NCBI RefSeq assembly: GCF_016786215.1
Contig: NZ_JADOBG010000006.1
Coordinates: forward strand, 1 to 64,000
Direction of reading: 5' to 3'
DNA from: Legionella bononiensis
GTDB lineage: Bacteria > Pseudomonadota > Gammaproteobacteria > Legionellales > Legionellaceae
Length of the DNA stretch: 64,000 nucleotides
Translations under genes and position numbers: made by a program
Notes under the pieces: generated by a model
Told to the model about the DNA's origin: nothing
Databases searched by the model: none
What the model saw: the letters and a program-made list of their open reading frames with translations, nothing else
In this document: positions 1 to 64,000 of the stretch, in pieces
How the letters are laid out: each line of letters starts with the position of its first letter
Numbering within the stretch: the stretch's first letter is position 1

Positions 1-40
1 TATTTGCAGTCATTCCAATCAAGAAAGCTCTTGACTAAAA

Positions 41-116
41 TGGCGTCCCCAAGGGGATTCGAACCCCTGTTACCGCCGTGAAAGGGCAGTGTCCTAGGCC
101 TCTAGACGATGGGGAC
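41..116 (-). tRNA. tRNA-Glu (TTC)
   Basis: The reverse strand folds as a complete 76-nt tRNA with an encoded CCA end. The anticodon loop reads CTTTCAC, giving anticodon TTC, and the T-arm GGTTCGAATCC is canonical. It is identical base for base to the copy at 168-243 and is the last gene of a tRNA operon that starts with tRNA-Ala. Confidence 0.97.
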
Positions 117-167
117 CTGGAACTTAATTTACTACTTTACCACTTTACTACTAACAACACCAAATAA

Positions 168-243
168 TGGCGTCCCCAAGGGGATTCGAACCCCTGTTAC
201 CGCCGTGAAAGGGCAGTGTCCTAGGCCTCTAGACGATGGGGAC
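168..243 (-). tRNA. tRNA-Glu (TTC), second identical copy
   Basis: A 76-nt tRNA with encoded CCA, identical to the neighbouring copy and 51 nt upstream of it in the transcription direction. The anticodon TTC reads GAA/GAG. Tandem identical copies suggest gene dosage for glutamate decoding or tetrapyrrole synthesis, and arose by local duplication. Confidence 0.97.
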
Positions 244-280
244 CCTGAACTATTTTGCCATCAACATACCAGGATGTTGA

Positions 281-356
<76 letters not shown>

Positions 357-370
357 AAAATAAGTCTCGC

Positions 371-399
371 AGTTTAAAGAGCTACCTCAAAACTGTCAA
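371..399 (-). promoter_or_regulatory. Sigma-70 promoter of the tRNA operon
   Basis: On the minus strand a perfect -35 TTGACA is followed by a 17-nt spacer and the -10 TAAACT. The discriminator after the -10 is GC-rich (GCGAGAC), as in stringently controlled stable-RNA promoters. The predicted start lies only a few bases before the tRNA-Ala 5' end. Confidence 0.85.
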
Positions 400-510
400 G
401 AGATTTTTAGAATTTATGTGTTTTTTGATTTGTACTGATTTTTAAAATCAGGTGTTCATTCATCAAGTTGGGTACTTATACTGTTAGATGAACAAAGAAT
501 CAAAAATTAT

Positions 511-1236
511 TCAGCAATTCGACATTGAAGAACTTGCATAATGAACTTGTTCATTAATTTCATTATGTATTATAAACCTTTGTTCCGAATTGTCTTGGGT
601 AAAAATCCTATGTCCCAACTCAATGAGTCGCTCACTGTTAAATTTCACCTCTGTTTTAACTGTAGCTTTTCCATCACGCATCAGAGCCTGACCAAAAAAC
701 TCGTTCCAGGATACGGTATCTTCATAGACGCAAAGCATTGGCCCCCAGAAGTCTATAATGTACTCAGGATTAGTATGGACTCTGATGTATGTATGACTGC
801 TATCTGAATAAAGTGTTTCAATGGACAACTCCAAATCAAATTCCAAAGCCATAAAATAAGCGCCCATGATAGCAAAAATCTCACATGTTCCTGTTCCATA
901 CAGATAACCAATCTTCAAAAATTCCTCATAATTTTGCTCTGGGGAGTTTGTCATGGATTTAGGCTCAATTTCAAATATCTTATTACCAGCCAAAATTGCG
1001 GGAATAGCGTGTAAATCCACCACGTCAAAATGTGCCTTAAAAAATCTATCTCGCCCTGCCAGTTCCATTTGTTTAACATATTTATTGCGGGTTCTTATGG
1101 CTGCCGCACTATTGTATGCACCAAATGTAAGTACTTCATCAACTTTGATTTTAATCCGTTCAAAAAACTTAAACATAAACTCGAGTTTTTCATCATTGTC
1201 GGAACAGGTTTGTAATATTGTATTAAGGGTCGCCAT
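511..1236 (-). CDS. Transglutaminase/cysteine-protease-like protein, effector candidate
   Basis: A 241-residue soluble protein of unrecognised family. The internal ATG at 1236 is preferred because the preceding 20 codons are hydrophobic, non-conserved-looking sequence. Visible features resemble a papain/transglutaminase core in the usual order: Cys118 in a GTGTCEIFA segment, His148 in SSHTYIRV and Asp162 in YIIDFWGP. Such C-H-D proteins include transglutaminases, arylamine acetyltransferases and secreted bacterial proteases. There is no signal peptide, which would fit a cytosolic or Dot/Icm-delivered protein. The gene lies just downstream of a diguanylate cyclase on the same strand (66 nt gap). 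The catalytic assignment is inferred from motif order alone; an unrelated fold is possible. Confidence 0.7.
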   Translation of the reverse strand: MATLNTILQTCSDNDEKLEFMFKFFERIKIKVDEVLTFGAYNSAAAIRTRNKYVKQMELAGRDRFFKAHFDVVDLHAIPAILAGNKIFEIEPKSMTNSPEQNYEEFLKIGYLYGTGTCEIFAIMGAYFMALEFDLELSIETLYSDSSHTYIRVHTNPEYIIDFWGPMLCVYEDTVSWNEFFGQALMRDGKATVKTEVKFNSERLIELGHRIFTQDNSEQRFIIHNEINEQVHYASSSMSNC

Positions 1237-1302
1237 ATTATATCGAATAAAATCACAAGTTACATTTATTATAAAGGATGTATTGTAGCACACCACACCG
1301 CT

Positions 1303-2268
1303 TCAAACGCAACCAGTTTTTTTGGACAGATCAGAATAAAAGGTTAAATAACTACGCAGTTTTTTAGAGTGATACATCGCTTTATCTGCATAATCAATAA
1401 GTTTATCAAAATCTATTGCTTCAGTTGGAAACAAACTGACACCAATACTCAGCTCAGGAATTAAAAGCACATTATTAATATGAGTTCCAATGCTAAGCTC
1501 CTGATGAACCCTCATGCAATATCCTTCTACATGCTCATTTTTAGTGATATCTGATAAAATAACAGCGAACTCATCACCTCCAATCCGCGCAACGGTATCC
1601 ATACTTCGTGCGCATTTTTTTAGAGTTTGAGCAACAAAAATTAAAACAGAATCGCCAACCAAATGACCATAGGTGTCATTGATCTGTTTAAAACGGTTCA
1701 AATCAATAAAGAGTAATGCCACCTGCTTATTTTTAAACCTCACTTCAGCACTATGGCGTTTATACTCATTTTGGACAACTTGAAATCGATCTTCTAACAG
1801 AGTGCGGTTACATAATCCCGTCAGTGGATCGTGCAACGCAAGATTCAATTTCATTTCATTTTCCTGAACAAGGAATGAAATATCAGAAAATATACCGATA
1901 TAAAATACATGTTGTTTTGAATTAACTATTTTAGTAATCGTTAAAAGTTCCGGAACAACAGTACCCGATTTACGCCTATTCCATATCTCTCCCTGCCAAC
2001 GCCCGCATTGATTTAAAGTATCCCACATATTCTGATAGTACTGCTTATCATGACGACCGGAATGGAACATACCAGGATTATCGCCGATAACTTCGTGAGC
2101 TTCATAACCCGTAATGGATGTAAAGGCGCGATTGACATAAATGATTTGGGAATGCTCATTTGTAACCGTAATTCCATAAGTAATTTCTTCAAAAACTCCT
2201 TTGAGCCCCTCTTCACCCAATTCAATCAATTCAGGCAAGGACGAATATTGATGTAATGAAACAGTCAC
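1303..2268 (-). CDS. PAS-GGDEF diguanylate cyclase
   Basis: A 321-aa cytoplasmic signalling protein that should make cyclic di-GMP from two GTP. Residues about 20-130 form a PAS domain (YGITVTNEHSQIIYVNRAF, ITGYEAHEVIG, then a PAC-type segment). Residues about 145-315 form a GGDEF domain beginning at HDPLTGLCNR. The catalytic signature is intact (ARIGGDEFAVIL), and an RSMD sequence sits five residues upstream, matching an RxxD allosteric I-site, so product inhibition is expected. There is no EAL domain and no membrane segment. Divergent from the TMEM43 gene across a 147-bp intergenic region. The ligand sensed by the PAS domain is unknown. Confidence 0.95.
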   Translation of the reverse strand: MTVSLHQYSSLPELIELGEEGLKGVFEEITYGITVTNEHSQIIYVNRAFTSITGYEAHEVIGDNPGMFHSGRHDKQYYQNMWDTLNQCGRWQGEIWNRRKSGTVVPELLTITKIVNSKQHVFYIGIFSDISFLVQENEMKLNLALHDPLTGLCNRTLLEDRFQVVQNEYKRHSAEVRFKNKQVALLFIDLNRFKQINDTYGHLVGDSVLIFVAQTLKKCARSMDTVARIGGDEFAVILSDITKNEHVEGYCMRVHQELSIGTHINNVLLIPELSIGVSLFPTEAIDFDKLIDYADKAMYHSKKLRSYLTFYSDLSKKTGCV

Positions 2269-2415
2269 ATAAGCTCCTTTACTTGAAACATGTATTTTAA
2301 GTATAACTCACTCCATTTGAAACAAACTAAAAATCAAAAAGAAAATTAACAGAAACAACAACCATTTATCGAAATTAGCACTATTATTAAAAGTAATTAA
2401 AGGAAGATTTGCTAA

Positions 2416-3573
2416 ATGGAGTTAGCCAGTATGACTGAAGAAATTACAACTCGCTCCTGGTGGAGTCGTATAAAAGACGCTTTTGTAGGTATATTGATCG
2501 GAATAGGATTAATAATTGGCGCTATCGTGCTTATCTTCTGGAATGAACAGCATAGTTTACACACTGCCCAATCCCTGGAACAAGCCCATAAGATCCTCAT
2601 TTCAGTGCCGTCATCACCGATCAACAGTCAAAATAATCTGAAGGTTGTTTATTTGAATGGTTTGGCAACGACTAAAGATCAATTGAAGGATTCTCTATTG
2701 GATGTGTCGGTAAATGCGATTAACCTCAACCGTCAAGTAGAAATGTATCAGTGGGAAGAAAAAACGGAAACGAAAACAGAATCACAAATGGGTGGCTCGG
2801 AAAAACAGACGAAAACCTATTCATATAATAAAATATGGTCAAGTAGTTTGATAAACAGCGCACAATTTAAAAACCCTCAAGGACATCAAAATCCAGAATC
2901 GATGCCCATCCAATCAGTGCAACAATACGCTCAATCAGTGACTTTAGGAGATTTCACACTCCCATACGAATTAGTGAAACAAATTAATGTCAGTCAACCT
3001 GTTGATTTGTCCAAGGTTAATAAAGAGACATTAAAATCACAATATGACAAACCAGTTCATTTAATTAATAACGAATTGTATTTGGGGCAAAATCCTGAGA
3101 CCCCACAACCCGGTGATATCCGCATCAATCTGACTGCCGCGTATCCACAAACGGTCAGCATTATCGCGCAACAAACAGGAACTACCCTCCAGGCATTTCT
3201 TGCTCCGGCAGGTGAACCAGTATTTCTACTCTCTACTGGGCAGCACTCATCGGATCAAATGATTGAAGATGCACAATCACAAAACAAAATGATAGCCTGG
3301 ATTTTACGTCTGGTCAGTTTAATCATGTTAATCGGTGGCTTTTCCTTAATACTTAATCCACTGGTTGTCCTGGCAGATGTTCTGCCATTCCTGGGCAGTA
3401 TTGTTGGTTTTGGTACTGGCTTCATCGCCTTTATCTGTGGATTGAGCGTGTGGTTAGTCACAACTGCTATAGCCTGGTTTGCTACCAGGCCACTAGTATC
3501 CATTGGATTAATTATTGCTGTAGTTGTAATAGGTTATCTATTAGTAAGTATGAGGGCAAAAAAGACTCAATAA
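2416..3573 (+). CDS. TMEM43-family membrane protein
   Basis: A 385-aa protein with one N-terminal membrane helix (about residues 22-42) ending in FWNE, a long soluble middle part and three or four helices in the last 90 residues. The FWNExxxLHTAxSLEQ signature and this topology match the TMEM43/LUMA family, which is best known from eukaryotes but occurs in scattered bacteria including Legionella. The bacterial function is not established. Two starts are equally plausible: ATG at 2416 (AGGAAG 9 nt upstream) and ATG at 2431 (GGAG 9 nt upstream). It stands alone and is convergent with the next gene. Confidence 0.88.
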   Translation: MELASMTEEITTRSWWSRIKDAFVGILIGIGLIIGAIVLIFWNEQHSLHTAQSLEQAHKILISVPSSPINSQNNLKVVYLNGLATTKDQLKDSLLDVSVNAINLNRQVEMYQWEEKTETKTESQMGGSEKQTKTYSYNKIWSSSLINSAQFKNPQGHQNPESMPIQSVQQYAQSVTLGDFTLPYELVKQINVSQPVDLSKVNKETLKSQYDKPVHLINNELYLGQNPETPQPGDIRINLTAAYPQTVSIIAQQTGTTLQAFLAPAGEPVFLLSTGQHSSDQMIEDAQSQNKMIAWILRLVSLIMLIGGFSLILNPLVVLADVLPFLGSIVGFGTGFIAFICGLSVWLVTTAIAWFATRPLVSIGLIIAVVVIGYLLVSMRAKKTQ

Positions 3574-3645
3574 CCCTCAAAGAGTTAATTTGTACTGCTC
3601 AAAGCACCATACACGCCAGTACTCAACGTTCATGTAGAATTTTTA

Positions 3646-5181
3646 TCAGATTTTTACTTTCTGCTCTTGAGTACCATCTAATTGCGCATCCTCGTTTTTC
3701 GTATCCTGATATTGTGCTTTTATATCCTGATTTTTCATTATAGTGTCTTGTGTTGAACTCGCCAGAGTTTTTATCTCATTGGAAGCCGCGTTAACAACGT
3801 TTGCTGAACGAGTTTTATTAAAGAAAAACCAATCACCTGTTACTGCCAAATTGATGGTATTCGCAATCAAAAATAAACCGGTTACGTGCAATATGGTGTT
3901 AGCAATGATTTTCATTGCTTTACGCATAACACCTCTATCAACATTAAGCGCTTTACCTTCAAATTCCTTATCTGCTTTATTAATACCCACCAAAAACGAT
4001 TTTTTATCCTCATCGGTAGGCGCTGGTTTACTTAAATAATCAAAACTCTTTGAATATATTTCTTTTTTATACGCGTCGGAGTGCGCATCTATTAATTTTG
4101 ATTTTACTGATTTATTTTTCGGATCGTCCCTTGTGACATGAGACAAATACCTAACAACATCATGAGTTTTATTAATAATTTGGGTAAATGTTTTTCCTGC
4201 CTCATTATCCTGCGCCACTAGATTCATTTGTTGCTTTTTTTGCTCTTGACTAAGGTCATTCACTTCCGAAATAGCTACAACAGCACTTGCCTGTTCATCG
4301 CTTAATTGAACAGCAGTGTTTTGTAATAACCCTTTTGCTTTTTCTTGAATCATTTCCAGATAAACTGGATCTTTGGAAACAGTAGCCAAATCAATACCAA
4401 ATACCTTTTGGGAAAACTCCTTGGGTGTAAAATACAAGTCTTTTTGCCGATACTGATCCTTCAAGACAGACGCAGAATCTGCCCATTTCGCCTCTGAAAA
4501 ACCAGCTTGGGTAAACTGTCTGTTTATATGAACAGGAATTATCCAATGCCGGAACCATTCCAAATGTGCTTGATGTGGCATGATATAGGTATTCGATTGC
4601 GTAGTTGAAGAAAATTTAGCTGCCATTTGTTGAAAAAAAGAATTATGAATAACACCATTTTCCAAATTATGTGACGCTAAAAATGTTGTAGCTGATCGGA
4701 TATTTTGGCATTTTGACAGATCATGATATTTTGAAAATAAAGACCCAGGTGAGTTTTCAGCAATTTGACCTGGAACAGGTTGATTGGCGATAATATCCAT
4801 AGGTATATTGAGATCATCGAGTTTTTTTGCTACTGCAAAGGTAGTAACAGCGCCTCTGCTAAATCCTTGTAAACCAATATCCGTTATTTTGTGATTACTC
4901 AAGTATTTTGGCCCTTCAATACGGCAAATTCCATCCCCCATCAGTTCCTGCAGTTTATCAAGATCTATTGTTTGATCGTCTTTATTAAATGCGTTGCGTA
5001 TAGAATTCGATACAATTTCCAAATCAGGAAAAAGAAGACCTCCGCCCACTTTATCATGCTGGCATCCTCTCATATAAACCCGGATTACATCAGGCTTAAA
5101 GCTATTTGTTTTCTCTAAACTATTTGCATAGTCCTCACCCGGATCACCTGTTCCAGCAAAACAAAAAACGATCTTAGTCAT
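3646..5181 (-). CDS. DUF2235-like alpha/beta hydrolase, effector candidate
   Basis: A 511-aa protein. The N-terminus (MTKIVFCFAGTGDPGEDY) and the nucleophile elbow LQGFSRGAVTT (Ser108) resemble the DUF2235/Tle1 group of lipases, whose members hydrolyse phospholipids. A late histidine (MPHQAHLEWFRHW) could complete the triad. The C-terminal 150 residues are helical and charged, with one likely membrane segment (IIANTILHVTGLFLIANTIN). There is no signal peptide, so export would need a specialised system such as Dot/Icm. Start: ATG at 5181 has AGGAGG four bases upstream; an in-frame GTG at 5208 has no ribosome binding site. Substrate and delivery are inferred. Confidence 0.75.
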   Translation of the reverse strand: MTKIVFCFAGTGDPGEDYANSLEKTNSFKPDVIRVYMRGCQHDKVGGGLLFPDLEIVSNSIRNAFNKDDQTIDLDKLQELMGDGICRIEGPKYLSNHKITDIGLQGFSRGAVTTFAVAKKLDDLNIPMDIIANQPVPGQIAENSPGSLFSKYHDLSKCQNIRSATTFLASHNLENGVIHNSFFQQMAAKFSSTTQSNTYIMPHQAHLEWFRHWIIPVHINRQFTQAGFSEAKWADSASVLKDQYRQKDLYFTPKEFSQKVFGIDLATVSKDPVYLEMIQEKAKGLLQNTAVQLSDEQASAVVAISEVNDLSQEQKKQQMNLVAQDNEAGKTFTQIINKTHDVVRYLSHVTRDDPKNKSVKSKLIDAHSDAYKKEIYSKSFDYLSKPAPTDEDKKSFLVGINKADKEFEGKALNVDRGVMRKAMKIIANTILHVTGLFLIANTINLAVTGDWFFFNKTRSANVVNAASNEIKTLASSTQDTIMKNQDIKAQYQDTKNEDAQLDGTQEQKVKI

Positions 5182-5470
5182 ACCCCCTCCTGGCTCGATG
5201 TTTTTCACAGCGAGAAAATAATATTCATCTTTATTTAAATTTAGTCATCAAACATTAAGGGAAACTTAAAGAGAGAGTTCTTTACGAAATATTTACAGTA
5301 AGAACCATTCGATTTTGATTGATTTTTCCTTGACTTAACTCACCTGAGAAAAAAATTCCTCACATGATCTTCAATTGCCTTTAATTAATACAATAAAAGT
5401 ATTAACAAAAGTAACAGGAACGATTACTATTCATTAAAATATTCATCAGTATGGTCTTATCAGGTAAGTA

Positions 5471-5995
5471 ATGAATAACATTAAACGTGGTATCAGTAGT
5501 TTAATTTTCATGGGAAGATGGTTACAACTTCCCTTGTATTTGGGGCTTATCCTCATTTTAGCAGCCTATGTTTATCGTTTTATCGGTGAATTATTTGAAT
5601 TAATTATCCATCTCAATGGTTTTGATGACACGCACATCATGTTGGGAGTTTTAGATCTGATCGATGTGGTCATGATAGCAAACCTCCTCATTATGGTGGT
5701 TATGGGAGGTTATGAAACGTTTGTGTCGCATCTGCAACTTGATGCGCACCCGGATCAACCGGAATGGCTGGATCATCTCGATGCAGGCGCTATGAAGATT
5801 AAATTAGCTCTGTCTCTAGTTGGTATATCGTCAATACATTTATTACGGACCTTTATCGATCCTTCAAAATTAAGCAACTTTACGGTAATGTGGCAAGTAA
5901 TAATTCATGTTACATTAATAATATCCGCTTTGGCTATTGCATACACCAATCGTTTGTTAGATCACTCGAAAATGACAGTATCCTCATCTGAGTAA
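5471..5995 (+). CDS. UPF0114 / YqhA-family inner membrane protein
   Basis: A 174-aa integral membrane protein with four hydrophobic segments (about residues 20-42, 58-80, 110-127 and 140-160). The sequence from LDLIDVVMIANLLIMVVMGGYETFVS and the helix containing SSIHLLRTF are hallmarks of the YqhA/TIGR00645 family. The family is widespread in gammaproteobacteria and is usually annotated as unknown function. Monocistronic, about 290 bp after a divergent gene. Confidence 0.92.
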   Translation: MNNIKRGISSLIFMGRWLQLPLYLGLILILAAYVYRFIGELFELIIHLNGFDDTHIMLGVLDLIDVVMIANLLIMVVMGGYETFVSHLQLDAHPDQPEWLDHLDAGAMKIKLALSLVGISSIHLLRTFIDPSKLSNFTVMWQVIIHVTLIISALAIAYTNRLLDHSKMTVSSSE

Positions 5996-6190
5996 ATCCG
6001 AGCCTTGATTTCGATTGACGTCTTGATATATGAAAAAAAATCAATGAAATCAATGGGTAATAAAATAGAGTAAGTCGGTTAAATAAAACAATGACTGACT
6101 TAAATTTATCCGATAGAATCAATAGGAATAACCTGTCCAGGAATTGAGTTCGGTTGCATGAAGTCACCATAAAATATAAGGATAGCGAAT

Positions 6191-7558
6191 ATGACAGACA
6201 CTCCGGTTAGTAATGATAAAATCAATGGAACAGAATTGGATGCTACCATTGATACACCCTCTTCTAACATAGAAGTCGATAACACTCTTTTATCTCAGGA
6301 CGCATTAAAAGACTCGCAAGAACATTCCGCCAAGATAAAAGCGATCTTTGATCAGTCATCCACGATCATAGATGTCGAAAAAGTGAATAAATCCCTGAAA
6401 GAAGTAGAAGAAACTCAAAAGGGTGTTTCTGAGATTAAAACACTCATCAATTCAATAATCGATAATATGGCCAAAAATCAAAGCATGCTGACCCGAGCGG
6501 CACTGCTCTGGGGAAAAGTGCCGCTCTGGCAAAAAATTGGTTTGGGTACTGTATTGATAGCCCCTACGCTGATTTTAGGTATTGCACTACAGATATACAT
6601 GCTTATTGCCATCAGTGCCTTGACTCTGATTGCTTATATACCAAGCAGTGTTGTTCTGGATAATCATTACAACCACGATGAACAAATTACTGATCGTTTG
6701 AAAGAAAGTATGGAAGGATTGGCTCAATCGTTGGTCAATCTCATCCACACAATGGAACACCTGAGTGTTCAATTAGCAGGTGAAATTGAACAATTTCAAC
6801 AGGAGAATGAGCGACTGACTGACGCGATCAGTGATTTATCTGAGCAAGTGTCTAAACTTACGAATGAAGCCGTGGAACTCCAAAAAACTGAACAGGAATT
6901 ACGATCCATTCAACAGAGTTTGGAACAAACAGATCAGGAGTTAAAACTCACTCTGGAGGAAAAAACCAAGTTGTATGAACAAATCAAAACAGAGATAAAT
7001 AAGGTGACTCTAGCCTTTGAAAAAAATCAGCGGGAATTGTCTCAAAAAACTTTAGAATTAAATCGAGTTCAACGTGATATGGGTCAACAATTGAATAACC
7101 TTAATGGAGTGGCTCAATCCCTACAAAAAGTAGTAGAAACTTATGCGGATCAAATAATTAAAAATGAACAAGATAGAACGATATTTCAATCCAGGTTAAC
7201 AGAGTTTGTAACAAACAGAGAAAAAAGCTTTGAAGAAGTGGCTAAGCGAATAGAGAAACGTAATGAAGAACTTCTCATTGTTCAGAATAAATTTAATGGC
7301 CTCCAAGAAGAGTATCAAGCCCTGTTAAAGAGACAAGGGAATGAAATACAACGATTGGAACAAGAAATACCGGCTAACAAATCATCTAAGACAGTCTCTG
7401 TAAAACCGAATAATGGGCAGACTGAAGAAAAACCCAGCAAGCATGCGCATCACATAAAAAATCTGGGACTTCATGCAGAGAAGAAAAAACATCGTTCACG
7501 TCATCACCACCCAATAGAGTCTACTGAAGTGAACCCTGCAACCAGTAATGGCCGATAG
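6191..7558 (+). CDS. Membrane-hairpin coiled-coil protein, LegC-like effector candidate
   Basis: A 455-aa protein in three parts. The N-terminal 100 residues are acidic and polar. A pair of closely spaced transmembrane helices follows (about residues 113-160, starting near GKVPLWQKIGLGTVLIAP). A long heptad-rich coiled coil occupies about residues 180-400 (Gln, Glu, Leu and Lys rich). The tail is basic and His-rich (HAHHIKN, KKKHRSRHHH). A membrane hairpin plus coiled coil is the design of the Legionella LegC/Ylf proteins that mimic SNAREs in host membranes; the similarity noted here is architectural only. AAGGA lies eight bases before the ATG. A strong terminator follows. A bacterial envelope role cannot be excluded. 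Confidence 0.72.
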   Translation: MTDTPVSNDKINGTELDATIDTPSSNIEVDNTLLSQDALKDSQEHSAKIKAIFDQSSTIIDVEKVNKSLKEVEETQKGVSEIKTLINSIIDNMAKNQSMLTRAALLWGKVPLWQKIGLGTVLIAPTLILGIALQIYMLIAISALTLIAYIPSSVVLDNHYNHDEQITDRLKESMEGLAQSLVNLIHTMEHLSVQLAGEIEQFQQENERLTDAISDLSEQVSKLTNEAVELQKTEQELRSIQQSLEQTDQELKLTLEEKTKLYEQIKTEINKVTLAFEKNQRELSQKTLELNRVQRDMGQQLNNLNGVAQSLQKVVETYADQIIKNEQDRTIFQSRLTEFVTNREKSFEEVAKRIEKRNEELLIVQNKFNGLQEEYQALLKRQGNEIQRLEQEIPANKSSKTVSVKPNNGQTEEKPSKHAHHIKNLGLHAEKKKHRSRHHHPIESTEVNPATSNGR

Positions 7559-7569
7559 AGCTAAATCCA

Positions 7570-7611
7570 GCCTTCGTTGTGATAAAACATCAGACGAAGG
7601 CACTCACTTTT
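7570..7611 (+). terminator. Rho-independent terminator
   Basis: GCCTTCGT pairs perfectly with ACGAAGGC (7570-7577 and 7594-7601) and is followed by ACTCACTTTT. It starts 11 bases after the stop codon of the coiled-coil gene. Confidence 0.7.
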
Positions 7612-7700
7612 ACCATTAAATAACCAGATAACTGCTTAGTTGAACAGAACAAGGTATTCGCTAACCTCATATGAACTCTCTTCAAACTGGAACTAATCAA

Positions 7701-7863
7701 GACTTTCTGCCACATTCAGGAGATCCTTCGTTTCACTCAGGATGACGGTTGGTTTTATCGTCATCCCGAACACAGTGAGGGATCTCCATATACGGGCACT
7801 GAACACGACTTTCTGCCACATTCAGAAGATCCTTCGTTTCACTCGGGATGACGGTTGGTTTTA
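7701..7863. repeat. Two direct copies of a 57-bp intergenic repeat
   Basis: 7701-7757 and 7807-7863 are near-identical (starting GACTTTCTGCCACATTCAG and containing GATCCTTCGTTTCACTC). Between them lies a partial inverted copy (CGTCATCCC...GAGGGATCTCC), so the unit can fold. It resembles the mobile intergenic hairpin repeats common in Legionella and other gammaproteobacteria. No coding capacity. Confidence 0.8.
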
Positions 7864-7999
7864 ACGTTATTGAGATCTTGCCAGAATGGCCTTCTCCCTC
7901 AGGGAGAAGGTGTCGACTAGTTCAAACGTTATTGAGATCTTGCCAGAATGGCCTTCTCCCTCAGGGAGAAGGTGCCGACAGGCGGATGAGGGGATCTTA
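7864..7999. repeat. Tandem copies of a 74-bp dispersed repeat
   Basis: A shortened copy (7864-7919) is followed by a full one (7926-7999). Both begin ACGTTATTGAGATCTTGCC and contain the hairpin CCTTCTCCCTCAGGGAGAAGG. The full copy is a perfect inverted match of 12587-12660, so the two bracket the 8063-12073 gene. Confidence 0.88.
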
Positions 8000-8062
8000 A
8001 AACATTAAATTTATAATTATAATCCTTAGGCCAACTAACAATGGATAAGATGCAGACGCTTT

Positions 8063-11000
8063 TCATGGTTGAATTTTGTGTTCCGTGACAGGACTGACAC
8101 TCTCTTCTTTCATAAGTCTATAACGATCTCTAAGACTTGCTGCAGTAGCTGCTGGATCATTAGGCTTAATTAATACCGAATTAGAGCTTTCTGGCGCTGT
8201 AACATCACTCTTAATACCCACTAAATCCAAGGTTTCTTTAGTGAACTTACAGTTATCCCAAGCCCGTGCTGATGTTGATGAAGGGGTTTCAAGAATATGT
8301 TTTTGAATTATTTGTAATCGCTCCTCTGCAGTTGCCGCTGAAGGCAGTGTGCCAATGAAATTACTACGCATAAACTGGAAGTATTTTGAAGATTGGATAC
8401 TGCTATATTCTTCAATAAATTTGGCCAGCATGATCTCAGCTTGTTGAGAGGGGGCTTGCGCCCATTTTAAATCCTTAGATTTATCCGTACGGCTTAGTAA
8501 ATGTGCAGCCGGATCATTAGTTCTCATTACCGCCAGCTCAACACAAGACAAGCGTTCATCTCGTTCGTTGATGATATCGGAATAATCTTTTAGTAACTGG
8601 ATTTCTTCTTCAGTTTGAGGTTCTTTAGATTCCAAATTCAAAAAATACTCTCTAACCGTTTTCAATGTTTTTTCATCAAAAAAAGGAATATTATCCGGTG
8701 CTTCTTGTAGTTTTTCCTTCATGCTTTGAATTGCTAATAAAGGATGTTCATGCTTAATAGTTGAATGTCCTTGTGCTCTGACCGCATCATTAATTTTATT
8801 AAGATATTTATCAATTTCCTGTTCATCCTTGGGAGCATGTTTTGTATCAGTAGTAACCCATAAATCACTAATCAGTTGCGGTACAATTCTGAGATAACTG
8901 AACACATTGGATTTCAATGTGTTGAGTAGTTGAGTTTTATTGTCTTTGAAGGCAAGTAGTCTGTTGATTTTAAGATAGTAGTTCGTGTTTGGCTTAATCA
9001 ATGCCTCAGCTTTGACACGATCAATGGCGTCTTTATCCCCACCTTGGGATTTTGCTACTAAAGTTGCTGCTGAATACACTGCCTGAGGATTGGTGAGAAA
9101 CGCATTGGAAGCAGGATTATCGGCAGTATTCTGCGTCCATGTAAACATATGACTCATGTCTGGAGGAGCACCGGCTCTTAATAATTTCATAGAAGTAGTA
9201 GAACAGTTCTCCTCTATTAAGTCGAAAGCCGATGTAGTCGACGCCAGTTGACTGGCTGTTTTAAGCATTTCCTCAATGTTAAAATCATGCAATACAGCAT
9301 TTCTTGTTGGAATACCTCGAATAATTTGATCTTTGCTAACCTGATGAACTCTTGATTGTAATCGAATGTTTTCGATCTTTTTAGCTATGATACGTGACTC
9401 CTCCTGTAATCGTCCTATATCACTTTGCATGATTTCAATCATTCGCTGCGCATGTGCAATGTCTTTGATTGCCCAATTAAATTCACCTGTTTTATATCGA
9501 TTTGATCCAAATGCATTTTTTTCTTCTTCAGTTCTTTTGTGAAGTTCCGGGGTTCCGTATTTAAAATTAATTGGTTTTGATATGGGGTTATCACGTAATT
9601 TGGCTTGATCCGCTTTGATTATTTCTATTAATTTATCAAGATCTTCCTGGCTTTTAATTGCCCAGTGATGCGTACCACTGGAATCATAAACCAGAGCGCC
9701 ATAAGCACTTTGTTCCTCAGGTGTTTTGGGTCGATCTCTGGTACTTCCATAAGAAAAATCAACGGGTTGAAATTTGAATTCCTTTGCAGCCTTTGCTCGA
9801 TCATCATCGAGTATCTTAAGGAGTGTGTCGACATCTTCTTTATTTGATAGTTTCCAAATATCTTCACCAGTTTTGGGATACCAGTTGTTTCCAAACCGTT
9901 CAATTTCTTCTTCTGTTTTATCCCTGGTATAAACAAAGTTTATGGGCTTTGGTAGTTTGCCCAGTTGTAGATTGTTCCTATCTTCCTTTACTATATTAAT
10001 AAGAGCAACAACAGCTTCCTTGTTTTTTACTCTCCAATAATTGGGGCTATTCCCAAATAATTCTTTCTCTGATTCTGATCGTTCACGATTATTTTTATAA
10101 TTAAATTTAATCCCTTTAGTTGAGACATTGTGATTATCTGAAATAGTGTCGAAATGTGCTAATAATCGTTCCAATTTTTCCAGTTTATGGTCTGTGTTAG
10201 CAATAGCTTGAGCTTGATCTGCTTCTATTTTTAAAGATAAGGTTTTTAGTGTGCTAATTTTTTTGTTAATTGGCTCAAGAGAAACGGTTTTATCTTTTTC
10301 AAATTTTAAATGCATCTGTTCAAGCTCAGCAATTTTAGCGTTGCCAAGGAGAATTGCATTAGTTTGATTTAATTCAATTTTTTTGATTTGTGTTTGTAGT
10401 TCTACAATTTTTTCTTCAATAGTTTTGATTTGCTCTGTTTTCTTTTTAAGTTTTTCTTCATGAATTCTAATAGTTTCTTTTTTAGGAGATATTAATAACG
10501 CATTTAAACTTTGATTTGCCTTGTGCAATTTCTCCAGCAATACTTCTTGGGTTGGAGGAACATTTTGTTTCTTTTTTATTTCAGCCAGTAACTCATCAAT
10601 TTTTTCGTGAGTGAATGGGCCGTTAAACAATTTAAGTCGGTTTTCTGTGGGAGTATCAATAGCGTCACACCAGTCACGAAGTATCGTCATAGGAGGGCGT
10701 TTTGTTCCTTCTTGCTGCTTATATGCCTCAATTTCTTTATATAAATCATTATATTTAGTGTGACGCTTCAGTTCCTGATGTATTTCTTTGATCTCTTTTT
10801 TGATGTTTTTAATTTCAACTGCCGGAGCATAGATCTCTTGCATCACCTCTTTTATTTGTGTGTTGAGTGTTACTACTTCTTTGAATTTGTCGTCCAATAG
10901 TTTATCAACCTTCCTGGTGATAAGTTCTGCTTGTTCCTTGGTAATTTTCTTGTTTTTTAAAATATTTGCACATAATTTTCGATCACCAATTTCGTTTTTA

Positions 11001-12073
11001 AATCGAGCTAAAATGGACAGAAGATTCGATGAGGGTTTAATTGATTTTTCTGTCCAATCACCTTTGGCACTAAACTCTTTACCTTCATTGAGATAATTTT
11101 TCATGAGTGTTGCCAGTGTTTGAATTTCTTCATCAATTTTGTATTTTTTAAGTTTTAAACTGAGATATTCCTGCTGCATTGTGCTGTATTTTTGCTCAGA
11201 TATAACAGTAGTAGCCACTGGAGCTAAATTAATAGTCTGTTGCCTTTCGAAAAAATCCTTTTTTTGTTTTTGAAATATATGGCGTTCCTTTAACTCTGGA
11301 GGCATTCTGCTTAGTACATCAGATTGAGTTTTAAATTCGAATCCAGTGCGCTCCTCTTTAATGTCCTTATTGGGAGTGCTTAATCTTCCTGGCCAATAAC
11401 TCCAATAGACTTTATAAACTAACCCAGTACCACTACGCTCAATTGACACCGGGATCTTCTGTTTTCCATTTTCATGATAACAATAGTTTTCAATCAGTGC
11501 TTTATTGTGTTGATTTACAGGAAATCTCATCATTATGGCTACATGACCAACATTGTCGCCTTGCAATTTTTGCCGCAACACATTATTTAAGCCATTTCCG
11601 AGTTCTTCTTTAGTTCCCCAGGTACGGACCTCTACAGTACTTTCATTAAAATCTTTAAAATATTCCTTCCTGAACAAACTGAAGTTCTCTGCGGCATTAG
11701 CAGCTGTACCCGCTCTAAATGTACGCATCCAGTCTGAAGAACAATGTCCAAGTAAGCGCGCATTTAATTTTTCTTTTGATGGGAAATTATCTGGTAAGCT
11801 GTCCAGATGATCTTTTAACGTTATTATTCGTTTTATGTATTCAAAAGTTAATTCCTGGGCTTCTAATTCAGTTTCTGAAGTTTTTTCGTTTATTAGATTT
11901 TCGATCCTGGCCTCTATAGAATTATTTTCCAGACCATCTGCAAAAAGCTGATCAAAAACAGCAATACATCCATTAATAATTTGTGATGAGAGTTCATCAT
12001 TAATTGGATCTGTGCTATTGGATACCAATTGTGTTATCTGTTCTAAGCTGACATCTATTTTTTCAAAACTCAT
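8063..12073 (-). CDS. Giant coiled-coil protein with four internal repeats, effector candidate
   Basis: 1336 residues with the start at ATG 12073 (MSFEKID); an in-frame ATG 14 codons upstream lacks a ribosome binding site. Unrecognised family. N-terminal 300 residues are globular, with a VGHVAIMMRFP segment (His177) and YWSYWPG. Residues about 310-650 are strongly predicted coiled coil (Lys, Glu, Ile rich). Residues about 655-885 hold four tandem copies of a roughly 70-residue unit with the pattern KPINFxYG, RTEEEKxxFGxNxY, xxWAIK, LIEIIKxDxxKL. After these comes NCSTTSMKLLRAG (Cys957) and a helical C-terminus. His before Cys in such contexts suggests a permuted papain-like hydrolase. No signal peptide; size and composition fit a Dot/Icm effector. 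Confidence 0.78.
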   Translation of the reverse strand: MSFEKIDVSLEQITQLVSNSTDPINDELSSQIINGCIAVFDQLFADGLENNSIEARIENLINEKTSETELEAQELTFEYIKRIITLKDHLDSLPDNFPSKEKLNARLLGHCSSDWMRTFRAGTAANAAENFSLFRKEYFKDFNESTVEVRTWGTKEELGNGLNNVLRQKLQGDNVGHVAIMMRFPVNQHNKALIENYCYHENGKQKIPVSIERSGTGLVYKVYWSYWPGRLSTPNKDIKEERTGFEFKTQSDVLSRMPPELKERHIFQKQKKDFFERQQTINLAPVATTVISEQKYSTMQQEYLSLKLKKYKIDEEIQTLATLMKNYLNEGKEFSAKGDWTEKSIKPSSNLLSILARFKNEIGDRKLCANILKNKKITKEQAELITRKVDKLLDDKFKEVVTLNTQIKEVMQEIYAPAVEIKNIKKEIKEIHQELKRHTKYNDLYKEIEAYKQQEGTKRPPMTILRDWCDAIDTPTENRLKLFNGPFTHEKIDELLAEIKKKQNVPPTQEVLLEKLHKANQSLNALLISPKKETIRIHEEKLKKKTEQIKTIEEKIVELQTQIKKIELNQTNAILLGNAKIAELEQMHLKFEKDKTVSLEPINKKISTLKTLSLKIEADQAQAIANTDHKLEKLERLLAHFDTISDNHNVSTKGIKFNYKNNRERSESEKELFGNSPNYWRVKNKEAVVALINIVKEDRNNLQLGKLPKPINFVYTRDKTEEEIERFGNNWYPKTGEDIWKLSNKEDVDTLLKILDDDRAKAAKEFKFQPVDFSYGSTRDRPKTPEEQSAYGALVYDSSGTHHWAIKSQEDLDKLIEIIKADQAKLRDNPISKPINFKYGTPELHKRTEEEKNAFGSNRYKTGEFNWAIKDIAHAQRMIEIMQSDIGRLQEESRIIAKKIENIRLQSRVHQVSKDQIIRGIPTRNAVLHDFNIEEMLKTASQLASTTSAFDLIEENCSTTSMKLLRAGAPPDMSHMFTWTQNTADNPASNAFLTNPQAVYSAATLVAKSQGGDKDAIDRVKAEALIKPNTNYYLKINRLLAFKDNKTQLLNTLKSNVFSYLRIVPQLISDLWVTTDTKHAPKDEQEIDKYLNKINDAVRAQGHSTIKHEHPLLAIQSMKEKLQEAPDNIPFFDEKTLKTVREYFLNLESKEPQTEEEIQLLKDYSDIINERDERLSCVELAVMRTNDPAAHLLSRTDKSKDLKWAQAPSQQAEIMLAKFIEEYSSIQSSKYFQFMRSNFIGTLPSAATAEERLQIIQKHILETPSSTSARAWDNCKFTKETLDLVGIKSDVTAPESSNSVLIKPNDPAATAASLRDRYRLMKEESVSPVTEHKIQP

Positions 12074-12115
12074 AGTTGCCCCATCTTTAATTTTTTGAAA
12101 AAAATATGACAACAT

Positions 12116-12586
12116 AATTAGTGATCATATATTAATCATTATAGTATGATTTTGTGCGATTAATGGGTTTTATAGTGCTTTCATCCTCATTCTGAGGGGC
12201 TGTACCGGTAACAAGAAATGAGTACAAAGCGGATCACAATGATCGACTGAAGGTATTGTTGTATCTGCGATGTCTGCTATAAATCAGAGTAGGAAAGAAA
12301 AATAGGGTTAAGCTAAGGGGGGCGTAGCTTGGAATTTCTTAACTTTGGAGTAGTCTCTATTAAAGAGACACCTCGTGATATGTTTGCTGGATAACGTTTA
12401 GATTATTGTTCAGTAGTCCCGTATTACAGCTGCGCAGGTCTACCAATGATGTAGATACAAAAAATCCTTAGCCTGACGGTTATGAGTCGCGATCCAAGCT
12501 ACTTGCTTTTTGCTTTATCAAGTACCTCCATGCATTTTATCTATTGTTCGTTGGGTTAAGTATTTTAATTATAATCTTAATCGTTC
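12116..12586. other. Intergenic stretch without recognised genes
   Basis: About 470 bp upstream of the giant gene. It should contain that gene's promoter, but I see no convincing -35/-10 pair, and neither strand has a plausible short gene. A weak inverted repeat (GTCTCT/AGAGAC) lies near 12354-12370. Confidence 0.5.
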
Positions 12587-12660
12587 TAAGATCCCCTCAT
12601 CCGCCTGTCGGCACCTTCTCCCTGAGGGAGAAGGCCATTCTGGCAAGATCTCAATAACGT
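12587..12660. repeat. 74-bp dispersed repeat, inverted copy
   Basis: An exact reverse complement of 7926-7999, including the CCTTCTCCCTGAGGGAGAAGG hairpin. Together they form 74-bp terminal inverted repeats around a 4.6-kb segment carrying only the giant coiled-coil gene. No transposase is present, so a non-autonomous cassette or independent insertion of a REP-like element are the two readings. Confidence 0.88.
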
Positions 12661-12774
12661 CTGAAATTGAACATTTAACATGGATCATTGCGTCAAAAAG
12701 ATTAAGGTTATTTGATAAGCAGGAGTAGTAACTATTTCAGTGTTACCAGCTTACCCGGTTTATACCCAACCGCT

Positions 12775-12830
12775 CCCTTCTCCCTTTTTAAGGGAGAAGG
12801 GTTGGGGATGAGGGTTACTGATCAGTGAGC
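12775..12830. repeat. CCCTTCTCCC hairpin repeat
   Basis: CCCTTCTCCCTT pairs with AAGGGAGAAGGG across a short T loop (12775-12801), followed by TTGGGGATGAGGG. The same element recurs many times in the array at 38440-39480, so it is a genome-dispersed hairpin family. Confidence 0.8.
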
Positions 12831-12879
12831 GTAAGTTGGGTCTCGCCTCATAGCCATCAGGTTAAGGAGAAAATCAAAC

Positions 12880-12911
12880 GTAGCCCGTATTAGGCAAAGC
12901 CGTAATACGGG
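12880..12911. repeat. GTAGCCCGTATTA hairpin repeat
   Basis: CCCGTATTAGGC pairs with GCC-G-TAATACGGG with one bulged G. The same hairpin is a component of the 192-bp tandem units at 37879-38396. REP-like mobile intergenic element. Confidence 0.8.
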
Positions 12912-13183
12912 TATCAATGCCTGATAATAATTATAAATCTGACTATAACAGCGTACAGGAAGTACCAAAATGGTCTTCCATATAACTCATTTACATTAAC
13001 TGATTATTAACAAATTGTGTAAAAATTCATGGTTATCATAGGGATATTTAATGGCTTGTCTTTCTAAATCGCGCGCGATTAAATTCCATGCAAGACATGA
13101 CTCATATAAGCAAACTCTATTTATTCGCGGGGTATTGGTTTAATATTTGATTCTTGAAGGTATTTATTCCTAAAGGAACTTAA

Positions 13184-14329
13184 ATGCTCATGAGTAGAAC
13201 AAAAACGATTTATTTGTTATTCACGGTATTAAGTTCATTTTCTTTTGCCGTCTTTTCTAGCAATTCAATAACTCAATTAATTCCGGAAAACGAGTGGTTT
13301 GGAACTAACTCCATGAAATTGAATGCTATCATCAAGCAATACGGAATTAACAGTCCAGGTTATCAGGTACATCGTAAACCCGTCGCAGCTTTTGACTGGG
13401 ATAATACCATGATGAAAAATGATATAGGTGACGCAACGTTATTATGGATGGTATCGCATGGAACACTGAAGCGTAATTCTGATTTCAAACAGATGAATCC
13501 CTGGTTAACCTCTGACGCGTTAAACGAGCTGGAAAAAAACTGCGGGGGCAAATCGGAATACTTGCCTACTCGTCAAAATCCTGCCTGTGCTGATACCTTA
13601 ATGAATATCTATCATAATCAGTCATTGGAGAATGGGGCCACCGCATGGCATGATTCACCTGATCCTGAACGCATTGTACCGACTTATTTTTTTTATGCAC
13701 AACTTTTTGCAGGATATACTCCAGATGAGATAACCGAGTTCACCAAACGTGCCCTGGACTTCAATTTGGCTAACAATATTGGCGCGACACAGAAGGTAGG
13801 GAGTAAGGATTATCCTGCCTATGTCCGTATTTATAAGCCAATGAACCATCTGGTATCCGTGTTACAACAAAACGGTTTTGATGTCTGGATTATTTCTGCC
13901 TCGATACAACCCAGCGTTGAAGTCGTCGCCAAACGTGTGGGAATTCGCAAAGACCATGTCATTGGAGTCCGTCACGTGTTGAATGAACAAGGACAATTGA
14001 CTGACCGCTTTCAAGGGTGTGGCACTTTTCCCGATGGTAATAAAGAAATTATCAGCAATCGTATCGGTAAACGGTGTTGGCTTAATAAAGTGGTATTCAA
14101 ACTGAGGGCTGAAGAACAACTATACAAGCCAACACCGATTATTTTTGCAGCAGGGGACTCAGCTGGGGATCGTGTTTTTTTGCGCGACGCACTCGGTGGA
14201 AGGTTGGTTATTAATAAAAACAATCCTGAGCTACTTTGCGATGCGGTTCAAAATTCTGATGGGAAATGGCTGATAAATCCGATGTTTATAAAACCTGTAC
14301 CCTTTGAAAGAACTTTAAAACAGTGTTGA
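13184..14329 (+). CDS. Secreted HAD-family phosphatase (phosphorylcholine-phosphatase-like)
   Basis: 381 residues with an N-terminal signal peptide (residues about 8-25). HAD motif I is FDWDNT (nucleophile Asp plus Asp, Thr), followed by the GDATLLWMV segment seen in Pseudomonas phosphorylcholine phosphatase-like enzymes. Motif II is WIISAS and motif IV is AAGDSAGD. It should remove phosphate from a small substrate such as phosphocholine in the periplasm or outside the cell. AAGGA sits six bases before the first ATG. Cysteines in the C-terminal half (GCGTF, RCW, LLC, QC) suggest disulfides, fitting export. Convergent with the LysR gene. The exact substrate cannot be told from sequence. Confidence 0.85.
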   Translation: MLMSRTKTIYLLFTVLSSFSFAVFSSNSITQLIPENEWFGTNSMKLNAIIKQYGINSPGYQVHRKPVAAFDWDNTMMKNDIGDATLLWMVSHGTLKRNSDFKQMNPWLTSDALNELEKNCGGKSEYLPTRQNPACADTLMNIYHNQSLENGATAWHDSPDPERIVPTYFFYAQLFAGYTPDEITEFTKRALDFNLANNIGATQKVGSKDYPAYVRIYKPMNHLVSVLQQNGFDVWIISASIQPSVEVVAKRVGIRKDHVIGVRHVLNEQGQLTDRFQGCGTFPDGNKEIISNRIGKRCWLNKVVFKLRAEEQLYKPTPIIFAAGDSAGDRVFLRDALGGRLVINKNNPELLCDAVQNSDGKWLINPMFIKPVPFERTLKQC

Positions 14330-14366
14330 CTATTCGTGAATTGGAAACAGTTCTTAATCAATTAGT

Positions 14367-15245
14367 TTATTTATTAAAAAAATCCAAAAAAGCACGAATC
14401 TTGGGTAATTCGAAATCGTAGGCACGATAAAACATATAAATATCATAGTGTCTGAAGGTGTATTGTGGCAGCAGTTGAATTAACTCCCCATTATCCAACC
14501 ATGATTTAACCAGGCTATCACCAGTCAGGAACATTCCTATGCCTGCAAGACAGGCCTTATTTAACGCCTCAAAAGTATTCATGTATAAAATGGGCTTGGC
14601 ACAATGCAATTGTCCACCATTGGCCAGGGGTAAAAAATGAGCGGGTTTACGTAAGGTATGGGATATTATTTTAAAATTGGGTAAGTCCTCGGCAGTTTCC
14701 GGTTTGCCATATTGAGATACAAAGTCTTTTGAAGCACAGAGGATGTTATTGACCCGATACATTGTTCTGTATTTTAACGTTTCCGTAGAGGGGGGAATAA
14801 CAGGGAACCCTACCATAATATCAATGTCGGGTTGAGCTAATGCATCATCTTCTTCTGAAAAGATCAATTCCAGTTCGAGCAATGGATAGGTTTTCATAAA
14901 ATCAGCCAAATGCTCTAATACCCATTCTTTGGAAGTGATGGTCGATACCAGTATTTTTAGCTCTCCCTGTGGTACTTCTCGATTGGATTCGATAAAACGG
15001 TTTACAGAGGCGATCTCTTGTTCAATGGACTTGCATCGATTATAAAACAGAGCACCAAATTCGGTAAGTTGTACCGAGCGGGTGGTTCTGAGAAAAAGTT
15101 GTTCACCAATAACTTGCTCCAGATTTTTAATCTGTTTGCTTACCGCGGTTGGAGTTAAATGCATGGCATGTGCGGCTGATGAAAAGCTGGCCAGTTCCGT
15201 TACTTTAAGAAAGCAAAGGATTTGACCTCGATTATAAAAGTGCAT
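14367..15245 (-). CDS. LysR-family transcriptional regulator
   Basis: 292 residues. Residues 5-65 form the LysR winged helix (FLKVTELASFSSAAHAMHLTPTAVSKQIKNLEQVIGEQLF), and the rest is the effector-binding domain. It is divergent from a small VOC-fold gene across a 111-bp gap containing a 19-bp palindrome, the usual arrangement for LysR autoregulation and control of the divergent gene. Inducer unknown. Confidence 0.93.
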   Translation of the reverse strand: MHFYNRGQILCFLKVTELASFSSAAHAMHLTPTAVSKQIKNLEQVIGEQLFLRTTRSVQLTEFGALFYNRCKSIEQEIASVNRFIESNREVPQGELKILVSTITSKEWVLEHLADFMKTYPLLELELIFSEEDDALAQPDIDIMVGFPVIPPSTETLKYRTMYRVNNILCASKDFVSQYGKPETAEDLPNFKIISHTLRKPAHFLPLANGGQLHCAKPILYMNTFEALNKACLAGIGMFLTGDSLVKSWLDNGELIQLLPQYTFRHYDIYMFYRAYDFELPKIRAFLDFFNK

Positions 15246-15257
15246 GGCATTTCTAAT

Positions 15258-15276
15258 TATGAACTATAAGTTCATA
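15258..15276. promoter_or_regulatory. Palindromic operator, probable LysR box
   Basis: TATGAACT and AGTTCATA form perfect 8-bp arms around ATA, with the T-N11-A pattern bound by LysR regulators inside. It sits 12 bases before the lysR start and about 80 bases before the divergent gene, as expected for a shared recognition site. Confidence 0.6.
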
Positions 15277-15356
15277 GTATATGGAATTTATGTCAATTTA
15301 CAACCTCAGGTGTTAAATAATACAATTTCTATATTGAGTTAACACAGGAGCGCATT

Positions 15357-15752
15357 ATGACCGTACGTACAATTAAATATGAGTATCATCATACCGGGAT
15401 ACCGACTACTGAGATTAGAGAGGGTGAAAAATACAGTTCTACTTTTAAAGTCTATACCAGTGGTGGCCAGGAAAGTGAGTTCAGGGTTCAATATCACCGA
15501 TTTGAAGAGGACTGTCCATTACATCCCTTGATTCAAGCGAAGCCTCATATTGCCTTTAAAGTGGATAATCTGGAGATGGCAATTAAAGGTAAGGAAGTGA
15601 TTCTGGAACCTTATGAACCTTTTTCTGGTTTTAAAGTGGCTATGATAGCTGAACAGGGTGCACCTATCGAGTTTATCGAGACAACTTTAAGTGAAGAAGA
15701 AATATGGTATGGGAGTCATGATAATTCAGTGATCTATCCGGGGAAGTCATAA
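15357..15752 (+). CDS. Small VOC/glyoxalase-fold-like protein
   Basis: 131 residues. The pattern HHTGIPT near the start, HIAFKVDNLEMAIKGKEVILEP in the middle and PIEFIET near the end resembles one VOC (vicinal oxygen chelate) beta-alpha-beta module, with His12, His85-type and Glu residues as possible metal ligands. AGGAG lies six bases before ATG. It is divergent from the LysR gene and probably controlled by it. The substrate is unknown; sugar- or aldehyde-processing roles are only possibilities. Confidence 0.7.
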   Translation: MTVRTIKYEYHHTGIPTTEIREGEKYSSTFKVYTSGGQESEFRVQYHRFEEDCPLHPLIQAKPHIAFKVDNLEMAIKGKEVILEPYEPFSGFKVAMIAEQGAPIEFIETTLSEEEIWYGSHDNSVIYPGKS

Positions 15753-15803
15753 TTATATATACCATTCAGTATTCACCAACACATGAGTATTGAGGAAGGA
15801 GAG

Positions 15804-15824
15804 AAGGCAGATTAAATCTGCCTT
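15804..15824. terminator. Bidirectional stem-loop between convergent genes
   Basis: AAGGCAGATT and AATCTGCCTT are perfect 10-bp arms around a single A. It lies between the convergent VOC-like gene and the small exported-protein gene. No long T run follows on either side, so terminator function is tentative. Confidence 0.45.
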
Positions 15825-15871
15825 GTTGGTGGTATTCCTGGAAATTAGTTGTGTTATCCTGCTTGATAGGA

Positions 15872-16228
15872 TTAATCCAATCCTGCAATTTGATCACTGA
15901 TGTAGTTAAGCTCATTCGTAAAGTTTTGAATTTTGGTTTGTTGTAAACAGTCACTTCCTTTACGCAATGCGCGTCGAGCATCACCTAGACTAAAGGATGC
16001 TAATAAATATTGTGTTTCTCTTATGAGACTACTGGATTTTTTAGTGGCATTGGCAGATTCCATGAGTGCTGAACGACATATCTCGTGACTTTCCTGGAGC
16101 CTGGTTTCTAAGATTTCATTAGAAAGTGCGTGTGTTTTTTTGGCCAAAGCTACATTATCTATAGGTGCATGAGCATGTAGTGCTGAGGATAAAATCATTA
16201 TTAATAAACCACAGTAGTTCGATTTCAT
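15872..16228 (-). CDS. Small exported helical protein
   Basis: 118 residues with a clear signal peptide (MKSNYCGLLIMILSSALHAHA). The mature part is all helical and charged, with two cysteines (EICRS, DCLQQ) that could form a disulfide. AAGGA precedes the ATG by seven bases. No family recognised; probably periplasmic. Convergent with the VOC-like gene. Confidence 0.75.
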   Translation of the reverse strand: MKSNYCGLLIMILSSALHAHAPIDNVALAKKTHALSNEILETRLQESHEICRSALMESANATKKSSSLIRETQYLLASFSLGDARRALRKGSDCLQQTKIQNFTNELNYISDQIAGLD

Positions 16229-16385
16229 ATGTTGTCCTTATTAATTATGTGACGTTTTTTATTCAAACTTAAAATTGGTAGAAGCTTATCATTTCATTGT
16301 GTATCGTCAAGTAACTGGCAAGGATAAATTATTTGATTTCAGTAAGATACATAATTTCTGCATGTTAAGACGTCCAGGAATATGA

Positions 16386-16429
16386 CTTTGCGAATGTTAG
16401 CGAAGATGAGTTATGCTTCATTCGCAAAG
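16386..16429. repeat. Inverted repeat with 11-bp arms
   Basis: CTTTGCGAATG (16386-16396) and CATTCGCAAAG (16419-16429) are perfect complements around a 22-nt loop. It lies 49 bp past the stop of the ankyrin gene. There is no T run, so it is more like an intergenic hairpin than a classic terminator. Confidence 0.55.
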
Positions 16430-16477
16430 ACACTATTGGAGGATTATCAGGAAAGCTCGATCTGTAAAGATGAACTA

Positions 16478-19400
16478 TTAGATGAATCCTTGTTCGGGTA
16501 ACGTGGATACATCCGTACTGCATGCGGCGACCGAAACATCACTGCTTACTTTACCTGATTTAAATATACTGTGCCCTTGTAAGAAATGAGCACTTCTTCT
16601 TTTGAACGATCCGTTGTCTATCTGAGCTCTTCTCTCTGCTGGATCTATTTTATCTTCCAATTCCAGTAAAGGCATTGATGGTTGTATCGATTTTTTTAAT
16701 TCCTCAAGTTTAGCCAAGAGTGATTCCATGCTTTTCGTTCCAGTGTATTGTTCCGCATGGTAATACAGCTGATTTATTCTGACTATCTCGGGAATTGCTA
16801 TAGTTAATTTGCCTAAAATGCTCAACAACACGTGTAATTCTTTATTCTGTATAGCTTGCTTTTTCGATGGATTTTTTTCATATTCTTTTTTGAACGTTTT
16901 AATTATTGAAGTGATTGAATCGATTAAAAAAACAGGAAGATTTTTGGGTTTGATGGTTCTTTTAGGAGTGATAATGGATGGAATAATATCAATTGGTAAA
17001 TAATCCTTGATTAACGTGTTTAAATTTGAGCTGAAGAATTCAGAGGAATATTCCCAATGGATTTCATGACTTTTTCTGGGTTTTATTCTTGAAGAAGCTC
17101 TTTGAACGTGGTCTTCATCAAGGCAATTGTATTCTCTTAAAAATACAGGGAAATTAGTATGGAAATGGATTTTTTCAAAATTGATTAATAATTTTATTTC
17201 TAACAGTTTCTTTAATATTTCACCACATGCCTCAGCGCGAACAATTTTTTCTGAATTGCTATTTCCATCCTGTGCAAAGGTCATATCTCTAAGTAATAAT
17301 CCTAAAAAGGGAAGTGTTGTTCTGAACTGAAGGTACACATTGCGCATCAACTGAAAGTTTTTATTTCTGGAAGTTATTGTATCAATCTCCATGCGATAAG
17401 CATTGTCCTCAGCAGATAAGTCTGTTGCATAATTGATGAGTCGTGATATATCCACATTATTTAGGACACTGCTGATCACCATTAAATGATTTATATCTGG
17501 GTAGTGTTCATCGTTTAGAGGACATAAGACCTGGGCTATTTCAATCAGAAGCTGTAGTGCGTTCTTTATATTTTTGCGAGGTTGAGATAATATTTTTACA
17601 ACGAAGTAATTGCTTAACTTATTAAAGTGTTCGGTAAATTCAACAATATGCGGTGCCAGTGTACTTTTACCTGCTTTGACGCAATTAGTGTCACATGCAT
17701 GTCCATCTTCTTCAGCTTCAGGACAAACATCCGTTTTTTCCCAGTTTTTATTATGAAATTCTGAAATCGATGCGTGTTGATAAAAAGAAATAGTGAGCAT
17801 CCTAAGTTCATGGGCTATGATTCCTACTTCTTCAGTCCTTTTGGCTCTGTTTTTGGTAAGCGCCTGATCGACTATCGTATCAAATGATTTATGCAATTTG
17901 AGTACATCAGGTTGACTTATCCCCTGGTTTAAAATGTAATAATTTCGTAACAAAGGTCGTTTGGTGTATGAGGAGCATAAGTCATGGATTTTTAATAAAT
18001 GTTGATTAATGTCTTCTCCAAGTTTCCCTAATCCCTTCTCCACATCAATATTTAATTTAGTTAAAAACCTTATCTGCATCGTGAGTTTTGATTTGGGGTT
18101 CACTCTATCAATTGCGTTGTAATAAAGTAATTGCAAAACTACGACATTGGCTATTATTTTCTGGTCCTTATCAAAATAGGGATATAACGCTCTCAAATTA
18201 ACTAATAGTTCAAATAGTGATAGTGAACTCAGGATTCCCAGTGCCCGATGGGTTATCGCAGCAAAATCAAATGTTCTTTTAGATTCGTGAGATACCTGAC
18301 ATGCGGTGAGCAACCATAAGGTTTCTTGAACCTGATCTTTTAGTTTTTTACCTGTATTAAATACTGGTGGAATCAGGGGGTTGGAGTCCGCAATCGAAAT
18401 ATGAGAAGCAAGAATGTAAAGAAAATTGTTAATTGATGTATAGGTTGTATTTTGAATGCGTGAATACAGTTCATCAACACGAGGATATAAAGTACTGATT
18501 GTATCATGGATTATTTGCCGGTTTTCTGGAAATTTAAATAATGGTTCATTACTTAAATCAAAGTCATCAGCTAATAAACTCTTCATGCACAACTCATTGA
18601 ATTCATTGTGTAAAGACACCGAGATTACAGACCGTTTATTGGTTTGATATGCTTTAACCAGATTTTTTAAAAGTTGAAGAGCCATTTTATTCGCAATAAC
18701 TTGCTGTTTATCCACATCTGCTTCCTGCTCTACACTTAAATCGGATGAACTGGCTTCTGAAGCACCTGAATTTGGATATCTTAAGGAAGAATGTAACGAG
18801 TCAAGGCTGCTCGAACTTGATATCGAAGGATCTGAAGAACGTCCAGTTGAAAGTAGTGGGCATGATTCACGTACGCTGTTCAGACTTGTCGGACTTTCTT
18901 CCCTATTGCTTGGAGCCGGTGCCCGATATCTTAGATCGAGAGAGTTTATTGTACTCAGATCGATAGCCAATAAGGCCAACCTTAATTCACTATTGAGTTC
19001 AGCCAGTTCAAGAGCAGTTTTGTCATCATTATTCTTTATTGATCTATCGCACTTCTTACTTACCAGTTTTTTAACAGCCCAAAGTCGTTGCGCTACAATC
19101 GCTTCATGTAATGGAGTGTTACCATAATTATTTTGTGTATCCATTTTATTGGGAAAATATTTGAACAAAACATCCATTGTTGCACTAGTATTTTCTTCAC
19201 CTCGTGCTGCGTAGTGGAAGAGAGTCCATCCATTTCTATCAGCTGAAGCAGCTATTTCAAGCCAGGACTTATCCTGCAGTATTTTCCAGGTAGTATCTTC
19301 TAATAGTGCTTCGAGAACCAGATGTTTCTTTTTAATTACTAAAAGATGAAAGACAGTTCTATCCAATATATAGCGTGAATCAATTAAATCCGGTTGGGCT

Positions 19401-19483
19401 ATAAACCATTTTATTAATTTTTTTGCTATTTCCTTGTCATCTTTATCAGAACTAATTAATGCCTGTATTCTTTCTTGATTCAT
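16478..19483 (-). CDS. Ankyrin-repeat protein, effector candidate
   Basis: 1001 residues. Residues about 35-175 hold four or so ankyrin repeats (DRTVFHLLVIKKKHLVLEALL, DRNGWTLFHYAARG, NNYGNTPLHEAIVAQRLWAVKKLV, NDDKTALELAEL). Residues about 190-260 are a Ser-rich, disordered linker. The remaining 700 residues are helical without a recognised domain, except a possible zinc cluster near CPEAEEDGHACDTNC. Ankyrin repeats mediate binding to eukaryotic proteins, and Legionella delivers many such proteins through Dot/Icm. There is no signal peptide. The C-terminal tail is Ser and Thr rich rather than a clear Glu block. It lies downstream of the flagellar operon on the same strand, 329 bp away. Confidence 0.82.
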   Translation of the reverse strand: MNQERIQALISSDKDDKEIAKKLIKWFIAQPDLIDSRYILDRTVFHLLVIKKKHLVLEALLEDTTWKILQDKSWLEIAASADRNGWTLFHYAARGEENTSATMDVLFKYFPNKMDTQNNYGNTPLHEAIVAQRLWAVKKLVSKKCDRSIKNNDDKTALELAELNSELRLALLAIDLSTINSLDLRYRAPAPSNREESPTSLNSVRESCPLLSTGRSSDPSISSSSSLDSLHSSLRYPNSGASEASSSDLSVEQEADVDKQQVIANKMALQLLKNLVKAYQTNKRSVISVSLHNEFNELCMKSLLADDFDLSNEPLFKFPENRQIIHDTISTLYPRVDELYSRIQNTTYTSINNFLYILASHISIADSNPLIPPVFNTGKKLKDQVQETLWLLTACQVSHESKRTFDFAAITHRALGILSSLSLFELLVNLRALYPYFDKDQKIIANVVVLQLLYYNAIDRVNPKSKLTMQIRFLTKLNIDVEKGLGKLGEDINQHLLKIHDLCSSYTKRPLLRNYYILNQGISQPDVLKLHKSFDTIVDQALTKNRAKRTEEVGIIAHELRMLTISFYQHASISEFHNKNWEKTDVCPEAEEDGHACDTNCVKAGKSTLAPHIVEFTEHFNKLSNYFVVKILSQPRKNIKNALQLLIEIAQVLCPLNDEHYPDINHLMVISSVLNNVDISRLINYATDLSAEDNAYRMEIDTITSRNKNFQLMRNVYLQFRTTLPFLGLLLRDMTFAQDGNSNSEKIVRAEACGEILKKLLEIKLLINFEKIHFHTNFPVFLREYNCLDEDHVQRASSRIKPRKSHEIHWEYSSEFFSSNLNTLIKDYLPIDIIPSIITPKRTIKPKNLPVFLIDSITSIIKTFKKEYEKNPSKKQAIQNKELHVLLSILGKLTIAIPEIVRINQLYYHAEQYTGTKSMESLLAKLEELKKSIQPSMPLLELEDKIDPAERRAQIDNGSFKRRSAHFLQGHSIFKSGKVSSDVSVAACSTDVSTLPEQGFI

Positions 19484-19702
19484 CGTGTTTTTCCTTAGTA
19501 AAATCCTGATTAAACTTCATCTATTAGGGGTAAATACAGATTGGATATACCCATTTAATTGAGGTTGGAATTTTAAAGTCCTGGCTTATCTTTTATTAAT
19601 TATTTTCCCAATTAATGATAAAAAATAAAACGGCATGGTATCACAATGATCACTTAATTTAAATCCAGGAATAATTTTTGTGGTCGATAATTGGTCGCAT
19701 AG

Positions 19703-19787
19703 TCGTCATTTTGAACGAACGGGAATCTCTTCTAAAACCTGCAAAACGCCTTTTTGGGGAGTTCTTTCACTGCGTTCTTAATGACGA
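19703..19787. repeat. TCGTCATT hairpin repeat in the gap after fliP
   Basis: TCGTCATTTTGAACG (19703-19717) pairs, with two mismatches, with its complement at 19773-19787. This is the only structured element in the 329-bp gap between the flagellar operon and the ankyrin gene. It resembles dispersed CGTCATTGCGAAC-type intergenic repeats. It may also help terminate the operon. Confidence 0.6.
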
Positions 19788-19812
19788 AATTCTTGAAGTT
19801 ATTGAGAGCAAA

Positions 19813-20691
19813 TCAGTTAAAACTTCCTACTAGAGCCTGAACTACCAAGTCCCAGCCATCGATGAGAATGAAGAGTAAAATTTTTACTGGCAAAGAGATG
19901 CTCATAGGCGGCATCATCATCATGCCCATGGTCATCAGAATTCCGGATACAATCAGATCAACCAGTAAAAAAGGTAAAAAAATCATAAACCCTATCTGAA
20001 AAGCGGTTTGTAATTCACTTAATATGAAAGCCGGTATGAGTTGATACAGTTTGATTTCATCTGCAGAAGCCGGTAACGGTTCTTTTGCCAGTTCTAGAAT
20101 AACCTGCATGTCTTTTTCTCTGGTTTGCTTAATCATAAATTGTTTTAATGGTATGGCCGCTCTGTTAAGCGCAGTGCTGGTGTTAATCTGCTTATTCTCA
20201 TAGGGCTGATAGGCCTCTGTATAAATCGCTTTGGCAACAGGCATCATGGTAAACAGGGTTAAAAACAGGGATAGGCTAATCAGTACGGTGTTGGGTGGTG
20301 TTTGCTGTAATCCAAGAGCGTTTCGTAGCATGGATAAAACAACAACAATGCGGGTAAAGGAAGACAGCATAATTAAAATACTGGGCGCGAGGCTTAAAAC
20401 GGTCAGAAGCGCGAAAGCCTGCAGGGCTGGTGATACATTATCTTGATCAAATTGTACGGGTCCGAATTGGGTTCCAGCCAAAGCATTACTGATAGGGAGG
20501 AATAATAAAAGAAAATAAAGAAAGTGACTAATGCTTCTGGGCAAACGATGCTCGGGTCTTTGCTCTGAGTGAATGCTTGGTGCAGCAGAAAGGGGGGAGT
20601 GCGATACAGTGTGAGCATTAACTTGGCTTGTTGATTCGGGGGACAAACCTTCAATACTGGATAGATAGTGATTATTCATGATGTGATTCAA
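19813..20691 (-). CDS. fliP: Flagellar export gate protein FliP
   Basis: 292 residues, the last gene of the flagellar operon. FliP forms the export-gate pore with FliQ and FliR. The core is canonical: LTVLSLAPSILIMLSSFTRIVVVLSMLRNALGLQQTPPN, the periplasmic loop, then IPAFILSELQTAFQIGFMIFLPFLLVDLIVSGILMTMGMMMMPP. Oddly, the usual cleaved signal sequence (SHFLYFLLLFLPISNALAG) is preceded by about 50 polar residues. A later start (a TTG near the signal sequence) would remove them but has no good ribosome binding site. The start overlaps fliO by 20 bases; an in-frame ATG at 20679 is an alternative. Confidence 0.95.
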   Translation of the reverse strand: MNHIMNNHYLSSIEGLSPESTSQVNAHTVSHSPLSAAPSIHSEQRPEHRLPRSISHFLYFLLLFLPISNALAGTQFGPVQFDQDNVSPALQAFALLTVLSLAPSILIMLSSFTRIVVVLSMLRNALGLQQTPPNTVLISLSLFLTLFTMMPVAKAIYTEAYQPYENKQINTSTALNRAAIPLKQFMIKQTREKDMQVILELAKEPLPASADEIKLYQLIPAFILSELQTAFQIGFMIFLPFLLVDLIVSGILMTMGMMMMPPMSISLPVKILLFILIDGWDLVVQALVGSFN

Positions 20692-21013
20692 TGTCCTGCA
20701 ATGGAAGTAGGGTTAAGGCATTTTGATTATCTGCTAATAAAAACTGTTGCCCTTGATAATCAATAACAAAGATTTTGGTTTTGTTATGCACTGATACCTG
20801 TTCAATGACCTTGCATTTGGGACTCGTACTCTTTGAATTTTTTGAGTATTGGGCAAGAATGAATAAAACCCCGAGCAAAACAAACAGTACCAGCACATAG
20901 GGAGACCAATGCGTATTCGTTACAAGTTCCTTTTTAAACACCACGGGTTGGTTTGCTGATAACGGATTTATCCAGGACATTAAAATAACTATTAAAAAAC
21001 GCTCCATCAACAC
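20672..21013 (-). CDS. fliO: Flagellar export chaperone FliO
   Basis: 113 residues. An N-terminal hydrophobic stretch and a second membrane helix (YVLVLFVLLGVLFILAQY) precede a short cytoplasmic domain with the FliO pattern VIEQVSVHNKTKIFVIDYQGQQFLLADNQNALTLL. FliO stabilises FliP during gate assembly. It is located between fliN and fliP as in most flagellar operons, overlapping fliN by 7 bases. Confidence 0.85.
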   Translation of the reverse strand: MLMERFLIVILMSWINPLSANQPVVFKKELVTNTHWSPYVLVLFVLLGVLFILAQYSKNSKSTSPKCKVIEQVSVHNKTKIFVIDYQGQQFLLADNQNALTLLPLQDIESHHE

Positions 21014-21309
21014 ATGACCTCTGTAATCTGGACGGCAAACTTGTCTTCATAACTCATCAATTCTCCTTTAGCGATTACCTTATCATTAAGAAGTACTTCG
21101 ACAGGTTCATTGGTTTTTTGTTCTAAATGCATGACTTGTCCGGATTTAAGTTCCCTTAACTGAGCGATGGTTACCGTTAGAGTGCCAATGCGTATGTTGC
21201 ATTGAACTTCAATGCCTCCTACCAGACCTAAATAATTTTGATTGACTGTTTGAGCCTCTGGTTGGGAATGGTGTTCAGCCAGTACTACTTTTTTTACTGT
21301 TGTATTCAT
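21007..21309 (-). CDS. fliN: FliN, SpoA-domain C-ring/sorting-platform protein
   Basis: 100 residues, nearly all a SpoA domain: VQCNIRIGTLTVTIAQLRELKSGQVMHLEQKTNEPVEVLLNDKVIAKGELMSYEDKFAVQITEV. In flagella FliN forms the bottom of the C-ring and binds FliH to dock the ATPase complex. In this operon it may act as the SctQ-like part of a sorting platform, because FliG and stators are missing. ATGA overlap with fliM. Confidence 0.93.
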   Translation of the reverse strand: MNTTVKKVVLAEHHSQPEAQTVNQNYLGLVGGIEVQCNIRIGTLTVTIAQLRELKSGQVMHLEQKTNEPVEVLLNDKVIAKGELMSYEDKFAVQITEVMC

Positions 21310-22016
21310 GATGATCCTTTTAAAATGATTGATTTGAAGTGATCGGATTGCCCCAAATCGGCACGGGCAACCAATTGGTGATTTTGTGTTAATGACATCG
21401 AAGCGCTTATTGGGTGATCCGTAGCGATTACATCTCCAACTGATAAAGTAATGAGTTGGTGCAAAGGCAGGGTGAGGGGATAGAGCTCCAGATTTAAGGC
21501 TAACCTTTGGTCTGCCAATGCTTCATCCAAAGAAACCGTTTGTGTGCCTTTGTTGTTCGGTTGAGGCAGGTTTTGATACACCCAATTGGGGTGCAGAATA
21601 ATGGTGAACTCGGTTGTACAACAAGATATCCTGAGCAGCAGGCTTGTTGAACCACGGTAAAACCAGCCGTGGGTCGAGCATGTCTCAGAATCAATCGCAC
21701 ATTCATTTACTTTCAGGAGTTGATGAATAAAAACTGTAAACAGCTCCTGACTTACGGAATTAAAACAGGGGGTGTCTTTACCAAATAAAGCCTGATTTAA
21801 AACAGTTAGATAATGTGTCTCAATACATGCCAAAGTACTCTCATTCTCCTTAATTGAATAACCTTCACCCGGTGAGTACTCTTTTGGAGGTACATGAAGA
21901 TCCATAGTTACAGGATGTAGCGTGTATAAACTGTTCCAACTCTCTAGTGCTCTGAGACATTGTCGAGAAAGTTCCTGAAGCTCAAATGCATTAATTAATC
22001 TATAGGGTTTGATCAT
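21306..22016 (-). CDS. fliM: Shortened FliM-like SpoA protein
   Basis: 236 residues versus roughly 330 for normal FliM. Identified by position (before fliN) and a C-terminal SpoA-like domain (LHQLITLSVGDVIATDHPISAS...). The N-terminal CheY-binding peptide and a recognisable GGxG FliG-binding motif are not seen. The remaining N-terminal part (residues 1-170) is divergent and has eight or so cysteines. Loss of exactly the switch interfaces fits a scaffold that docks FliN/FliH rather than a rotary switch. It overlaps flgE by ATGA. The family assignment of the N-terminal half is weak. Confidence 0.78.
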   Translation of the reverse strand: MIKPYRLINAFELQELSRQCLRALESWNSLYTLHPVTMDLHVPPKEYSPGEGYSIKENESTLACIETHYLTVLNQALFGKDTPCFNSVSQELFTVFIHQLLKVNECAIDSETCSTHGWFYRGSTSLLLRISCCTTEFTIILHPNWVYQNLPQPNNKGTQTVSLDEALADQRLALNLELYPLTLPLHQLITLSVGDVIATDHPISASMSLTQNHQLVARADLGQSDHFKSIILKGSS

Positions 22017-23305
22017 CTTGCTTCCAGATCCTCTAATAGTTGTTTATCTATATCCATTATTTGAGAACAGGCCTGAAACATTCTTTGCAAAATGACGATA
22101 TTGGCAAATTCGGTGGTGGAATCAACATTGGATGATTCGAGTTGTTTTGCTTTTATGCTGCCAAATCCGTCTTTATTAGCACGACCAATATGGATTCCTC
22201 GATCATTTTTTGCCCGAAATAAACTGTCATGAGTTTGGACCAGGGTGTGCTCCAACTCATCGAAGCGAGCCATACTTATACAAATGCCTTGTATGGTTTG
22301 GCCATTATCGTAGTTATAAGAAATCTGCCCGTTTTCATCAAAAGAAAAACCGATTTGTTTCCCTTCACCATATCCATCATTTTGATAGGTTTCAATTTGG
22401 GTGCCTTCGGGATTTTGTTTTGATTCTTTGAGTTGAACCGAACTGTCAGATCCATCCTTAAAAGTACCAAATTGCAGTTTTATTTCTTGATCGCCATTCA
22501 TTGTAAAGTGAATGGAGCAATTCTCCAGATTGGCTCCTTGGGATGTGGCATTAAAAATGATTTTCTGATCTCTTAAAACAGCAGAAATATCTGCATCATC
22601 ACAAGTCACTCCGATTAAATCCCAACTTGTTCCATTATCATTTATTGGAGGTTTTCCTTCATCTATTGTTGTATTACCTCCATTAACCAGTACAGGAGTG
22701 GATTCGAACTCCAGTTGTACCTCATGTGCTTTGCCTTGTTTATCATAAATTTTTGCAACGGAAAATTTAATGTTTTTATATTTGTTTTTAAATGGACCAG
22801 GCTGCTCTAACTCGGAGCCTGATTTTTCCAAAAGGATAAATTGACCTTTTAAAAAAATCTCATGGCTGGCTTTGCCTTGAGAACTTTTAGGCCCTTTTCC
22901 ATGAATGGGCACCAGGTTACCGGCATTATTATACCCCTGAACTTCACCTCCACTGCGTCTATCGATTAAGATGCCTTCATTATTGAATTCAAATTCCCCA
23001 TCACGAGTATAGCGTAGCTCACCACTTTTAAGCCTGAGTACAAAAAAGCCTTGCCCAACTATAGCTAAATCAGACGGGTTACTGGTTTCGAGATAATTTC
23101 CGTCACTAAAATTGGTTGCATTGCCACCGATACAAACTCCTGAACCCAGTCCTTCTTCGCCACTGCCATTACCTAATGAAGAATAAAAAACGTCATTACG
23201 TTTAAATCCAGGACTTTGCATGTTCGCCACGTTGTTAGATGTATTTTGCAAGCCATAGCTGGCGGCAAGCATTCCTGACAGGCTTGTATAGTAAGTGTTA
23301 CTCAT
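22013..23305 (-). CDS. flgE: Hook protein FlgE
   Basis: 430 residues. The N-terminal axial motif (MLAASYGLQNTSNNVANMQSPGFKR), SDLAIVGQGFFVLR and the C-terminal axial helix (SSNVDSTTEFANIVILQRMFQACSQIMDIDKQLLEDL) are those of FlgE. It should be exported through the apparatus and form the hook outside the cell. Five cysteines lie in surface and core segments (GVCIGG, VTCDD, ENCSI, GICIS, QACSQ), which is unusual because flagellar axial proteins are normally cysteine-poor. TAATG overlap with flgD. Confidence 0.94.
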   Translation of the reverse strand: MSNTYYTSLSGMLAASYGLQNTSNNVANMQSPGFKRNDVFYSSLGNGSGEEGLGSGVCIGGNATNFSDGNYLETSNPSDLAIVGQGFFVLRLKSGELRYTRDGEFEFNNEGILIDRRSGGEVQGYNNAGNLVPIHGKGPKSSQGKASHEIFLKGQFILLEKSGSELEQPGPFKNKYKNIKFSVAKIYDKQGKAHEVQLEFESTPVLVNGGNTTIDEGKPPINDNGTSWDLIGVTCDDADISAVLRDQKIIFNATSQGANLENCSIHFTMNGDQEIKLQFGTFKDGSDSSVQLKESKQNPEGTQIETYQNDGYGEGKQIGFSFDENGQISYNYDNGQTIQGICISMARFDELEHTLVQTHDSLFRAKNDRGIHIGRANKDGFGSIKAKQLESSNVDSTTEFANIVILQRMFQACSQIMDIDKQLLEDLEAR

Positions 23306-23679
23306 TATCTCTCCCGGACTTCAGTTATTTGTCCCAGCTCAACTTTGGGAACTTCCCCATTACTCATGGCAACAGTCACTAGTGGAGGTGAGTCATCATG
23401 AAACTCGATTTTGGTGACTTGTCCTTCACCCTCAATATCCTTTACCCGTACTTTTTTGCCTAATAAACCAAGACTTTGGGTTCCACTGGTCATTCCCAGT
23501 AATTGAGTCAAATGTTCATTCGTAGTCCTTGCTTCCTGAAGTGCGGAGAATTGAGCCATTTGAGCCATAAATTCACGGTTATCAACTGGCTTTAAAGGAT
23601 CCTGATAAGTTAATTCCTGCATGAATAGTTTTAGATAATCTGCTTGATTAACACCGGAGGCACTCACGGGTTCAGTCAT
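23305..23679 (-). CDS. flgD: Hook-assembly scaffold FlgD, short form
   Basis: 124 residues with the start at ATG 23679 (GGAG six bases upstream); the ATG four codons earlier is less likely. The N-terminal export/capping region is canonical (DYLKLFMQELTYQDPLKPVDNREFMAQMAQFSALQ). A small beta-rich module follows (LLGKKVRVKD...TVAMSNGEVPKVELGQITEVRE). The FnIII-like lobe that makes most FlgD proteins about 220 residues long is missing. FlgD caps the growing hook. It overlaps fliK by 8 bases. Confidence 0.9.
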   Translation of the reverse strand: MTEPVSASGVNQADYLKLFMQELTYQDPLKPVDNREFMAQMAQFSALQEARTTNEHLTQLLGMTSGTQSLGLLGKKVRVKDIEGEGQVTKIEFHDDSPPLVTVAMSNGEVPKVELGQITEVRER

Positions 23680-24331
23680 GTTGTACTCCATTAATTAGTA
23701 ACTGTTTTAAAGAAAGACCTTTATTTTTTAAATTGAGTTTTATCATGTGTTTCAGTTCAATTTGTTCTTCTTTATTCAGATCTTCAGCATAAAGGGATAT
23801 TTCGACTTCATCGTTTTGGATAAACAGGTGGTGGTTTTTGAGCGGACCCTTACAAAGATCTTTGAATTCAACCGAACTTGTATTTTCGAATTGAAGTGCA
23901 TCCGATGCCTGTATTTTTGATGCGGAATTGGATTCTGGAACAGGTGGTTGTGAATTATTCTGTTCCAGTTCAGTGAGAGCTCTCATTAATTCTGTTGAAT
24001 GCAGGATTAGACGATTATTGGGAGTCGTTTTAGAGAAATCCGTTGTTTGCTGTATGTGCTCCGTTTCAATGACTGCTTTGGGATCCAAACTAGTGCTCTG
24101 AGGCTGCTTTGTGCTTATTTCTAATACAGTCTCACCGTGCTGATTATGCTCAGGATGATGATTAAATTGCAAACTGGATTGCTGCAATTGATCTTGATGT
24201 TGCCAATAAAACTCATCTCCGCTGTTTTGTTTGGTTGGCGACTTTAACCAATCCTCAAAATCAGGTTGCGTCTTTTGATTATTCTGGACGTTTTGATTCA
24301 GTGAAGGTACAGAGTGATCGCTTATTTTCAT
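23672..24331 (-). CDS. fliK: FliK-like hook-length control protein
   Basis: 219 residues with the start at ATG 24331 (GGAAG upstream, ATGA overlap with fliJ). The first 150 residues are low-complexity, Gln/Asn/Ser/His-rich and disordered. The last 70 form a compact domain (HLFIQNDEVEISLYAEDLNKEEQIELKHMIKLNLKNKGLSLKQLLING) reminiscent of the FliK C-terminal domain. Its place between fliJ and flgD is the usual fliK slot. FliK is a molecular ruler that triggers the FlhB substrate switch. At about half the usual length it would measure a short hook. Assignment rests on position and composition. Confidence 0.72.
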   Translation of the reverse strand: MKISDHSVPSLNQNVQNNQKTQPDFEDWLKSPTKQNSGDEFYWQHQDQLQQSSLQFNHHPEHNQHGETVLEISTKQPQSTSLDPKAVIETEHIQQTTDFSKTTPNNRLILHSTELMRALTELEQNNSQPPVPESNSASKIQASDALQFENTSSVEFKDLCKGPLKNHHLFIQNDEVEISLYAEDLNKEEQIELKHMIKLNLKNKGLSLKQLLINGVQHD

Positions 24332-24744
24332 ACTGACTTCCTTTTTTGGAGCACCCATTCTTCAAGAGAGTTTTCCTGCGATTTCATTTGATGTTGCCTG
24401 GCTGCATGCTCTTCTCGTTCCATGTATTGCTCCAACATTTTGAGTTCCGTTTTGATGCGGAGTAATTTGTCCTTTAATTTGGTTTCCAATGCCTGGTGAT
24501 TTTTTAAAATCATCAATAGCTCTTCTTTTTTTTCTTGTTGCTGAGTAAGAAAATTCAATTTATTGATTTCTAGTTCTGGATTGATGCTGATTGACGTAAT
24601 ACAGGATTCATTTATTTTTTGTTCCAAGTCCTGAATTTGTTGCATCACGGTCTGGGACTCAGTTTCTGCAGCCTGTAGATGAATACTAAGCTCATTATTT
24701 TGCCAGGTTAATCGGGTCATGAGAGCCGTTAGAGATTGATTCAT
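24328..24744 (-). CDS. fliJ: FliJ-like coiled-coil export protein
   Basis: 138 residues, entirely alpha-helical coiled coil rich in Gln, Glu and Leu. It directly follows fliI with an ATGA overlap, the conserved position of FliJ, the stalk that links the FliI ATPase to FlhA. Sequence alone would not identify it, because FliJ proteins diverge strongly. Confidence 0.8.
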   Translation of the reverse strand: MNQSLTALMTRLTWQNNELSIHLQAAETESQTVMQQIQDLEQKINESCITSISINPELEINKLNFLTQQQEKKEELLMILKNHQALETKLKDKLLRIKTELKMLEQYMEREEHAARQHQMKSQENSLEEWVLQKRKSV

Positions 24745-26033
24745 TGCAGAATCTCCTTAAAGCTTTGGATGAGAGCACTGAACGATAAACTGTGTTGTTC
24801 ATCCTGGGTTAATATCTGATTTATGGAATCAATACGACTGACTGCATGATCTAATAACTTATTGTTACCAGGTTTGTAAGCGCCCAGCTCGATCAGATCC
24901 TTGTTTTGTTGATAAATACTCAGAGTAGAAATTACTTGCTTTACTATTTTATTCTCCTCGTCTGAAAGGAGTTGATTGGCCAGACGCGAAATGCTGTGCA
25001 GCACCGAGATAGCAGGGTAGTGGCCCCGTTGTGCTAATTCCCTTTTGAGAACGATATGACCATCTAACAACGCGCGCATATGATCTGCTAGTGGTTCGTT
25101 AAAATCATCACCCTCGACCAGCACTGTGTATATGGCACTGATACTTCCTTGATTTTGGAAATTCCCTGTTCGCTCTATTAATCCTGGCAACAGCGAAAAT
25201 ACACTTGGGGTATATCCTCGAGCTGTAGGAGGTTCGCCCAAACTCAAACCGATTTCTCTTTGCGCCATGGCAAAACGGGTAATGGAATCCATAAATAACA
25301 GAACGTTTTTACTTTGCTGGCAAAAATACTCTGCAAGAGTTGTGGCTGTATAAGCTGCCTGACGCCGCATTAGGGCTGGCTCATCACTGCATGCGACAAC
25401 CAGAATTGATTTTTTAAGGTTGTCCTTATTTAAATGATGATGAATAAACTCATTAACTTCTCTTCCGCGTTCACCAATTAAAGCAATAATGTTGATGTCA
25501 CTAGTACTCTGTTGTGCAATAGTTGCCAATAAGGTCGTTTTTCCCACGCCGCTCCCGGAAAACACACCAATTCGCTGTCCTTTTCCCATGGGAAGCAAAC
25601 TGTCTATAGCATGAATTCCTGTATTAAGGCGTTCTGTAATTGGTTCGCGGATGAATGGATTTATTTTTTTGTTTTGAGTTGTTATGTTTTTTGTAAAGGT
25701 GCATGGAATGGGGTGATCGATGGGGGCCGCAAAAGCGTCGACTACATGCCCAAGCAGCGAAGGGGACGCATTAATTGTTACTGGATAACCAGTCGCTCGA
25801 ACTCGATAACCCATACGAATTGGGACAGTATCATAGGGCATCAGGTATACTTTACCTTCTTCAAAGCCAACCACTTCTGCTTTAGTAATTATTTTATGGT
25901 TTTGATCCAATAGTTCACAAACTTCACCAATAAAAGCATGTGGTGGTCCATTGGCTACCAGTTTTAAACCAACACTTTGTTCAATTTCCCCTAATCGTTC
26001 TACAGATTGTAATCGGTTAATCCAGGAGTGCAT
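24741..26033 (-). CDS. fliI: Flagellar export ATPase FliI
   Basis: 430 residues with the start at ATG 26033 (GGGAG five bases upstream); another ATG lies four codons before. Walker A is GSGVGKTT (residues 160-167), and Walker B is in LLFMDSITRFAMAQREIGLSLGEPPTARGYTPSVFSLLPGLIERTG, a signature of FliI/SctN ATPases. It unfolds or releases export substrates from chaperones. It overlaps fliH by 17 bases. All catalytic motifs are intact, so the secretion function is expected to be alive. Confidence 0.97.
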   Translation of the reverse strand: MHSWINRLQSVERLGEIEQSVGLKLVANGPPHAFIGEVCELLDQNHKIITKAEVVGFEEGKVYLMPYDTVPIRMGYRVRATGYPVTINASPSLLGHVVDAFAAPIDHPIPCTFTKNITTQNKKINPFIREPITERLNTGIHAIDSLLPMGKGQRIGVFSGSGVGKTTLLATIAQQSTSDINIIALIGERGREVNEFIHHHLNKDNLKKSILVVACSDEPALMRRQAAYTATTLAEYFCQQSKNVLLFMDSITRFAMAQREIGLSLGEPPTARGYTPSVFSLLPGLIERTGNFQNQGSISAIYTVLVEGDDFNEPLADHMRALLDGHIVLKRELAQRGHYPAISVLHSISRLANQLLSDEENKIVKQVISTLSIYQQNKDLIELGAYKPGNNKLLDHAVSRIDSINQILTQDEQHSLSFSALIQSFKEILQ

Positions 26034-26664
26034 GTTGTCTCCCATGTTTCATTTGAACGAGCATTTCTTTTAATCGTTCAAGACGTGTTTCCAGGCTGGC
26101 ATCAAACACACCATGTTCCGTTTTTATGACACAACCACCAGGAGCAAGACTGAGATCCGTTTTGATCAGTAATCCATTGAGATGAGCAGTTTCCAGTTTG
26201 ATATTGGAATGGTGTAATGTTTTGATTTCATCAGGATGCAAGTGTAACTCGATGCTTTGTTTGTTATTTAATTGGCTTAATATTTGATTGATTTGCTGGT
26301 GGAGCGCTTCGGGTTTTTTTTGCTGCTCTATGAAATATTCCTGAGTAATTAATAAAATGATATCGGCAATTTCATCGTGTAATTCCAGTCGATTTTGCTC
26401 TACAGCTTGAGGAATTGCTGACAACAGAATCTGCAGTTCTTGCTTTGATTGAGCCAATTGTTGTTCTGCAAGGAGCAGTCCATCTTTTTGTCCCTCTATG
26501 AAACCTTGTTGAAAGGCCTGAGCTCGAAGCTCTTCCAAGTCGGCTTCATTAGTTTGGAGTGTCAGTTCAGGTTTCTGGTCAATATCATCAGAAGTCATTA
26601 CAGGTTTTGTACCTATAGTGACCGTTTCATGACTGATCAATGCCTGATGAATTAATTTAGCCAT
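26017..26664 (-). CDS. fliH: FliH, ATPase regulator/stator
   Basis: 215 residues. A coiled-coil middle (RAQAFQQGFIEGQKDGLLLAEQQLAQSKQELQ) with FliH-type GxxxG-like spacing is followed by the C-terminal FliI-binding domain (ELHLHPDEIKTL, LSLAPGGCVIKTEHGVFDASLETRLERL). FliH dimers hold FliI and connect it to FliN. It overlaps the preceding orf by 8 bases. Confidence 0.9.
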   Translation of the reverse strand: MAKLIHQALISHETVTIGTKPVMTSDDIDQKPELTLQTNEADLEELRAQAFQQGFIEGQKDGLLLAEQQLAQSKQELQILLSAIPQAVEQNRLELHDEIADIILLITQEYFIEQQKKPEALHQQINQILSQLNNKQSIELHLHPDEIKTLHHSNIKLETAHLNGLLIKTDLSLAPGGCVIKTEHGVFDASLETRLERLKEMLVQMKHGRQHALLD

Positions 26665-27094
26665 AATTCATCACCAGTTGATCATCAAAATTAAGTTGGT
26701 TTTGCCATTGCCTGAATACACTGGACTTGGTATCGGGTTTCAGTGTTTTGACCTGGTCATTCATTATTTGTTGAATTTCATTACCATTATTTAGGGATTG
26801 AATAAATTGCTCTCTCCATGGAAATTGGCCCTGATCGAGGATGATGGCGATGTATAACGAATCCTGATGCTTCAGATCATGACAGAGTGCGGGTAACTTT
26901 AAATCTGGATTGACTGTGACAGAGTCCTCATAGGCTAAAGTCCGAAATCGTCGTGCTTTGGCGAGTAATTTATTTCCTTCCAATAGCTCAAACTGTTTTT
27001 GTTGATTAGCCGTTAGTTGATTCAGGATCCATTTTTGATCGGACTTTGGCAAAGCAGCTATTTTTAATAATAATTTTTTAAGTTCTTTATTCAT
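26657..27094 (-). CDS. Unidentified protein in the FliG slot
   Basis: 145 residues between fliF and fliH, overlapping both by 8 bases, exactly where fliG normally sits. It is far shorter than FliG (about 330) and shows no FliG armadillo motifs or charged torque helix. The N-terminus is helical (LPKSDQKWILNQLTANQQKQFELLEGNKLLAKARRF), and the rest is mixed. In virulence type III systems the same position (between SctJ and SctL) is held by SctK, a small sorting-platform adaptor, so a SctK-like role is an attractive guess. It could also be a highly eroded FliG. No family is recognised with confidence. Confidence 0.72.
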   Translation of the reverse strand: MNKELKKLLLKIAALPKSDQKWILNQLTANQQKQFELLEGNKLLAKARRFRTLAYEDSVTVNPDLKLPALCHDLKHQDSLYIAIILDQGQFPWREQFIQSLNNGNEIQQIMNDQVKTLKPDTKSSVFRQWQNQLNFDDQLVMNYG

Positions 27095-28391
27095 GGTGAG
27101 ACAGCCAGTGAGTTAATTCGATTAATAAGCGTTGGCGTTTTTTATGCCGGGCTTTTTTTATCAACAAAACTGTTGTAGTACTTATCGCAAGACAAAAAAT
27201 CCAAAAAAACAGAGGCAACTGTGCTGGGGATTGTTCCATTGGAGCAGGTGGGATGATGGATGGCTCCAGATTTGGGGTATCCATTGGTTCAATCAACGCT
27301 TCAACGTTAATTACATCCCCACGTTGCTCATTGAAGCCTACGGTGCTTTTTACAAGTCTGCGTATCTGATCCATAGTCTGTATTGGTGTATTTTGCGGCA
27401 CAATAACGCTGATGGTAAGGCGCTCAATTGTCCCGCTGGCTTTTTTGAATAATTCTTTTTCACTGCCTAATTGGTACGATTTCTCAAGAGTGACATCTTG
27501 ATTGCGTTTGTCTTTATCTGTTTTTCCGGAAGAAGAATGGGTTATTTCTTTTTCATGAGTGATTAATCCTTGAGTTTGGGGTTTGATTAATTCTCTTTGT
27601 AACTCATCGTAGTTGATGGCTGCGTCAATTTTCACCATAACCTGTTTGTTGGCGAATATTTTATGAAGCATTTGCGTTACTTTATCATTGAGATAATGTT
27701 CTATAGTTTTCTTGGTTTTGAAGTGATTGGAGGAATCATCTGTCTCACCCTGGGACAGTGTATTGCCGTTTTGATCGACTACTACAACGTTTTGAGCTGT
27801 CAAATGGGCAATGCTGGCCGAGATCAATTGCTGAATACTCTGAATTTGTCTGTTGCTTAGATTCTGTTTTAAATGAAGGGTCACTGCGGCTTTTGGTTGA
27901 TTGTCTGTTTTATCAAAAAGATGATTTTCAGGAATTACTAGATGAACTCTGGCTTGTCTAACCTCTTCTAAACTGGATATGGTTCGTTCCAGCTCACCTT
28001 GTAAAGCACGTTGATAATTGATTTTTTGCGAGAAATCAGTCATTCCGAAATCACTTTTATCAAAGAGTTCAAAGCCAACACTGCCTGCCAATTGCACACC
28101 GCTGCCCATAATTTTAAGACGGGTTTTGGCAATCAGATTTTTATCAATCATGATGTCTTTGCCACCGTTTTTTAATTGGTAATTGATATTGTTTTGTTCC
28201 AGATGACTTACAATTTTATTGGCGTCCTCTTCTTCCAAATGATTAAAAAGTACTTCATAGGTTGGTGATAACAACCACCATCCTGAAAGGGAGGTAACAA
28301 TGAGGATTAGGATCAGTGAACACGAAAAACTTAATTTTCGCTGTATCGTTAAATCATTGAACCAGTGTTGAGTCAGTTGTAGATAATTCAC
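27087..28391 (-). CDS. fliF: MS-ring protein FliF lacking the FliG-binding tail
   Basis: 434 residues versus about 550 usual. The N-terminal membrane helix (residues 20-45), ring-building domains (YEVLFNHLEEEDANKIVSHLEQNNINYQL, SVGFELFDKSDFGMTDFSQKINYQRALQGELERTI) and a second helix (LPLFFWIFCLAISTTTVLLI) are intact. Only 23 residues follow the last helix. In flagella the cytoplasmic tail there is much longer and its end binds FliG. The missing tail matches the missing FliG in this operon. It is expected to form the inner-membrane ring that houses the export gate. It follows fliE with a one-base gap. Confidence 0.95.
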   Translation of the reverse strand: MNYLQLTQHWFNDLTIQRKLSFSCSLILILIVTSLSGWWLLSPTYEVLFNHLEEEDANKIVSHLEQNNINYQLKNGGKDIMIDKNLIAKTRLKIMGSGVQLAGSVGFELFDKSDFGMTDFSQKINYQRALQGELERTISSLEEVRQARVHLVIPENHLFDKTDNQPKAAVTLHLKQNLSNRQIQSIQQLISASIAHLTAQNVVVVDQNGNTLSQGETDDSSNHFKTKKTIEHYLNDKVTQMLHKIFANKQVMVKIDAAINYDELQRELIKPQTQGLITHEKEITHSSSGKTDKDKRNQDVTLEKSYQLGSEKELFKKASGTIERLTISVIVPQNTPIQTMDQIRRLVKSTVGFNEQRGDVINVEALIEPMDTPNLEPSIIPPAPMEQSPAQLPLFFWIFCLAISTTTVLLIKKARHKKRQRLLIELTHWLSHHE

Positions 28392-28392
28392 T

Positions 28393-28686
28393 TTAGATTT
28401 GCTCTCTTAATAATTCTTGATAGGCCGACATCAAGCGGTTTCGTATTTGTTCTAAATACTGAAACGATAATTTGGCTTGCTCAAGGGTAATCATCGTCTG
28501 ATGCAGATTCTCTGCATGACCACTCGCTAATTGGGTTAAAGCCTCATCTGCTGCATTGAGTTGGTTATTGGTTTCAGAAATTTTCTCCTCCATCCAACTG
28601 GTAAAAGTCGCCTTTGGTTGTTCAAGGCGTTCAATCGACGGTGTTGTTGTGGTCAAAAGCAAGTTATTCACTGGAGTAATGTTCAT
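28393..28686 (-). CDS. fliE: FliE, MS-ring/rod adaptor
   Basis: 97 residues with the helical FliE signature (NLHQTMITLEQAKLSFQYLEQIRNRLMSAYQELLREQI). It joins the MS ring and export gate to the proximal rod. ATGA overlap with flgC. Confidence 0.93.
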   Translation of the reverse strand: MNITPVNNLLLTTTTPSIERLEQPKATFTSWMEEKISETNNQLNAADEALTQLASGHAENLHQTMITLEQAKLSFQYLEQIRNRLMSAYQELLREQI

Positions 28687-29102
28687 CGTTCTTCTCCAAT
28701 ACTTAATGCTTGTAAATACAGACTGTGAGCTGTATTGATGATCTTGATGTTCGCTTCGTAAGCACGTGAAGCGCGTAATAGAGTAGTCATTTCATCAATG
28801 GTGCTTATGCCAGGGTAGGTGACGTAACCTTGTTTGTCTGCAGCTGGGTGAGAGGGTTGATATACCTTATTGGGTGGTACTTCTTTTGAAACTATTTCAA
28901 TAGAATCAATCCCTGTTTCATCGCCTTCCAATAAGGCAGAGAAGGGTTTTGCAGTGGTTACAACCTGACTGGCCTGAAACAATGAGCCATCCGTAGTTTT
29001 TAAAGAGTGTTGGTTGGCAATGTTATTGGCTACTACATCAACACGAAGTTTTTCTGCATTCATTCCCTGGGTTGCAATCGCATAAATTTGATCGTAATTC
29101 AT
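28683..29102 (-). CDS. flgC: Proximal rod protein FlgC
   Basis: 139 residues. An N-terminal axial motif (NAEKLRVDVVANNIANQHS), the FlgC PSHPAADKQGYVTYPG block and the C-terminal axial helix (MTTLLRASRAYEANIKIINTAHSLYLQALSIG) are all present. TAATG overlap with flgB. Confidence 0.96.
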   Translation of the reverse strand: MNYDQIYAIATQGMNAEKLRVDVVANNIANQHSLKTTDGSLFQASQVVTTAKPFSALLEGDETGIDSIEIVSKEVPPNKVYQPSHPAADKQGYVTYPGISTIDEMTTLLRASRAYEANIKIINTAHSLYLQALSIGEER

Positions 29103-29440
29103 TATTGATTTGTTCCTTGTAATGCCAGTTTCATGATTGCCAGTTTTTGATTTAAGCCTTTGATCAAGGCACGATAATGAGTCATGTTCTGAACGTTTAA
29201 TGCCATTTGCTCATCGATAGATGATTGGTGATCGCTCAATTGATAAAAAGGCTTGATAGTGGACAGTTCGTCCGTTCCGCTAATGAAGTGAGTCTCGTTT
29301 AATTGTTGTTCAAAATTCACTTCCATAGTCTGGTAATTAGCGCTGTTGCTATTGGCAATATTATTGGCTATGGCAGTCTGGCGCATCAGAGATGCATCCA
29401 GTGCCATGCTTACCAATTCTATAGTCGAGTCTGAGTTCAT
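29102..29440 (-). CDS. flgB: Proximal rod protein FlgB
   Basis: 112 residues starting at ATG 29440 (AAGGA seven bases upstream), ten bases after flgI; an ATG eleven codons earlier would overlap flgI. Axial motif ASLMRQTAIANNIANSNSANYQ, then VNFEQQL and the C-terminal helix (NMTHYRALIKGLNQKLAIMKLALQG). First rod subunit on the FliE base. Confidence 0.94.
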   Translation of the reverse strand: MNSDSTIELVSMALDASLMRQTAIANNIANSNSANYQTMEVNFEQQLNETHFISGTDELSTIKPFYQLSDHQSSIDEQMALNVQNMTHYRALIKGLNQKLAIMKLALQGTNQ

Positions 29441-29450
29441 ATTAAGTTCC

Positions 29451-30566
29451 TTATTGAATAACCAGTTCAGCATGTAATGCTCCAGCCCTTTGCAGACTTT
29501 CTAAAATTGCAATGATGTCTCTGGTTGAAGTCTGTACCTTGGTTAAGGCAGTAATTAAGTCCGCAACTGTTGCTCCCTGGTCCAGGTTTACTGTATTTGC
29601 CGATGCTTCTTTAACATGGATATTCGTTGAAGGAGTTACAGCTGTATGGACCTGTCTTCCCATGTTTTGGATTAGAGTGGGTTGAGATACATTAAATTCA
29701 GTGGCAATCGCTATTTGCAGATTGCCATGAGATATAGTGACCGCATCAATTTTGACATCGGCTCCTGCTACAACGACACCTGTTCGTTCATTGACTACGA
29801 CTGTGGGTAGATGATCCGGAATAATTTCGATGTGTTCCAGTTGACTCACAAAACGAATAAAGCGCTTTCTGTAGGGCAGGGGAGGATGTATCTCAATATC
29901 CTGGGCAGAACGTGCCAGTGCTGTATTTTTGCCAAATTTTTTGTTAATGGCCGTTTCTATATGATCTGCGGTAGTAAAGTCAGGATGATTTAAAATGAGA
30001 TGAAGGTCTCCTGTTTTATCGACTACATCATTATAAAGTGTTTTTTCAACAACCGCCCCACCGGGGATTAAGCCGGTAGTTGGATGATTTTTTTGAATCA
30101 CATTGCCATAGAGGTCGTATTTAAATCCACCTATGGAAATTGGACCTTGAGCCAGTGCATAAACCCGATTATCAGCTCCTTTAAGAGGAGCCACCAATAA
30201 GGTGCCACCCAGTAGGCTTTTCGCATCGCCCAGCGATGCGACATTGATGTCAATTTTATCGCCTTGATGAGCAAAGGAGGGAAGATTGGCGGTAATTATT
30301 ACGGTGGCGGTATTTCTGCTGTTAATCTCGTTTGGATTGATATTGACACCAAAAGTCTGTAATAAATTGGAAATCGCCTGTGTTGTATCTTTATTCCGTC
30401 TGGAGTCTCCAGAGCCAGCTAATCCTATGACGAGACCATAACCACTTATCGGGTTCTCCTGTAAACCCGAAAGACGAGCCAGGGATTTCAGGTGGACAGC
30501 GGAATATACATCCTGATGTACAGTTATAGAGATGAAGAGCATCAGCAGGGTTATCAATTTATTCAT
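29451..30566 (-). CDS. flgI: P-ring protein FlgI
   Basis: 371 residues with a signal peptide (residues 1-22). Canonical FlgI sequence: [30 protein letters not shown], then [26 protein letters not shown]-type text, and the C-terminal [38 protein letters not shown]. It forms the peptidoglycan-level bushing around the rod. TGATG overlap with flgH. Confidence 0.97.
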   Translation of the reverse strand: [371 protein letters not shown]

Positions 30567-31138
30567 CAGACTAGCCCTACAAACGAGAGAATTTTATAGA
30601 AATAATTCCGTGTCTGAGAGTCTGAAACGGAACCATTTCCTGCATAGGTGATATGAGCGTCTGCCAGACGGGTAGATAAGAGTGTATTTTGAGGACTGAT
30701 ATCTTCGGGTCTAACTATGCCGCTTAACAGGATGTGTTGCTGTTCACCATTAATGGTAATGGTCTGCATGCCTTCTACAAGATACGTATTATTAGGAAAT
30801 ATTTGTTTAATCTGCACAGTTAACGAGGCTTTAATTTTACCATTGCGTCCTGTTTTGGCTGCTGTTTTTCCTTTTCCCTTCAGACCAAATTCTACTTCAT
30901 GATTATTCTTGTTATACCCAACTTCCAGAGCTGATTTTATCTCTTTTCCTGATGAAAGGTCGGCACTGGTCTGAGCATTGGATGTTTCCAGAACAATAAC
31001 CGTAAGTATATCCCCAGGTAATGACGCAACACGATCGGCAATTAAGGGGCGATAGACTTCTTCATTGAATAAATTGACAGCCCAGCTCATTTGCGGCGAA
31101 AAATAAACGATGAGAAAAAGAATGATTAATTGGTTCAT
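30566..31138 (-). CDS. flgH: L-ring protein FlgH without lipobox
   Basis: 190 residues. The ring domain is clear (ASLPGDILTVIVLETSNAQTSADLSSG, LVEGMQTITINGEQQHILLSGIVRPEDISPQNTLLSTRLADAHITYAGNGSVSD). FlgH is normally a lipoprotein, but here the signal sequence ends SPQMSWAVN with no cysteine, so it would be cut by signal peptidase I and not lipidated. It forms the outer-membrane ring. ATGA overlap with flgA. Confidence 0.94.
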   Translation of the reverse strand: MNQLIILFLIVYFSPQMSWAVNLFNEEVYRPLIADRVASLPGDILTVIVLETSNAQTSADLSSGKEIKSALEVGYNKNNHEVEFGLKGKGKTAAKTGRNGKIKASLTVQIKQIFPNNTYLVEGMQTITINGEQQHILLSGIVRPEDISPQNTLLSTRLADAHITYAGNGSVSDSQTRNYFYKILSFVGLV

Positions 31139-32031
31139 GATGAAACCTCTGCTTGATGTGGCGCGGTAACTCTCGCTACAAAATATTTATTGGACAGGGG
31201 ATTCTTCATGCGAATTAACTGACCGGTATATCCATCATGTTCTGCTATAGCTCTGGATAGTAACGAAATGCTTCGATTCATTACGGTGACCTGAACCCAT
31301 TGTCCTTTGATAATTTGTGGTGTGGGCGCTACATCACTTTCTATTAGAATATGGTTCTTAGTAATGGATTTTTTTAGCCAAATCGCCTGTGGCAGTTTGG
31401 TAAGCGGTTTATCCCTTAATCCAGCGATATTTCGTTTTTTTAGAATAAAATCAGTTTTATGCAACTGGGTTCGGTTGCTGATCGGGTATTTGGCCACCAG
31501 TACGGATTGAAATGCGCTAATCTTGAACCAGATGGGAATAGTATGTTTACCATGTGACAGACGAACACAGATCTGTTTAGCTGGTGGGTATGCTTCCGGT
31601 ATTTCAATATGAAACTCTGATAATGGAAATTCACTGTCTTTAATTGTTCCCTTGGGACTTAGTGTCATGGAATCATACCTGCTTTTAAATTGATGTTCTA
31701 AAGCAATTTGTGCCTTATGACGTAATTCATTACCTGTAGTCTGGATCAGCCTTTGAACCAGGGCAGTACTTTTCCCTTTCCATTGATAATCTAATGAGCC
31801 TGTTTTTTTCGTTACCCAATCGATAATTTGTTTTTTACTCATGATTTCACCGGGTTTCGGATGACTGTCCAATGGCAATTTCATTAAATCACTCCTGTCA
31901 CTACTGATATCAACCAGATCACCCAGGTACTGCGCATGAGGTGTAATGTGCTTTTGAAAACGCATCACTGCCTCTGCATGGGCCTGTACAAAAAATACAA
32001 AAGGAATCATCAGATTAATCACGAATTTCAT
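31135..32031 (-). CDS. flgA: P-ring assembly chaperone FlgA
   Basis: 298 residues with an N-terminal signal peptide (to about AHA). The C-terminal SAF/FlgA domain is recognisable (VAKYPISNRTQLHKTDFILKKRNIAGL ... IKGQWVQVTVMNRSISLLSRAIAEHDGYTGQLIRMKNPLSNKYFVARV). It is a periplasmic chaperone for FlgI. Its start overlaps the end of flgG by 17 bases. Placing flgA between flgG and flgH differs from the common separate flgA locus. Confidence 0.92.
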   Translation of the reverse strand: MKFVINLMIPFVFFVQAHAEAVMRFQKHITPHAQYLGDLVDISSDRSDLMKLPLDSHPKPGEIMSKKQIIDWVTKKTGSLDYQWKGKSTALVQRLIQTTGNELRHKAQIALEHQFKSRYDSMTLSPKGTIKDSEFPLSEFHIEIPEAYPPAKQICVRLSHGKHTIPIWFKISAFQSVLVAKYPISNRTQLHKTDFILKKRNIAGLRDKPLTKLPQAIWLKKSITKNHILIESDVAPTPQIIKGQWVQVTVMNRSISLLSRAIAEHDGYTGQLIRMKNPLSNKYFVARVTAPHQAEVSS

Positions 32032-32791
32032 TAGTCAATTTTTCCAGTTCATCAGCAATTTGTACTGCTTTTGCATTTAATTGGTACACACGTTGCGCCA
32101 TAGTTAACTGCATTAGAGAATTAACCATGTCGACATTAGATCCTTCGATTTGGTTTTGTGCTAAAGATCCAAGTCCACTACTGCCGGGATTGTCAGTCAG
32201 CGGTTCACCTGACTCATCGGTTGGCAGGTAAATTCCAGCGCCGATTGGGTTCAATGTTTCAGGATTGATAAATTTGGCAAGTTGAATTGTGCCCAGTAAT
32301 TGGGGTTCGGTTTCGTCACTCAGTGTGACTTCGACATCACCATTGGGTTGTATGGTTATCTTGGTAAAATCATCAGGAACTTGAATGTTATCTGCTAATC
32401 TTAACCCATCCTGGGTGGTAAGATAGCGTTCTGAATCAATACTTAACGTAGAGTTTCGTGTATAAGCAATAGTACCGTCGGTATTAAGGATTTGAAAAAA
32501 ACCCACCCCGTTGATCGCTACATCATTCCAGTTATTTGTGGATTTTAACGGCCCCGTAGTAAAATCTTTTCCTGATTTATAAACAGCAGTGCCTAGCCCA
32601 AGTTTTATAGAGCTTTGGTTGTTGAACAGTGATTGTTCTCCATTGATATTCTGATAGAGTACGTCCTCGAATGTTATTTTAGTGGCTTTGTAATTGGCAG
32701 TATTTAGATTAGCCAAATCATTGGCAATTTTATCTATATAAAACTCTTCGGATTTTAGACCACTTGCGGCAATTGAAAGCGCGTCAGACAT
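32015..32791 (-). CDS. flgG: Distal rod protein FlgG
   Basis: 258 residues. Axial N-terminus (MSDALSIAASGLKSEEFYIDKIANDLANLNTANYK), AINGVGFFQI, and C-terminus with LAQNQIEGSNVDMVNSLMQLTMAQRVYQLNAKAVQIADE, the FlgG pattern. It overlaps flgF by 8 bases. Confidence 0.95.
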   Translation of the reverse strand: MSDALSIAASGLKSEEFYIDKIANDLANLNTANYKATKITFEDVLYQNINGEQSLFNNQSSIKLGLGTAVYKSGKDFTTGPLKSTNNWNDVAINGVGFFQILNTDGTIAYTRNSTLSIDSERYLTTQDGLRLADNIQVPDDFTKITIQPNGDVEVTLSDETEPQLLGTIQLAKFINPETLNPIGAGIYLPTDESGEPLTDNPGSSGLGSLAQNQIEGSNVDMVNSLMQLTMAQRVYQLNAKAVQIADELEKLTNEIRD

Positions 32792-33497
32792 TTCCTTCTC
32801 CTAACTGATTAATTGCGGTTGAAAGCAGGTTATCCGCTGTTCGCATGACTCGTTGACTGGCTTCAAAGTGACGTGAGGTTTTTATCATGTCCATCATTTC
32901 GTCAATGGATTTAACGTTTGATTGTTCAATGAATCCCTGTAATACACGTGTAGTACCATCGGATGGATTGGGCGACTCATTGGTTTGATAGAGACCATTG
33001 CCAACATAGTCAAGTAACTGAGGTTGTTCAAATCGAACAATATTAAGTTGATCTACTTTATGATGATCAATATAAAGAGCGCCCTGAGTATCCACAGTAA
33101 AGGAGCTGTCTTCTACTTTTATGGTACCTCCTTTTCCCAGTACCGTTTCACCTGTAGCAGTACATAATTCGCCTTGCTTATTGATTTGAAAATCACCGCG
33201 TCGCGTGTAGAAAATACCTTGATCGCTTTGAACCTGAAAATAGCTGTCTCCAGTCAAAGCTAAATCATTCAGGTTATGGGTTTGAGTTAAAGTACCCTGG
33301 ATGTTTATTTGCGCTCTTTGTACTTGCTGAATTGAATTATTGATTTGGGGTTCTAACTGTTCATCAAAACCTGCACTTTCTACCAGCTGTCTTTTAAATC
33401 CTGGCGTATTCATATTCGCCACATTTTGACTGATCGATTGCAGTTTTAATTGATCAAATTCCATAGCGAATTGTGTTGCCGTTATAGCATCGAACAT
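32784..33497 (-). CDS. flgF: Proximal rod protein FlgF
   Basis: 237 residues. Axial motif QLKLQSISQNVANMNTPGFKR, then LALTGDSYFQVQSDQGIFYTRRGDFQINKQGEL and the terminal helix IEQSNVKSIDEMMDMIKTSRHFEASQRVMRTADNLLSTAINQLG. Position immediately before flgG and length support FlgF. Nine bases after flhA. Confidence 0.9.
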   Translation of the reverse strand: MFDAITATQFAMEFDQLKLQSISQNVANMNTPGFKRQLVESAGFDEQLEPQINNSIQQVQRAQINIQGTLTQTHNLNDLALTGDSYFQVQSDQGIFYTRRGDFQINKQGELCTATGETVLGKGGTIKVEDSSFTVDTQGALYIDHHKVDQLNIVRFEQPQLLDYVGNGLYQTNESPNPSDGTTRVLQGFIEQSNVKSIDEMMDMIKTSRHFEASQRVMRTADNLLSTAINQLGEGNV

Positions 33498-33506
33498 CTT
33501 ATTTCC

Positions 33507-35510
33507 TTATTGTACAACCCCAAAGGATTCCACTTGAACATTGACCGGAATTTCATTCATTGCCAGCACTGTTAAATGAGGGATCACTCTTTGGGTTAAT
33601 TGTTTTAAATGTCGTCTTAATTGCGATGAGCAAAGCAGGATAGGGCGTTTACGTTCGCCCAGCATTTGCTCTACCTGATTAGCCAATGAGGTAATCAGAC
33701 GTTCAGTTAAGCCGGGCTCCAATGAAAAAAACTCTTTATTGAGGATGTTTTGATTGAGTTTTTGTTCTAAGGTGGCTTCGAGTGTCAGTACATGCAAACT
33801 TTCTTGATTGACGAGCAGTTTTTGACAAATTGGAACGGCTAAACCAGACCGTACCAATTCCGTCAGTTGTATGGGGTCGGGTATTTTTTTTGCGTGCTCT
33901 AATAAAAGTTCCAATATTTGAGTTAAATAACGGATGGAGACTTTTTCTTTAAGTAAGTTTTGCAGTATGCGTTGAACATGGCCTAAGGGCAAAAGAGAAG
34001 GAATTAATTCATCACTTAATGCTTTAACTCCTGGTTGTACTAATAATTGTTCTGTTTCTTCTCGAGTCAATAATTCAGCAATATGTGTTTGTATGGTTTC
34101 ATTGAGATGCGTCGTTAGTACCATGAGTGGTTCACAGACGGTGAATCCGTTATCAAGAGCATCTTGTTTATTTTGATGATCAATCCAGATGGCTGGAAGT
34201 CCATAACTGGGATCACGTACTTCAATTCCGGCTGGTAAAAGAGTATTCTTGCTGCGTGTTGAAACTATTGCCAGCGCTTTATCCAAATGCAGGGGATTCG
34301 TTCCGGTGTTATTGCCCTGGATGCCAATGGAATACAAGGGAAAACCCAGTTTTTTATCTGTTTTGATTTTAACTTCAGGTAAAACAAAACCTAAATCAAA
34401 AGCAATTCGTTCTCTAATTATTTGAATGGATTCAAGCAAGTGTTTTTCATAGTGAATTAATTGACTATAAAGTTCTTTATTAAGATTTATTTCAACAGGA
34501 TGGATGCGAATTTTTTCATAGAGATTCTCTTCTGTCTCTACTATGCCCTCTTTCTTTTTTGTTTTAATGGCAAACCAGGTACTGCCAGCAAAAAGGCTCA
34601 AAATGAATAGTACAGGAACAGCAGGGATACCTTTTACAAATAATAAGCCAGCTAAACTACAACAAACCATAATTAAACTTTTAGGATAGGAGCTTATTTG
34701 TTTTGCGACTTCACTGCCTAATTGCGCATCGGTAGCGGCACGTGTGACTATAATTCCAGTAGCTGTTGAAATAATTAAAGCCGGAATTTGAGTAACCAAT
34801 CCATCACCGACCGTAAGAAGAGTGTACGTTTGAATTGATTCGGACAAACTTAAGCCTTTCTGGATAAGGCCTATTGCAAATCCTCCAATGATGTCCACGA
34901 GAATAATCAGGATCCCGGCTATTGCATCACCTTTTACAAATTTACTGGCTCCATCCATAGCACCATAAAAGTTCGCTTCTTTTTCAATTTGTGATCTTCT
35001 GGCTTTGGCATCACTTTGAGAAATACTGCCCATATTCAAATCGGCATCAATACTCATTTGTTTTCCGGGCATACTATCCAGGGTAAATCGCGCAGCTACT
35101 TCCGCTACACGCTGGGCTCCATTGGTGACGACAATAAATTGCACAATAATGAGGATTAGGAAAACGACCAAACCCATTACATAATTGCCATGAATGACAT
35201 AATGTCCCATTGCCTGAATTACTTTTCCTGCATCACCATCAGATAAAATCAGACGGGTGGCCGAGATATTGAGCGCTAACCGAAACAGAGTGGAGATGAG
35301 TAACAGAGCAGGAAATGTAGAAAAGCTTAATGGTTTATCTGTGTAGAAGGTGAGCAGTAAAATGGTTAATGCCCAGCTGAAATTGACTATGAGAAGAAGA
35401 TCCAGCAAACCTGACGGAATAGGGATGAACAGGATAAATAGAATTCCGGTAGCGAATGCTATCATGATCAGTTCACTGCTGTTATTCAAAAAATTTGATT
35501 TACTGATCAT
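33507..35510 (-). CDS. flhA: Export gate protein FlhA
   Basis: 667 residues. Eight N-terminal membrane helices include the FHIPEP signature region (RLALNISATRLIL) and VVFLILIIVQFIVVTNGAQRVAEVAARFTLDSMPGKQMSIDADLNMG. A cytoplasmic C-terminal domain (residues about 320-667) forms the nonameric docking ring for chaperone-substrate complexes. Nothing critical appears lost. It overlaps flhB by 11 bases. Confidence 0.97.
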   Translation of the reverse strand: MISKSNFLNNSSELIMIAFATGILFILFIPIPSGLLDLLLIVNFSWALTILLLTFYTDKPLSFSTFPALLLISTLFRLALNISATRLILSDGDAGKVIQAMGHYVIHGNYVMGLVVFLILIIVQFIVVTNGAQRVAEVAARFTLDSMPGKQMSIDADLNMGSISQSDAKARRSQIEKEANFYGAMDGASKFVKGDAIAGILIILVDIIGGFAIGLIQKGLSLSESIQTYTLLTVGDGLVTQIPALIISTATGIIVTRAATDAQLGSEVAKQISSYPKSLIMVCCSLAGLLFVKGIPAVPVLFILSLFAGSTWFAIKTKKKEGIVETEENLYEKIRIHPVEINLNKELYSQLIHYEKHLLESIQIIRERIAFDLGFVLPEVKIKTDKKLGFPLYSIGIQGNNTGTNPLHLDKALAIVSTRSKNTLLPAGIEVRDPSYGLPAIWIDHQNKQDALDNGFTVCEPLMVLTTHLNETIQTHIAELLTREETEQLLVQPGVKALSDELIPSLLPLGHVQRILQNLLKEKVSIRYLTQILELLLEHAKKIPDPIQLTELVRSGLAVPICQKLLVNQESLHVLTLEATLEQKLNQNILNKEFFSLEPGLTERLITSLANQVEQMLGERKRPILLCSSQLRRHLKQLTQRVIPHLTVLAMNEIPVNVQVESFGVVQ

Positions 35511-36558
35511 GCGTTTTTCCTTGCTCGTAGAGTTCTCTAAAGATACTGGCCATGGCAGGATATAAATCTCTTGAGATCCATTGATTCAGTTCTATCGTTT
35601 GGTACAACATCCGAGCTAACGCTTTGTTTTCTATTATGGGTACGTTGAACTGTCTAGCTAATTTTTTTACTTCTTTGACCATTTCACCTTTTGCCTTACA
35701 GACTACCTTTGGCGCGGGCATGGAACCGCGTTCATATTGAAGCGCGATAGCGATATGGGTGGGATTGGTTACCACCACATCCGCTTTTTTTACTTCATTT
35801 AAAGAAGCGGTTTTCTGACGGAGTTGATGTTGTAACTGTCTTATTTTATTTTTGATTTTAGGATCGCCTTCCCTTTGCTTGTATTCATCCTTGACCTCCT
35901 GCTTGCTCATACGATTGTCTTTGTTGAACTTCCAGCGGGTGAATAGTTTGTCAAATAAAGCAATGATTAAAAGCAGAATAACTAATTGAACCATGAGTTT
36001 TAAAAGAAATCCCATCATTAACTCGGGATCCTGAGAGGGGCTGGTTATTATTAAGTGGAGAATATTGGATAATTGAACCTTGATGATAAAAAATAATAGA
36101 AGGAAGGTTAATCCTAATTTAAAGGTACTTTTTATTGCTTCAACGCATGTTTTGACTGAGAACAGTCGTTTGAATCCTTGTATCACGTTAAGACGTTTAA
36201 AATCCGGGATTAATGGTACTGTGGACCAGATTATTCCTGTCTGAGCCAGGGTACACAGTATTATTGTCAATCCGCTAGCCAGAGCAAATGGCAGCCACAA
36301 GTTGATCAATTGGGACAAAATGAATTGGTGAAGATGCATGACATTGTCACTATTGAATTGAAGATGTGCCGCATAATGGAGTATATGTCGAAGCATTGAT
36401 TTAATTTCGAGTAATTGTTTAGGCCATAAAGCGGTGATCATTCCAGCCATTACAAGCAGAGTAGTACATGTAGTTAATTCAATACTTTTACTGACCTGTC
36501 CTTTTTCTTTGGCCTTTTGCAATTTGTATGGCGTGGGCTGTTCAGTTTTTTCACTCAT
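35500..36558 (-). CDS. flhB: Export switch protein FlhB
   Basis: 352 residues with the start at ATG 36558, in ATGA overlap with fliR (an earlier ATG would overlap fliR by 34 bases). Begins MSEKTEQPTPYKLQKAKEKGQVSKS, has four membrane helices, and carries the autocleavage site NPTH (Asn265-Pro266) in VVVTNPTHIAIALQYERGS. Autocleavage switches export from rod/hook to late substrates, so the retained motif implies a late substrate class, although none is encoded in this operon. Confidence 0.97.
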   Translation of the reverse strand: MSEKTEQPTPYKLQKAKEKGQVSKSIELTTCTTLLVMAGMITALWPKQLLEIKSMLRHILHYAAHLQFNSDNVMHLHQFILSQLINLWLPFALASGLTIILCTLAQTGIIWSTVPLIPDFKRLNVIQGFKRLFSVKTCVEAIKSTFKLGLTFLLLFFIIKVQLSNILHLIITSPSQDPELMMGFLLKLMVQLVILLLIIALFDKLFTRWKFNKDNRMSKQEVKDEYKQREGDPKIKNKIRQLQHQLRQKTASLNEVKKADVVVTNPTHIAIALQYERGSMPAPKVVCKAKGEMVKEVKKLARQFNVPIIENKALARMLYQTIELNQWISRDLYPAMASIFRELYEQGKTHDQ

Positions 36559-37304
36559 GACATGAGTTCCTGCCAAGTTTGAAAACATCGTTCAAACACC
36601 CTATTCGATATTGGGTAAATGAAGCCCAGCATCATGGCCAATAAAAATAAACCGAGACAAATTTTAAGAGGCAGGATCAGGAAATAGGTATTTATTTGGG
36701 GAATGTTGCGGGTGATAAGTCCACCGAATAAATCTACAGCTAATAATGCCAGGATGATTGGGCTGGCTATCATGAAGCCAACTGTAAACATAAAACCAAA
36801 CTGTTTGATAATGGGGGTGAATCCTGCAAAGAGTGCAAGGGTTCCTGGTGGAATGATGATAAAGGAATAAGATAAACCTTTAAACAACCAAAGATGACCG
36901 TCCATACCAAAGAAGAATAAAACCGCTAACATAGTTAATAATCGACTGGATATCGATTCCTGGTTGTGTTCGGCAGGGTTAAATATCGCTAACGAGTTTA
37001 ATCCTGTTTCATTATCAATTAACTGTCCTGCGATTTGAAATACTGCAAAAGCGGCAAATAAACCGGTAGCAAGTATCAATCCGTTGGCAAACTCTGCCAG
37101 ACCACCTAATAGAATTCCTGTGTTATCGAGCTGCACCTGTTGCGATACGTTAAAAGTCAGTAGACAACTTAAAGCAAATACCAACATTAATCTGATCATG
37201 ATGGGGAGTTGATGTATTGCCTGAACAGGGGTAAACAATAAGACTGTACCGAGGCGAATCGCGATAAAAAATAAATGGATTAACCAGGTAATGGAGAGCG
37301 TCAT
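36555..37304 (-). CDS. fliR: Export gate protein FliR
   Basis: 249 residues with six hydrophobic segments and FliR-type text (TWLIHLFFIAIRLGTVLLFTPVQ, GLILATGLFAAFAVFQIAGQLIDNETGL). With FliP and FliQ it forms the pore. ATGA overlap with fliQ. Confidence 0.95.
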   Translation of the reverse strand: MTLSITWLIHLFFIAIRLGTVLLFTPVQAIHQLPIMIRLMLVFALSCLLTFNVSQQVQLDNTGILLGGLAEFANGLILATGLFAAFAVFQIAGQLIDNETGLNSLAIFNPAEHNQESISSRLLTMLAVLFFFGMDGHLWLFKGLSYSFIIIPPGTLALFAGFTPIIKQFGFMFTVGFMIASPIILALLAVDLFGGLITRNIPQINTYFLILPLKICLGLFLLAMMLGFIYPISNRVFERCFQTWQELMS

Positions 37305-37573
37305 GATTTAATTATTCCTGGAATACTAACAAATATTCCCTGAGCAAACTCAATCAGGGTATGCAGCATCCACTCCCCGCAAAGCATGAGCATCAGCACT
37401 ACTGCTAATATTTTGGGTATAAAACTTAATGTGGAGTCTTGTATTTGAGTTACTACTTGAAGAATTGAGACGACTAAACCGCTAATCAGGGCAATGAGAA
37501 TTATTGGTGCTGCAATGAGCAGGCTATGCCATAGTAATTGTTTGCTTAAATAAATTGCCAGATCGTTAGACAT
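37301..37573 (-). CDS. fliQ: Export gate protein FliQ
   Basis: 90 residues, two membrane helices, with the family sequence LLIAAPIILIALISGLVVSILQVVTQIQDSTLSFIPKI. First gene of the 24-gene operon. The ribosome binding site is weak (GGAAG just before ATG). Confidence 0.96.
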   Translation of the reverse strand: MSNDLAIYLSKQLLWHSLLIAAPIILIALISGLVVSILQVVTQIQDSTLSFIPKILAVVLMLMLCGEWMLHTLIEFAQGIFVSIPGIIKS

Positions 37574-37870
37574 CTTCCGTTTTCCATAGTTTCTAACTTG
37601 CAGTCATCCAGCTTGATTTGTTTATTGAACTAACCAAGCTTACTTTTTTTCCATAGTGGTGTTTAAACACACCTCGCGGATTAAAACAAATTTAAAAATG
37701 TTAAACAACCCTGTAGATTAAAAAAAATCTGATGATCGGTATTCAATTATTCATGTTGATTATTAAATTTTAAATTTGTCGTAAATTATAACGTCTAATT
37801 ATTGAGAGTTAGTTGAGCTGGATTTTGTTGATTCTGTATCGGGATCACAAAATAGGAGTATATAGTCGCC
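37574..37870 (-). promoter_or_regulatory. Leader region of the flagellar operon
   Basis: About 300 bp of AT-rich sequence upstream of fliQ. I see no sigma-54 (GG-N10-GC) or sigma-28 promoter that would tie it to standard flagellar control. A perfect 12-bp palindrome, GTGTTTAAACAC (37659-37670), lies 86-97 bases before the start and is a candidate operator. Confidence 0.4.
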
Positions 37871-37878
37871 TCATAGAT

Positions 37879-38396
37879 CCTGTATTACGGCTTCGCCTAA
37901 TACAGGCTACAATCTGGAGTTGATTTGGCAAGCTGTGTTTCAATTTGTTTGTGTACTGGAATTTAAGCAATTAAGTTAGTCAGGTACCACACAATAGGCA
38001 TGACTCTGCTTCAATGACGTAGCCCGTATTAGGCGAAGCCGTAATACGGGAAGTTTAAAGCTTCATAGATCCTGTATTACGGCTTCGCCTAATACAGGCT
38101 ACAATCTGGAGTTGATTTGGCAGGCTGTGTTTCAATTTGTTTGTGTACTGGAATTTAAGCAATTAAGTTAGTCAGGTACCACACAATAGGCATGACTCTG
38201 CTTCAATGACGTAGCCCGTATTAGGCGCAGCCGTAATACGGGAGGTTCAAAGCTTCATAGTTCCTGTATTACGGCTTCGCCTAATACAGGCTACAATTTG
38301 GAGTTGATTTGGCAAGCTGTGTTTCAATTTGTTTGTGTACTGGAATTTAAGCAATTAAGTTAGTCAGGTACCACACAATAGGCATGACTCTGCTTG
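37879..38396. repeat. 192-bp tandem repeat, 2.7 copies
   Basis: Units start at 37879, 38071 and 38263 (exact 192-bp spacing) with CCTGTATTACGGCTTCGCC. Each contains two opposed hairpins, CCTGTATTA.../...TAATACAGG and CCCGTATTA.../...TAATACGGG, plus a conserved non-palindromic stretch. The third unit breaks off after GCATGACTCTGCTT. The hairpin also occurs alone at 12880-12911. No coding capacity. Confidence 0.93.
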
Positions 38397-39510
38397 AATT
38401 TAAAGTCAATTCAACCCTGCTTCGTTGTAACCGAACAAGAACCCTCATCCCTAACCCTTCTCCCTTTAAAAAAGGGAGAAGGGCTGGGGATGAGGGTTTT
38501 CGCTCAGGGAACACATTCTCGGGTAAAGTGAACACTTGCTCCAAGACGCCTTGGTGCTCTTTAATAAATTCATTATTGCTACCTGATCGCCAAATGCTAT
38601 TTTTCTTCCATTATCCTATTGAATTTAAGGTCAATTCAACCCTGCTTTGTTGTAACCGAACAAGAACCCTCATCCCTAACCCTTCTCCCTTTAATAAGGG
38701 AGAAGGGAACTGTTCTGTGCCTGTACTCGTAATTTGGATACAGATAATGAATACAGGCCTAGCTTTGCTCCCCTTCTCCCTTTAATAAGGGAGAAGGGAA
38801 CTGTTCTGTGCCTGTATTCGTAATTTGAACACAGATAATGAATACAGGCTTAGCTTTGCTCCCTTCTCCCTTTAATAAGGGAGAAGTGAATTGTTCTGTG
38901 CATGAATTCGTAACTTGAACGCAAATTATGAATACAGGCTTAGATTTGCTCCCTTCTCCCTTTAATAAGGGAGAAGGGAACTGTTCTGTGCCTGTATTCG
39001 TAATTTGAACACAGATAATGAATACAGGCTTAGCTTTGCTCCCTTCTCCCTTTTTTAAGGGAGAAGGGCTGGGGATGAGGGTTTCCGATCAGGGAACACA
39101 TTCTCGGGTAAAGTGAATACTTGCTTCAAGACGCCCTGGTGCTCTTTAATAAATTCATTATTGCTACCTGATCGCCAAATGCTATTTTTCTTCCATTATC
39201 CTTTTGAATTTAAGGTCAATTCAACCCTGCTTTGTTGTAACCGAACAAGAACCCTCATCCCTAACCCTTCTCCCTTTAATAAGGGAGAAGGGAACTGTTC
39301 TGTGCCTGTATTCGTAATTTGAACACAGATAATGAATACAGGCCTAGCTTTGCTCCTTTCTCCCCTATTAAAGGGAGAAGGGAACTGTTCTGTGCCTGTA
39401 TTCGTAATTTGAACACAGATAATGAATACAGGCCTAGCTTTTCTCCTTTCTCTCCTATTAAAGGGAGAAGGGAACTGTTCTGTGCCTGTATTCCTAATTT
39501 GAGTGCAAGT
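38397..39510. repeat. Composite tandem array of 90-bp units inside a 585-bp higher-order repeat
   Basis: A 90-91-bp unit (GAACTGTTCTGTGCCTGTA ... CCCTTCTCCC hairpin) recurs with hairpin ends at 38700, 38791, 38881, 38971 and 39061, and again at 39285, 39375 and 39465. Around these, a roughly 230-bp block (from CAGGGAACACATTCTCGGG) is repeated at 38505 and 39090, a 585-bp period. Open frames here simply mirror the repeats. Together with the 192-bp units this makes 1.6 kb of repeat DNA between the flagellar operon and the ligase gene. Confidence 0.92.
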
Positions 39511-39695
39511 TAAACACTAATAATATGGGATAGTCAGGGTAACGCTGAGGACTATACAAAACTTTAAGGCCATTACCGACTATACTTTTATTGTTCGAGG
39601 TTAGGTAGCAATCTGAATAATCATGTTGGTTCTGTTCATTAAGCTGAGATGAGTATTCGGTTACATTATCTTTTTAGTCAAAAGGTTGGGCAGAG

Positions 39696-41252
39696 ATGAA
39701 ACTCAATGTGACAGAATATGTTTTACGCCATCATCAACAGCGACAGAACCATCCAGCGTTGTTGCTTGTGGATGATGTAGGCCTTTATCAATCGATCAGT
39801 TATTCTCAATTATATCACGATGTATGCTGTTTAATTGCCGGATTGAAGCGTTTAGGCGTTTTGGATAAAAGTATCGTTTGTATACAGGCAGATGATGTTT
39901 ACGATTTGATTTTGTTGTTTTTTGCCTGCAATGGATTGGGATGGATTCCCTGTTTATTGTTGAATCATTTGAGTGAAGATGAAACCGATTACATCTTACA
40001 GGACACTCAAGCTGCACTATTTTTTTGCTTAAAAACTGAAACAAATCCGATAACTAATCCTGCTGCAACACGAACGGTAGGGCAAAAAGAGTTTCAAGAG
40101 TTAAAAGCAGCTCCAGTCGAACCTTTTGTACCACAAACACATTTTAACGACCCGGCTTTTCTTTTTTATACCTCAGGCAGCTCAGGACATCCAAAAGGAG
40201 TATTACATGCGCAACACGCCATTCTGGCAAGAGAGCTTAATATAAGAAGCTGGTTGACATTAACGGCTGAGGATCGGGTAATGCAGACAGATAATCTGTG
40301 TTGGACCTATTCCATGTATACAGGTCTACTGGATCCACTTATGGTAGGGGCTACAGCCGTAATAATTAAGGCCTCAAATAATACTTCTCTTGCGGAAAGT
40401 CAGATTACTCCCGAACAATGGTTAAGAATAATTGATTTTTATCAGGTCAGTATTCTTACGTCCACTCCAGATATCCTGCAATCTATAGCTGCTTCCAATT
40501 TGCTTTCCAATTATCCAAATTTGAAATTAAGACAGGTGGGCGCAGCAGGGTCTATGATGATGGAGAAAACTCAGGATTTGTGGATAAATCAGTTCCATTT
40601 CCCCATCTATATTGCATTAGGTATGTCAGAAATTTCAACATTTATCAGTACGGGACCCAATGTTCCTTATCGTAAAAATAAACTTGGTATCATTCAACCG
40701 GGCAGAAAAGTTGCTGTAGTGCCGATAGAGTGCAGAGAGCAACCTGTTCCCGCAGATACACCGGGTATGTTGGCAATTCATCGTGATGAGTTAGGGTTAA
40801 TGATTGGCTACTTGCATGATACGGATCCTGAACGTCATTACCGTGGTGACTGGTTCTTGACCCAGGATATTGTCAGCATGGATAAGGAGGGGTATATCGA
40901 ATATTTAGGACGGGCTGATTTGATCATAAAAGTGAACAGTGGCTTTCGAGTTTCACCATTAGAAATTGAACATGTACTTAATCTACACCCACAAGTAATC
41001 GATTCCGCTTGTGGCGCGCGTTTAGAACCCAATGCCGGGAGCAATCAAATTATTGCTTATGTAGTCGTCAACGCATTGCAAGCTGAAGTCGTTGAAAGCA
41101 TTATTCATTTACTTAAAGAGCATTTGACTGATTATAAAATTCCCAATCAATTGTATTTTGTGACCAGTATTCCGCGCAGTAATCGGAATAAAATTCTCCG
41201 AAATGAGTTGGGCAAATTGGTCCCTATTCAAGTACATTCAATCGAAATTTAA
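39696..41252 (+). CDS. AMP-forming acyl-CoA synthetase/ligase (ANL family)
   Basis: 518 residues. The phosphate loop TSGSSGHPKG is at 159-168, IALGMSE is the A5 motif, then YRGDWFLTQDIVSMDKEGYIEYLGRADLIIKVNSGFRVSPLEIE (A7/A8), and the catalytic lysine Lys499 is in NRNKILR. All motifs for adenylation of a carboxylic acid are present. The small, undecorated protein resembles benzoate/fatty acid-CoA ligases or stand-alone adenylation enzymes. No carrier protein or thioesterase neighbours are seen, so the acid and acceptor cannot be named. It starts just past the repeat array. Confidence 0.9.
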   Translation: MKLNVTEYVLRHHQQRQNHPALLLVDDVGLYQSISYSQLYHDVCCLIAGLKRLGVLDKSIVCIQADDVYDLILLFFACNGLGWIPCLLLNHLSEDETDYILQDTQAALFFCLKTETNPITNPAATRTVGQKEFQELKAAPVEPFVPQTHFNDPAFLFYTSGSSGHPKGVLHAQHAILARELNIRSWLTLTAEDRVMQTDNLCWTYSMYTGLLDPLMVGATAVIIKASNNTSLAESQITPEQWLRIIDFYQVSILTSTPDILQSIAASNLLSNYPNLKLRQVGAAGSMMMEKTQDLWINQFHFPIYIALGMSEISTFISTGPNVPYRKNKLGIIQPGRKVAVVPIECREQPVPADTPGMLAIHRDELGLMIGYLHDTDPERHYRGDWFLTQDIVSMDKEGYIEYLGRADLIIKVNSGFRVSPLEIEHVLNLHPQVIDSACGARLEPNAGSNQIIAYVVVNALQAEVVESIIHLLKEHLTDYKIPNQLYFVTSIPRSNRNKILRNELGKLVPIQVHSIEI

Positions 41253-41300
41253 CGACGGATTGACAACGGATTCGTGGCTTGGACAAACTAAGGCGCTCAT

Positions 41301-41340
41301 AACCAGTATTCGAAAATAGAATAGTGGTTATTTATATTTT
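41301..41340 (+). terminator. Possible terminator after the ligase gene
   Basis: AACCAgtATTC pairs with GAATagTGGTT around GAAAATA, followed by the AT-rich tract ATTTATATTTT. The stem is interrupted, so strength is uncertain. Confidence 0.4.
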
Positions 41341-41530
41341 ATATAACCAGACTTATGCCACAAGAATTTAGAAGAAAAAAGATGTATCCTTATGATTTTA
41401 TGTGCTTTTTTAAAATTCACCCATAGAGACATTAGAATATGAAAATCTCTTCGTCATCTCAAGTCTGATTGCCGTTATTGTGATCACTCAATATAATCTC
41501 TATCCGTTGCTAAAGAGGAGTCCTGATTTG

Positions 41531-42115
41531 ATGGATGAGGTACGCACAGTAAGATCGGAGCATCCCGTGAGTGCCGGGCAAGAATCAGCGATAAATCTCT
41601 GTCAAACCAGTTTACAGAGTAGTGAATTCAGTAATGAGGCTAATGATAAACTGGAACAATTAATTAAAGAATTCAACTGGTCTAATCAAACACCCTTAGT
41701 ACCGCAGGAAACTGATTCCAGTGCGAATATCCAGTCTGTTGATTCTGCGGAATATCAGGATCATGATTTAAAAAATACAAGTAGGATAATGCAACAACAA
41801 GCCGCATTTTTTACCCCCTCATTACCTACGGGACAAACAAAGCAAAAGCAGGTTTCAAATGAAGGACATAAGAAATCAGAGCATACTTTAAGAAAAGAAA
41901 ATGCGCTGTACGCTCTTAATGTCGGCTTTGGTGTGGGTTTGGCTTGTGGAATGATAGGAGTGCCATTAGGATTTTTTGGTCTCTTTGCTCTGGGAGTTAC
42001 TTTGTCAAGCATGGCTGCGGGTTTCATGGCTTTGGGTATCGTTATGGCCCTTTATATTCTGCATAGCGAACGCAAGGATGAACGTATTAGTTCAGCAATC
42101 TCCCGCACTATTTGA
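41531..42115 (+). CDS. Unknown protein with a C-terminal membrane hairpin
   Basis: 194 residues from ATG 41531 (AGGAG ten bases upstream); an in-frame GTG 17 codons earlier is less likely. The first 130 residues are polar and probably disordered. Residues about 140-187 contain two Gly-rich hydrophobic segments (GFGVGLACGMIGVPLGFFGLFALGVTL, AAGFMALGIVMALYI). The end is charged. No family recognised. A soluble N-terminus with a C-terminal membrane hairpin would suit a membrane-targeted effector, but nothing proves secretion. Confidence 0.62.
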   Translation: MDEVRTVRSEHPVSAGQESAINLCQTSLQSSEFSNEANDKLEQLIKEFNWSNQTPLVPQETDSSANIQSVDSAEYQDHDLKNTSRIMQQQAAFFTPSLPTGQTKQKQVSNEGHKKSEHTLRKENALYALNVGFGVGLACGMIGVPLGFFGLFALGVTLSSMAAGFMALGIVMALYILHSERKDERISSAISRTI

Positions 42116-42335
42116 GGAGATAGCGCATCCTTCATAATCTGTGTCGTCTCGTAAATTGTATGCATAACTTCTAAGAATTGGGATGTATCAAGTCTCCTCC
42201 AAAACGTTTTGCTACAAAACAATCCGCATTGATAGACGTAATTAAAAAACCTTCGACTGTATTCGTGATATGGAGGTGTTTTGTATTATGATCAAGCACA
42301 TTGAATTTGATCCTCGACTACAGGAGTTTAATCTT

Positions 42336-42647
42336 ATGTATAAACTTTGTTTCAATGTTCCTGAAACACATCTTGAACTAGTGAAAAATGCCATTTTCGC
42401 AGCTGGAGCAGGAGCTATTGGTAATTACTGCAAATGTTCATGGCAAATATTAGGGGAAGGCCAGTTTATGCCGTTAGCTGGTAGTAATGCATTTATCGGT
42501 GCAATAAATCAGTTAGAAAAAGTAGCGGAATATAAAGTAGAGACTGTTTGTGAGAGCTCATGCATCAAGGAGGTTATTGACGCCTTAAAAAGCAGTCATC
42601 CCTATGAAACGCCTTCATATGAAGTTTGGAAATTAGAGGAATTTTAA
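42336..42647 (+). CDS. NIF3/YqfO C-terminal-like small protein
   Basis: 103 residues. The start at ATG 42336 (AGGAG nine bases upstream) is chosen because relatives begin MYKLxFxVPExHLE; ATGs at 42270 and 42288 would add an unrelated leader. The text AIFAAGAGAIGNYCKCSWQILGEGQFMPLAGSNAFIG, then ALKSSHPYETPSYEVWKLE, is the CutA-like insert domain of NIF3/YqfO proteins as a stand-alone version. The molecular function is not established. Confidence 0.88.
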   Translation: MYKLCFNVPETHLELVKNAIFAAGAGAIGNYCKCSWQILGEGQFMPLAGSNAFIGAINQLEKVAEYKVETVCESSCIKEVIDALKSSHPYETPSYEVWKLEEF

Positions 42648-42694
42648 TTATGGAACATGAATAATCATCGGTGTGGATTTACTCTAAACCCGTT

Positions 42695-42838
42695 TTACAA
42701 CCAGAATAATCGTACCCAAAGGTACAATAGAGACATTCCTATAACTGGAATAATTACAAAACCAAGAAATAGATGTATCTGGGTGCGATTTTCTGCGGAT
42801 GAGCGATAAAATTTTTTAAATTTCTTGAAAATAGACAT
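42695..42838 (-). CDS. Small single-helix membrane protein, NapE-like
   Basis: 47 residues encoded opposite its neighbours in an otherwise empty 420-bp gap. A basic N-terminus (MSIFKKFKKFYRSS) is followed by one helix (IHLFLGFVIIPVIGMSLLYLWVRLFWL) ending at the stop. Size and the FLGFVIIPV segment recall NapE/TorE small proteins. An alternative ATG lies two codons upstream (42844). AAGG is found nearby. No nap or tor genes are close, so the function is open. Confidence 0.5.
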   Translation of the reverse strand: MSIFKKFKKFYRSSAENRTQIHLFLGFVIIPVIGMSLLYLWVRLFWL

Positions 42839-43067
42839 GAACATCAGCCTTTTATCTATTGAATTCATGACAGAATACTATGGAACTCATGTTCATTAAA
42901 CATTCTATTTGATTCACGTATAATTATTGAGAAATCGGAAGTGTTTTTCTTGATGCCAAACCCTACATATTGGGCGGTTCATTAATTATCAAGGGGAAGT
43001 GGTGAGTTGCTCAGTTAAGGTAATAATGGATATCATCGGGCAACTAATAAAAAATTACTGAGGCACT

Positions 43068-43520
43068 ATGACAGGCAATTATCTGACCACATCGCTGACA
43101 CCAGAGCTTTGTTGTTCCAATATTAAATCCAGTCTTTCTTTTTACGTTGAGTTGCTTGGATTTAAAATTCAATATCAGCGGGAATATGAAGGGTTTGCAA
43201 TGATTGAACGGCAAGGTTCACGTATTATGCTGGATGAAATAAGAGGGAATTCTGTTACGGGTAGTAAACGAGTATGGCTTTCAGCGCCTATGGAAACACC
43301 CTTTGGCAGAGGGATTAATCTGGAGATTAAAACCAACCAGGTTGAACAGTTATATCAACGCTGCGAAGAATCAGGAGCTACTATTTTTTTACCTATTGAA
43401 GATAAGTGGTATCGAGCAGATAACGTAGAGATTGGAAATCGCCAATTTATAGTTTTAGATCCGGATGGTTACATGCTGCGCTTCGTACACGATCTTGGCG
43501 TGCGTAAAGTGGGTGAGTAG
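43068..43520 (+). CDS. VOC-family protein (bleomycin-resistance/glyoxalase fold)
   Basis: 150 residues. Typical of the VOC dioxygenase/bleomycin-resistance superfamily: TPELCCSNIKSSLSFYVELLGFKIQYQRE, MLDEIRG, INLEIKTNQVEQLYQRCEESGATIF, then NRQFIVLDPDGYMLRFVHDLG. It may bind a toxic small molecule or metal-dependent substrate. GAGG lies four bases before ATG. No partner genes. Confidence 0.88.
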   Translation: MTGNYLTTSLTPELCCSNIKSSLSFYVELLGFKIQYQREYEGFAMIERQGSRIMLDEIRGNSVTGSKRVWLSAPMETPFGRGINLEIKTNQVEQLYQRCEESGATIFLPIEDKWYRADNVEIGNRQFIVLDPDGYMLRFVHDLGVRKVGE

Positions 43521-43685
43521 TGAACATCCCTCAATAAAGTGCGATGTTTTGGGATTTTTAATCCAGAATATCGGATTTTAGTGTGGTTTAATTAATTATT
43601 TATGAGAACGCTTCATTTCCTGGGTTGAAAAACCACTATTCTGTATTGCATACTGCATTCCTGACATCAATACACAAAGAACCTA

Positions 43686-43904
43686 ATGAATAAACTACAG
43701 AAAATCTCCTGCCCAATCTGTGGCAAACAAAATACCTGGCATTCTGAAAATAACTTCAGACCTTTTTGCTCTGAACGATGTAAACTGATTGATTTGGGCG
43801 AGTGGGCCAACGAAACTCGAAAAATTCCTGGAGACCCCGTTGATCCCAATAGTTCACCTGTTGGCAACGATACACCTGATGAGTCTGGAGAACAGTTCTT
43901 TTAA
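43686..43904 (+). CDS. yacG: DNA gyrase inhibitor YacG (zinc-binding)
   Basis: 72 residues with four zinc ligands, Cys9-X2-Cys12 and Cys28-X3-Cys32, and [13 protein letters not shown], the YacG signature. YacG binds GyrB and blocks DNA binding by gyrase. The acidic tail is usual. It often sits near coaE/zapD, which is not the case here. Confidence 0.95.
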
Positions 43905-43966
43905 TTGTTTTATTCTTGAGATATTAGATGAGCTTATGTCCCACTTACTGAGCAGTGAGGGTATGA

Positions 43967-43992
43967 GCTTTGATGCTTCAGGATATCAAAGC
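43967..43992. terminator. Stem-loop between convergent genes
   Basis: GCTTTGAT pairs with ATCAAAGC around a 10-nt loop in the 93-bp gap between yacG and the convergent repeat-protein gene. No T run, so function is tentative. Confidence 0.4.
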
Positions 43993-43997
43993 CTTCA

Positions 43998-45623
43998 TTA
44001 GAGTTGTAACCCAGCATCATGTTCTTTATTAAATTCAGGCAACTGGTGTTTTATGGTATCAAGAGCCTCTTCAAGTCTATTGGCTTGTGCAATGGCTTTA
44101 AATACAGTTAAGCGTTTATCTATATGCGCTGTATTCCTGGTGGGATTTTGTTCTTGTATTTGAGTATTCTTTTCGATGCCTTTCTCAGCAATTGCTTTAA
44201 TCACTGCAAAATCATCATTGGCTTGTAATGCTTTGATTAAATTAACTAAATTAGGATACAGCTGCGCTTTCATAGACACTCCAGGCTCGACAAATTGACC
44301 GCTTTGCAAGATGGAACATAACTCTGCAGTGTACTTTTTATCCGAGTTGGTTGCTTGTTTCGACATTAAATCCAGATCAGTTGGATCCTCCGGTCTTGGG
44401 GATATGCCAAATTTATTCTTATATTCATTCCATTCTTCTTTAATCTCTGTCATTTCTGGACTATCATCCAAACTGTTTATATAAAGTTCTGTTAAATCAA
44501 TGAATGCAGGTGTTGAGTGATGCGTGCTATTAAGTAAAATAGCTATCCCTTCACTCAAACCGTAGAGCTGTTCATATTCTTTATATTCCTCGCTGTTTTT
44601 ATCCAGTGAATCTCTTTTGGTAAATAAAATCTCACCTGATTTTTCGATTAAATCTTGAACTTTAGTACTTAAAATAGGACCAAATTCACTTTTATTTTTC
44701 TCGATAATTTGCGTTAAATGACTTGCAGACAGTCCGTATTTACCTTTAATTTCAGCCCATTCCATTTTAATGGCCCTTGTTTCTTCTGTGTCGTCCAGAA
44801 TGTTGATAAACAGCTCTGTCATATCAATAGCTTGTGCTGACACGGGTTGCTTTTCATCAAAAAGAACGGACATTCCACGTATAAAATCGATGAATTTTTC
44901 GTTTAATTTCATTTCGGTAGCATTATGTAGGGTTACGCTGTGTTCCAGAATCATATTTTCTGCTTTCGCTATCATTTTACGTATCTTAATGTTTCCTTCT
45001 TTCCATTTTGCAATGTTTCTATTGAGATGGCCTTGTCGAGTATTCAGATTTTTAGAGGTATCTTCTATAAGAGCGTTTAATTTCGGTTCAATCTGGCCCC
45101 ATTCATCTGCTGAAAATTCGCTTTGATGATCGTATAGAAAATCACTTAAAACATTAATGGCAGAAAAAACACAGTTCTTTTCTGTTAAATCATTAGCTGC
45201 ATCACGCAGTCCAGGCATTAGAGTATATTTTTTTTTACTGTCAGCTTTAACTTCTTCAAAATAGTTCAGGAATTTATGTACCATGTCTGAAGACATCTCA
45301 AAGCTGAGCGAGTCCAGCTTTGGGTGCATTAACATAGGACTATCATCTTGCCATGATGCTTCCTTGGATCCTTTAAGCTTTTGAGCAATTGAATGATGAA
45401 GTATGTTTTCCAGCCAATAACTGGCAACTGGAAGAACCATATCCAGATCATTATTTGGAGAGAAGCCTTCTGTTATTATATTTTCCCCATTATTAACAAC
45501 ATTTATGGCAGTATGGCCACTAAAGGTACGTTTTTCCTTAATCCAATCAATAGGATTGGTCGATCTGGGAACTGTTATTATCTGGATAGCGCTGAGAGTT
45601 GACGCTGCAGCTAAATCAGTCAT
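43998..45623 (-). CDS. Helical repeat protein with possible Cys-His hydrolase core, effector candidate
   Basis: 541 residues from ATG 45623 (an ATG four codons earlier lacks a ribosome binding site). Residues 1-160 contain TFSGHTAINVV (His37) and DLTEKNCVFSAINVLSDFL (Cys151), a His-then-Cys order seen in permuted papain-like enzymes. The rest is helical, with an imperfect internal duplication: IDMTELFINILDDTEETRAIKMEWAEIKGKYGLS and, about 130 residues later, IDLTELYINSLDDSPEMTEIKEEWNEYKNKFGIS. No signal peptide. Family not recognised; the effector role is inferred from composition and the ankyrin neighbour. Confidence 0.7.
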   Translation of the reverse strand: MTDLAAASTLSAIQIITVPRSTNPIDWIKEKRTFSGHTAINVVNNGENIITEGFSPNNDLDMVLPVASYWLENILHHSIAQKLKGSKEASWQDDSPMLMHPKLDSLSFEMSSDMVHKFLNYFEEVKADSKKKYTLMPGLRDAANDLTEKNCVFSAINVLSDFLYDHQSEFSADEWGQIEPKLNALIEDTSKNLNTRQGHLNRNIAKWKEGNIKIRKMIAKAENMILEHSVTLHNATEMKLNEKFIDFIRGMSVLFDEKQPVSAQAIDMTELFINILDDTEETRAIKMEWAEIKGKYGLSASHLTQIIEKNKSEFGPILSTKVQDLIEKSGEILFTKRDSLDKNSEEYKEYEQLYGLSEGIAILLNSTHHSTPAFIDLTELYINSLDDSPEMTEIKEEWNEYKNKFGISPRPEDPTDLDLMSKQATNSDKKYTAELCSILQSGQFVEPGVSMKAQLYPNLVNLIKALQANDDFAVIKAIAEKGIEKNTQIQEQNPTRNTAHIDKRLTVFKAIAQANRLEEALDTIKHQLPEFNKEHDAGLQL

Positions 45624-45957
45624 GATGTATCTCATTCGATTAATACATACTTAAAATATTAGACCAATTTTAGTCCGTTTGGCGTTTTATTAAACAGTAA
45701 ATTCATTGGCTTCAGGGTTGGATTGATGTAGAAATAGCATCAGATAGGGAAAACAACAGATCAGGAGCCAGTCTTGTACTTCGTGCCTTTGAATTTTTTT
45801 ATTGGCGGTTTTACAGGATTGTCCATAATTTCGTGAGGAAGTCGGGATTGAGCGATTTAGAGCATTAGGAGTTTATAGAACTGAGTCATCGAATCTTAAT
45901 ATTGTATTAATATTTGCCTGTCATAATACGCGCAAAAAAACAGGTTGAGTACAATAG
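45624..45957. other. Divergent intergenic region
   Basis: 334 bp between two divergent effector-like genes. It must hold both promoters, but I find no clear consensus pair, repeat or short gene. Confidence 0.5.
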
Positions 45958-48900
45958 ATGAAAAGTGTAAAGCTGCTGGAAATTCTCAATGAAGTAAAGC
46001 AACCGGATGAACTTTTAATTCGACTTGACGAAGCGAATTTTGCAGTCACCGAATTTACGGAGGAAGGCGATTCAATACTGCACGTACTGGCTAGGGCAAA
46101 TCTGGCTAAAAACAGTGGTTTTTCAGAATATCTTACAGTATTGATGGCTGCCGGAGCTGATCCCAATGCTGTCGACAAACAAGGTAACGGTTTTTTAAAC
46201 GACTTTTTAAAGAATGCAAGGTTATGCGATGTGCACAGAATCTTCGATCTATTATTGGACAGTAACGAGTTTAATATCAATCAAACACCTGAAAATGGCC
46301 AATCATTGTTTGAATTTCTCTATAATTTAACTGAATATCATCAAAGAGAACTGTTTCGAAAATTAATAGAACATAAAAAGTTCGACCCTAATCAGAAAAC
46401 CTCTAAACATAATTCCGTGTTGTTGCATATGATCTCTGAGCCTGTGTATCAACATAGACAGCAAATGTATGGTATGGCAGCACATGCTAAGACGAATCCC
46501 AATATTAAAAATAAAAATGGACAAACCGCTTTGGCCTTGCTTCTGTCAGATATTCAATACAAGAATATGAGTTTGATTTCCCCGTTAATTGACCATGAGC
46601 AATGTGATATTAATGCTTTAGATCAAGAGGGTAATAACTATTTGCAACTTGTGAGTATTCATTGCAGATATCAGAGCGAGGAGATTGCAACACTACTGAT
46701 CAATAAGGGTATTGATGTTACGCATAAAAATAATGAGGGAAAAACAGTATTTGATTTAATTAGTGAAAATAAAGCGGGCAGATCGGATTATGCAAATAAA
46801 AAATTATTCCTGGATATGCTCAAGCTTCACCCATCATCACTCTTTGAAAAAAATTCAAGTGGCCTGATGATTTTGAGAGAATTATTTAGAAGCCAGGATT
46901 ATACCATCACTTCAGAATTTAGTACTCTTCTTGAATTATGCAAAAAACAAAAAAACAGTACTGAGTTACTTAAAAATATAATATCGGATTGTTTTGATGA
47001 TTTTAGGAACAAACGAATATCTGAAGCATCAATCATCTCGTTAAGCAAAGCAATCATTGAGGCCGATATTACTATAGACTTAGAATATTGCCTCGCTCAT
47101 ATTGTTATTCATCCTTCTTTTTACCAAAAAGAGGAACTCTATAATAGTCTTACAAAGCTCGCCCCGGAAGTTAATCTAAACACAATTATTAGCCATGTGA
47201 AGCGGTTAACTAAAGAAAACAGCGAAGATCGAGCGGAGGGATTACATTTTGTTACAGAGTTAGGTCTTCAACTGGATTGTTTCGATGGGGAAATACTTGC
47301 CTTGGAAACAGACTATCTGCGAAACAAATCAAAATCCGGGATTGATAGAGACTCCAAAATGTTGGGACATCTCTTTTCATTAAGCGGGTCAATTCCTGTT
47401 AATAATCATCCACTCAAACTTACTGGCGGTTTTTCCTCGGATACCGCTCCATTTCTGATGCATTTAATGAATGCCTACGTATCACATTGCGAGACAAGTG
47501 GAGCTCATAGTGAACATCTGGAGGGTATTCGGCAAGTACGAAACATGACAGTAAAAGCAGTGCGTTTTTATTTTCTGTCTAAATCATGGCCAAATTATTA
47601 TCCTTCAATGAAAAATTCCAGGGACAGGGTTGTGTCATCTATGATAGAGGACAGCAAAAACACTGGTGTCGAATTGATCACTGGTTGGACAGGGCATGCA
47701 GTTAACCTCATCGTCAAACAGGATAACTTATATCGCAATAATGGCGGTGGATGCAGTACTGATGCCACGACGGAACATTACAAAATCTCCAAACCAGAGA
47801 ATTTAACCCCGGCAGTGATTGAAGAGCTCTATGGCAAGAGTCATCAAGAATCAAATAAAACCTACATTCAACGTGATTTGCATGCCATTCTCGGCTTGAT
47901 ATTTGAGGGGATGATTGCCGGAACATTTCAGACTGTTGGTAATTGTAGTCTTGAAAGCCTGATTATCGCTTTGAAAATAAAATATCGGTTGTTTTTTCCT
48001 GAACACATAGCCGACGAATTATTCACCGACACGGTGAGATTTTTCGAACAGTTTTATTTGGCAGAATACCTGTCTCAGTATTCCAATAATTCAACACTAC
48101 CTCATCTATTAATGCGGTTAATCATTCAGAAGTTAATACCAGAGGGACAGCTTGAGTTAGCAGGTACCTTATTAAAAGATCATTTTATCTCTCAAGCGAA
48201 TCAGGAGATTATGCAGGTTGAATTCATGATTCATCGATGGAAGCTGCGTTTTAATAGCGGGTCTACAGGTCGGTTTGATACGCAGCTACACACTCTGGGT
48301 GTGGAGCTCAAACCTGACATGAATAGACGCCTGCAACTGTTGGAGCGTTTTTTGAATGATGAAGTGACTGGTGATGATTTGGATGAATTGAGATCATGGC
48401 CTGCAGATCAGCAAACCTTCCAGGGGTATCATTTATTGCACTTTGCCATAATGAATAACAATACAGCGCTTGTTACTCAGTTGATTCAGATGTTTCCCTC
48501 AGCAGTTAATCAAACAAACTGGTTCGATCAAGAGCCTTTGTGCCTGGTTCAATCGGTTGAAATGATTGATCTATTAATCAAGGCAGGAGCCAGTACATCC
48601 AGGACTGAGGACGATAATGCATTAGACTACGCGATTAAGGCGAACAGAGTCGATTTGGTCAGTGCTTTACTTAAAAATGGTGCTCAACCCAGTGAATACA
48701 GTGCTTATTATGCCGCCACCAAGGATCCAAAGATTTTACAGTCTTTAATGGAATATTATCCCGCTACTATTACAAAACCTACTCACAATCACAGCAGTGC
48801 TATTCATGCTGCAGCACGTAGTGGTCATAATGAAAATCTTCGTACCCTGGTTTATTACGGCGGGGCAAATCCTGCTGCGAGTGATGTGAATGGGGTTACA

Positions 48901-49680
48901 CCGATTCAATTAGCCCTTAAAAATGGACACAATGATACCGCTCGTTTATTGCTTCAATATCCAGGTACGTTATTCAAGTCACCGCATCGTGGTGATTCTG
49001 TTGTTAAGATGGCCAAAGACGACGATCTGCAGCGGACAATTAAACTAAAGAAAAAGGAAAAGAAGGCGGATCTGAAGCATTTTGAGACCTTTAAAAACAG
49101 CAATCCAGGTGTCGTTGAAGAGGATATTGATTATCTTCTTTTAGCCATTCATTTTAAAGACGTCCGTGCTATACGAGGATGTTTACTCGCATACCCGGAT
49201 ATTAAAGTGGTCAATAATAGCAAACTCTATTGCACTACTCCGTTGGCAGCAGCCATACAAAATCTGGCTCAGTTAAAAGGGAAAGACTATGATGAAGCAT
49301 TTGAAATAGTCCAATTGCTTATGAAAACTCCAGGTATTGACATTAATGCATGCATGGCAAGCTCAGAACCGATCCTGTTCATGGCTACATCCATTAATGA
49401 TGCCGCAGTACTTGATTTGTTCCTTGCTGATCCCAAACTGGATCCTAACCAGCGGGATAATGTTGGATATACTGCCCTACATGATGCTGTGGAACGAGGG
49501 CATTTAAGTTGTGTTAAGCGATTACTGCAGGATGAACGGGTTGACAGTACTCTTGTGAACCATAAGAACAAAACTGCCGCGGATCTTAAAAGTTTCGATG
49601 AGGGCGTCAAAGAATGCTGTGAAGAAGTAGCCAGGCACCAGCAGATTAAGCAAGGTAACACATTCGGAATGGCGGTATAG
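45958..49680 (+). CDS. Large ankyrin-repeat protein with a central Cys-His domain, effector candidate
   Basis: 1240 residues. Ankyrin repeats occupy about 35-290 (GDSILHVLARANLA, NKNGQTALALLLSD, NNEGKTVFDLISEN) and again about 810-1230 (GYHLLHFAIMNNNTALVTQLI, HSSAIHAAARSGHNENLRTLVYYGG, NGVTPIQLALKNGHNDTARLLL, NVGYTALHDAVERGHLSCVKRLL). Between them, residues about 490-700 form a separate domain with ITGWTGHAVNLIVK (His580), an Asn/Gly-rich loop and FQTVGNCSLESLIIALKIK (Cys663), a plausible cysteine hydrolase or transferase core. No signal peptide. This resembles Dot/Icm ankyrin effectors in which ankyrin arms present host targets to an enzymatic module. The catalytic claim is inference. Confidence 0.82.
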   Translation: MKSVKLLEILNEVKQPDELLIRLDEANFAVTEFTEEGDSILHVLARANLAKNSGFSEYLTVLMAAGADPNAVDKQGNGFLNDFLKNARLCDVHRIFDLLLDSNEFNINQTPENGQSLFEFLYNLTEYHQRELFRKLIEHKKFDPNQKTSKHNSVLLHMISEPVYQHRQQMYGMAAHAKTNPNIKNKNGQTALALLLSDIQYKNMSLISPLIDHEQCDINALDQEGNNYLQLVSIHCRYQSEEIATLLINKGIDVTHKNNEGKTVFDLISENKAGRSDYANKKLFLDMLKLHPSSLFEKNSSGLMILRELFRSQDYTITSEFSTLLELCKKQKNSTELLKNIISDCFDDFRNKRISEASIISLSKAIIEADITIDLEYCLAHIVIHPSFYQKEELYNSLTKLAPEVNLNTIISHVKRLTKENSEDRAEGLHFVTELGLQLDCFDGEILALETDYLRNKSKSGIDRDSKMLGHLFSLSGSIPVNNHPLKLTGGFSSDTAPFLMHLMNAYVSHCETSGAHSEHLEGIRQVRNMTVKAVRFYFLSKSWPNYYPSMKNSRDRVVSSMIEDSKNTGVELITGWTGHAVNLIVKQDNLYRNNGGGCSTDATTEHYKISKPENLTPAVIEELYGKSHQESNKTYIQRDLHAILGLIFEGMIAGTFQTVGNCSLESLIIALKIKYRLFFPEHIADELFTDTVRFFEQFYLAEYLSQYSNNSTLPHLLMRLIIQKLIPEGQLELAGTLLKDHFISQANQEIMQVEFMIHRWKLRFNSGSTGRFDTQLHTLGVELKPDMNRRLQLLERFLNDEVTGDDLDELRSWPADQQTFQGYHLLHFAIMNNNTALVTQLIQMFPSAVNQTNWFDQEPLCLVQSVEMIDLLIKAGASTSRTEDDNALDYAIKANRVDLVSALLKNGAQPSEYSAYYAATKDPKILQSLMEYYPATITKPTHNHSSAIHAAARSGHNENLRTLVYYGGANPAASDVNGVTPIQLALKNGHNDTARLLLQYPGTLFKSPHRGDSVVKMAKDDDLQRTIKLKKKEKKADLKHFETFKNSNPGVVEEDIDYLLLAIHFKDVRAIRGCLLAYPDIKVVNNSKLYCTTPLAAAIQNLAQLKGKDYDEAFEIVQLLMKTPGIDINACMASSEPILFMATSINDAAVLDLFLADPKLDPNQRDNVGYTALHDAVERGHLSCVKRLLQDERVDSTLVNHKNKTAADLKSFDEGVKECCEEVARHQQIKQGNTFGMAV

Positions 49681-49971
49681 GATGGCGGACTTTTCCCCAA
49701 GATTCCTTATTTGTGACTAAGATTCAGATAAGATGTGCCGCTTGAATTTCACCAGATATGCCAATAGTTCATGAATTGTTAATTGAACGAGTATCTGGTG
49801 TTGTTTTGAATACTCTAGTTGTGGCGTTAATCTCATTAGATTCATTGCTTGTTAAGCCAAACTGCTTTCGATAATCTAATTTCATCTATTGACGTTTCAA
49901 CACTCGCTCAGATCAGATATTCTGAAATTGATTAATGGATTTTTACATTCACAATTTCAAAAGGCTATCTA

Positions 49972-50739
49972 ATGTTTCAATGGTTACAAGAATGGTGGCA
50001 GGAACGCATTGTGCGACGTTCACTCATAACTAATGATGAATGGAATGTTGCGTTTCAAAATTTGCCATTACTCCATCGCTTGAGCGATCAGGAAAAAGCC
50101 CGATTAAAACGCTTAGCTATTTTATTTCTTTATTACAAAACTTTGGAAGGCGTTGGTGATCTGAAAATCACTACCGCCATGCAGTTAACTGTTGCTTTGC
50201 AGGCTTGTTTACTCATTTTAAACCTTGGATTGCATTGGTATGATGGATGGGTCTCAGTGGTGATCTATCCTGGTGCCTTCTCAAGACAAAGCAGAGAGGT
50301 GGACGAGTTTGGTATAGAACATCTGGGCAGAACCAATCTGAGTGGTGAATCCTGGCAGCGTGGCCCAGTCATTTTGTCCTGGAATGATGCAGTACACCAT
50401 GGCGAAATTGATGGCCACAATGTGGTGATTCATGAGTTTGCGCATAAGCTGGATATGCGTAATGGTCGGGCAAACGGTTTTCCGCCACTCCATAAAGGTA
50501 TGTCTGCTCAACAATGGGCAGAAGAATTCAATAAAGCTTATTTTGATTTTGGACTTCGTATTCAACAGCACAATCCTATTCCTATTGATCATTATGCTAT
50601 TGAATCAGCAGGGGAGTTTTTTGCAGTATTCACCGAGTTATTCTTTGAAAAACCGATAATTATCAAAGATTATTATCCAGCAATATATGATTTGTTAGTT
50701 CTGTTTTACCGCCAAAATCCTGTAGAAACATTTATTTAA
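49972..50739 (+). CDS. mtfA: MtfA zinc peptidase
   Basis: 255 residues. The zinc site HEFAH (His154-His158) is followed by KLDMRNGRANGFPPL, and further on ESAGEFFAVFTELFFEKP supplies the third ligand, all signatures of MtfA. In E. coli MtfA binds the glucose repressor Mlc and is an aminopeptidase. Stand-alone gene; 290 bp after the ankyrin gene. Confidence 0.95.
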   Translation: MFQWLQEWWQERIVRRSLITNDEWNVAFQNLPLLHRLSDQEKARLKRLAILFLYYKTLEGVGDLKITTAMQLTVALQACLLILNLGLHWYDGWVSVVIYPGAFSRQSREVDEFGIEHLGRTNLSGESWQRGPVILSWNDAVHHGEIDGHNVVIHEFAHKLDMRNGRANGFPPLHKGMSAQQWAEEFNKAYFDFGLRIQQHNPIPIDHYAIESAGEFFAVFTELFFEKPIIIKDYYPAIYDLLVLFYRQNPVETFI

Positions 50740-50988
50740 CTGAAGCCTCGTCTGCAACATGCTCCAGTACTTCTGATTCATCATACCTGATTGGAATATA
50801 AACTTAATCAGTTATATACTGAATTTATGATGAATTGATACTATGAAAGACAATATCATGTGTGCAATCTTTTTGAACTGGGTTAACAAGTAGAAGCTAC
50901 GGTACTTTATCCTGTTTTTTTGAGATGGTGCCGTGCGAGGTGATGGAAGATTGTATACCCGGCAGCACGTCAGGTGAAGGGGCACAAT

Positions 50989-52794
50989 ATGGCGTTTCTG
51001 ACACGTAAGGCAGTCGCATATGACGTGTTGAACAGCAAGCGATTTGAGGCTGAGCTTGTCATTGTTGCCATGAAAACAGGTACACCACTGAATGAAGCAC
51101 GCAGGGAAGCTTATCGCGCACTTCGATCCTTGGTGAGCATCCAGAGTCCATATTTTGGCTTCCTGATGGATCGAGTATTAGGGGCGCTATACACACGGGC
51201 GTGGTCTCTAGATGTTGATTGGGAGGCGCTGAAGTGTCTGCAGCAAGAGAACGCTAACAAATCCCTGGTTTTTCTTCCTACGCATCGTTCGTATGCCGAC
51301 AATTTCATTCTGGCGAAAGTTCTGCGATCAATTGGGATGCCGCGTAATTACGTTTTAGGCGGTGAAAATCTTCGTTTCTTCCCTATTGGCACCATTGGTC
51401 GTCGAGCGGGGGGCGTGTTCATTCGGCGCAGTTTCAAAGACGACGAAATCTATAAGCTGGCGGTGCGTGAGTACATGCGATACCTTGTAAACTCCAGAGC
51501 CAATCTGGAGTGGTATATGGAAGGCGGCCGGTCCCGAACGGGTAAGCTGAGACCTCCAAGATATGGACTTCTCAGTTACCTCGTCAGAGCGTTAAACAAT
51601 GATGCTGTCGAAGACATTTTGCTTGTTCCTGTGTCAACAACATATGACCAGTTACAGGAAGTGGGAAAGTTGGCAGCTGAGGAAATGGGCGTCGCCAAGG
51701 AAAAGGAGAATTTCCGTTGGTTCGCTAACTATGTAAAGGCACAAAAAAGAAAATATGGCAAAGTCTATGTGCGCTTCGGTCAGCCATTTTCCCTACGCGA
51801 GGCTATTCTAAGCGAAGACAATCAATCCCTTCGATGGACAATTGACAAGATTGCTTTTGAAATGTTCCAGCGTATTAATCAAGTTACGCCTGTGACGGCG
51901 CAAGCGCTTGTTACTATTGCACTGCTCAGCGTTCACGATCATGCACTCACTTTAAAGGAGGTTCAGGACGTGATTGAGCCTTTATTAGAGTATGTTGCTC
52001 AGCGCGACTTGCCGCTTACTGCTCTTGGTCATTTACGCAGCGCGCATGGAGTAGAGGACGTGTTAAATACTCTTGTTCAATCGGGGGTAATTGGTCGGTA
52101 TGACGGTGGTTTGGTATCAGTATTCTATATTGAGCCAGGCAAGCATTCGGTTGCCGCGTTTTACCGTAACAGCGCAATTCACTGGTTTGTCAATCGTGCT
52201 ATTGTCGAACTTGGCGTGATGGCCGCTTCGCGCGAAGGAACAGGTGATGCCATTGAATGTGGACTTGAGCAGGCCTTCGCTATGCGCGACTTGTTGAAAT
52301 TTGAATTCATTTTCAGTGAGAAATCTGTTTTTGAAGAGGAAATCAAGAATGAAGCGAAGTTGATCGATCCTGATTTGCGTCATCTGGTTCCCGGTAAGGC
52401 CGTCAGTTCATCGGTTCTCGAGAGGGCTCCGTTTTTGATTGCGCATCGTGTGTTGCCAGCATTTCTCGAGGCTTATTTCATTGTTGCGGATCAATTGGCT
52501 GCGCACCCATCGGAAGTGCCTGTCGATGAAGAACTCTTTCTTGCGCGTTGCATTGCGGTCGGCAAGCAATATGTTTTGCAGAAGCGCTTGCGCAACCCTG
52601 AGTGTGTCAGTCTTGAACTCTTTCGAAATGCTCTTGCTTTAGCAGCTAATCGCAGTTTGTTGCTGATGGGAGTCGAGGATCTTGGGGATAAGCGGCGTCA
52701 GTTTGCTGAAGAAACTGCAACTGCCGTGGCTTCTGTAGCGGCGATTGGTGAACTTGATTATCGGTTACATCATCATGGAGAGGAGTTACTCTGA
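50989..52794 (+). CDS. PlsB-family glycerol-3-phosphate acyltransferase
   Basis: 601 residues from ATG 50989 (AAGGGG seven bases upstream); a GTG five codons earlier is the alternative. Acyltransferase motif I is HRSYAD (His99 to Asp104), then GGENLRFFPIGTIGRRAGGVFIRRSF and EGGRSRTGKLRPPRYG (motif III). It should transfer an acyl chain to glycerol-3-phosphate. Stop and start of the next gene overlap (TGATG), so the two act together. A PlsB-like gene adjacent to a HAD-PlsC fusion is the arrangement known from mycobacteria (plsB2/plsC). Base composition looks richer in GC than neighbours, hinting at transfer. Confidence 0.9.
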   Translation: MAFLTRKAVAYDVLNSKRFEAELVIVAMKTGTPLNEARREAYRALRSLVSIQSPYFGFLMDRVLGALYTRAWSLDVDWEALKCLQQENANKSLVFLPTHRSYADNFILAKVLRSIGMPRNYVLGGENLRFFPIGTIGRRAGGVFIRRSFKDDEIYKLAVREYMRYLVNSRANLEWYMEGGRSRTGKLRPPRYGLLSYLVRALNNDAVEDILLVPVSTTYDQLQEVGKLAAEEMGVAKEKENFRWFANYVKAQKRKYGKVYVRFGQPFSLREAILSEDNQSLRWTIDKIAFEMFQRINQVTPVTAQALVTIALLSVHDHALTLKEVQDVIEPLLEYVAQRDLPLTALGHLRSAHGVEDVLNTLVQSGVIGRYDGGLVSVFYIEPGKHSVAAFYRNSAIHWFVNRAIVELGVMAASREGTGDAIECGLEQAFAMRDLLKFEFIFSEKSVFEEEIKNEAKLIDPDLRHLVPGKAVSSSVLERAPFLIAHRVLPAFLEAYFIVADQLAAHPSEVPVDEELFLARCIAVGKQYVLQKRLRNPECVSLELFRNALALAANRSLLLMGVEDLGDKRRQFAEETATAVASVAAIGELDYRLHHHGEELL

Positions 52795-54230
52795 TGTCTA
52801 TAAGCAAAGCCATCGCCGCAGTTGAAGCAGGTCCGAAAGGACCCGAAATTGGCGCTTTCTTTGATTTCGATGGTACGTTAATTGATGGTTATTCCGCGGT
52901 ACCTTATTATTCAGACAGGATTAAGCGCCGTCAAATGAGGCTGGGCGAGGCAGCGGACATTATCAGGATGGCCTGGCGCAGCAACATCGATGAAAACGAA
53001 TTTGCTACTTTTATTGGCAAGAGCATCGCTGAATGGGCTGGTCATCCAGAACAGGAGATGGCCGAACTCTGGTCTCGTTTATTCAAGAGTAAGATCGCAG
53101 GGCTGCTTTTTCCTGAAGCTTGGCTCCTTGTGAAAACACATCAAAAAATGGGGCATACAGTGGTGATCGCATCTTCGGCTACGCGCTACCAGATTTCGCC
53201 ACTTGCTGAAGCGTTAGGGGTTAAGCATCTATTGTGTACACGTGTGATGGTGCGTGATGGTACTCTGACGGGTGGTATTGAGGGGGCGCCGTTTTGGGGT
53301 GTAGGTAAGGCAGATGCGGTGCGAGATTTTGCAAAAGAACACCGCTTAGATCTTGCGCGCAGCTATGGTTATGCAAACGGCAAGGAAGATATTGCTTTCC
53401 TGAAGACCGTAGGACATGCGACAGTTGTAAATCCGAAGCGATCACTGCTTGAGGTTGCTCAAAATGAACACTGGCAAGTGTTGCGCTTTGCAACGCGACG
53501 TAAGGCATCGGTAGTGACGCGTGTACGCAGTTTGGGAGCATATTCCGCACTGATGCTCACGTCGATGATTGGTTTCCTGTACGGCGTGACGACAGGGAAA
53601 AAACGTAAGGCTGCAGAATGGATCTGTACGACCAGCAGCGATGCCATGTTGGCTATCACGGGTATTCACATTGAAGTTCTGGGTGAGCGTCACCTGAGGG
53701 AGCATCGTCCGTCAGTGTTCGTGTTTAATCATCAAAGCTTTGTTGATGGTTACGTTCTTTTTAGTCTTCTACGACAAGGTATTACCGGTGTTGCCAAACA
53801 AGAAATCATTAATACTCCGCTTATAGGAAGGCTATTGCGTGGTCTGGACTTTGCATTCATTGATCGCAGTAATACCTGCAGCGCGATAGAAGCAATGCAG
53901 CCGGCCGTCGATAGACTACGGGCTGGGCTAAGCATCGCGATAGCTCCGGAGGGTACACGAAGTCTCACTCCGAAGTTGGGTCGATTTAAAAAAGGAGCTT
54001 TTCATATCGCAATGCAAGCCGGTGTACCTATTGTGCCAGTGGTTATTCGCAATGATTATGAGGTCATGGTGCGAAAATCGTTGCTATTTCGACCTGGAAC
54101 AGTGCAGGTATGTGTTTTGCCGCCTATCGATGTGACGCACTGGAATCTTGAAGATCTTGACCACCATATTGCGGCAGTGCAGGAACTTTTTCAAAAGACC
54201 CTTGATGATTGGCCTGTATCTGAGTCTTAA
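52794..54230 (+). CDS. HAD phosphatase fused to 1-acylglycerol-3-phosphate acyltransferase
   Basis: 478 residues. N-terminal HAD-IB domain (FFDFDGTLIDGYSA, nucleophile Asp24 and Asp26; later VIASSATRYQ). C-terminal PlsC domain with NHQSFVDG (His313 to Asp318) and PEGTRSL (Glu386). The acyltransferase would convert lysophosphatidate to phosphatidate; the HAD half may dephosphorylate a lipid intermediate. The YGYANGKEDIAFL segment replaces the usual GDSxxD at HAD motif IV, so phosphatase activity may be altered. Translationally coupled to the PlsB-like gene. Confidence 0.92.
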   Translation: MSISKAIAAVEAGPKGPEIGAFFDFDGTLIDGYSAVPYYSDRIKRRQMRLGEAADIIRMAWRSNIDENEFATFIGKSIAEWAGHPEQEMAELWSRLFKSKIAGLLFPEAWLLVKTHQKMGHTVVIASSATRYQISPLAEALGVKHLLCTRVMVRDGTLTGGIEGAPFWGVGKADAVRDFAKEHRLDLARSYGYANGKEDIAFLKTVGHATVVNPKRSLLEVAQNEHWQVLRFATRRKASVVTRVRSLGAYSALMLTSMIGFLYGVTTGKKRKAAEWICTTSSDAMLAITGIHIEVLGERHLREHRPSVFVFNHQSFVDGYVLFSLLRQGITGVAKQEIINTPLIGRLLRGLDFAFIDRSNTCSAIEAMQPAVDRLRAGLSIAIAPEGTRSLTPKLGRFKKGAFHIAMQAGVPIVPVVIRNDYEVMVRKSLLFRPGTVQVCVLPPIDVTHWNLEDLDHHIAAVQELFQKTLDDWPVSES

Positions 54231-54291
54231 CTGCATGGACAAGGCTTAACCTCTTGCCAACCGGAAACACTATTTATGAGAACCTGTTTTT

Positions 54292-54885
54292 TCAGGAGGG
54301 AGTTAAAGAAGTTGGATTAAAAAACATTGAAACTGTTGTTCCATTCTCTTTTCCTCTATTTTTAAAGAATAATTGGATGTTATGTTTTAATAAATAAGTA
54401 TTCAAATTAGTAAGACCTATACCAACTCCGCCGATGAAATAGTGTTCCTCTTTTCCTTCGGATTGAATATCCTCTATGCCAAAATGCTGACCAGGAACTT
54501 TATCACAAAAACCTCCTGCATTGTCTTTGATGCTAACAATTAAATTGCTATCAGATTTTTTTATTACTATTTTAAAGAGTAAGGAGTGACCAATAGTTAA
54601 TCCTCTTTTTGCAAATGCATCATAGGAGTTTTCAACCAGTTCCCCTAACCAATTATCAAAACCTTTAGGAATCTTTAGAGAGGTATGAGCATTGAAGTAA
54701 TCTGTTATTTTGGCTGCAATTTGTTCTGCAATATCAACGGGATGATAGGGATCAGAACTCTTTCTTGTTGTGAATTCTTTGGCGTTAATCGTAGTGACCG
54801 GTATGAAGATAGAATGTTCAAAGACTTTAACGAAACTTTTCTTTCTTTCAGAGTCATTCATTCGTTGAAAATGCGAATACATCAT
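54292..54885 (-). CDS. Stand-alone GHKL (HATPase) protein
   Basis: 197 residues. The ATP-binding Bergerat fold is clear: N box ELVENSYDAFAKRG (Asn86), G1 box DNAGGF (Asp121), G2 box GGVGIGLTN. There is no histidine phosphotransfer domain, sensor or membrane helix, so it is not a normal histidine kinase. It may be an anti-sigma-like kinase or an orphan ATPase partner. Divergent from the next gene. No ribosome binding site stands out for either ATG (54885 or 54861). Confidence 0.8.
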   Translation of the reverse strand: MMYSHFQRMNDSERKKSFVKVFEHSIFIPVTTINAKEFTTRKSSDPYHPVDIAEQIAAKITDYFNAHTSLKIPKGFDNWLGELVENSYDAFAKRGLTIGHSLLFKIVIKKSDSNLIVSIKDNAGGFCDKVPGQHFGIEDIQSEGKEEHYFIGGVGIGLTNLNTYLLKHNIQLFFKNRGKENGTTVSMFFNPTSLTPS

Positions 54886-55050
54886 TTGAATTTGAATAAA
54901 AATAATGAATGACAGTATAACTGAACTTTCCTTAAGATTATCTTAATAAGGTAATTGAGATGCACCTGAGTAAAATGTTCACTTTTATTGTTTTATGTGA
55001 TCTTATTTTGTGCTAAAATGCCAAAATAATATCTATATGTTTTGTTAATT

Positions 55051-55578
55051 ATGACTTTTGTACTAGAAAAAATAAATGCAGATACCCTGTTAGAACAGCT
55101 TCAAAAATGGAACTCAGTGTTTTCAAAAAAAAGAAAGATGAACAAGATTGAGAATAATGCAATCTCTATTTTTAATCAGATAGTTGAATCATTAAATGAA
55201 CGACATGGTTATTTATGGATAGCTAAACGTGATGAACAACTGTGTGCGGTGTTAATTGGTGATGACAGTAAAAAGGGTTTAATTATTCGTTATCTTCTTT
55301 CTAATGTCTTTGATGTGCAAGCTAAAGGAGCCGGAGCATTCTTAGTCCGGGAAATGCAGAGTTTCGCTGATAAAAAAAATCTGTCCATTCGAACAACCTC
55401 GCAAAATGCAGATGCATTTTGGGCGAGAAGTTCTTTTCAGCTGGATGCAGACAATCCTCCTGATTTTATTTATAAACCATCTCAAATAGTTCTTGGACAG
55501 TTTTTTAAGCCTGTGTTACAAAAAGAGAAGAAAGATGAAGGTAAACATATGCGTAAGGCTCACTATCAGTATTCATAG
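55051..55578 (+). CDS. GNAT-acetyltransferase-like protein
   Basis: 175 residues with the start at ATG 55051; a TTG three codons earlier is possible. The central text GYLWIAKRDEQLCAVLIGDD...GLIIRYLLSNVFDVQAKGAGAFLVREMQSFADKKNLSIRTTSQNADAFWARSSFQ looks like a GNAT fold (beta4, acetyl-CoA loop KGAGAFL, then Asn-containing beta5/alpha4). A basic tail follows. Substrate unknown; assignment moderate. Confidence 0.65.
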   Translation: MTFVLEKINADTLLEQLQKWNSVFSKKRKMNKIENNAISIFNQIVESLNERHGYLWIAKRDEQLCAVLIGDDSKKGLIIRYLLSNVFDVQAKGAGAFLVREMQSFADKKNLSIRTTSQNADAFWARSSFQLDADNPPDFIYKPSQIVLGQFFKPVLQKEKKDEGKHMRKAHYQYS

Positions 55579-55895
55579 TCTATCCATGTGTGAATTAACT
55601 TTAAATTGAGTCAAGATATCGATACAGAGCTTACTTCTGATAAGGCTAAACCCCAGTGTTTCTTACTATTGGCTTGTACAAACGCTTTATACAATTTTTT
55701 TGTACATCGATGACGTATCATCATGACTCAATTGTAAATAAATTTTTCGACAACCTTTCATAGAAAAATTTCTTAAATTTCTTTGCCCTTCTCATCTAAT
55801 GAAGGGGGGCATAAGTTCCAGTCCTGTCTATTTATTAATCATTTAGTATGTTATTTGCTATACTCATTAAAATTAGTACTTAATAGCCGTTCTAT
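55579..55895. other. Intergenic region
   Basis: 317 bp without a gene. One inverted repeat, TGTACAAA (55675-55682) with TTTGTACA (55699-55706), could be a hairpin or operator. The rest is AT-rich and presumably contains the promoter for the next gene. Confidence 0.45.
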
Positions 55896-57082
55896 ATGAC
55901 TACTGAGAATTTTTTATCAGACCAAGTGATCTTTGATGAAAACAAGAAAATTGATGTATTAGTTGATGTTCTTGCTTCTTATACCAAGAGCCTGCCAATG
56001 CATCTGGAGGATAAACCTGCTGAGGATAAGCCTAAAGAGAGTCTATATAGCGAAGACAAAGAGCAGCGGAAAGCAGCGGCGAAGGTTATCTTAAGAGCGT
56101 GGCGCGGCAATAAAATAACGCAATCTATTACTTCTAGTCCTTATTTTTCATACCTATCAATGCTTGATCCTCAAGACGAAAAGAGGCTTATGCTTTCAGC
56201 ACTGATGTATGGCAGGCACGTAGCAGAGATTGACAGTCAGTCTGAATACTATATGAATAATCCCTTTATTCCTGCAGGAGCCAAATACCATCGTAATGAT
56301 AATAAAGTTGGCAGAATCATGGAATTGCTGTGTCAAAAGGTAGGTATTGAAAACATAGACCCATATAAATTATACATTCCGATTAGCTTGTTAGAAAATT
56401 GCACAAAGGATCAGTTAATGGATAGTGCAATTCAATTTATTCAACAAGAGCTCAATGGGTTTCAATTGGAACACTTGGACCATGAGTTTATTGTTCACCC
56501 AAATCAACAAATAGGCGTTCTTGTGTTAAATCCATTTCAGCACGTTGAAAGTGAAAAAATAAAAACGTTTATGGAAAGCAGTGGATTTATAGCTAGTCCA
56601 TGGCAGCTTGCAGAAACAGTAGGGGACATGGCAGAACGACCCGCTATCAGCAATGCCACTATTCCTACTATGCCTGATTTGCCAGGTAGTAAAGAGCTGT
56701 TCTTAAACAGCAAAATTTTTAACCAGTTGCTTAGAGTATCCAGCAATGAGAAATACCCAACGCATTTACTTGCAAAGTCGCTTGTTGAATTACTAAAAAA
56801 TTTACCTACAGATGCTGATGAAAAAACGATAAAGAAGAACTAAAGCAAGGACTGGAAGAGCATCTTAAAACCTATGTTGAAGCAATTACCAGTTCGTCTA
56901 ATGATGCAAAACAAATTCATCAGGCTCGAAAAGCAGTACATTTTATTTTAAAACAACTCAAGATCGAGCCACTAGAATCACAAAAATATAATTTAACTTT
57001 TTTTGGAGAGAAAAAGAAAGAAGGTTCATCAGAAAAAGAGCCAGACAAGGATATCTCAATTGATAAATTCCCCTCGCCTTAA
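55896..57082 (+). pseudogene. Frameshifted IQ-type effector-like gene
   Basis: The first frame encodes 315 residues (55896-56843), ending DEKTIKKN. The reading frame continues in the -1 frame from the run of six A at 56821-56826 (DKEELKQGLEEHLKTYVEA... to a stop at 57080-57082), which would give about 395 residues if one A were restored. Residues about 60-75 (AKVILRAWRGNK) are an IQ-like helix with Leu in place of the Gln. Residues 60-300 closely match the large gene at 61792 (SALMYGRHVAEI, NPFIPA, GFIASPWQLAE). The tail matches the next small gene. It could be a recent pseudogene, a slippage site or a sequencing error. Confidence 0.75.
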
Positions 57083-57191
57083 ATATGAAACTGAATGAAA
57101 TGCGCAGCCTTTAGAGTCCAGTCAATTTCTCGCGTCGATTCATTGCAGTTGCACTAATAGGCAACAAAGATCAAATTATAATCGAATTGCC

Positions 57192-57545
57192 ATGCTAATA
57201 GTATTTTTGTGTAAAGATTGGCGGAATGCTGTGATGATTTCCGAATTATCGGTACTTAAAAGCTTAGAACATGTTGTAACTAGGTATGTCAACTTGGTGG
57301 CAGTTGCTGAATTCAAAAATCTGGACCAAGAGCTGAATCAGTATTTAGCAACGTTAAACCAGTCATCCGACAATGAAGAAGAGCTCCTTAAAGTAAGAAA
57401 AGCTATTGTTTCAATCTTAAAAAAATCAACTATTGATCCGGTTGATTCGTCGCAAGTAAAACACCGCTTTTTTGATAAGCAAAAAAGTAGTTTAAGCCCA
57501 GATAAAGATGAGGATAATAACTTAGGTCAAGTCCGTTTGCCTTGA
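57192..57545 (+). CDS. Small protein duplicating the C-terminal domain of the preceding gene
   Basis: 117 residues. After a 30-residue leader it follows the pattern LxQYLATLNQSSDNEEELLKVRKAIVSILKK, FFDKQKSS, DKDEDNN, which parallels the out-of-frame tail of 55896-57082 (LKTYVEAITSSSNDAKQIHQARKAVHFILKQ, FFGEKKKEGSS, DKDISID). It is thus a partial duplicate, perhaps the remnant of a full paralogue. An internal ATG at 57234 is an alternative start. Function unknown. Confidence 0.6.
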   Translation: MLIVFLCKDWRNAVMISELSVLKSLEHVVTRYVNLVAVAEFKNLDQELNQYLATLNQSSDNEEELLKVRKAIVSILKKSTIDPVDSSQVKHRFFDKQKSSLSPDKDEDNNLGQVRLP

Positions 57546-57693
57546 TATTAAAATAATTCAGAAATGTTCATTTTAAAATAATAAATTGACGTAACGACTC
57601 AAGTTTGAAAGAGTCGTCCTGCCCATAGGTGTTTTTAAGCGTTTGAGACTGTATTAATGGCGTTTTAATGTGGAGTGGCTGCATGGTTTCTCT

Positions 57694-58665
57694 TCATGAT
57701 AAATCAAAACATTGTCCCAGTTGGCATTTCTGCGCATTTTCATACACTTTTTCTGCAATACTGATGTCTTGAATCGCAAGACCAACGGATTTAAAAACCG
57801 TGAGTTGTTGTTTTAATTTAGACTCTTTTGTCTTTAATAGCGAGCCTAACTCTAGGATTGAAGCAGTATTTAGAAGGCCCGCTTCAATGGCCGCAATAAT
57901 TTCACCAGCTTCTGCAAAAGCTGCTTCATGTTGGTCGACAACAGTCGTGGCGTGTTTAAAAATCTCAGGAGCAATTTCATGCATGGTTCTGGAGTGTGAA
58001 CCAATCGCATTGATGTGTGCGTCTTTTTTTATGTTTTCAAGGTGAATAAGAGGCTCTGTACTATTGGTCGCGGTACAAATGACATCAGCGTTACACGTTG
58101 TTTGATGAATATTACGACATACTTGTGTGTCAAAACGATGCTCTATTTGACTTGCGAACGCTAACGCATGTTCATGGGTCCGAGACCAAACTGAAACTTG
58201 TTGAATAGGGCGCACATGTGCTACGGCCTCCAGCTGAGTTAACGCTTGTACACCCGATCCAATAATGGCAACGTGACTTGCATCCTCTCGTGCTAGAAGT
58301 CGAGTTGCTAAGCCTGAAACTGCGCCAGTGCGTAATGCCGTTAAATAGCTTGCATCCATCAGCGCTTTTGGTTCACCCGTTGTAGCATCTAATAATAAAA
58401 TAACCCCATTAATGGCAGGTAAATTGAGAGTAGCATTATTTGGGAAGAGCGAGACCACCTTCATACCAAGCTGTTTTTCTTGTTTAAAGAAAGCAGGCAT
58501 GATATGGGTTGTAGCACGTTCTTTTTTTATTGCAACAGTCGTTCGTAAGGGCATGATCACCTGTTGATTTGCCAACTGCAAAAAAGCATGTTCCATGGCA
58601 TCGATAGCATCCCCCATGGTGATGCATTGTTTTACGTCGGTTGCTGATAGGAATTTGATGCTCAT
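57694..58665 (-). CDS. Ornithine cyclodeaminase/mu-crystallin-family enzyme
   Basis: 323 residues from ATG 58665 (GGGAGG five bases upstream; ATGA overlap with the aminotransferase). NAD(P)-binding motif VAIIGSGVQALTQLEAV, preceded by GMKVVSLFPNNATLNLPAINGVILLLDATTGEPKALMDASYLTALRTGAVSGLAT, typical of the OCD family, which catalyses imine reduction or deamination of amino acids. Last gene of the phzF operon. Likely works on the amino or keto product of the upstream enzymes. Confidence 0.92.
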   Translation of the reverse strand: MSIKFLSATDVKQCITMGDAIDAMEHAFLQLANQQVIMPLRTTVAIKKERATTHIMPAFFKQEKQLGMKVVSLFPNNATLNLPAINGVILLLDATTGEPKALMDASYLTALRTGAVSGLATRLLAREDASHVAIIGSGVQALTQLEAVAHVRPIQQVSVWSRTHEHALAFASQIEHRFDTQVCRNIHQTTCNADVICTATNSTEPLIHLENIKKDAHINAIGSHSRTMHEIAPEIFKHATTVVDQHEAAFAEAGEIIAAIEAGLLNTASILELGSLLKTKESKLKQQLTVFKSVGLAIQDISIAEKVYENAQKCQLGQCFDLS

Positions 58666-59741
58666 CGTGCCTCCCAATCTTTTAATAAATTCGCTATTCG
58701 GTTTAGACCGTCTTTTAAAATAGGCTCGGGACGCCCAAATGAAATTCGAAAAGCATTCGAGCTTCCAAATACTTCAGCCGGCATCAGTAGGACTTTATAT
58801 TCATCGAGTAATTGACGACAAAAGTCGGCAGAGTCCCATGTTTTTGGTACATCAATGTACGCAAACGGCGTGTTTTGTGGATTAATTAAATGCAGTTGTG
58901 GCCATTGGCTCAAGAATTGTCTTACTATATTTTCACCCTGTTTAATCAATGCATGATAACTATCAATATGAGCTTGATAGGCCTTAAGCACTTCAATGGC
59001 TAAATACTCACACAACGAAGAATTGGTGACCGTCGTGTAGCGTTTATAATTGACCATGTCATTGACTAAGGATGCTTCACCGATAAACCAGCCTACCCGA
59101 AGCCCAGGATAACCATAAATTTTAGATAAACTGCTGACTGCTGCGGTCTGTCCTTCTAAATGTACGATACTATTTGCGTAATGTGTCAGATACTCTTCAT
59201 CATTTAATAAAAATATCCCTCTTTCATGACATAAGCGGGCAAGTTCTTTCAGATCCTCTTGTTCGACCATAGTTCCTAAGGGATTATTTGGACTGGTTAA
59301 AATGATAAGTTTTGTATTAGATTTTAAATTATCAACGATGGTATTCATATCGATTTGATAATTATCATCGCGGTTTAAATGTATTTTTGTCACATCACAA
59401 CCCATATGGGCAGGCACCTCCCATGATTGTTGCCAGCCAGGAACAAACGTTATCACATGATCGTGAGCCGATAAAAAAGATCGATAAAATAAATAGAGCG
59501 CTTCTTGGCTGCCGTTCGTAATGACGATTCTTTGTTCATCAACTTGGTACATTTCAGCGATAAGCTGGCGCAACTCTTTTTGTCCCACATCGATGCTGTA
59601 ATTCAAATCATAATTTTTGCTGAATTGGATGTCATCAATGTGATGCGGATGAATACCACTTTCCGCTAAATCAATATCAAAATGGCCATTTGCCGTGGAG
59701 AACAACCATTCTTGTATTTGATAATTTGCAATTTTTTGCAT
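58662..59741 (-). CDS. PLP-dependent class I/II aminotransferase
   Basis: 359 residues starting at ATG 59741, nine bases after the phzF stop codon (a GTG four codons earlier is possible). The fold-type I motifs are TSPNNPLG (150-156 region), LLNDEEYLTHY, and the Schiff-base lysine Lys207 in SSLSKIYGYPGLRVGW; the C-terminal arginine is in AFRISFGRPE. It transfers an amino group to a keto acid. The operon context points to a specialised amino acid pathway, not core metabolism. Confidence 0.93.
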   Translation of the reverse strand: MQKIANYQIQEWLFSTANGHFDIDLAESGIHPHHIDDIQFSKNYDLNYSIDVGQKELRQLIAEMYQVDEQRIVITNGSQEALYLFYRSFLSAHDHVITFVPGWQQSWEVPAHMGCDVTKIHLNRDDNYQIDMNTIVDNLKSNTKLIILTSPNNPLGTMVEQEDLKELARLCHERGIFLLNDEEYLTHYANSIVHLEGQTAAVSSLSKIYGYPGLRVGWFIGEASLVNDMVNYKRYTTVTNSSLCEYLAIEVLKAYQAHIDSYHALIKQGENIVRQFLSQWPQLHLINPQNTPFAYIDVPKTWDSADFCRQLLDEYKVLLMPAEVFGSSNAFRISFGRPEPILKDGLNRIANLLKDWEAR

Positions 59742-59749
59742 GATGTTTC

Positions 59750-60544
59750 TCACTCGTTTGGTATAAAAATAGTGCCTTGCATGTACATATGACAGGTTCC
59801 TGTCAGTAGTACGCGGTCATCTTTGATCTCGCATTCGAGAGCCCCTTGTCGCTTTAAGCCTTGAATCGCATGAATATGGTTTTTATTCAATCGATTGCAC
59901 CAATAGGGCGCAATAACACAATGCGCGGATCCGGTTACAGGATCTTCCGGCACATTGCAGGCTGGATAAAAGCAGCGTGAATAAACATCACTATTTGATG
60001 AGGGTGCTGATAATATGATTCCGCGAAATTTCAGTTGGCTAATGGCGATTAAATCAAGTTGGATAGTTCTGACGTCTGATTCATTATCAAAGATACAAAG
60101 TAAGTCGAATGTACTTTGATAGATTTCTTTAGGTTTAATGGACAGAGCATTTAACACCTCATCGGTGGGTGTTAATTTTTGATAGGGCAGCGCTGGAAAA
60201 TCCATTTGCAATTGGTTATTTTTCTTGGAAACGCGCAGTTCGCCACTGTTGCTTTGAAAAAGAATAGTCGACCCTGGATGCTTTAATTGATTAAACAAAA
60301 CAAAAGCACTGGCGAGTGTTGCATGACCACACAGATCAACCTCTGTATTGGGCGTAAACCATCGAATGCGGTAATGGTCATTTTCCGGCACAATAAATGC
60401 GGTTTCAGAAAGATTATTTTCTTCAGCGATGGCCTGCATTTGTTTGTCAGTTCGCCAAGCGTCCAATGGACATACTCCTGCCGGATTGCCGGTAAAAACA
60501 GAGGTTGCGAACGCATCAATTTGGTATAAAGTCAGTTGTTTCAT
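59750..60544 (-). CDS. PhzF-family isomerase
   Basis: 264 residues starting at ATG 60544 (GAGGA seven bases upstream); the 19-codon upstream extension is hydrophobic and unlikely. GNPAGVCPLD, the catalytic Glu47 in LSETAF, the pattern WFTPNTEVDLCGHATLASAFVLF and EDPVTGSAHC are diagnostic of PhzF/diaminopimelate-epimerase-fold enzymes. It may isomerise an unsaturated intermediate. First gene of a three-gene operon opposite marR. Confidence 0.95.
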   Translation of the reverse strand: MKQLTLYQIDAFATSVFTGNPAGVCPLDAWRTDKQMQAIAEENNLSETAFIVPENDHYRIRWFTPNTEVDLCGHATLASAFVLFNQLKHPGSTILFQSNSGELRVSKKNNQLQMDFPALPYQKLTPTDEVLNALSIKPKEIYQSTFDLLCIFDNESDVRTIQLDLIAISQLKFRGIILSAPSSNSDVYSRCFYPACNVPEDPVTGSAHCVIAPYWCNRLNKNHIHAIQGLKRQGALECEIKDDRVLLTGTCHMYMQGTIFIPNE

Positions 60545-60571
60545 TGTATAATCCTCACTATGAATTATGCA

Positions 60572-60608
60572 ACTATACAGTATTATGCTAATATATAGCA
60601 AGCTATAT
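60572..60608 (-). promoter_or_regulatory. phzF promoter with overlapping MarR operator
   Basis: On the minus strand TTGCTA, an 18-nt spacer and TATAGT make a promoter for phzF. The -35 lies inside the palindrome ATATAGC-AA-GCTATAT (60593-60608), which is also 14 bases before the marR start codon. Binding there would repress both directions, the standard MarR layout. Confidence 0.65.
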
Positions 60609-60622
60609 TTATAGGAAGACTT

Positions 60623-61036
60623 ATGTACACATCAACATTAATTAAAAAAGCCGCTCGATTATTAGAAAAAAAAGCGAACCAATTATTGAAGCCTTACCAA
60701 ATCACGCATGGTTATACGTATTTTTTAATGGAGCTTTTTGAACAAGATGGATTGACGCAAACGGCATTACAACGAGCGATTGGTGTTGAACAGCCTACGG
60801 TTGTGAGAACATTAGATAGAATGGAGCGTGATGGACTCATTGAACGCAAACCAAGCCCTACTGATAGACGGGCGTTTCATATTTATTTAACGGATAAGGG
60901 CCGGGATTGTGAACCGATGGTGAAGGCTGCCGCAAGTGTTCTTAACCAATCTTTATTACAATCCTTATCAACAGAAGAGCAAACCCATATACAATCTTAT
61001 CTGCAGCGATTGATTGATAATTTAGAGGAACATTGA
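60623..61036 (+). CDS. MarR-family transcriptional regulator
   Basis: 137 residues. Winged-helix core: LTQTALQRAIGVEQPTVVRTLDRMERDGLIERKPSPTDRRAFHIYLTDKGRD, flanked by dimerisation helices. AGGAAG lies four bases before ATG. It is divergent from the phzF operon with a 78-bp shared control region containing a palindrome, so it probably represses that operon and itself until a small aromatic or similar ligand binds. Confidence 0.94.
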   Translation: MYTSTLIKKAARLLEKKANQLLKPYQITHGYTYFLMELFEQDGLTQTALQRAIGVEQPTVVRTLDRMERDGLIERKPSPTDRRAFHIYLTDKGRDCEPMVKAAASVLNQSLLQSLSTEEQTHIQSYLQRLIDNLEEH

Positions 61037-61042
61037 AGGTTA

Positions 61043-61153
61043 GATGATGACAAAAATATTGATGAGCGCCTGTTACAAGAAGATAAATCATTCAGTGAAA
61101 TTGCTAAAACTTTTAATGTTCATAAAGCAACAATGTACCGTTTGCAAAATTGA
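61043..61153 (+). pseudogene. Resolvase/invertase C-terminal fragment
   Basis: Reading DDKNIDERLLQEDKSFSEIAKTFNVHKATMYRLQN to a stop, this is the helix-turn-helix end of a serine resolvase/invertase (the EIAK-NVHKAT-YR motif) without the catalytic domain or a start codon. A remnant of a mobile element just after marR. Confidence 0.75.
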
Positions 61154-61279
61154 TTAAAAATAAGGAATCCAAGCATGCATTCAAAGATATTAAGCTTTTT
61201 TAGCACCTAGGCAGGCAAAGAAAAAATCCAAACCGTCCGTTTCTCTCAAACAGAACTCTTTATCTATTTTTATCTTCTC

Positions 61280-61486
61280 ATGCTGTTCGATTACTTTGGA
61301 TTAACTCAGCAAACTTTGGACATGATAGTTGGGACGCCCACATCTATCAATTATTTAAATATTTGGCTGTTTCGCATAGTAGGTGTGATTGGATTAATAC
61401 TGTTTTATTTGGTCAATGGTGGAAGCAAGGGTACTAATGTTCTCAGCAAGTTCTTTACCTTTTTCTTCACTGTGGGTATTGAATAG
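61280..61486 (+). CDS. Short membrane protein or gene fragment
   Basis: 68 residues from ATG 61280. Two hydrophobic stretches (LNIWLFRIVGVIGLILFYLVN, FFTFFFTVGI). The open frame continues upstream to a TAG without a start, which suggests a truncated larger gene. It lies between a resolvase remnant and an IS66 remnant. No function inferred. Confidence 0.35.
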   Translation: MLFDYFGLTQQTLDMIVGTPTSINYLNIWLFRIVGVIGLILFYLVNGGSKGTNVLSKFFTFFFTVGIE

Positions 61487-61494
61487 ACCTTACG

Positions 61495-61614
61495 CTATTG
61501 ATACTTAAATTTTGTAATAGGAATGCCATGTTCTCTGCAGAAATCTTCTTGCGATAATCCACTTCGCTCATATCCCTTAAATAGGTGATCCCACTATTCT
61601 TCTTTTATTTTCAT
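61495..61614 (-). mobile_element. IS66-type transposase accessory gene remnant
   Basis: On the minus strand after GAGGAGATTAAAATG the frame reads MKIKEE, an in-frame TAG, then WDHLFKGYERSGLSQEDFCREHGIPITKFKYQ and a stop. The SGLSQxxFCREHGI segment is the conserved N-terminal helix of IS66-type TnpA proteins, which normally continues into FYYWRKK. The gene is truncated and carries a nonsense codon. No terminal repeats or transposase are present. Confidence 0.7.
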
Positions 61615-61791
61615 TTTAATCTCCTCTTTTTGAGAAGCTCAGTTTATGCAGTTTTTTATTCGGCGGTAGGTGTATTTAGCCGAACGCATACCTTTAGTTA
61701 GCAAAATAACTCGAGTTAATTTTTGTATGATTTTTGATCATTTTTTGTAAATTAACTATACTCTGAAAATGAGTAAGCCTAAGTAGACATT

Positions 61792-64000
61792 ATGACCAAT
61801 ACATTAACTAACTCAGATGAAAATGAACTTCTTTTAACCAATGAATACAATCAAGCTGTCGAATTAATCGACGAATTAGCAGCTATTCTCAGTGAAAAAA
61901 CCTCTACCTTAAGTAATAGTTTACCCGTTTCTACATCTTTTACGGCGCACGAAGCATCCTCTAAAAATCAAAAAGAAGCGGAAGACGTTACTTCTGAAAG
62001 AAATAAGAAACTAGACATTATTGCCAAAAATAGTGCGGCTCGAGTCATTCAACGTGCTTGGCGTGGGCATAAAGTAAAAGAAACTATTGTCAGTAATCCA
62101 TATACAGCGTACCTGTCTTTAATTGACCCCAATGACGAAGAAAAACTAATGCTATCGGCGCTAATGTTTGGCCGCCATGTAGCAGAAATTAGAAAACAAT
62201 CTAACGAGTACATTCCAAATCCTTTTATTCCAGCTACTGGTCTTTATCATCGTTCCGATACGCATGAAGGCGAGGTAATGAAACTTTTTTGTGAGCGATT
62301 TAGCGAAGAAATGAAGGATTATAATATTTATTTACCTATCGCACTCTCAAGAAATCTAGCTATTGATTCAATTCTAGATAAATTTCCCGATAGCGATATA
62401 GAATTAAAAATGGTTGAAGAGGGTAATCTTGGCGTTTTAATTATTCGTAAAGATGAAGACGCCGAATCATTAAAACAGTTTATCGCCTCCGCTGGTTTAA
62501 TTGCCTCGCCTTGGGAAATAGCCGAATTTATTAAAGGTGAAATACCTAAGCCTGAGCAAATAAGCAGTACAAATTTACCAGCAGATCTACCAACCACTAA
62601 AAGTGATTTATTGCGAAGCCGTGTTTTTTTGAAGCTATCAGGAACCGCTGATAAATCTAAATATCCAACCCAATTATTAGCTCAATCCCTACAAAATCTT
62701 ATTAAGAATTTGCCAGATAATTTAAATGCGCAATCAATAAGGCGAATTGCTTTAATGCTTGATTTAGTGAATACATTTTACCGCTATAATTATCCTCGTT
62801 ATGCATTTTTTGTTTACATGATAGTGCATGAAATCTCACTGGAGTTTTCATTAAATCAAACTTCAGCAGAAATGGAACAAAGTTTTGAGCTATTTACACA
62901 ATCTACTACTAATACGATGTCGGACGCACTAACTCTTGGGGAGAACGAGTTAGAAGCTGTGCAGATTGTTCATTCTTCAGCACTCTCAGGATGTAATGCT
63001 TATTATCTGGCGCAAACACTAGCAGAAAAAATGCAATCGTATACAGACAAGCAACTTTATTATCCTGTCGATTTATATTATGAAACGCAAGCCATTATAA
63101 CCAATGCTGAAAGCGCAGCTGATGCCAATATTTTTATTATTACTCCCGGTGCTGTTATGCAAAATACGGGTCTTACTTTAGGGACTGATCCTAACAAATT
63201 TGTGGAAGAGTATATTATTAAACCTGATAGAAAAGACCCTGTCGTGTTGATACTAGATACCACTTCGGCACTTTATAAAGATTTAGCATTAAACGATCAC
63301 GTTAAGAAGCTGATAAGTGAAGGACAGTTATCAATCATTGTGTTTGAAAGCCTGCAAAAATTTGGTTTGCTTCATACCGATCAAGCCCAGGCAGGCAGGA
63401 TGGTAGCGTATTGCTCGAAAAAACATTTCTTAAGTGACGATTTAGCGCTTTGGGAGCAAAATACCCGAGAAGATTTTAAACAGCATGTTGATATGAGGAT
63501 TGCTGCCTATCTGCATAGTTACTGTGCTGATTTGATAGAGAAGATAAAAGAGCGGCAATTTGATAACGGTACAATATTCCATGATATTCTAGCTGCCGAT
63601 TTGTTGTGGGAAGTAGTAAACCATCAAAAATCGGAACTGGAACTTAAATCATTGCCTTATTTTTTAGTATGGCAACCGATGGGTATGGATGATGCGCTGC
63701 CATTTAACGGCAAACTAGTAGAAGATCGGGATAGTTTTGGTCATTATCATTCTTCTGTGACGAGTATATCAAGTGGCTATGGCACGATAGTGCGTTTAAG
63801 TCCTGGCGCCTCTGATGCTTTAGATAGTTTGATTCAAAGTACTCAGATTTATTTGGCTCATAAAGTAAGTGCTTCAAATAAACATATATATAATGCGTTA
63901 TTACAGGAACTTAGTCAGCAAAGCTCACTGCCGATTGAAAAAGAACTAATTATTTTAGCCGCCGCCGCTAATTTAATTTTTAACCACCATAAAGAAATAA
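61792..64000 (+). CDS. IQ-motif protein with PLP-enzyme-like active site, effector candidate (truncated by the window)
   Basis: 736 codons are visible from ATG 61792 to the window edge without a stop. Residues 1-80 are acidic. Residues about 84-98 (ARVIQRAWRGHKVKE) match the IQ calmodulin-binding consensus. Residues 100-320 parallel the frameshifted gene at 55896. From about 400 on there is a fold-type I PLP-like pattern: SALSGCNAYYLAQTLAEK, then VVLILDTTSA (Asp489) and FESLQKFGLLHTDQAQAGRMVAY, with Lys523 in the S-x-x-K-x4-H-x-D-x4-G spacing of cystathionine synthase-type enzymes. No signal peptide. Calmodulin-triggered effectors are known in Legionella (SidJ), but this is not that family. 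The chemistry is inferred. Confidence 0.8.
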   Translation, partial: MTNTLTNSDENELLLTNEYNQAVELIDELAAILSEKTSTLSNSLPVSTSFTAHEASSKNQKEAEDVTSERNKKLDIIAKNSAARVIQRAWRGHKVKETIVSNPYTAYLSLIDPNDEEKLMLSALMFGRHVAEIRKQSNEYIPNPFIPATGLYHRSDTHEGEVMKLFCERFSEEMKDYNIYLPIALSRNLAIDSILDKFPDSDIELKMVEEGNLGVLIIRKDEDAESLKQFIASAGLIASPWEIAEFIKGEIPKPEQISSTNLPADLPTTKSDLLRSRVFLKLSGTADKSKYPTQLLAQSLQNLIKNLPDNLNAQSIRRIALMLDLVNTFYRYNYPRYAFFVYMIVHEISLEFSLNQTSAEMEQSFELFTQSTTNTMSDALTLGENELEAVQIVHSSALSGCNAYYLAQTLAEKMQSYTDKQLYYPVDLYYETQAIITNAESAADANIFIITPGAVMQNTGLTLGTDPNKFVEEYIIKPDRKDPVVLILDTTSALYKDLALNDHVKKLISEGQLSIIVFESLQKFGLLHTDQAQAGRMVAYCSKKHFLSDDLALWEQNTREDFKQHVDMRIAAYLHSYCADLIEKIKERQFDNGTIFHDILAADLLWEVVNHQKSELELKSLPYFLVWQPMGMDDALPFNGKLVEDRDSFGHYHSSVTSISSGYGTIVRLSPGASDALDSLIQSTQIYLAHKVSASNKHIYNALLQELSQQSSLPIEKELIILAAAANLIFNHHKEI

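What the first reader, a model, noticed from the sequence alone, without database searches (positions are those of the whole stretch)
19813..37573. A single 24-gene flagellar operon with no motor, filament or regulators
The sequence shows every gene needed to build an export gate, ATPase complex, MS ring, rod, P/L rings and hook in one overlapping operon. FliC, FliD, FlgK, FlgL, FlgJ, FliG, MotA/B, FliS, FlgM, FliA and FlhF/G are all absent. Walker A, NPTH and FHIPEP motifs are intact, so the machine is probably functional rather than decaying. The best reading is a flagellum-derived, non-motile secretion or surface structure, comparable to filament-less hook-basal bodies of endosymbionts.
Basis: partly seen in the sequence, partly recalled or inferred. 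Interest (0 to 1): 0.92.

Follow-up and report, generated by a model that had tools for sequence, protein, structure and literature searches.

The report
Motorless flagellum-like exporter for giant toxins
A Legionella genome carries, beside its normal flagellum, a conserved flagellum-like machine stripped of motor and propeller, and the genomes that have this machine nearly always also encode giant repeat-built proteins with interchangeable toxin-like ends, so it is probably a dedicated export machine for giant toxins.

Summary
The 24-gene operon is real and under purifying selection. The genome also has FliG, a flagellin and a second FlhA on other contigs, so this is a second system. The same gene order recurs in other beta/gammaproteobacteria and on plasmids, with FlhA proteins forming one clade. 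Nine of 25 carrier genomes have no flagellin and no FliG match. The 145-aa ORF in FliG's slot looks like a shortened FliG (weak evidence). The main discovery is a probable cargo: giant RHS-repeat proteins (3-13 thousand residues) with a shared N-terminus and variable C-termini (peptidoglycan-cleaving or pre-toxin domains in 8 of 16 ends) often lie next to the operon and track it across genomes, this one included. Counter-evidence: six genomes with weaker N-terminus matches have no FlhA. The Legionella operon is already in print as a 'putative second flagellar system' without function (PMC5655016). The link to giant RHS proteins appeared in none of my searches, but one key Lysobacter paper was not readable. 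Export of the giants is inferred, not shown.

The parts
37301..37573 (-). fliQ, first gene of the operon; export gate
   Evidence: Pfam Bac_export_3 E 1e-26
36555..37304 (-). fliR; export gate
   Evidence: Pfam Bac_export_1 E 8e-47
35500..36588 (-). flhB with NPTH motif; export switch
   Evidence: Pfam Bac_export_2 E 1e-107; NPTH read
33507..35510 (-). flhA (operon type, 'FlhA2')
   Evidence: Pfam FHIPEP E 7e-226; clade of 48 operon-type FlhA, SH-aLRT 100
32784..33497 (-). flgF, rod
   Evidence: Pfam rod/hook domains
32015..32791 (-). flgG, rod
   Evidence: Pfam rod/hook domains
31135..32031 (-). flgA, P-ring chaperone
   Evidence: Pfam ChapFlgA E 6e-18
30566..31138 (-). flgH, L-ring
   Evidence: Pfam E 5e-40
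29451..30566 (-). flgI, P-ring
   Evidence: Pfam E 2e-117
29102..29473 (-). flgB-like rod protein (123 aa)
   Evidence: no Pfam hit; position before flgC; the Undibacterium copy is annotated flgB
28683..29102 (-). flgC, rod
   Evidence: Pfam rod domains
28393..28686 (-). fliE
   Evidence: Pfam E 2e-21
27087..28391 (-). fliF, MS ring, 434 aa, ends about 28 residues after the second membrane helix (read by eye)
   Evidence: Pfam YscJ_FliF E 1e-59; sequence
26657..27094 (-). FliG-slot protein, 145 aa: probable FliG N + middle domains, too short for a torque (C) domain as well
26017..26664 (-). fliH
   Evidence: Pfam E 2e-16
24741..26045 (-). fliI ATPase, Walker A GSGVGKT
   Evidence: Pfam E 3e-87; motif read
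24328..24744 (-). fliJ-like candidate (138 aa)
   Evidence: position only; no family hit
23672..24358 (-). fliK-like ruler candidate (228 aa)
   Evidence: position only; no family hit
23305..23691 (-). flgD, hook cap (128 aa)
   Evidence: Pfam FlgD E 2e-16
22013..23305 (-). flgE, hook
   Evidence: Pfam FlgE/F/G domains
21306..22016 (-). fliM-like, 236 aa; only the C-terminal FliMN domain recognised
   Evidence: Pfam FliMN_C E 1e-8; weak NCBIfam FliM and SctQ hits
21007..21309 (-). fliN
   Evidence: Pfam E 8e-19
20672..21013 (-). fliO
   Evidence: Pfam E 6e-6
19813..20691 (-). fliP, last gene of the operon
   Evidence: Pfam E 4e-78

Best explanation
The operon builds a non-rotating, filament-less flagellar basal body with rod, P and L rings and hook, used as a dedicated type III export machine whose main cargo is giant RHS-repeat toxins. 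Shown by sequence: intact operon; the family's distribution and single FlhA clade; a FliG-slot protein too short to hold a whole FliG; giant proteins with a shared N-terminus, conserved bodies and variable C-termini that track the operon across genomes. In this genome the giant is on contig C15, 3741 aa, with 28 RHS stretches, LysM and a C-terminal lytic transglycosylase domain, followed by a 227-aa ORF with an apparent signal peptide that could be its periplasmic immunity protein. Inferred: the shared N-terminus, which looks unlike a Sec signal by eye, is the export signal; the protein threads unfolded through FliPQR/FlhAB, rod and hook; the C-terminal domain harms neighbouring bacteria; the shortened FliG holds FliF to FliM/FliN as an export platform that stators cannot turn.
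For: Genus test: operon FlhA in 14 of 45 Legionella genomes, strong giant N-terminus (67 bits or more) in 13 of 45, 12 shared, Fisher p 3.9e-8 uncorrected for relatedness; no Legionella sequence was in the query alignment A1. Class test, 370 genomes of at least 90% completeness, own included: operon FlhA (670 bits or more; next 517) in 4, strong giant (69 bits or more) in the same 4. Of 33 carrier genomes or records, 32 have the N-terminus match; 12 of the 33 supplied A1, leaving 20 of 21 independent; an open frame over 3000 aa stands behind a match in 30 of the 32. Giant start within 25 kb of the operon in 14 of 28, all among the 22 non-Legionella; in seven of them 0.6-3 kb beyond fliP. Three of three ORFs scanned just beyond fliP outside Legionella have sigma-70 domains; the Dyella one is FliA/WhiG-like, below the curated cut-off. 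Nine of 25 carriers have no flagellin and no FliG match. In G015 operon flhA holds a stop and the giant frame is only 705 aa (draft errors not excluded). Ends: 6 of 16 with peptidoglycan-cleaving domains, 2 of 16 with pre-toxin TG; two copies in one Microbulbifer genome are identical over 3600 aa and differ at the end. Lysobacter enzymogenes exports flagellin depending on flhB and fliI (PMC7277350, first part and passages); its FlhA is of this type.
Confidence: 0.66

Rival explanations
1. The operon makes a hook-like surface structure for adhesion or surface sensing; the giant RHS proteins go out by another route and merely share ecology or regulation with it.
For: Six genomes carry giants with the same kind of N-terminus and no FlhA; giants are unlinked to the operon in the 6 Legionella examined.
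Against: Adjacency in 14 of 22 non-Legionella genomes or records; co-occurrence in genus and class scans; Pfam found no PAAR domain in this genome's giant and its N-terminus does not look like a Sec signal by eye.
Confidence: 0.17
2. It is a second motile flagellum that borrows filament, FliG and stators from the canonical flagellum of the same cell.
For: 16 of 25 carriers, this genome included, also match flagellin and FliG.
Against: 9 of 25 carriers match neither, yet keep the operon; the FliG slot holds a protein of 113-165 aa in the 39 rows aligned.
Confidence: 0.04
3. It is a decaying relic of a flagellum.
For: Operon flhA holds stops in G015 and G034; the flgI of the Undibacterium plasmid copy is split.
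Against: dN/dS 0.026-0.35 in 23 genes against L. moravica; the same gene order in distant families and on plasmids.
Confidence: 0.03
4. The main role is regulatory, as claimed for Lysobacter, where FlhA, FlhB, FliI and FliR affect type IV pilus twitching.
For: PMC7277350 (first part and passages).
Against: Does not explain the ring, rod and hook genes kept in the operons, nor the giants; fliP and fliQ mutants there twitch normally.
Confidence: 0.05
5. The machine exports the giants, but the peptidoglycan-cleaving ends serve to open the cell's own wall for the rod (replacing FlgJ) rather than to kill.
For: No FlgJ in the operon; 6 of 16 ends carry peptidoglycan-cleaving domains.
Against: Ends are of several unrelated kinds, two carry pre-toxin TG, eight have no recognised enzymatic or pre-toxin domain; the own giant is followed by a separate ORF with an apparent signal peptide.
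Confidence: 0.05

Closest known systems
Putative second (partial) flagellar system of Legionella, PFS2 (PMC5655016, abstract and passages; it cites Gomez-Valero 2014, not read)
   Same: Same operon by description: basal body, secretion system and hook, no flaA or fliD; named for L. fallonii, L. micdadei, and by unpublished BLAST L. worsleiensis, L. quateirensis and others
   Different: Function left open there; no FliG-slot analysis, no wider family and no giant RHS cargo in the passages read
FT3SS of non-flagellated Lysobacter enzymogenes OH11 (PMC7277350, first part and passages; PMC9927559, abstract and passages)
   Same: L. enzymogenes FlhA is operon-type: about 48% to the window's FlhA, 39% to the canonical one (strain OH11 itself not identified); flagellin and fliG reported absent; exports heterologous flagellin
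   Different: Presented there as retained remnants of a lost flagellum acting on twitching and antifungal activity; here a distinct clade that can coexist with complete flagella
Canonical flagellum
   Same: Homologous export gate, ATPase, MS ring, rod, P/L rings, hook
   Different: No filament, junction, stator, whole FliG, FlgJ or chemotaxis genes in the operon; own gene order; own FlhA clade
Injectisome (non-flagellar T3SS)
   Same: Would work like it: non-rotating export of effectors
   Different: Has flagellar rod, P/L rings and hook; no secretin or needle family among the 24 ORFs
RHS polymorphic toxins delivered by type VI secretion
   Same: RHS body, variable C-terminal domain, small following gene
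   Different: No PAAR domain found in the own giant; larger; different N-terminus (comparison with T6SS toxins from recall)
Flag-2 secondary flagella of Enterobacterales (PMC6993521, passages)
   Same: Second flagellar locus, suspected of secretion; a 1556-aa Rhs gene lies in one such locus
   Different: Flag-2 keeps a flagellin (LafA) among 39 conserved proteins

Membership tests
Canonical motile flagellum | Flagellin in the system | tested here: not met
   None in the operon; 9 of 25 carrier genomes have no PF00669 match
Canonical motile flagellum | FliG with torque (C) domain | tested here: not met
   Slot proteins 113-165 aa in 39 rows, one weak FliG_C hit among them (E 0.044); PF01706 absent in 9 of 25 carriers and off the operon in G000
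Canonical motile flagellum | Rod, P/L rings and hook | tested here: met
Non-flagellar T3SS (injectisome) | Secretin and needle genes in the cluster | tested here: not met
   None among the Pfam hits of the 24 ORFs
Flagellar-type T3SS (broad sense) | FlhA, FlhB, FliP, FliQ, FliR, FliI, FliH, FliF | tested here: met
Flagellar-type T3SS (broad sense) | Export activity | not testable with these tools
   Reported for the L. enzymogenes system only (PMC7277350)
RHS polymorphic toxin (the giant) | RHS repeats | tested here: met
   Own giant 28 stretches; Dyella 27, Grimontia 13; the other giants' bodies were not scanned
RHS polymorphic toxin (the giant) | Variable C-terminal toxin domain on a conserved body | tested here: met
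   peptidoglycan-cleaving or pre-toxin domain recognised in 8 of 16 ends; toxicity itself not tested
RHS polymorphic toxin (the giant) | Cognate immunity protein | tested here: inconclusive
   Small ORF follows; own 227 aa, apparent signal peptide by eye, no Pfam hit
FliG (shortened) | FliG N and middle fold | tested here: inconclusive

The most novel reading that the evidence does not exclude
A third class of type III secretion machine, neither motile flagellum nor injectisome: a filament-less flagellum whose FliG lost its torque domain, spread in part by plasmids among beta- and gammaproteobacteria, and dedicated to pushing out single giant RHS polymorphic toxins of 3,000 to 13,000 residues through a hook, mainly against other bacteria.
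Probability: 0.5. Interest if true: 0.95.

Novelty: new variant of a known kind. Interest (0 to 1): 0.86.

Why it matters
It would give a function to 'partial flagellar systems' that have been noted in Legionella and Lysobacter and read as remnants, add a delivery route for giant RHS toxins, and offer a natural test of what a flagellar export machine needs once rotation is gone (a shortened FliG, a short FliM). It also turns an old question, how flagella were converted into secretion machines, into one that can be tested in carriers with no flagellin or FliG of their own, such as the Kangiella and Lysobacter genomes examined here.

Tried and rejected
Second motile flagellum borrowing parts: rejected because 9 of 25 carriers match neither flagellin nor FliG. 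Relic: rejected on dN/dS. Downstream RasGEF-ankyrin gene (16478-19483) as the general cargo: beside the operon in L. moravica, L. worsleiensis and L. quateirensis, not in L. maceachernii or L. nautarum, so treated as a neighbour, perhaps a Dot/Icm effector (recalled class of protein). Shared sigma-28 or sigma-54 promoter upstream of operon and giants: a scan of 56 upstream stretches gave nothing convincing (lowest: one Oleiagrimonas giant p 0.01, one own partner-gene sigma-54-like site p 0.02, as chance would give). Phages: 10 records match the FlhA, the five listed at 29-40% identity. Exclusivity of the giant's N-terminus: rejected. FliJ, FliK and FlgB names remain positional. A search of 5.8 billion proteins with the FliG-slot alignment gave 20 proteins, none with a Pfam domain.

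Corrections to my notebook: entry 1 calls G007 flhA broken, but both of its pieces lie in one open frame of 712 aa; entry 4 gives the partner gene as 503-588 aa, but it is 459-588 aa in 12 of the 13 Legionella loci read, and absent directly before the giant in L213. Rows left out: one search covers 28 of the 33 handles (no fliP position for G069-G073), and for W03 it used the FlhA instead of the FliP coordinate (the giant lies within 25 kb either way); alignment A3 holds 28 of the 42 loci plus the window and 10 database proteins, leaving out loci whose slot ORF start was ambiguous in GC-rich DNA, a duplicate, and the plasmid loci.
Full report
What was checked. The window lies on contig C20 of a 4.21 Mb, 23-contig Legionella genome; its FlhA is 97% identical to L. 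quateirensis and 94% to L. moravica. The stretch 19813-37573 holds 24 co-directional, mostly overlapping ORFs. Pfam recognises 20 of them as flagellar export, ATPase, MS-ring, rod, P/L-ring, hook and FliM/N/O proteins; four (FlgB, FliJ and FliK candidates and a 145-aa ORF) are named by place.

A second system. The same genome has FliG (C17), a flagellin (C15, E 3e-48; a second, weaker PF00669 match of 411 aa may be FlgL) and another FlhA (C17, 40% identical to the operon's). In 45 Legionella genomes the operon-type FlhA occurs in 14; 13 of these 14 also have a canonical FlhA (in pieces in G015), and 10 of 45 have no FlhA match. The operon itself is in print as a 'putative second flagellar system' (PFS2) of unknown function in several Legionella (PMC5655016, abstract and passages).

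A wide family. In 42 loci with flhA, fliF and fliI, the order fliQ-R-flhB-A-flgF-G-A-H-I-(B)-C-fliE-F-X-fliH-I recurs, in Legionella, Kangiella, Dyella, Microbulbifer, Lysobacter, Xanthomonas arboricola, Pseudoalteromonas, Catenovulum, Grimontia and others, and on plasmids of Burkholderia ubonensis, Undibacterium and Variovorax; small or fast genes such as flgA, flgB and fliH fall below detection in many rows, and in Undibacterium fliH lies elsewhere. The downstream half (J to fliP) was seen in the stretches fetched later. A tree of 89 FlhA puts 48 operon-type proteins in one clade (SH-aLRT 100), apart from 41 others that include the Legionella canonical FlhA (quick method, several long branches flagged). 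In 25 carrier genomes that I chose (this one and 24 reached through loci, completeness not told), flagellin is matched in 16 and FliG in the same 16; nine have neither.

Selection. Nei-Gojobori dN/dS of 23 genes is 0.026-0.35 against L. moravica and 0.014-0.28 against L. worsleiensis, where dS is often saturated. In G015 and G034 the operon flhA holds stops; in G015 the giant's open frame at the match is only 705 aa and in G034 no giant was found.

The cargo. Beyond fliP, loci outside Legionella often show an ORF of 190-260 aa (sigma-70 domains in the three scanned, FliA/WhiG-like in Dyella) and, in many, giant ORFs: 3133-6386 aa in the stretches joined, about 4900 and 12950 aa on the Burkholderia and Undibacterium plasmids. 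The two scanned are RHS-repeat proteins (27 and 13 stretches). They start with a shared sequence of the type M-V-A-I-x-S-G-N-G-L-G-L...G-Q...Y-V-N-x-A-T-G-N-L (13-row alignment A1). A1 searched in 33 carrier genomes or records hits 32; 12 of the 33 had supplied A1, so 20 of 21 are independent; frames over 3000 aa stand behind a match in 30 of the 32, while G063 and G068 show only 1198 and 106 aa at most. It hits this genome once, on C15: a 3741-aa protein with 28 RHS stretches, DUF6531, LysM and a C-terminal SLT transglycosylase domain, followed by a 227-aa ORF with an apparent signal peptide; a secreted-looking Ig-like protein of 459-588 aa precedes the giant in 12 of 13 Legionella loci read.

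Tracking. In the 45 Legionella genomes, operon FlhA and strong giant share 12; operon only G034, G036; giant only G023 (which also lacks the operon FlgI); neither 30, counting G027 (24 bits) as none; Fisher p 3.9e-8 without correction for relatedness. In 370 genomes of the class (at least 90% complete, this one included; thresholds E 1e-8 and 1e-140), the operon FlhA occurs in 4 and the strong giant in the same 4 (p 1.3e-9); six more genomes have weaker matches before giant ORFs but no FlhA match (p 2.7e-7 counting all ten). Five of these six were read and begin with the same kind of signature, so the N-terminus alone does not prove use of this machine. Giant start and operon lie within 25 kb in 14 of 28 genomes or records, all among 22 non-Legionella, and in none of 6 Legionella. 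On the Undibacterium plasmid the giant's end, not its start, lies about 3 kb from fliQ.

Toxin character. Bodies are conserved and ends are not: own versus L. worsleiensis 64-90% in 17 windows of 200 aa, then 34% and 21%; own and L. moravica share the SLT end (78%); two Microbulbifer copies are identical over the first 3600 aa and differ at the end. Of 16 C-terminal pieces scanned, six carry peptidoglycan-cleaving domains (SLT in three, Pesticin in two, glucosaminidase in one), two carry pre-toxin TG, eight none of these.

Mechanism and literature. The most economical reading is a non-rotating flagellar exporter with a giant RHS cargo. Export competence is reported for L. enzymogenes, where heterologous flagellin leaves the cell depending on flhB and fliI (PMC7277350, first of four parts and passages); a citing paper (PMC9927559, abstract and passages) also mentions secretion of FlgD and of antifungal toxins. 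L. enzymogenes FlhA is 83% identical to the Lysobacter operon copy and about 48% to the window's, against 39% to canonical Legionella FlhA. Fulano 2020 in Comput Struct Biotechnol J was not held and may bear on priority. A survey of 74 Legionella strains reports no non-flagellar T3SS and T6SS in three strains (PMC5348487, passages); I did not search this genome for T6SS. My ten paper searches showed in their listings and the passages read no report that links such a system to giant RHS proteins; the library lacks most subscription papers and holds no bioRxiv set.

Noticed in passing
window 37868-39592: Intergenic array upstream of the operon: three 192-nt repeats and nine copies of a 28-nt palindrome-like unit (CCCTTCTCCCTTTAATAAGGGAGAAGGG), mostly every 90 nt.
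   Followed up: partly
window 16478-19483: 1001-aa protein with ankyrin repeats and a RasGEF domain just beyond fliP; kept in L. moravica, L. worsleiensis (two copies) and L. quateirensis; looks like a host-directed effector.
   Followed up: partly
window 45958-49680: 1240-aa protein rich in ankyrin repeats.
   Followed up: no
window 8063-12115: 1350-aa ORF without any Pfam match at E 0.001.
   Followed up: no
L140/L151 (L. quateirensis), beyond the RasGEF gene: 4710-aa ORF on the opposite strand, not seen at that place in this window; its start is unlike the RHS cargo family.
   Followed up: no
L222-L226: Giant ORFs in genomes of 1.5-2.3 Mb without any FlhA match but with an N-terminus like the cargo family's.
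   Followed up: partly
L201:9856-11526 and counterparts: Secreted-looking Ig-like protein of 459-588 aa directly upstream of the giant in 12 of 13 Legionella loci; possible partner.
   Followed up: partly
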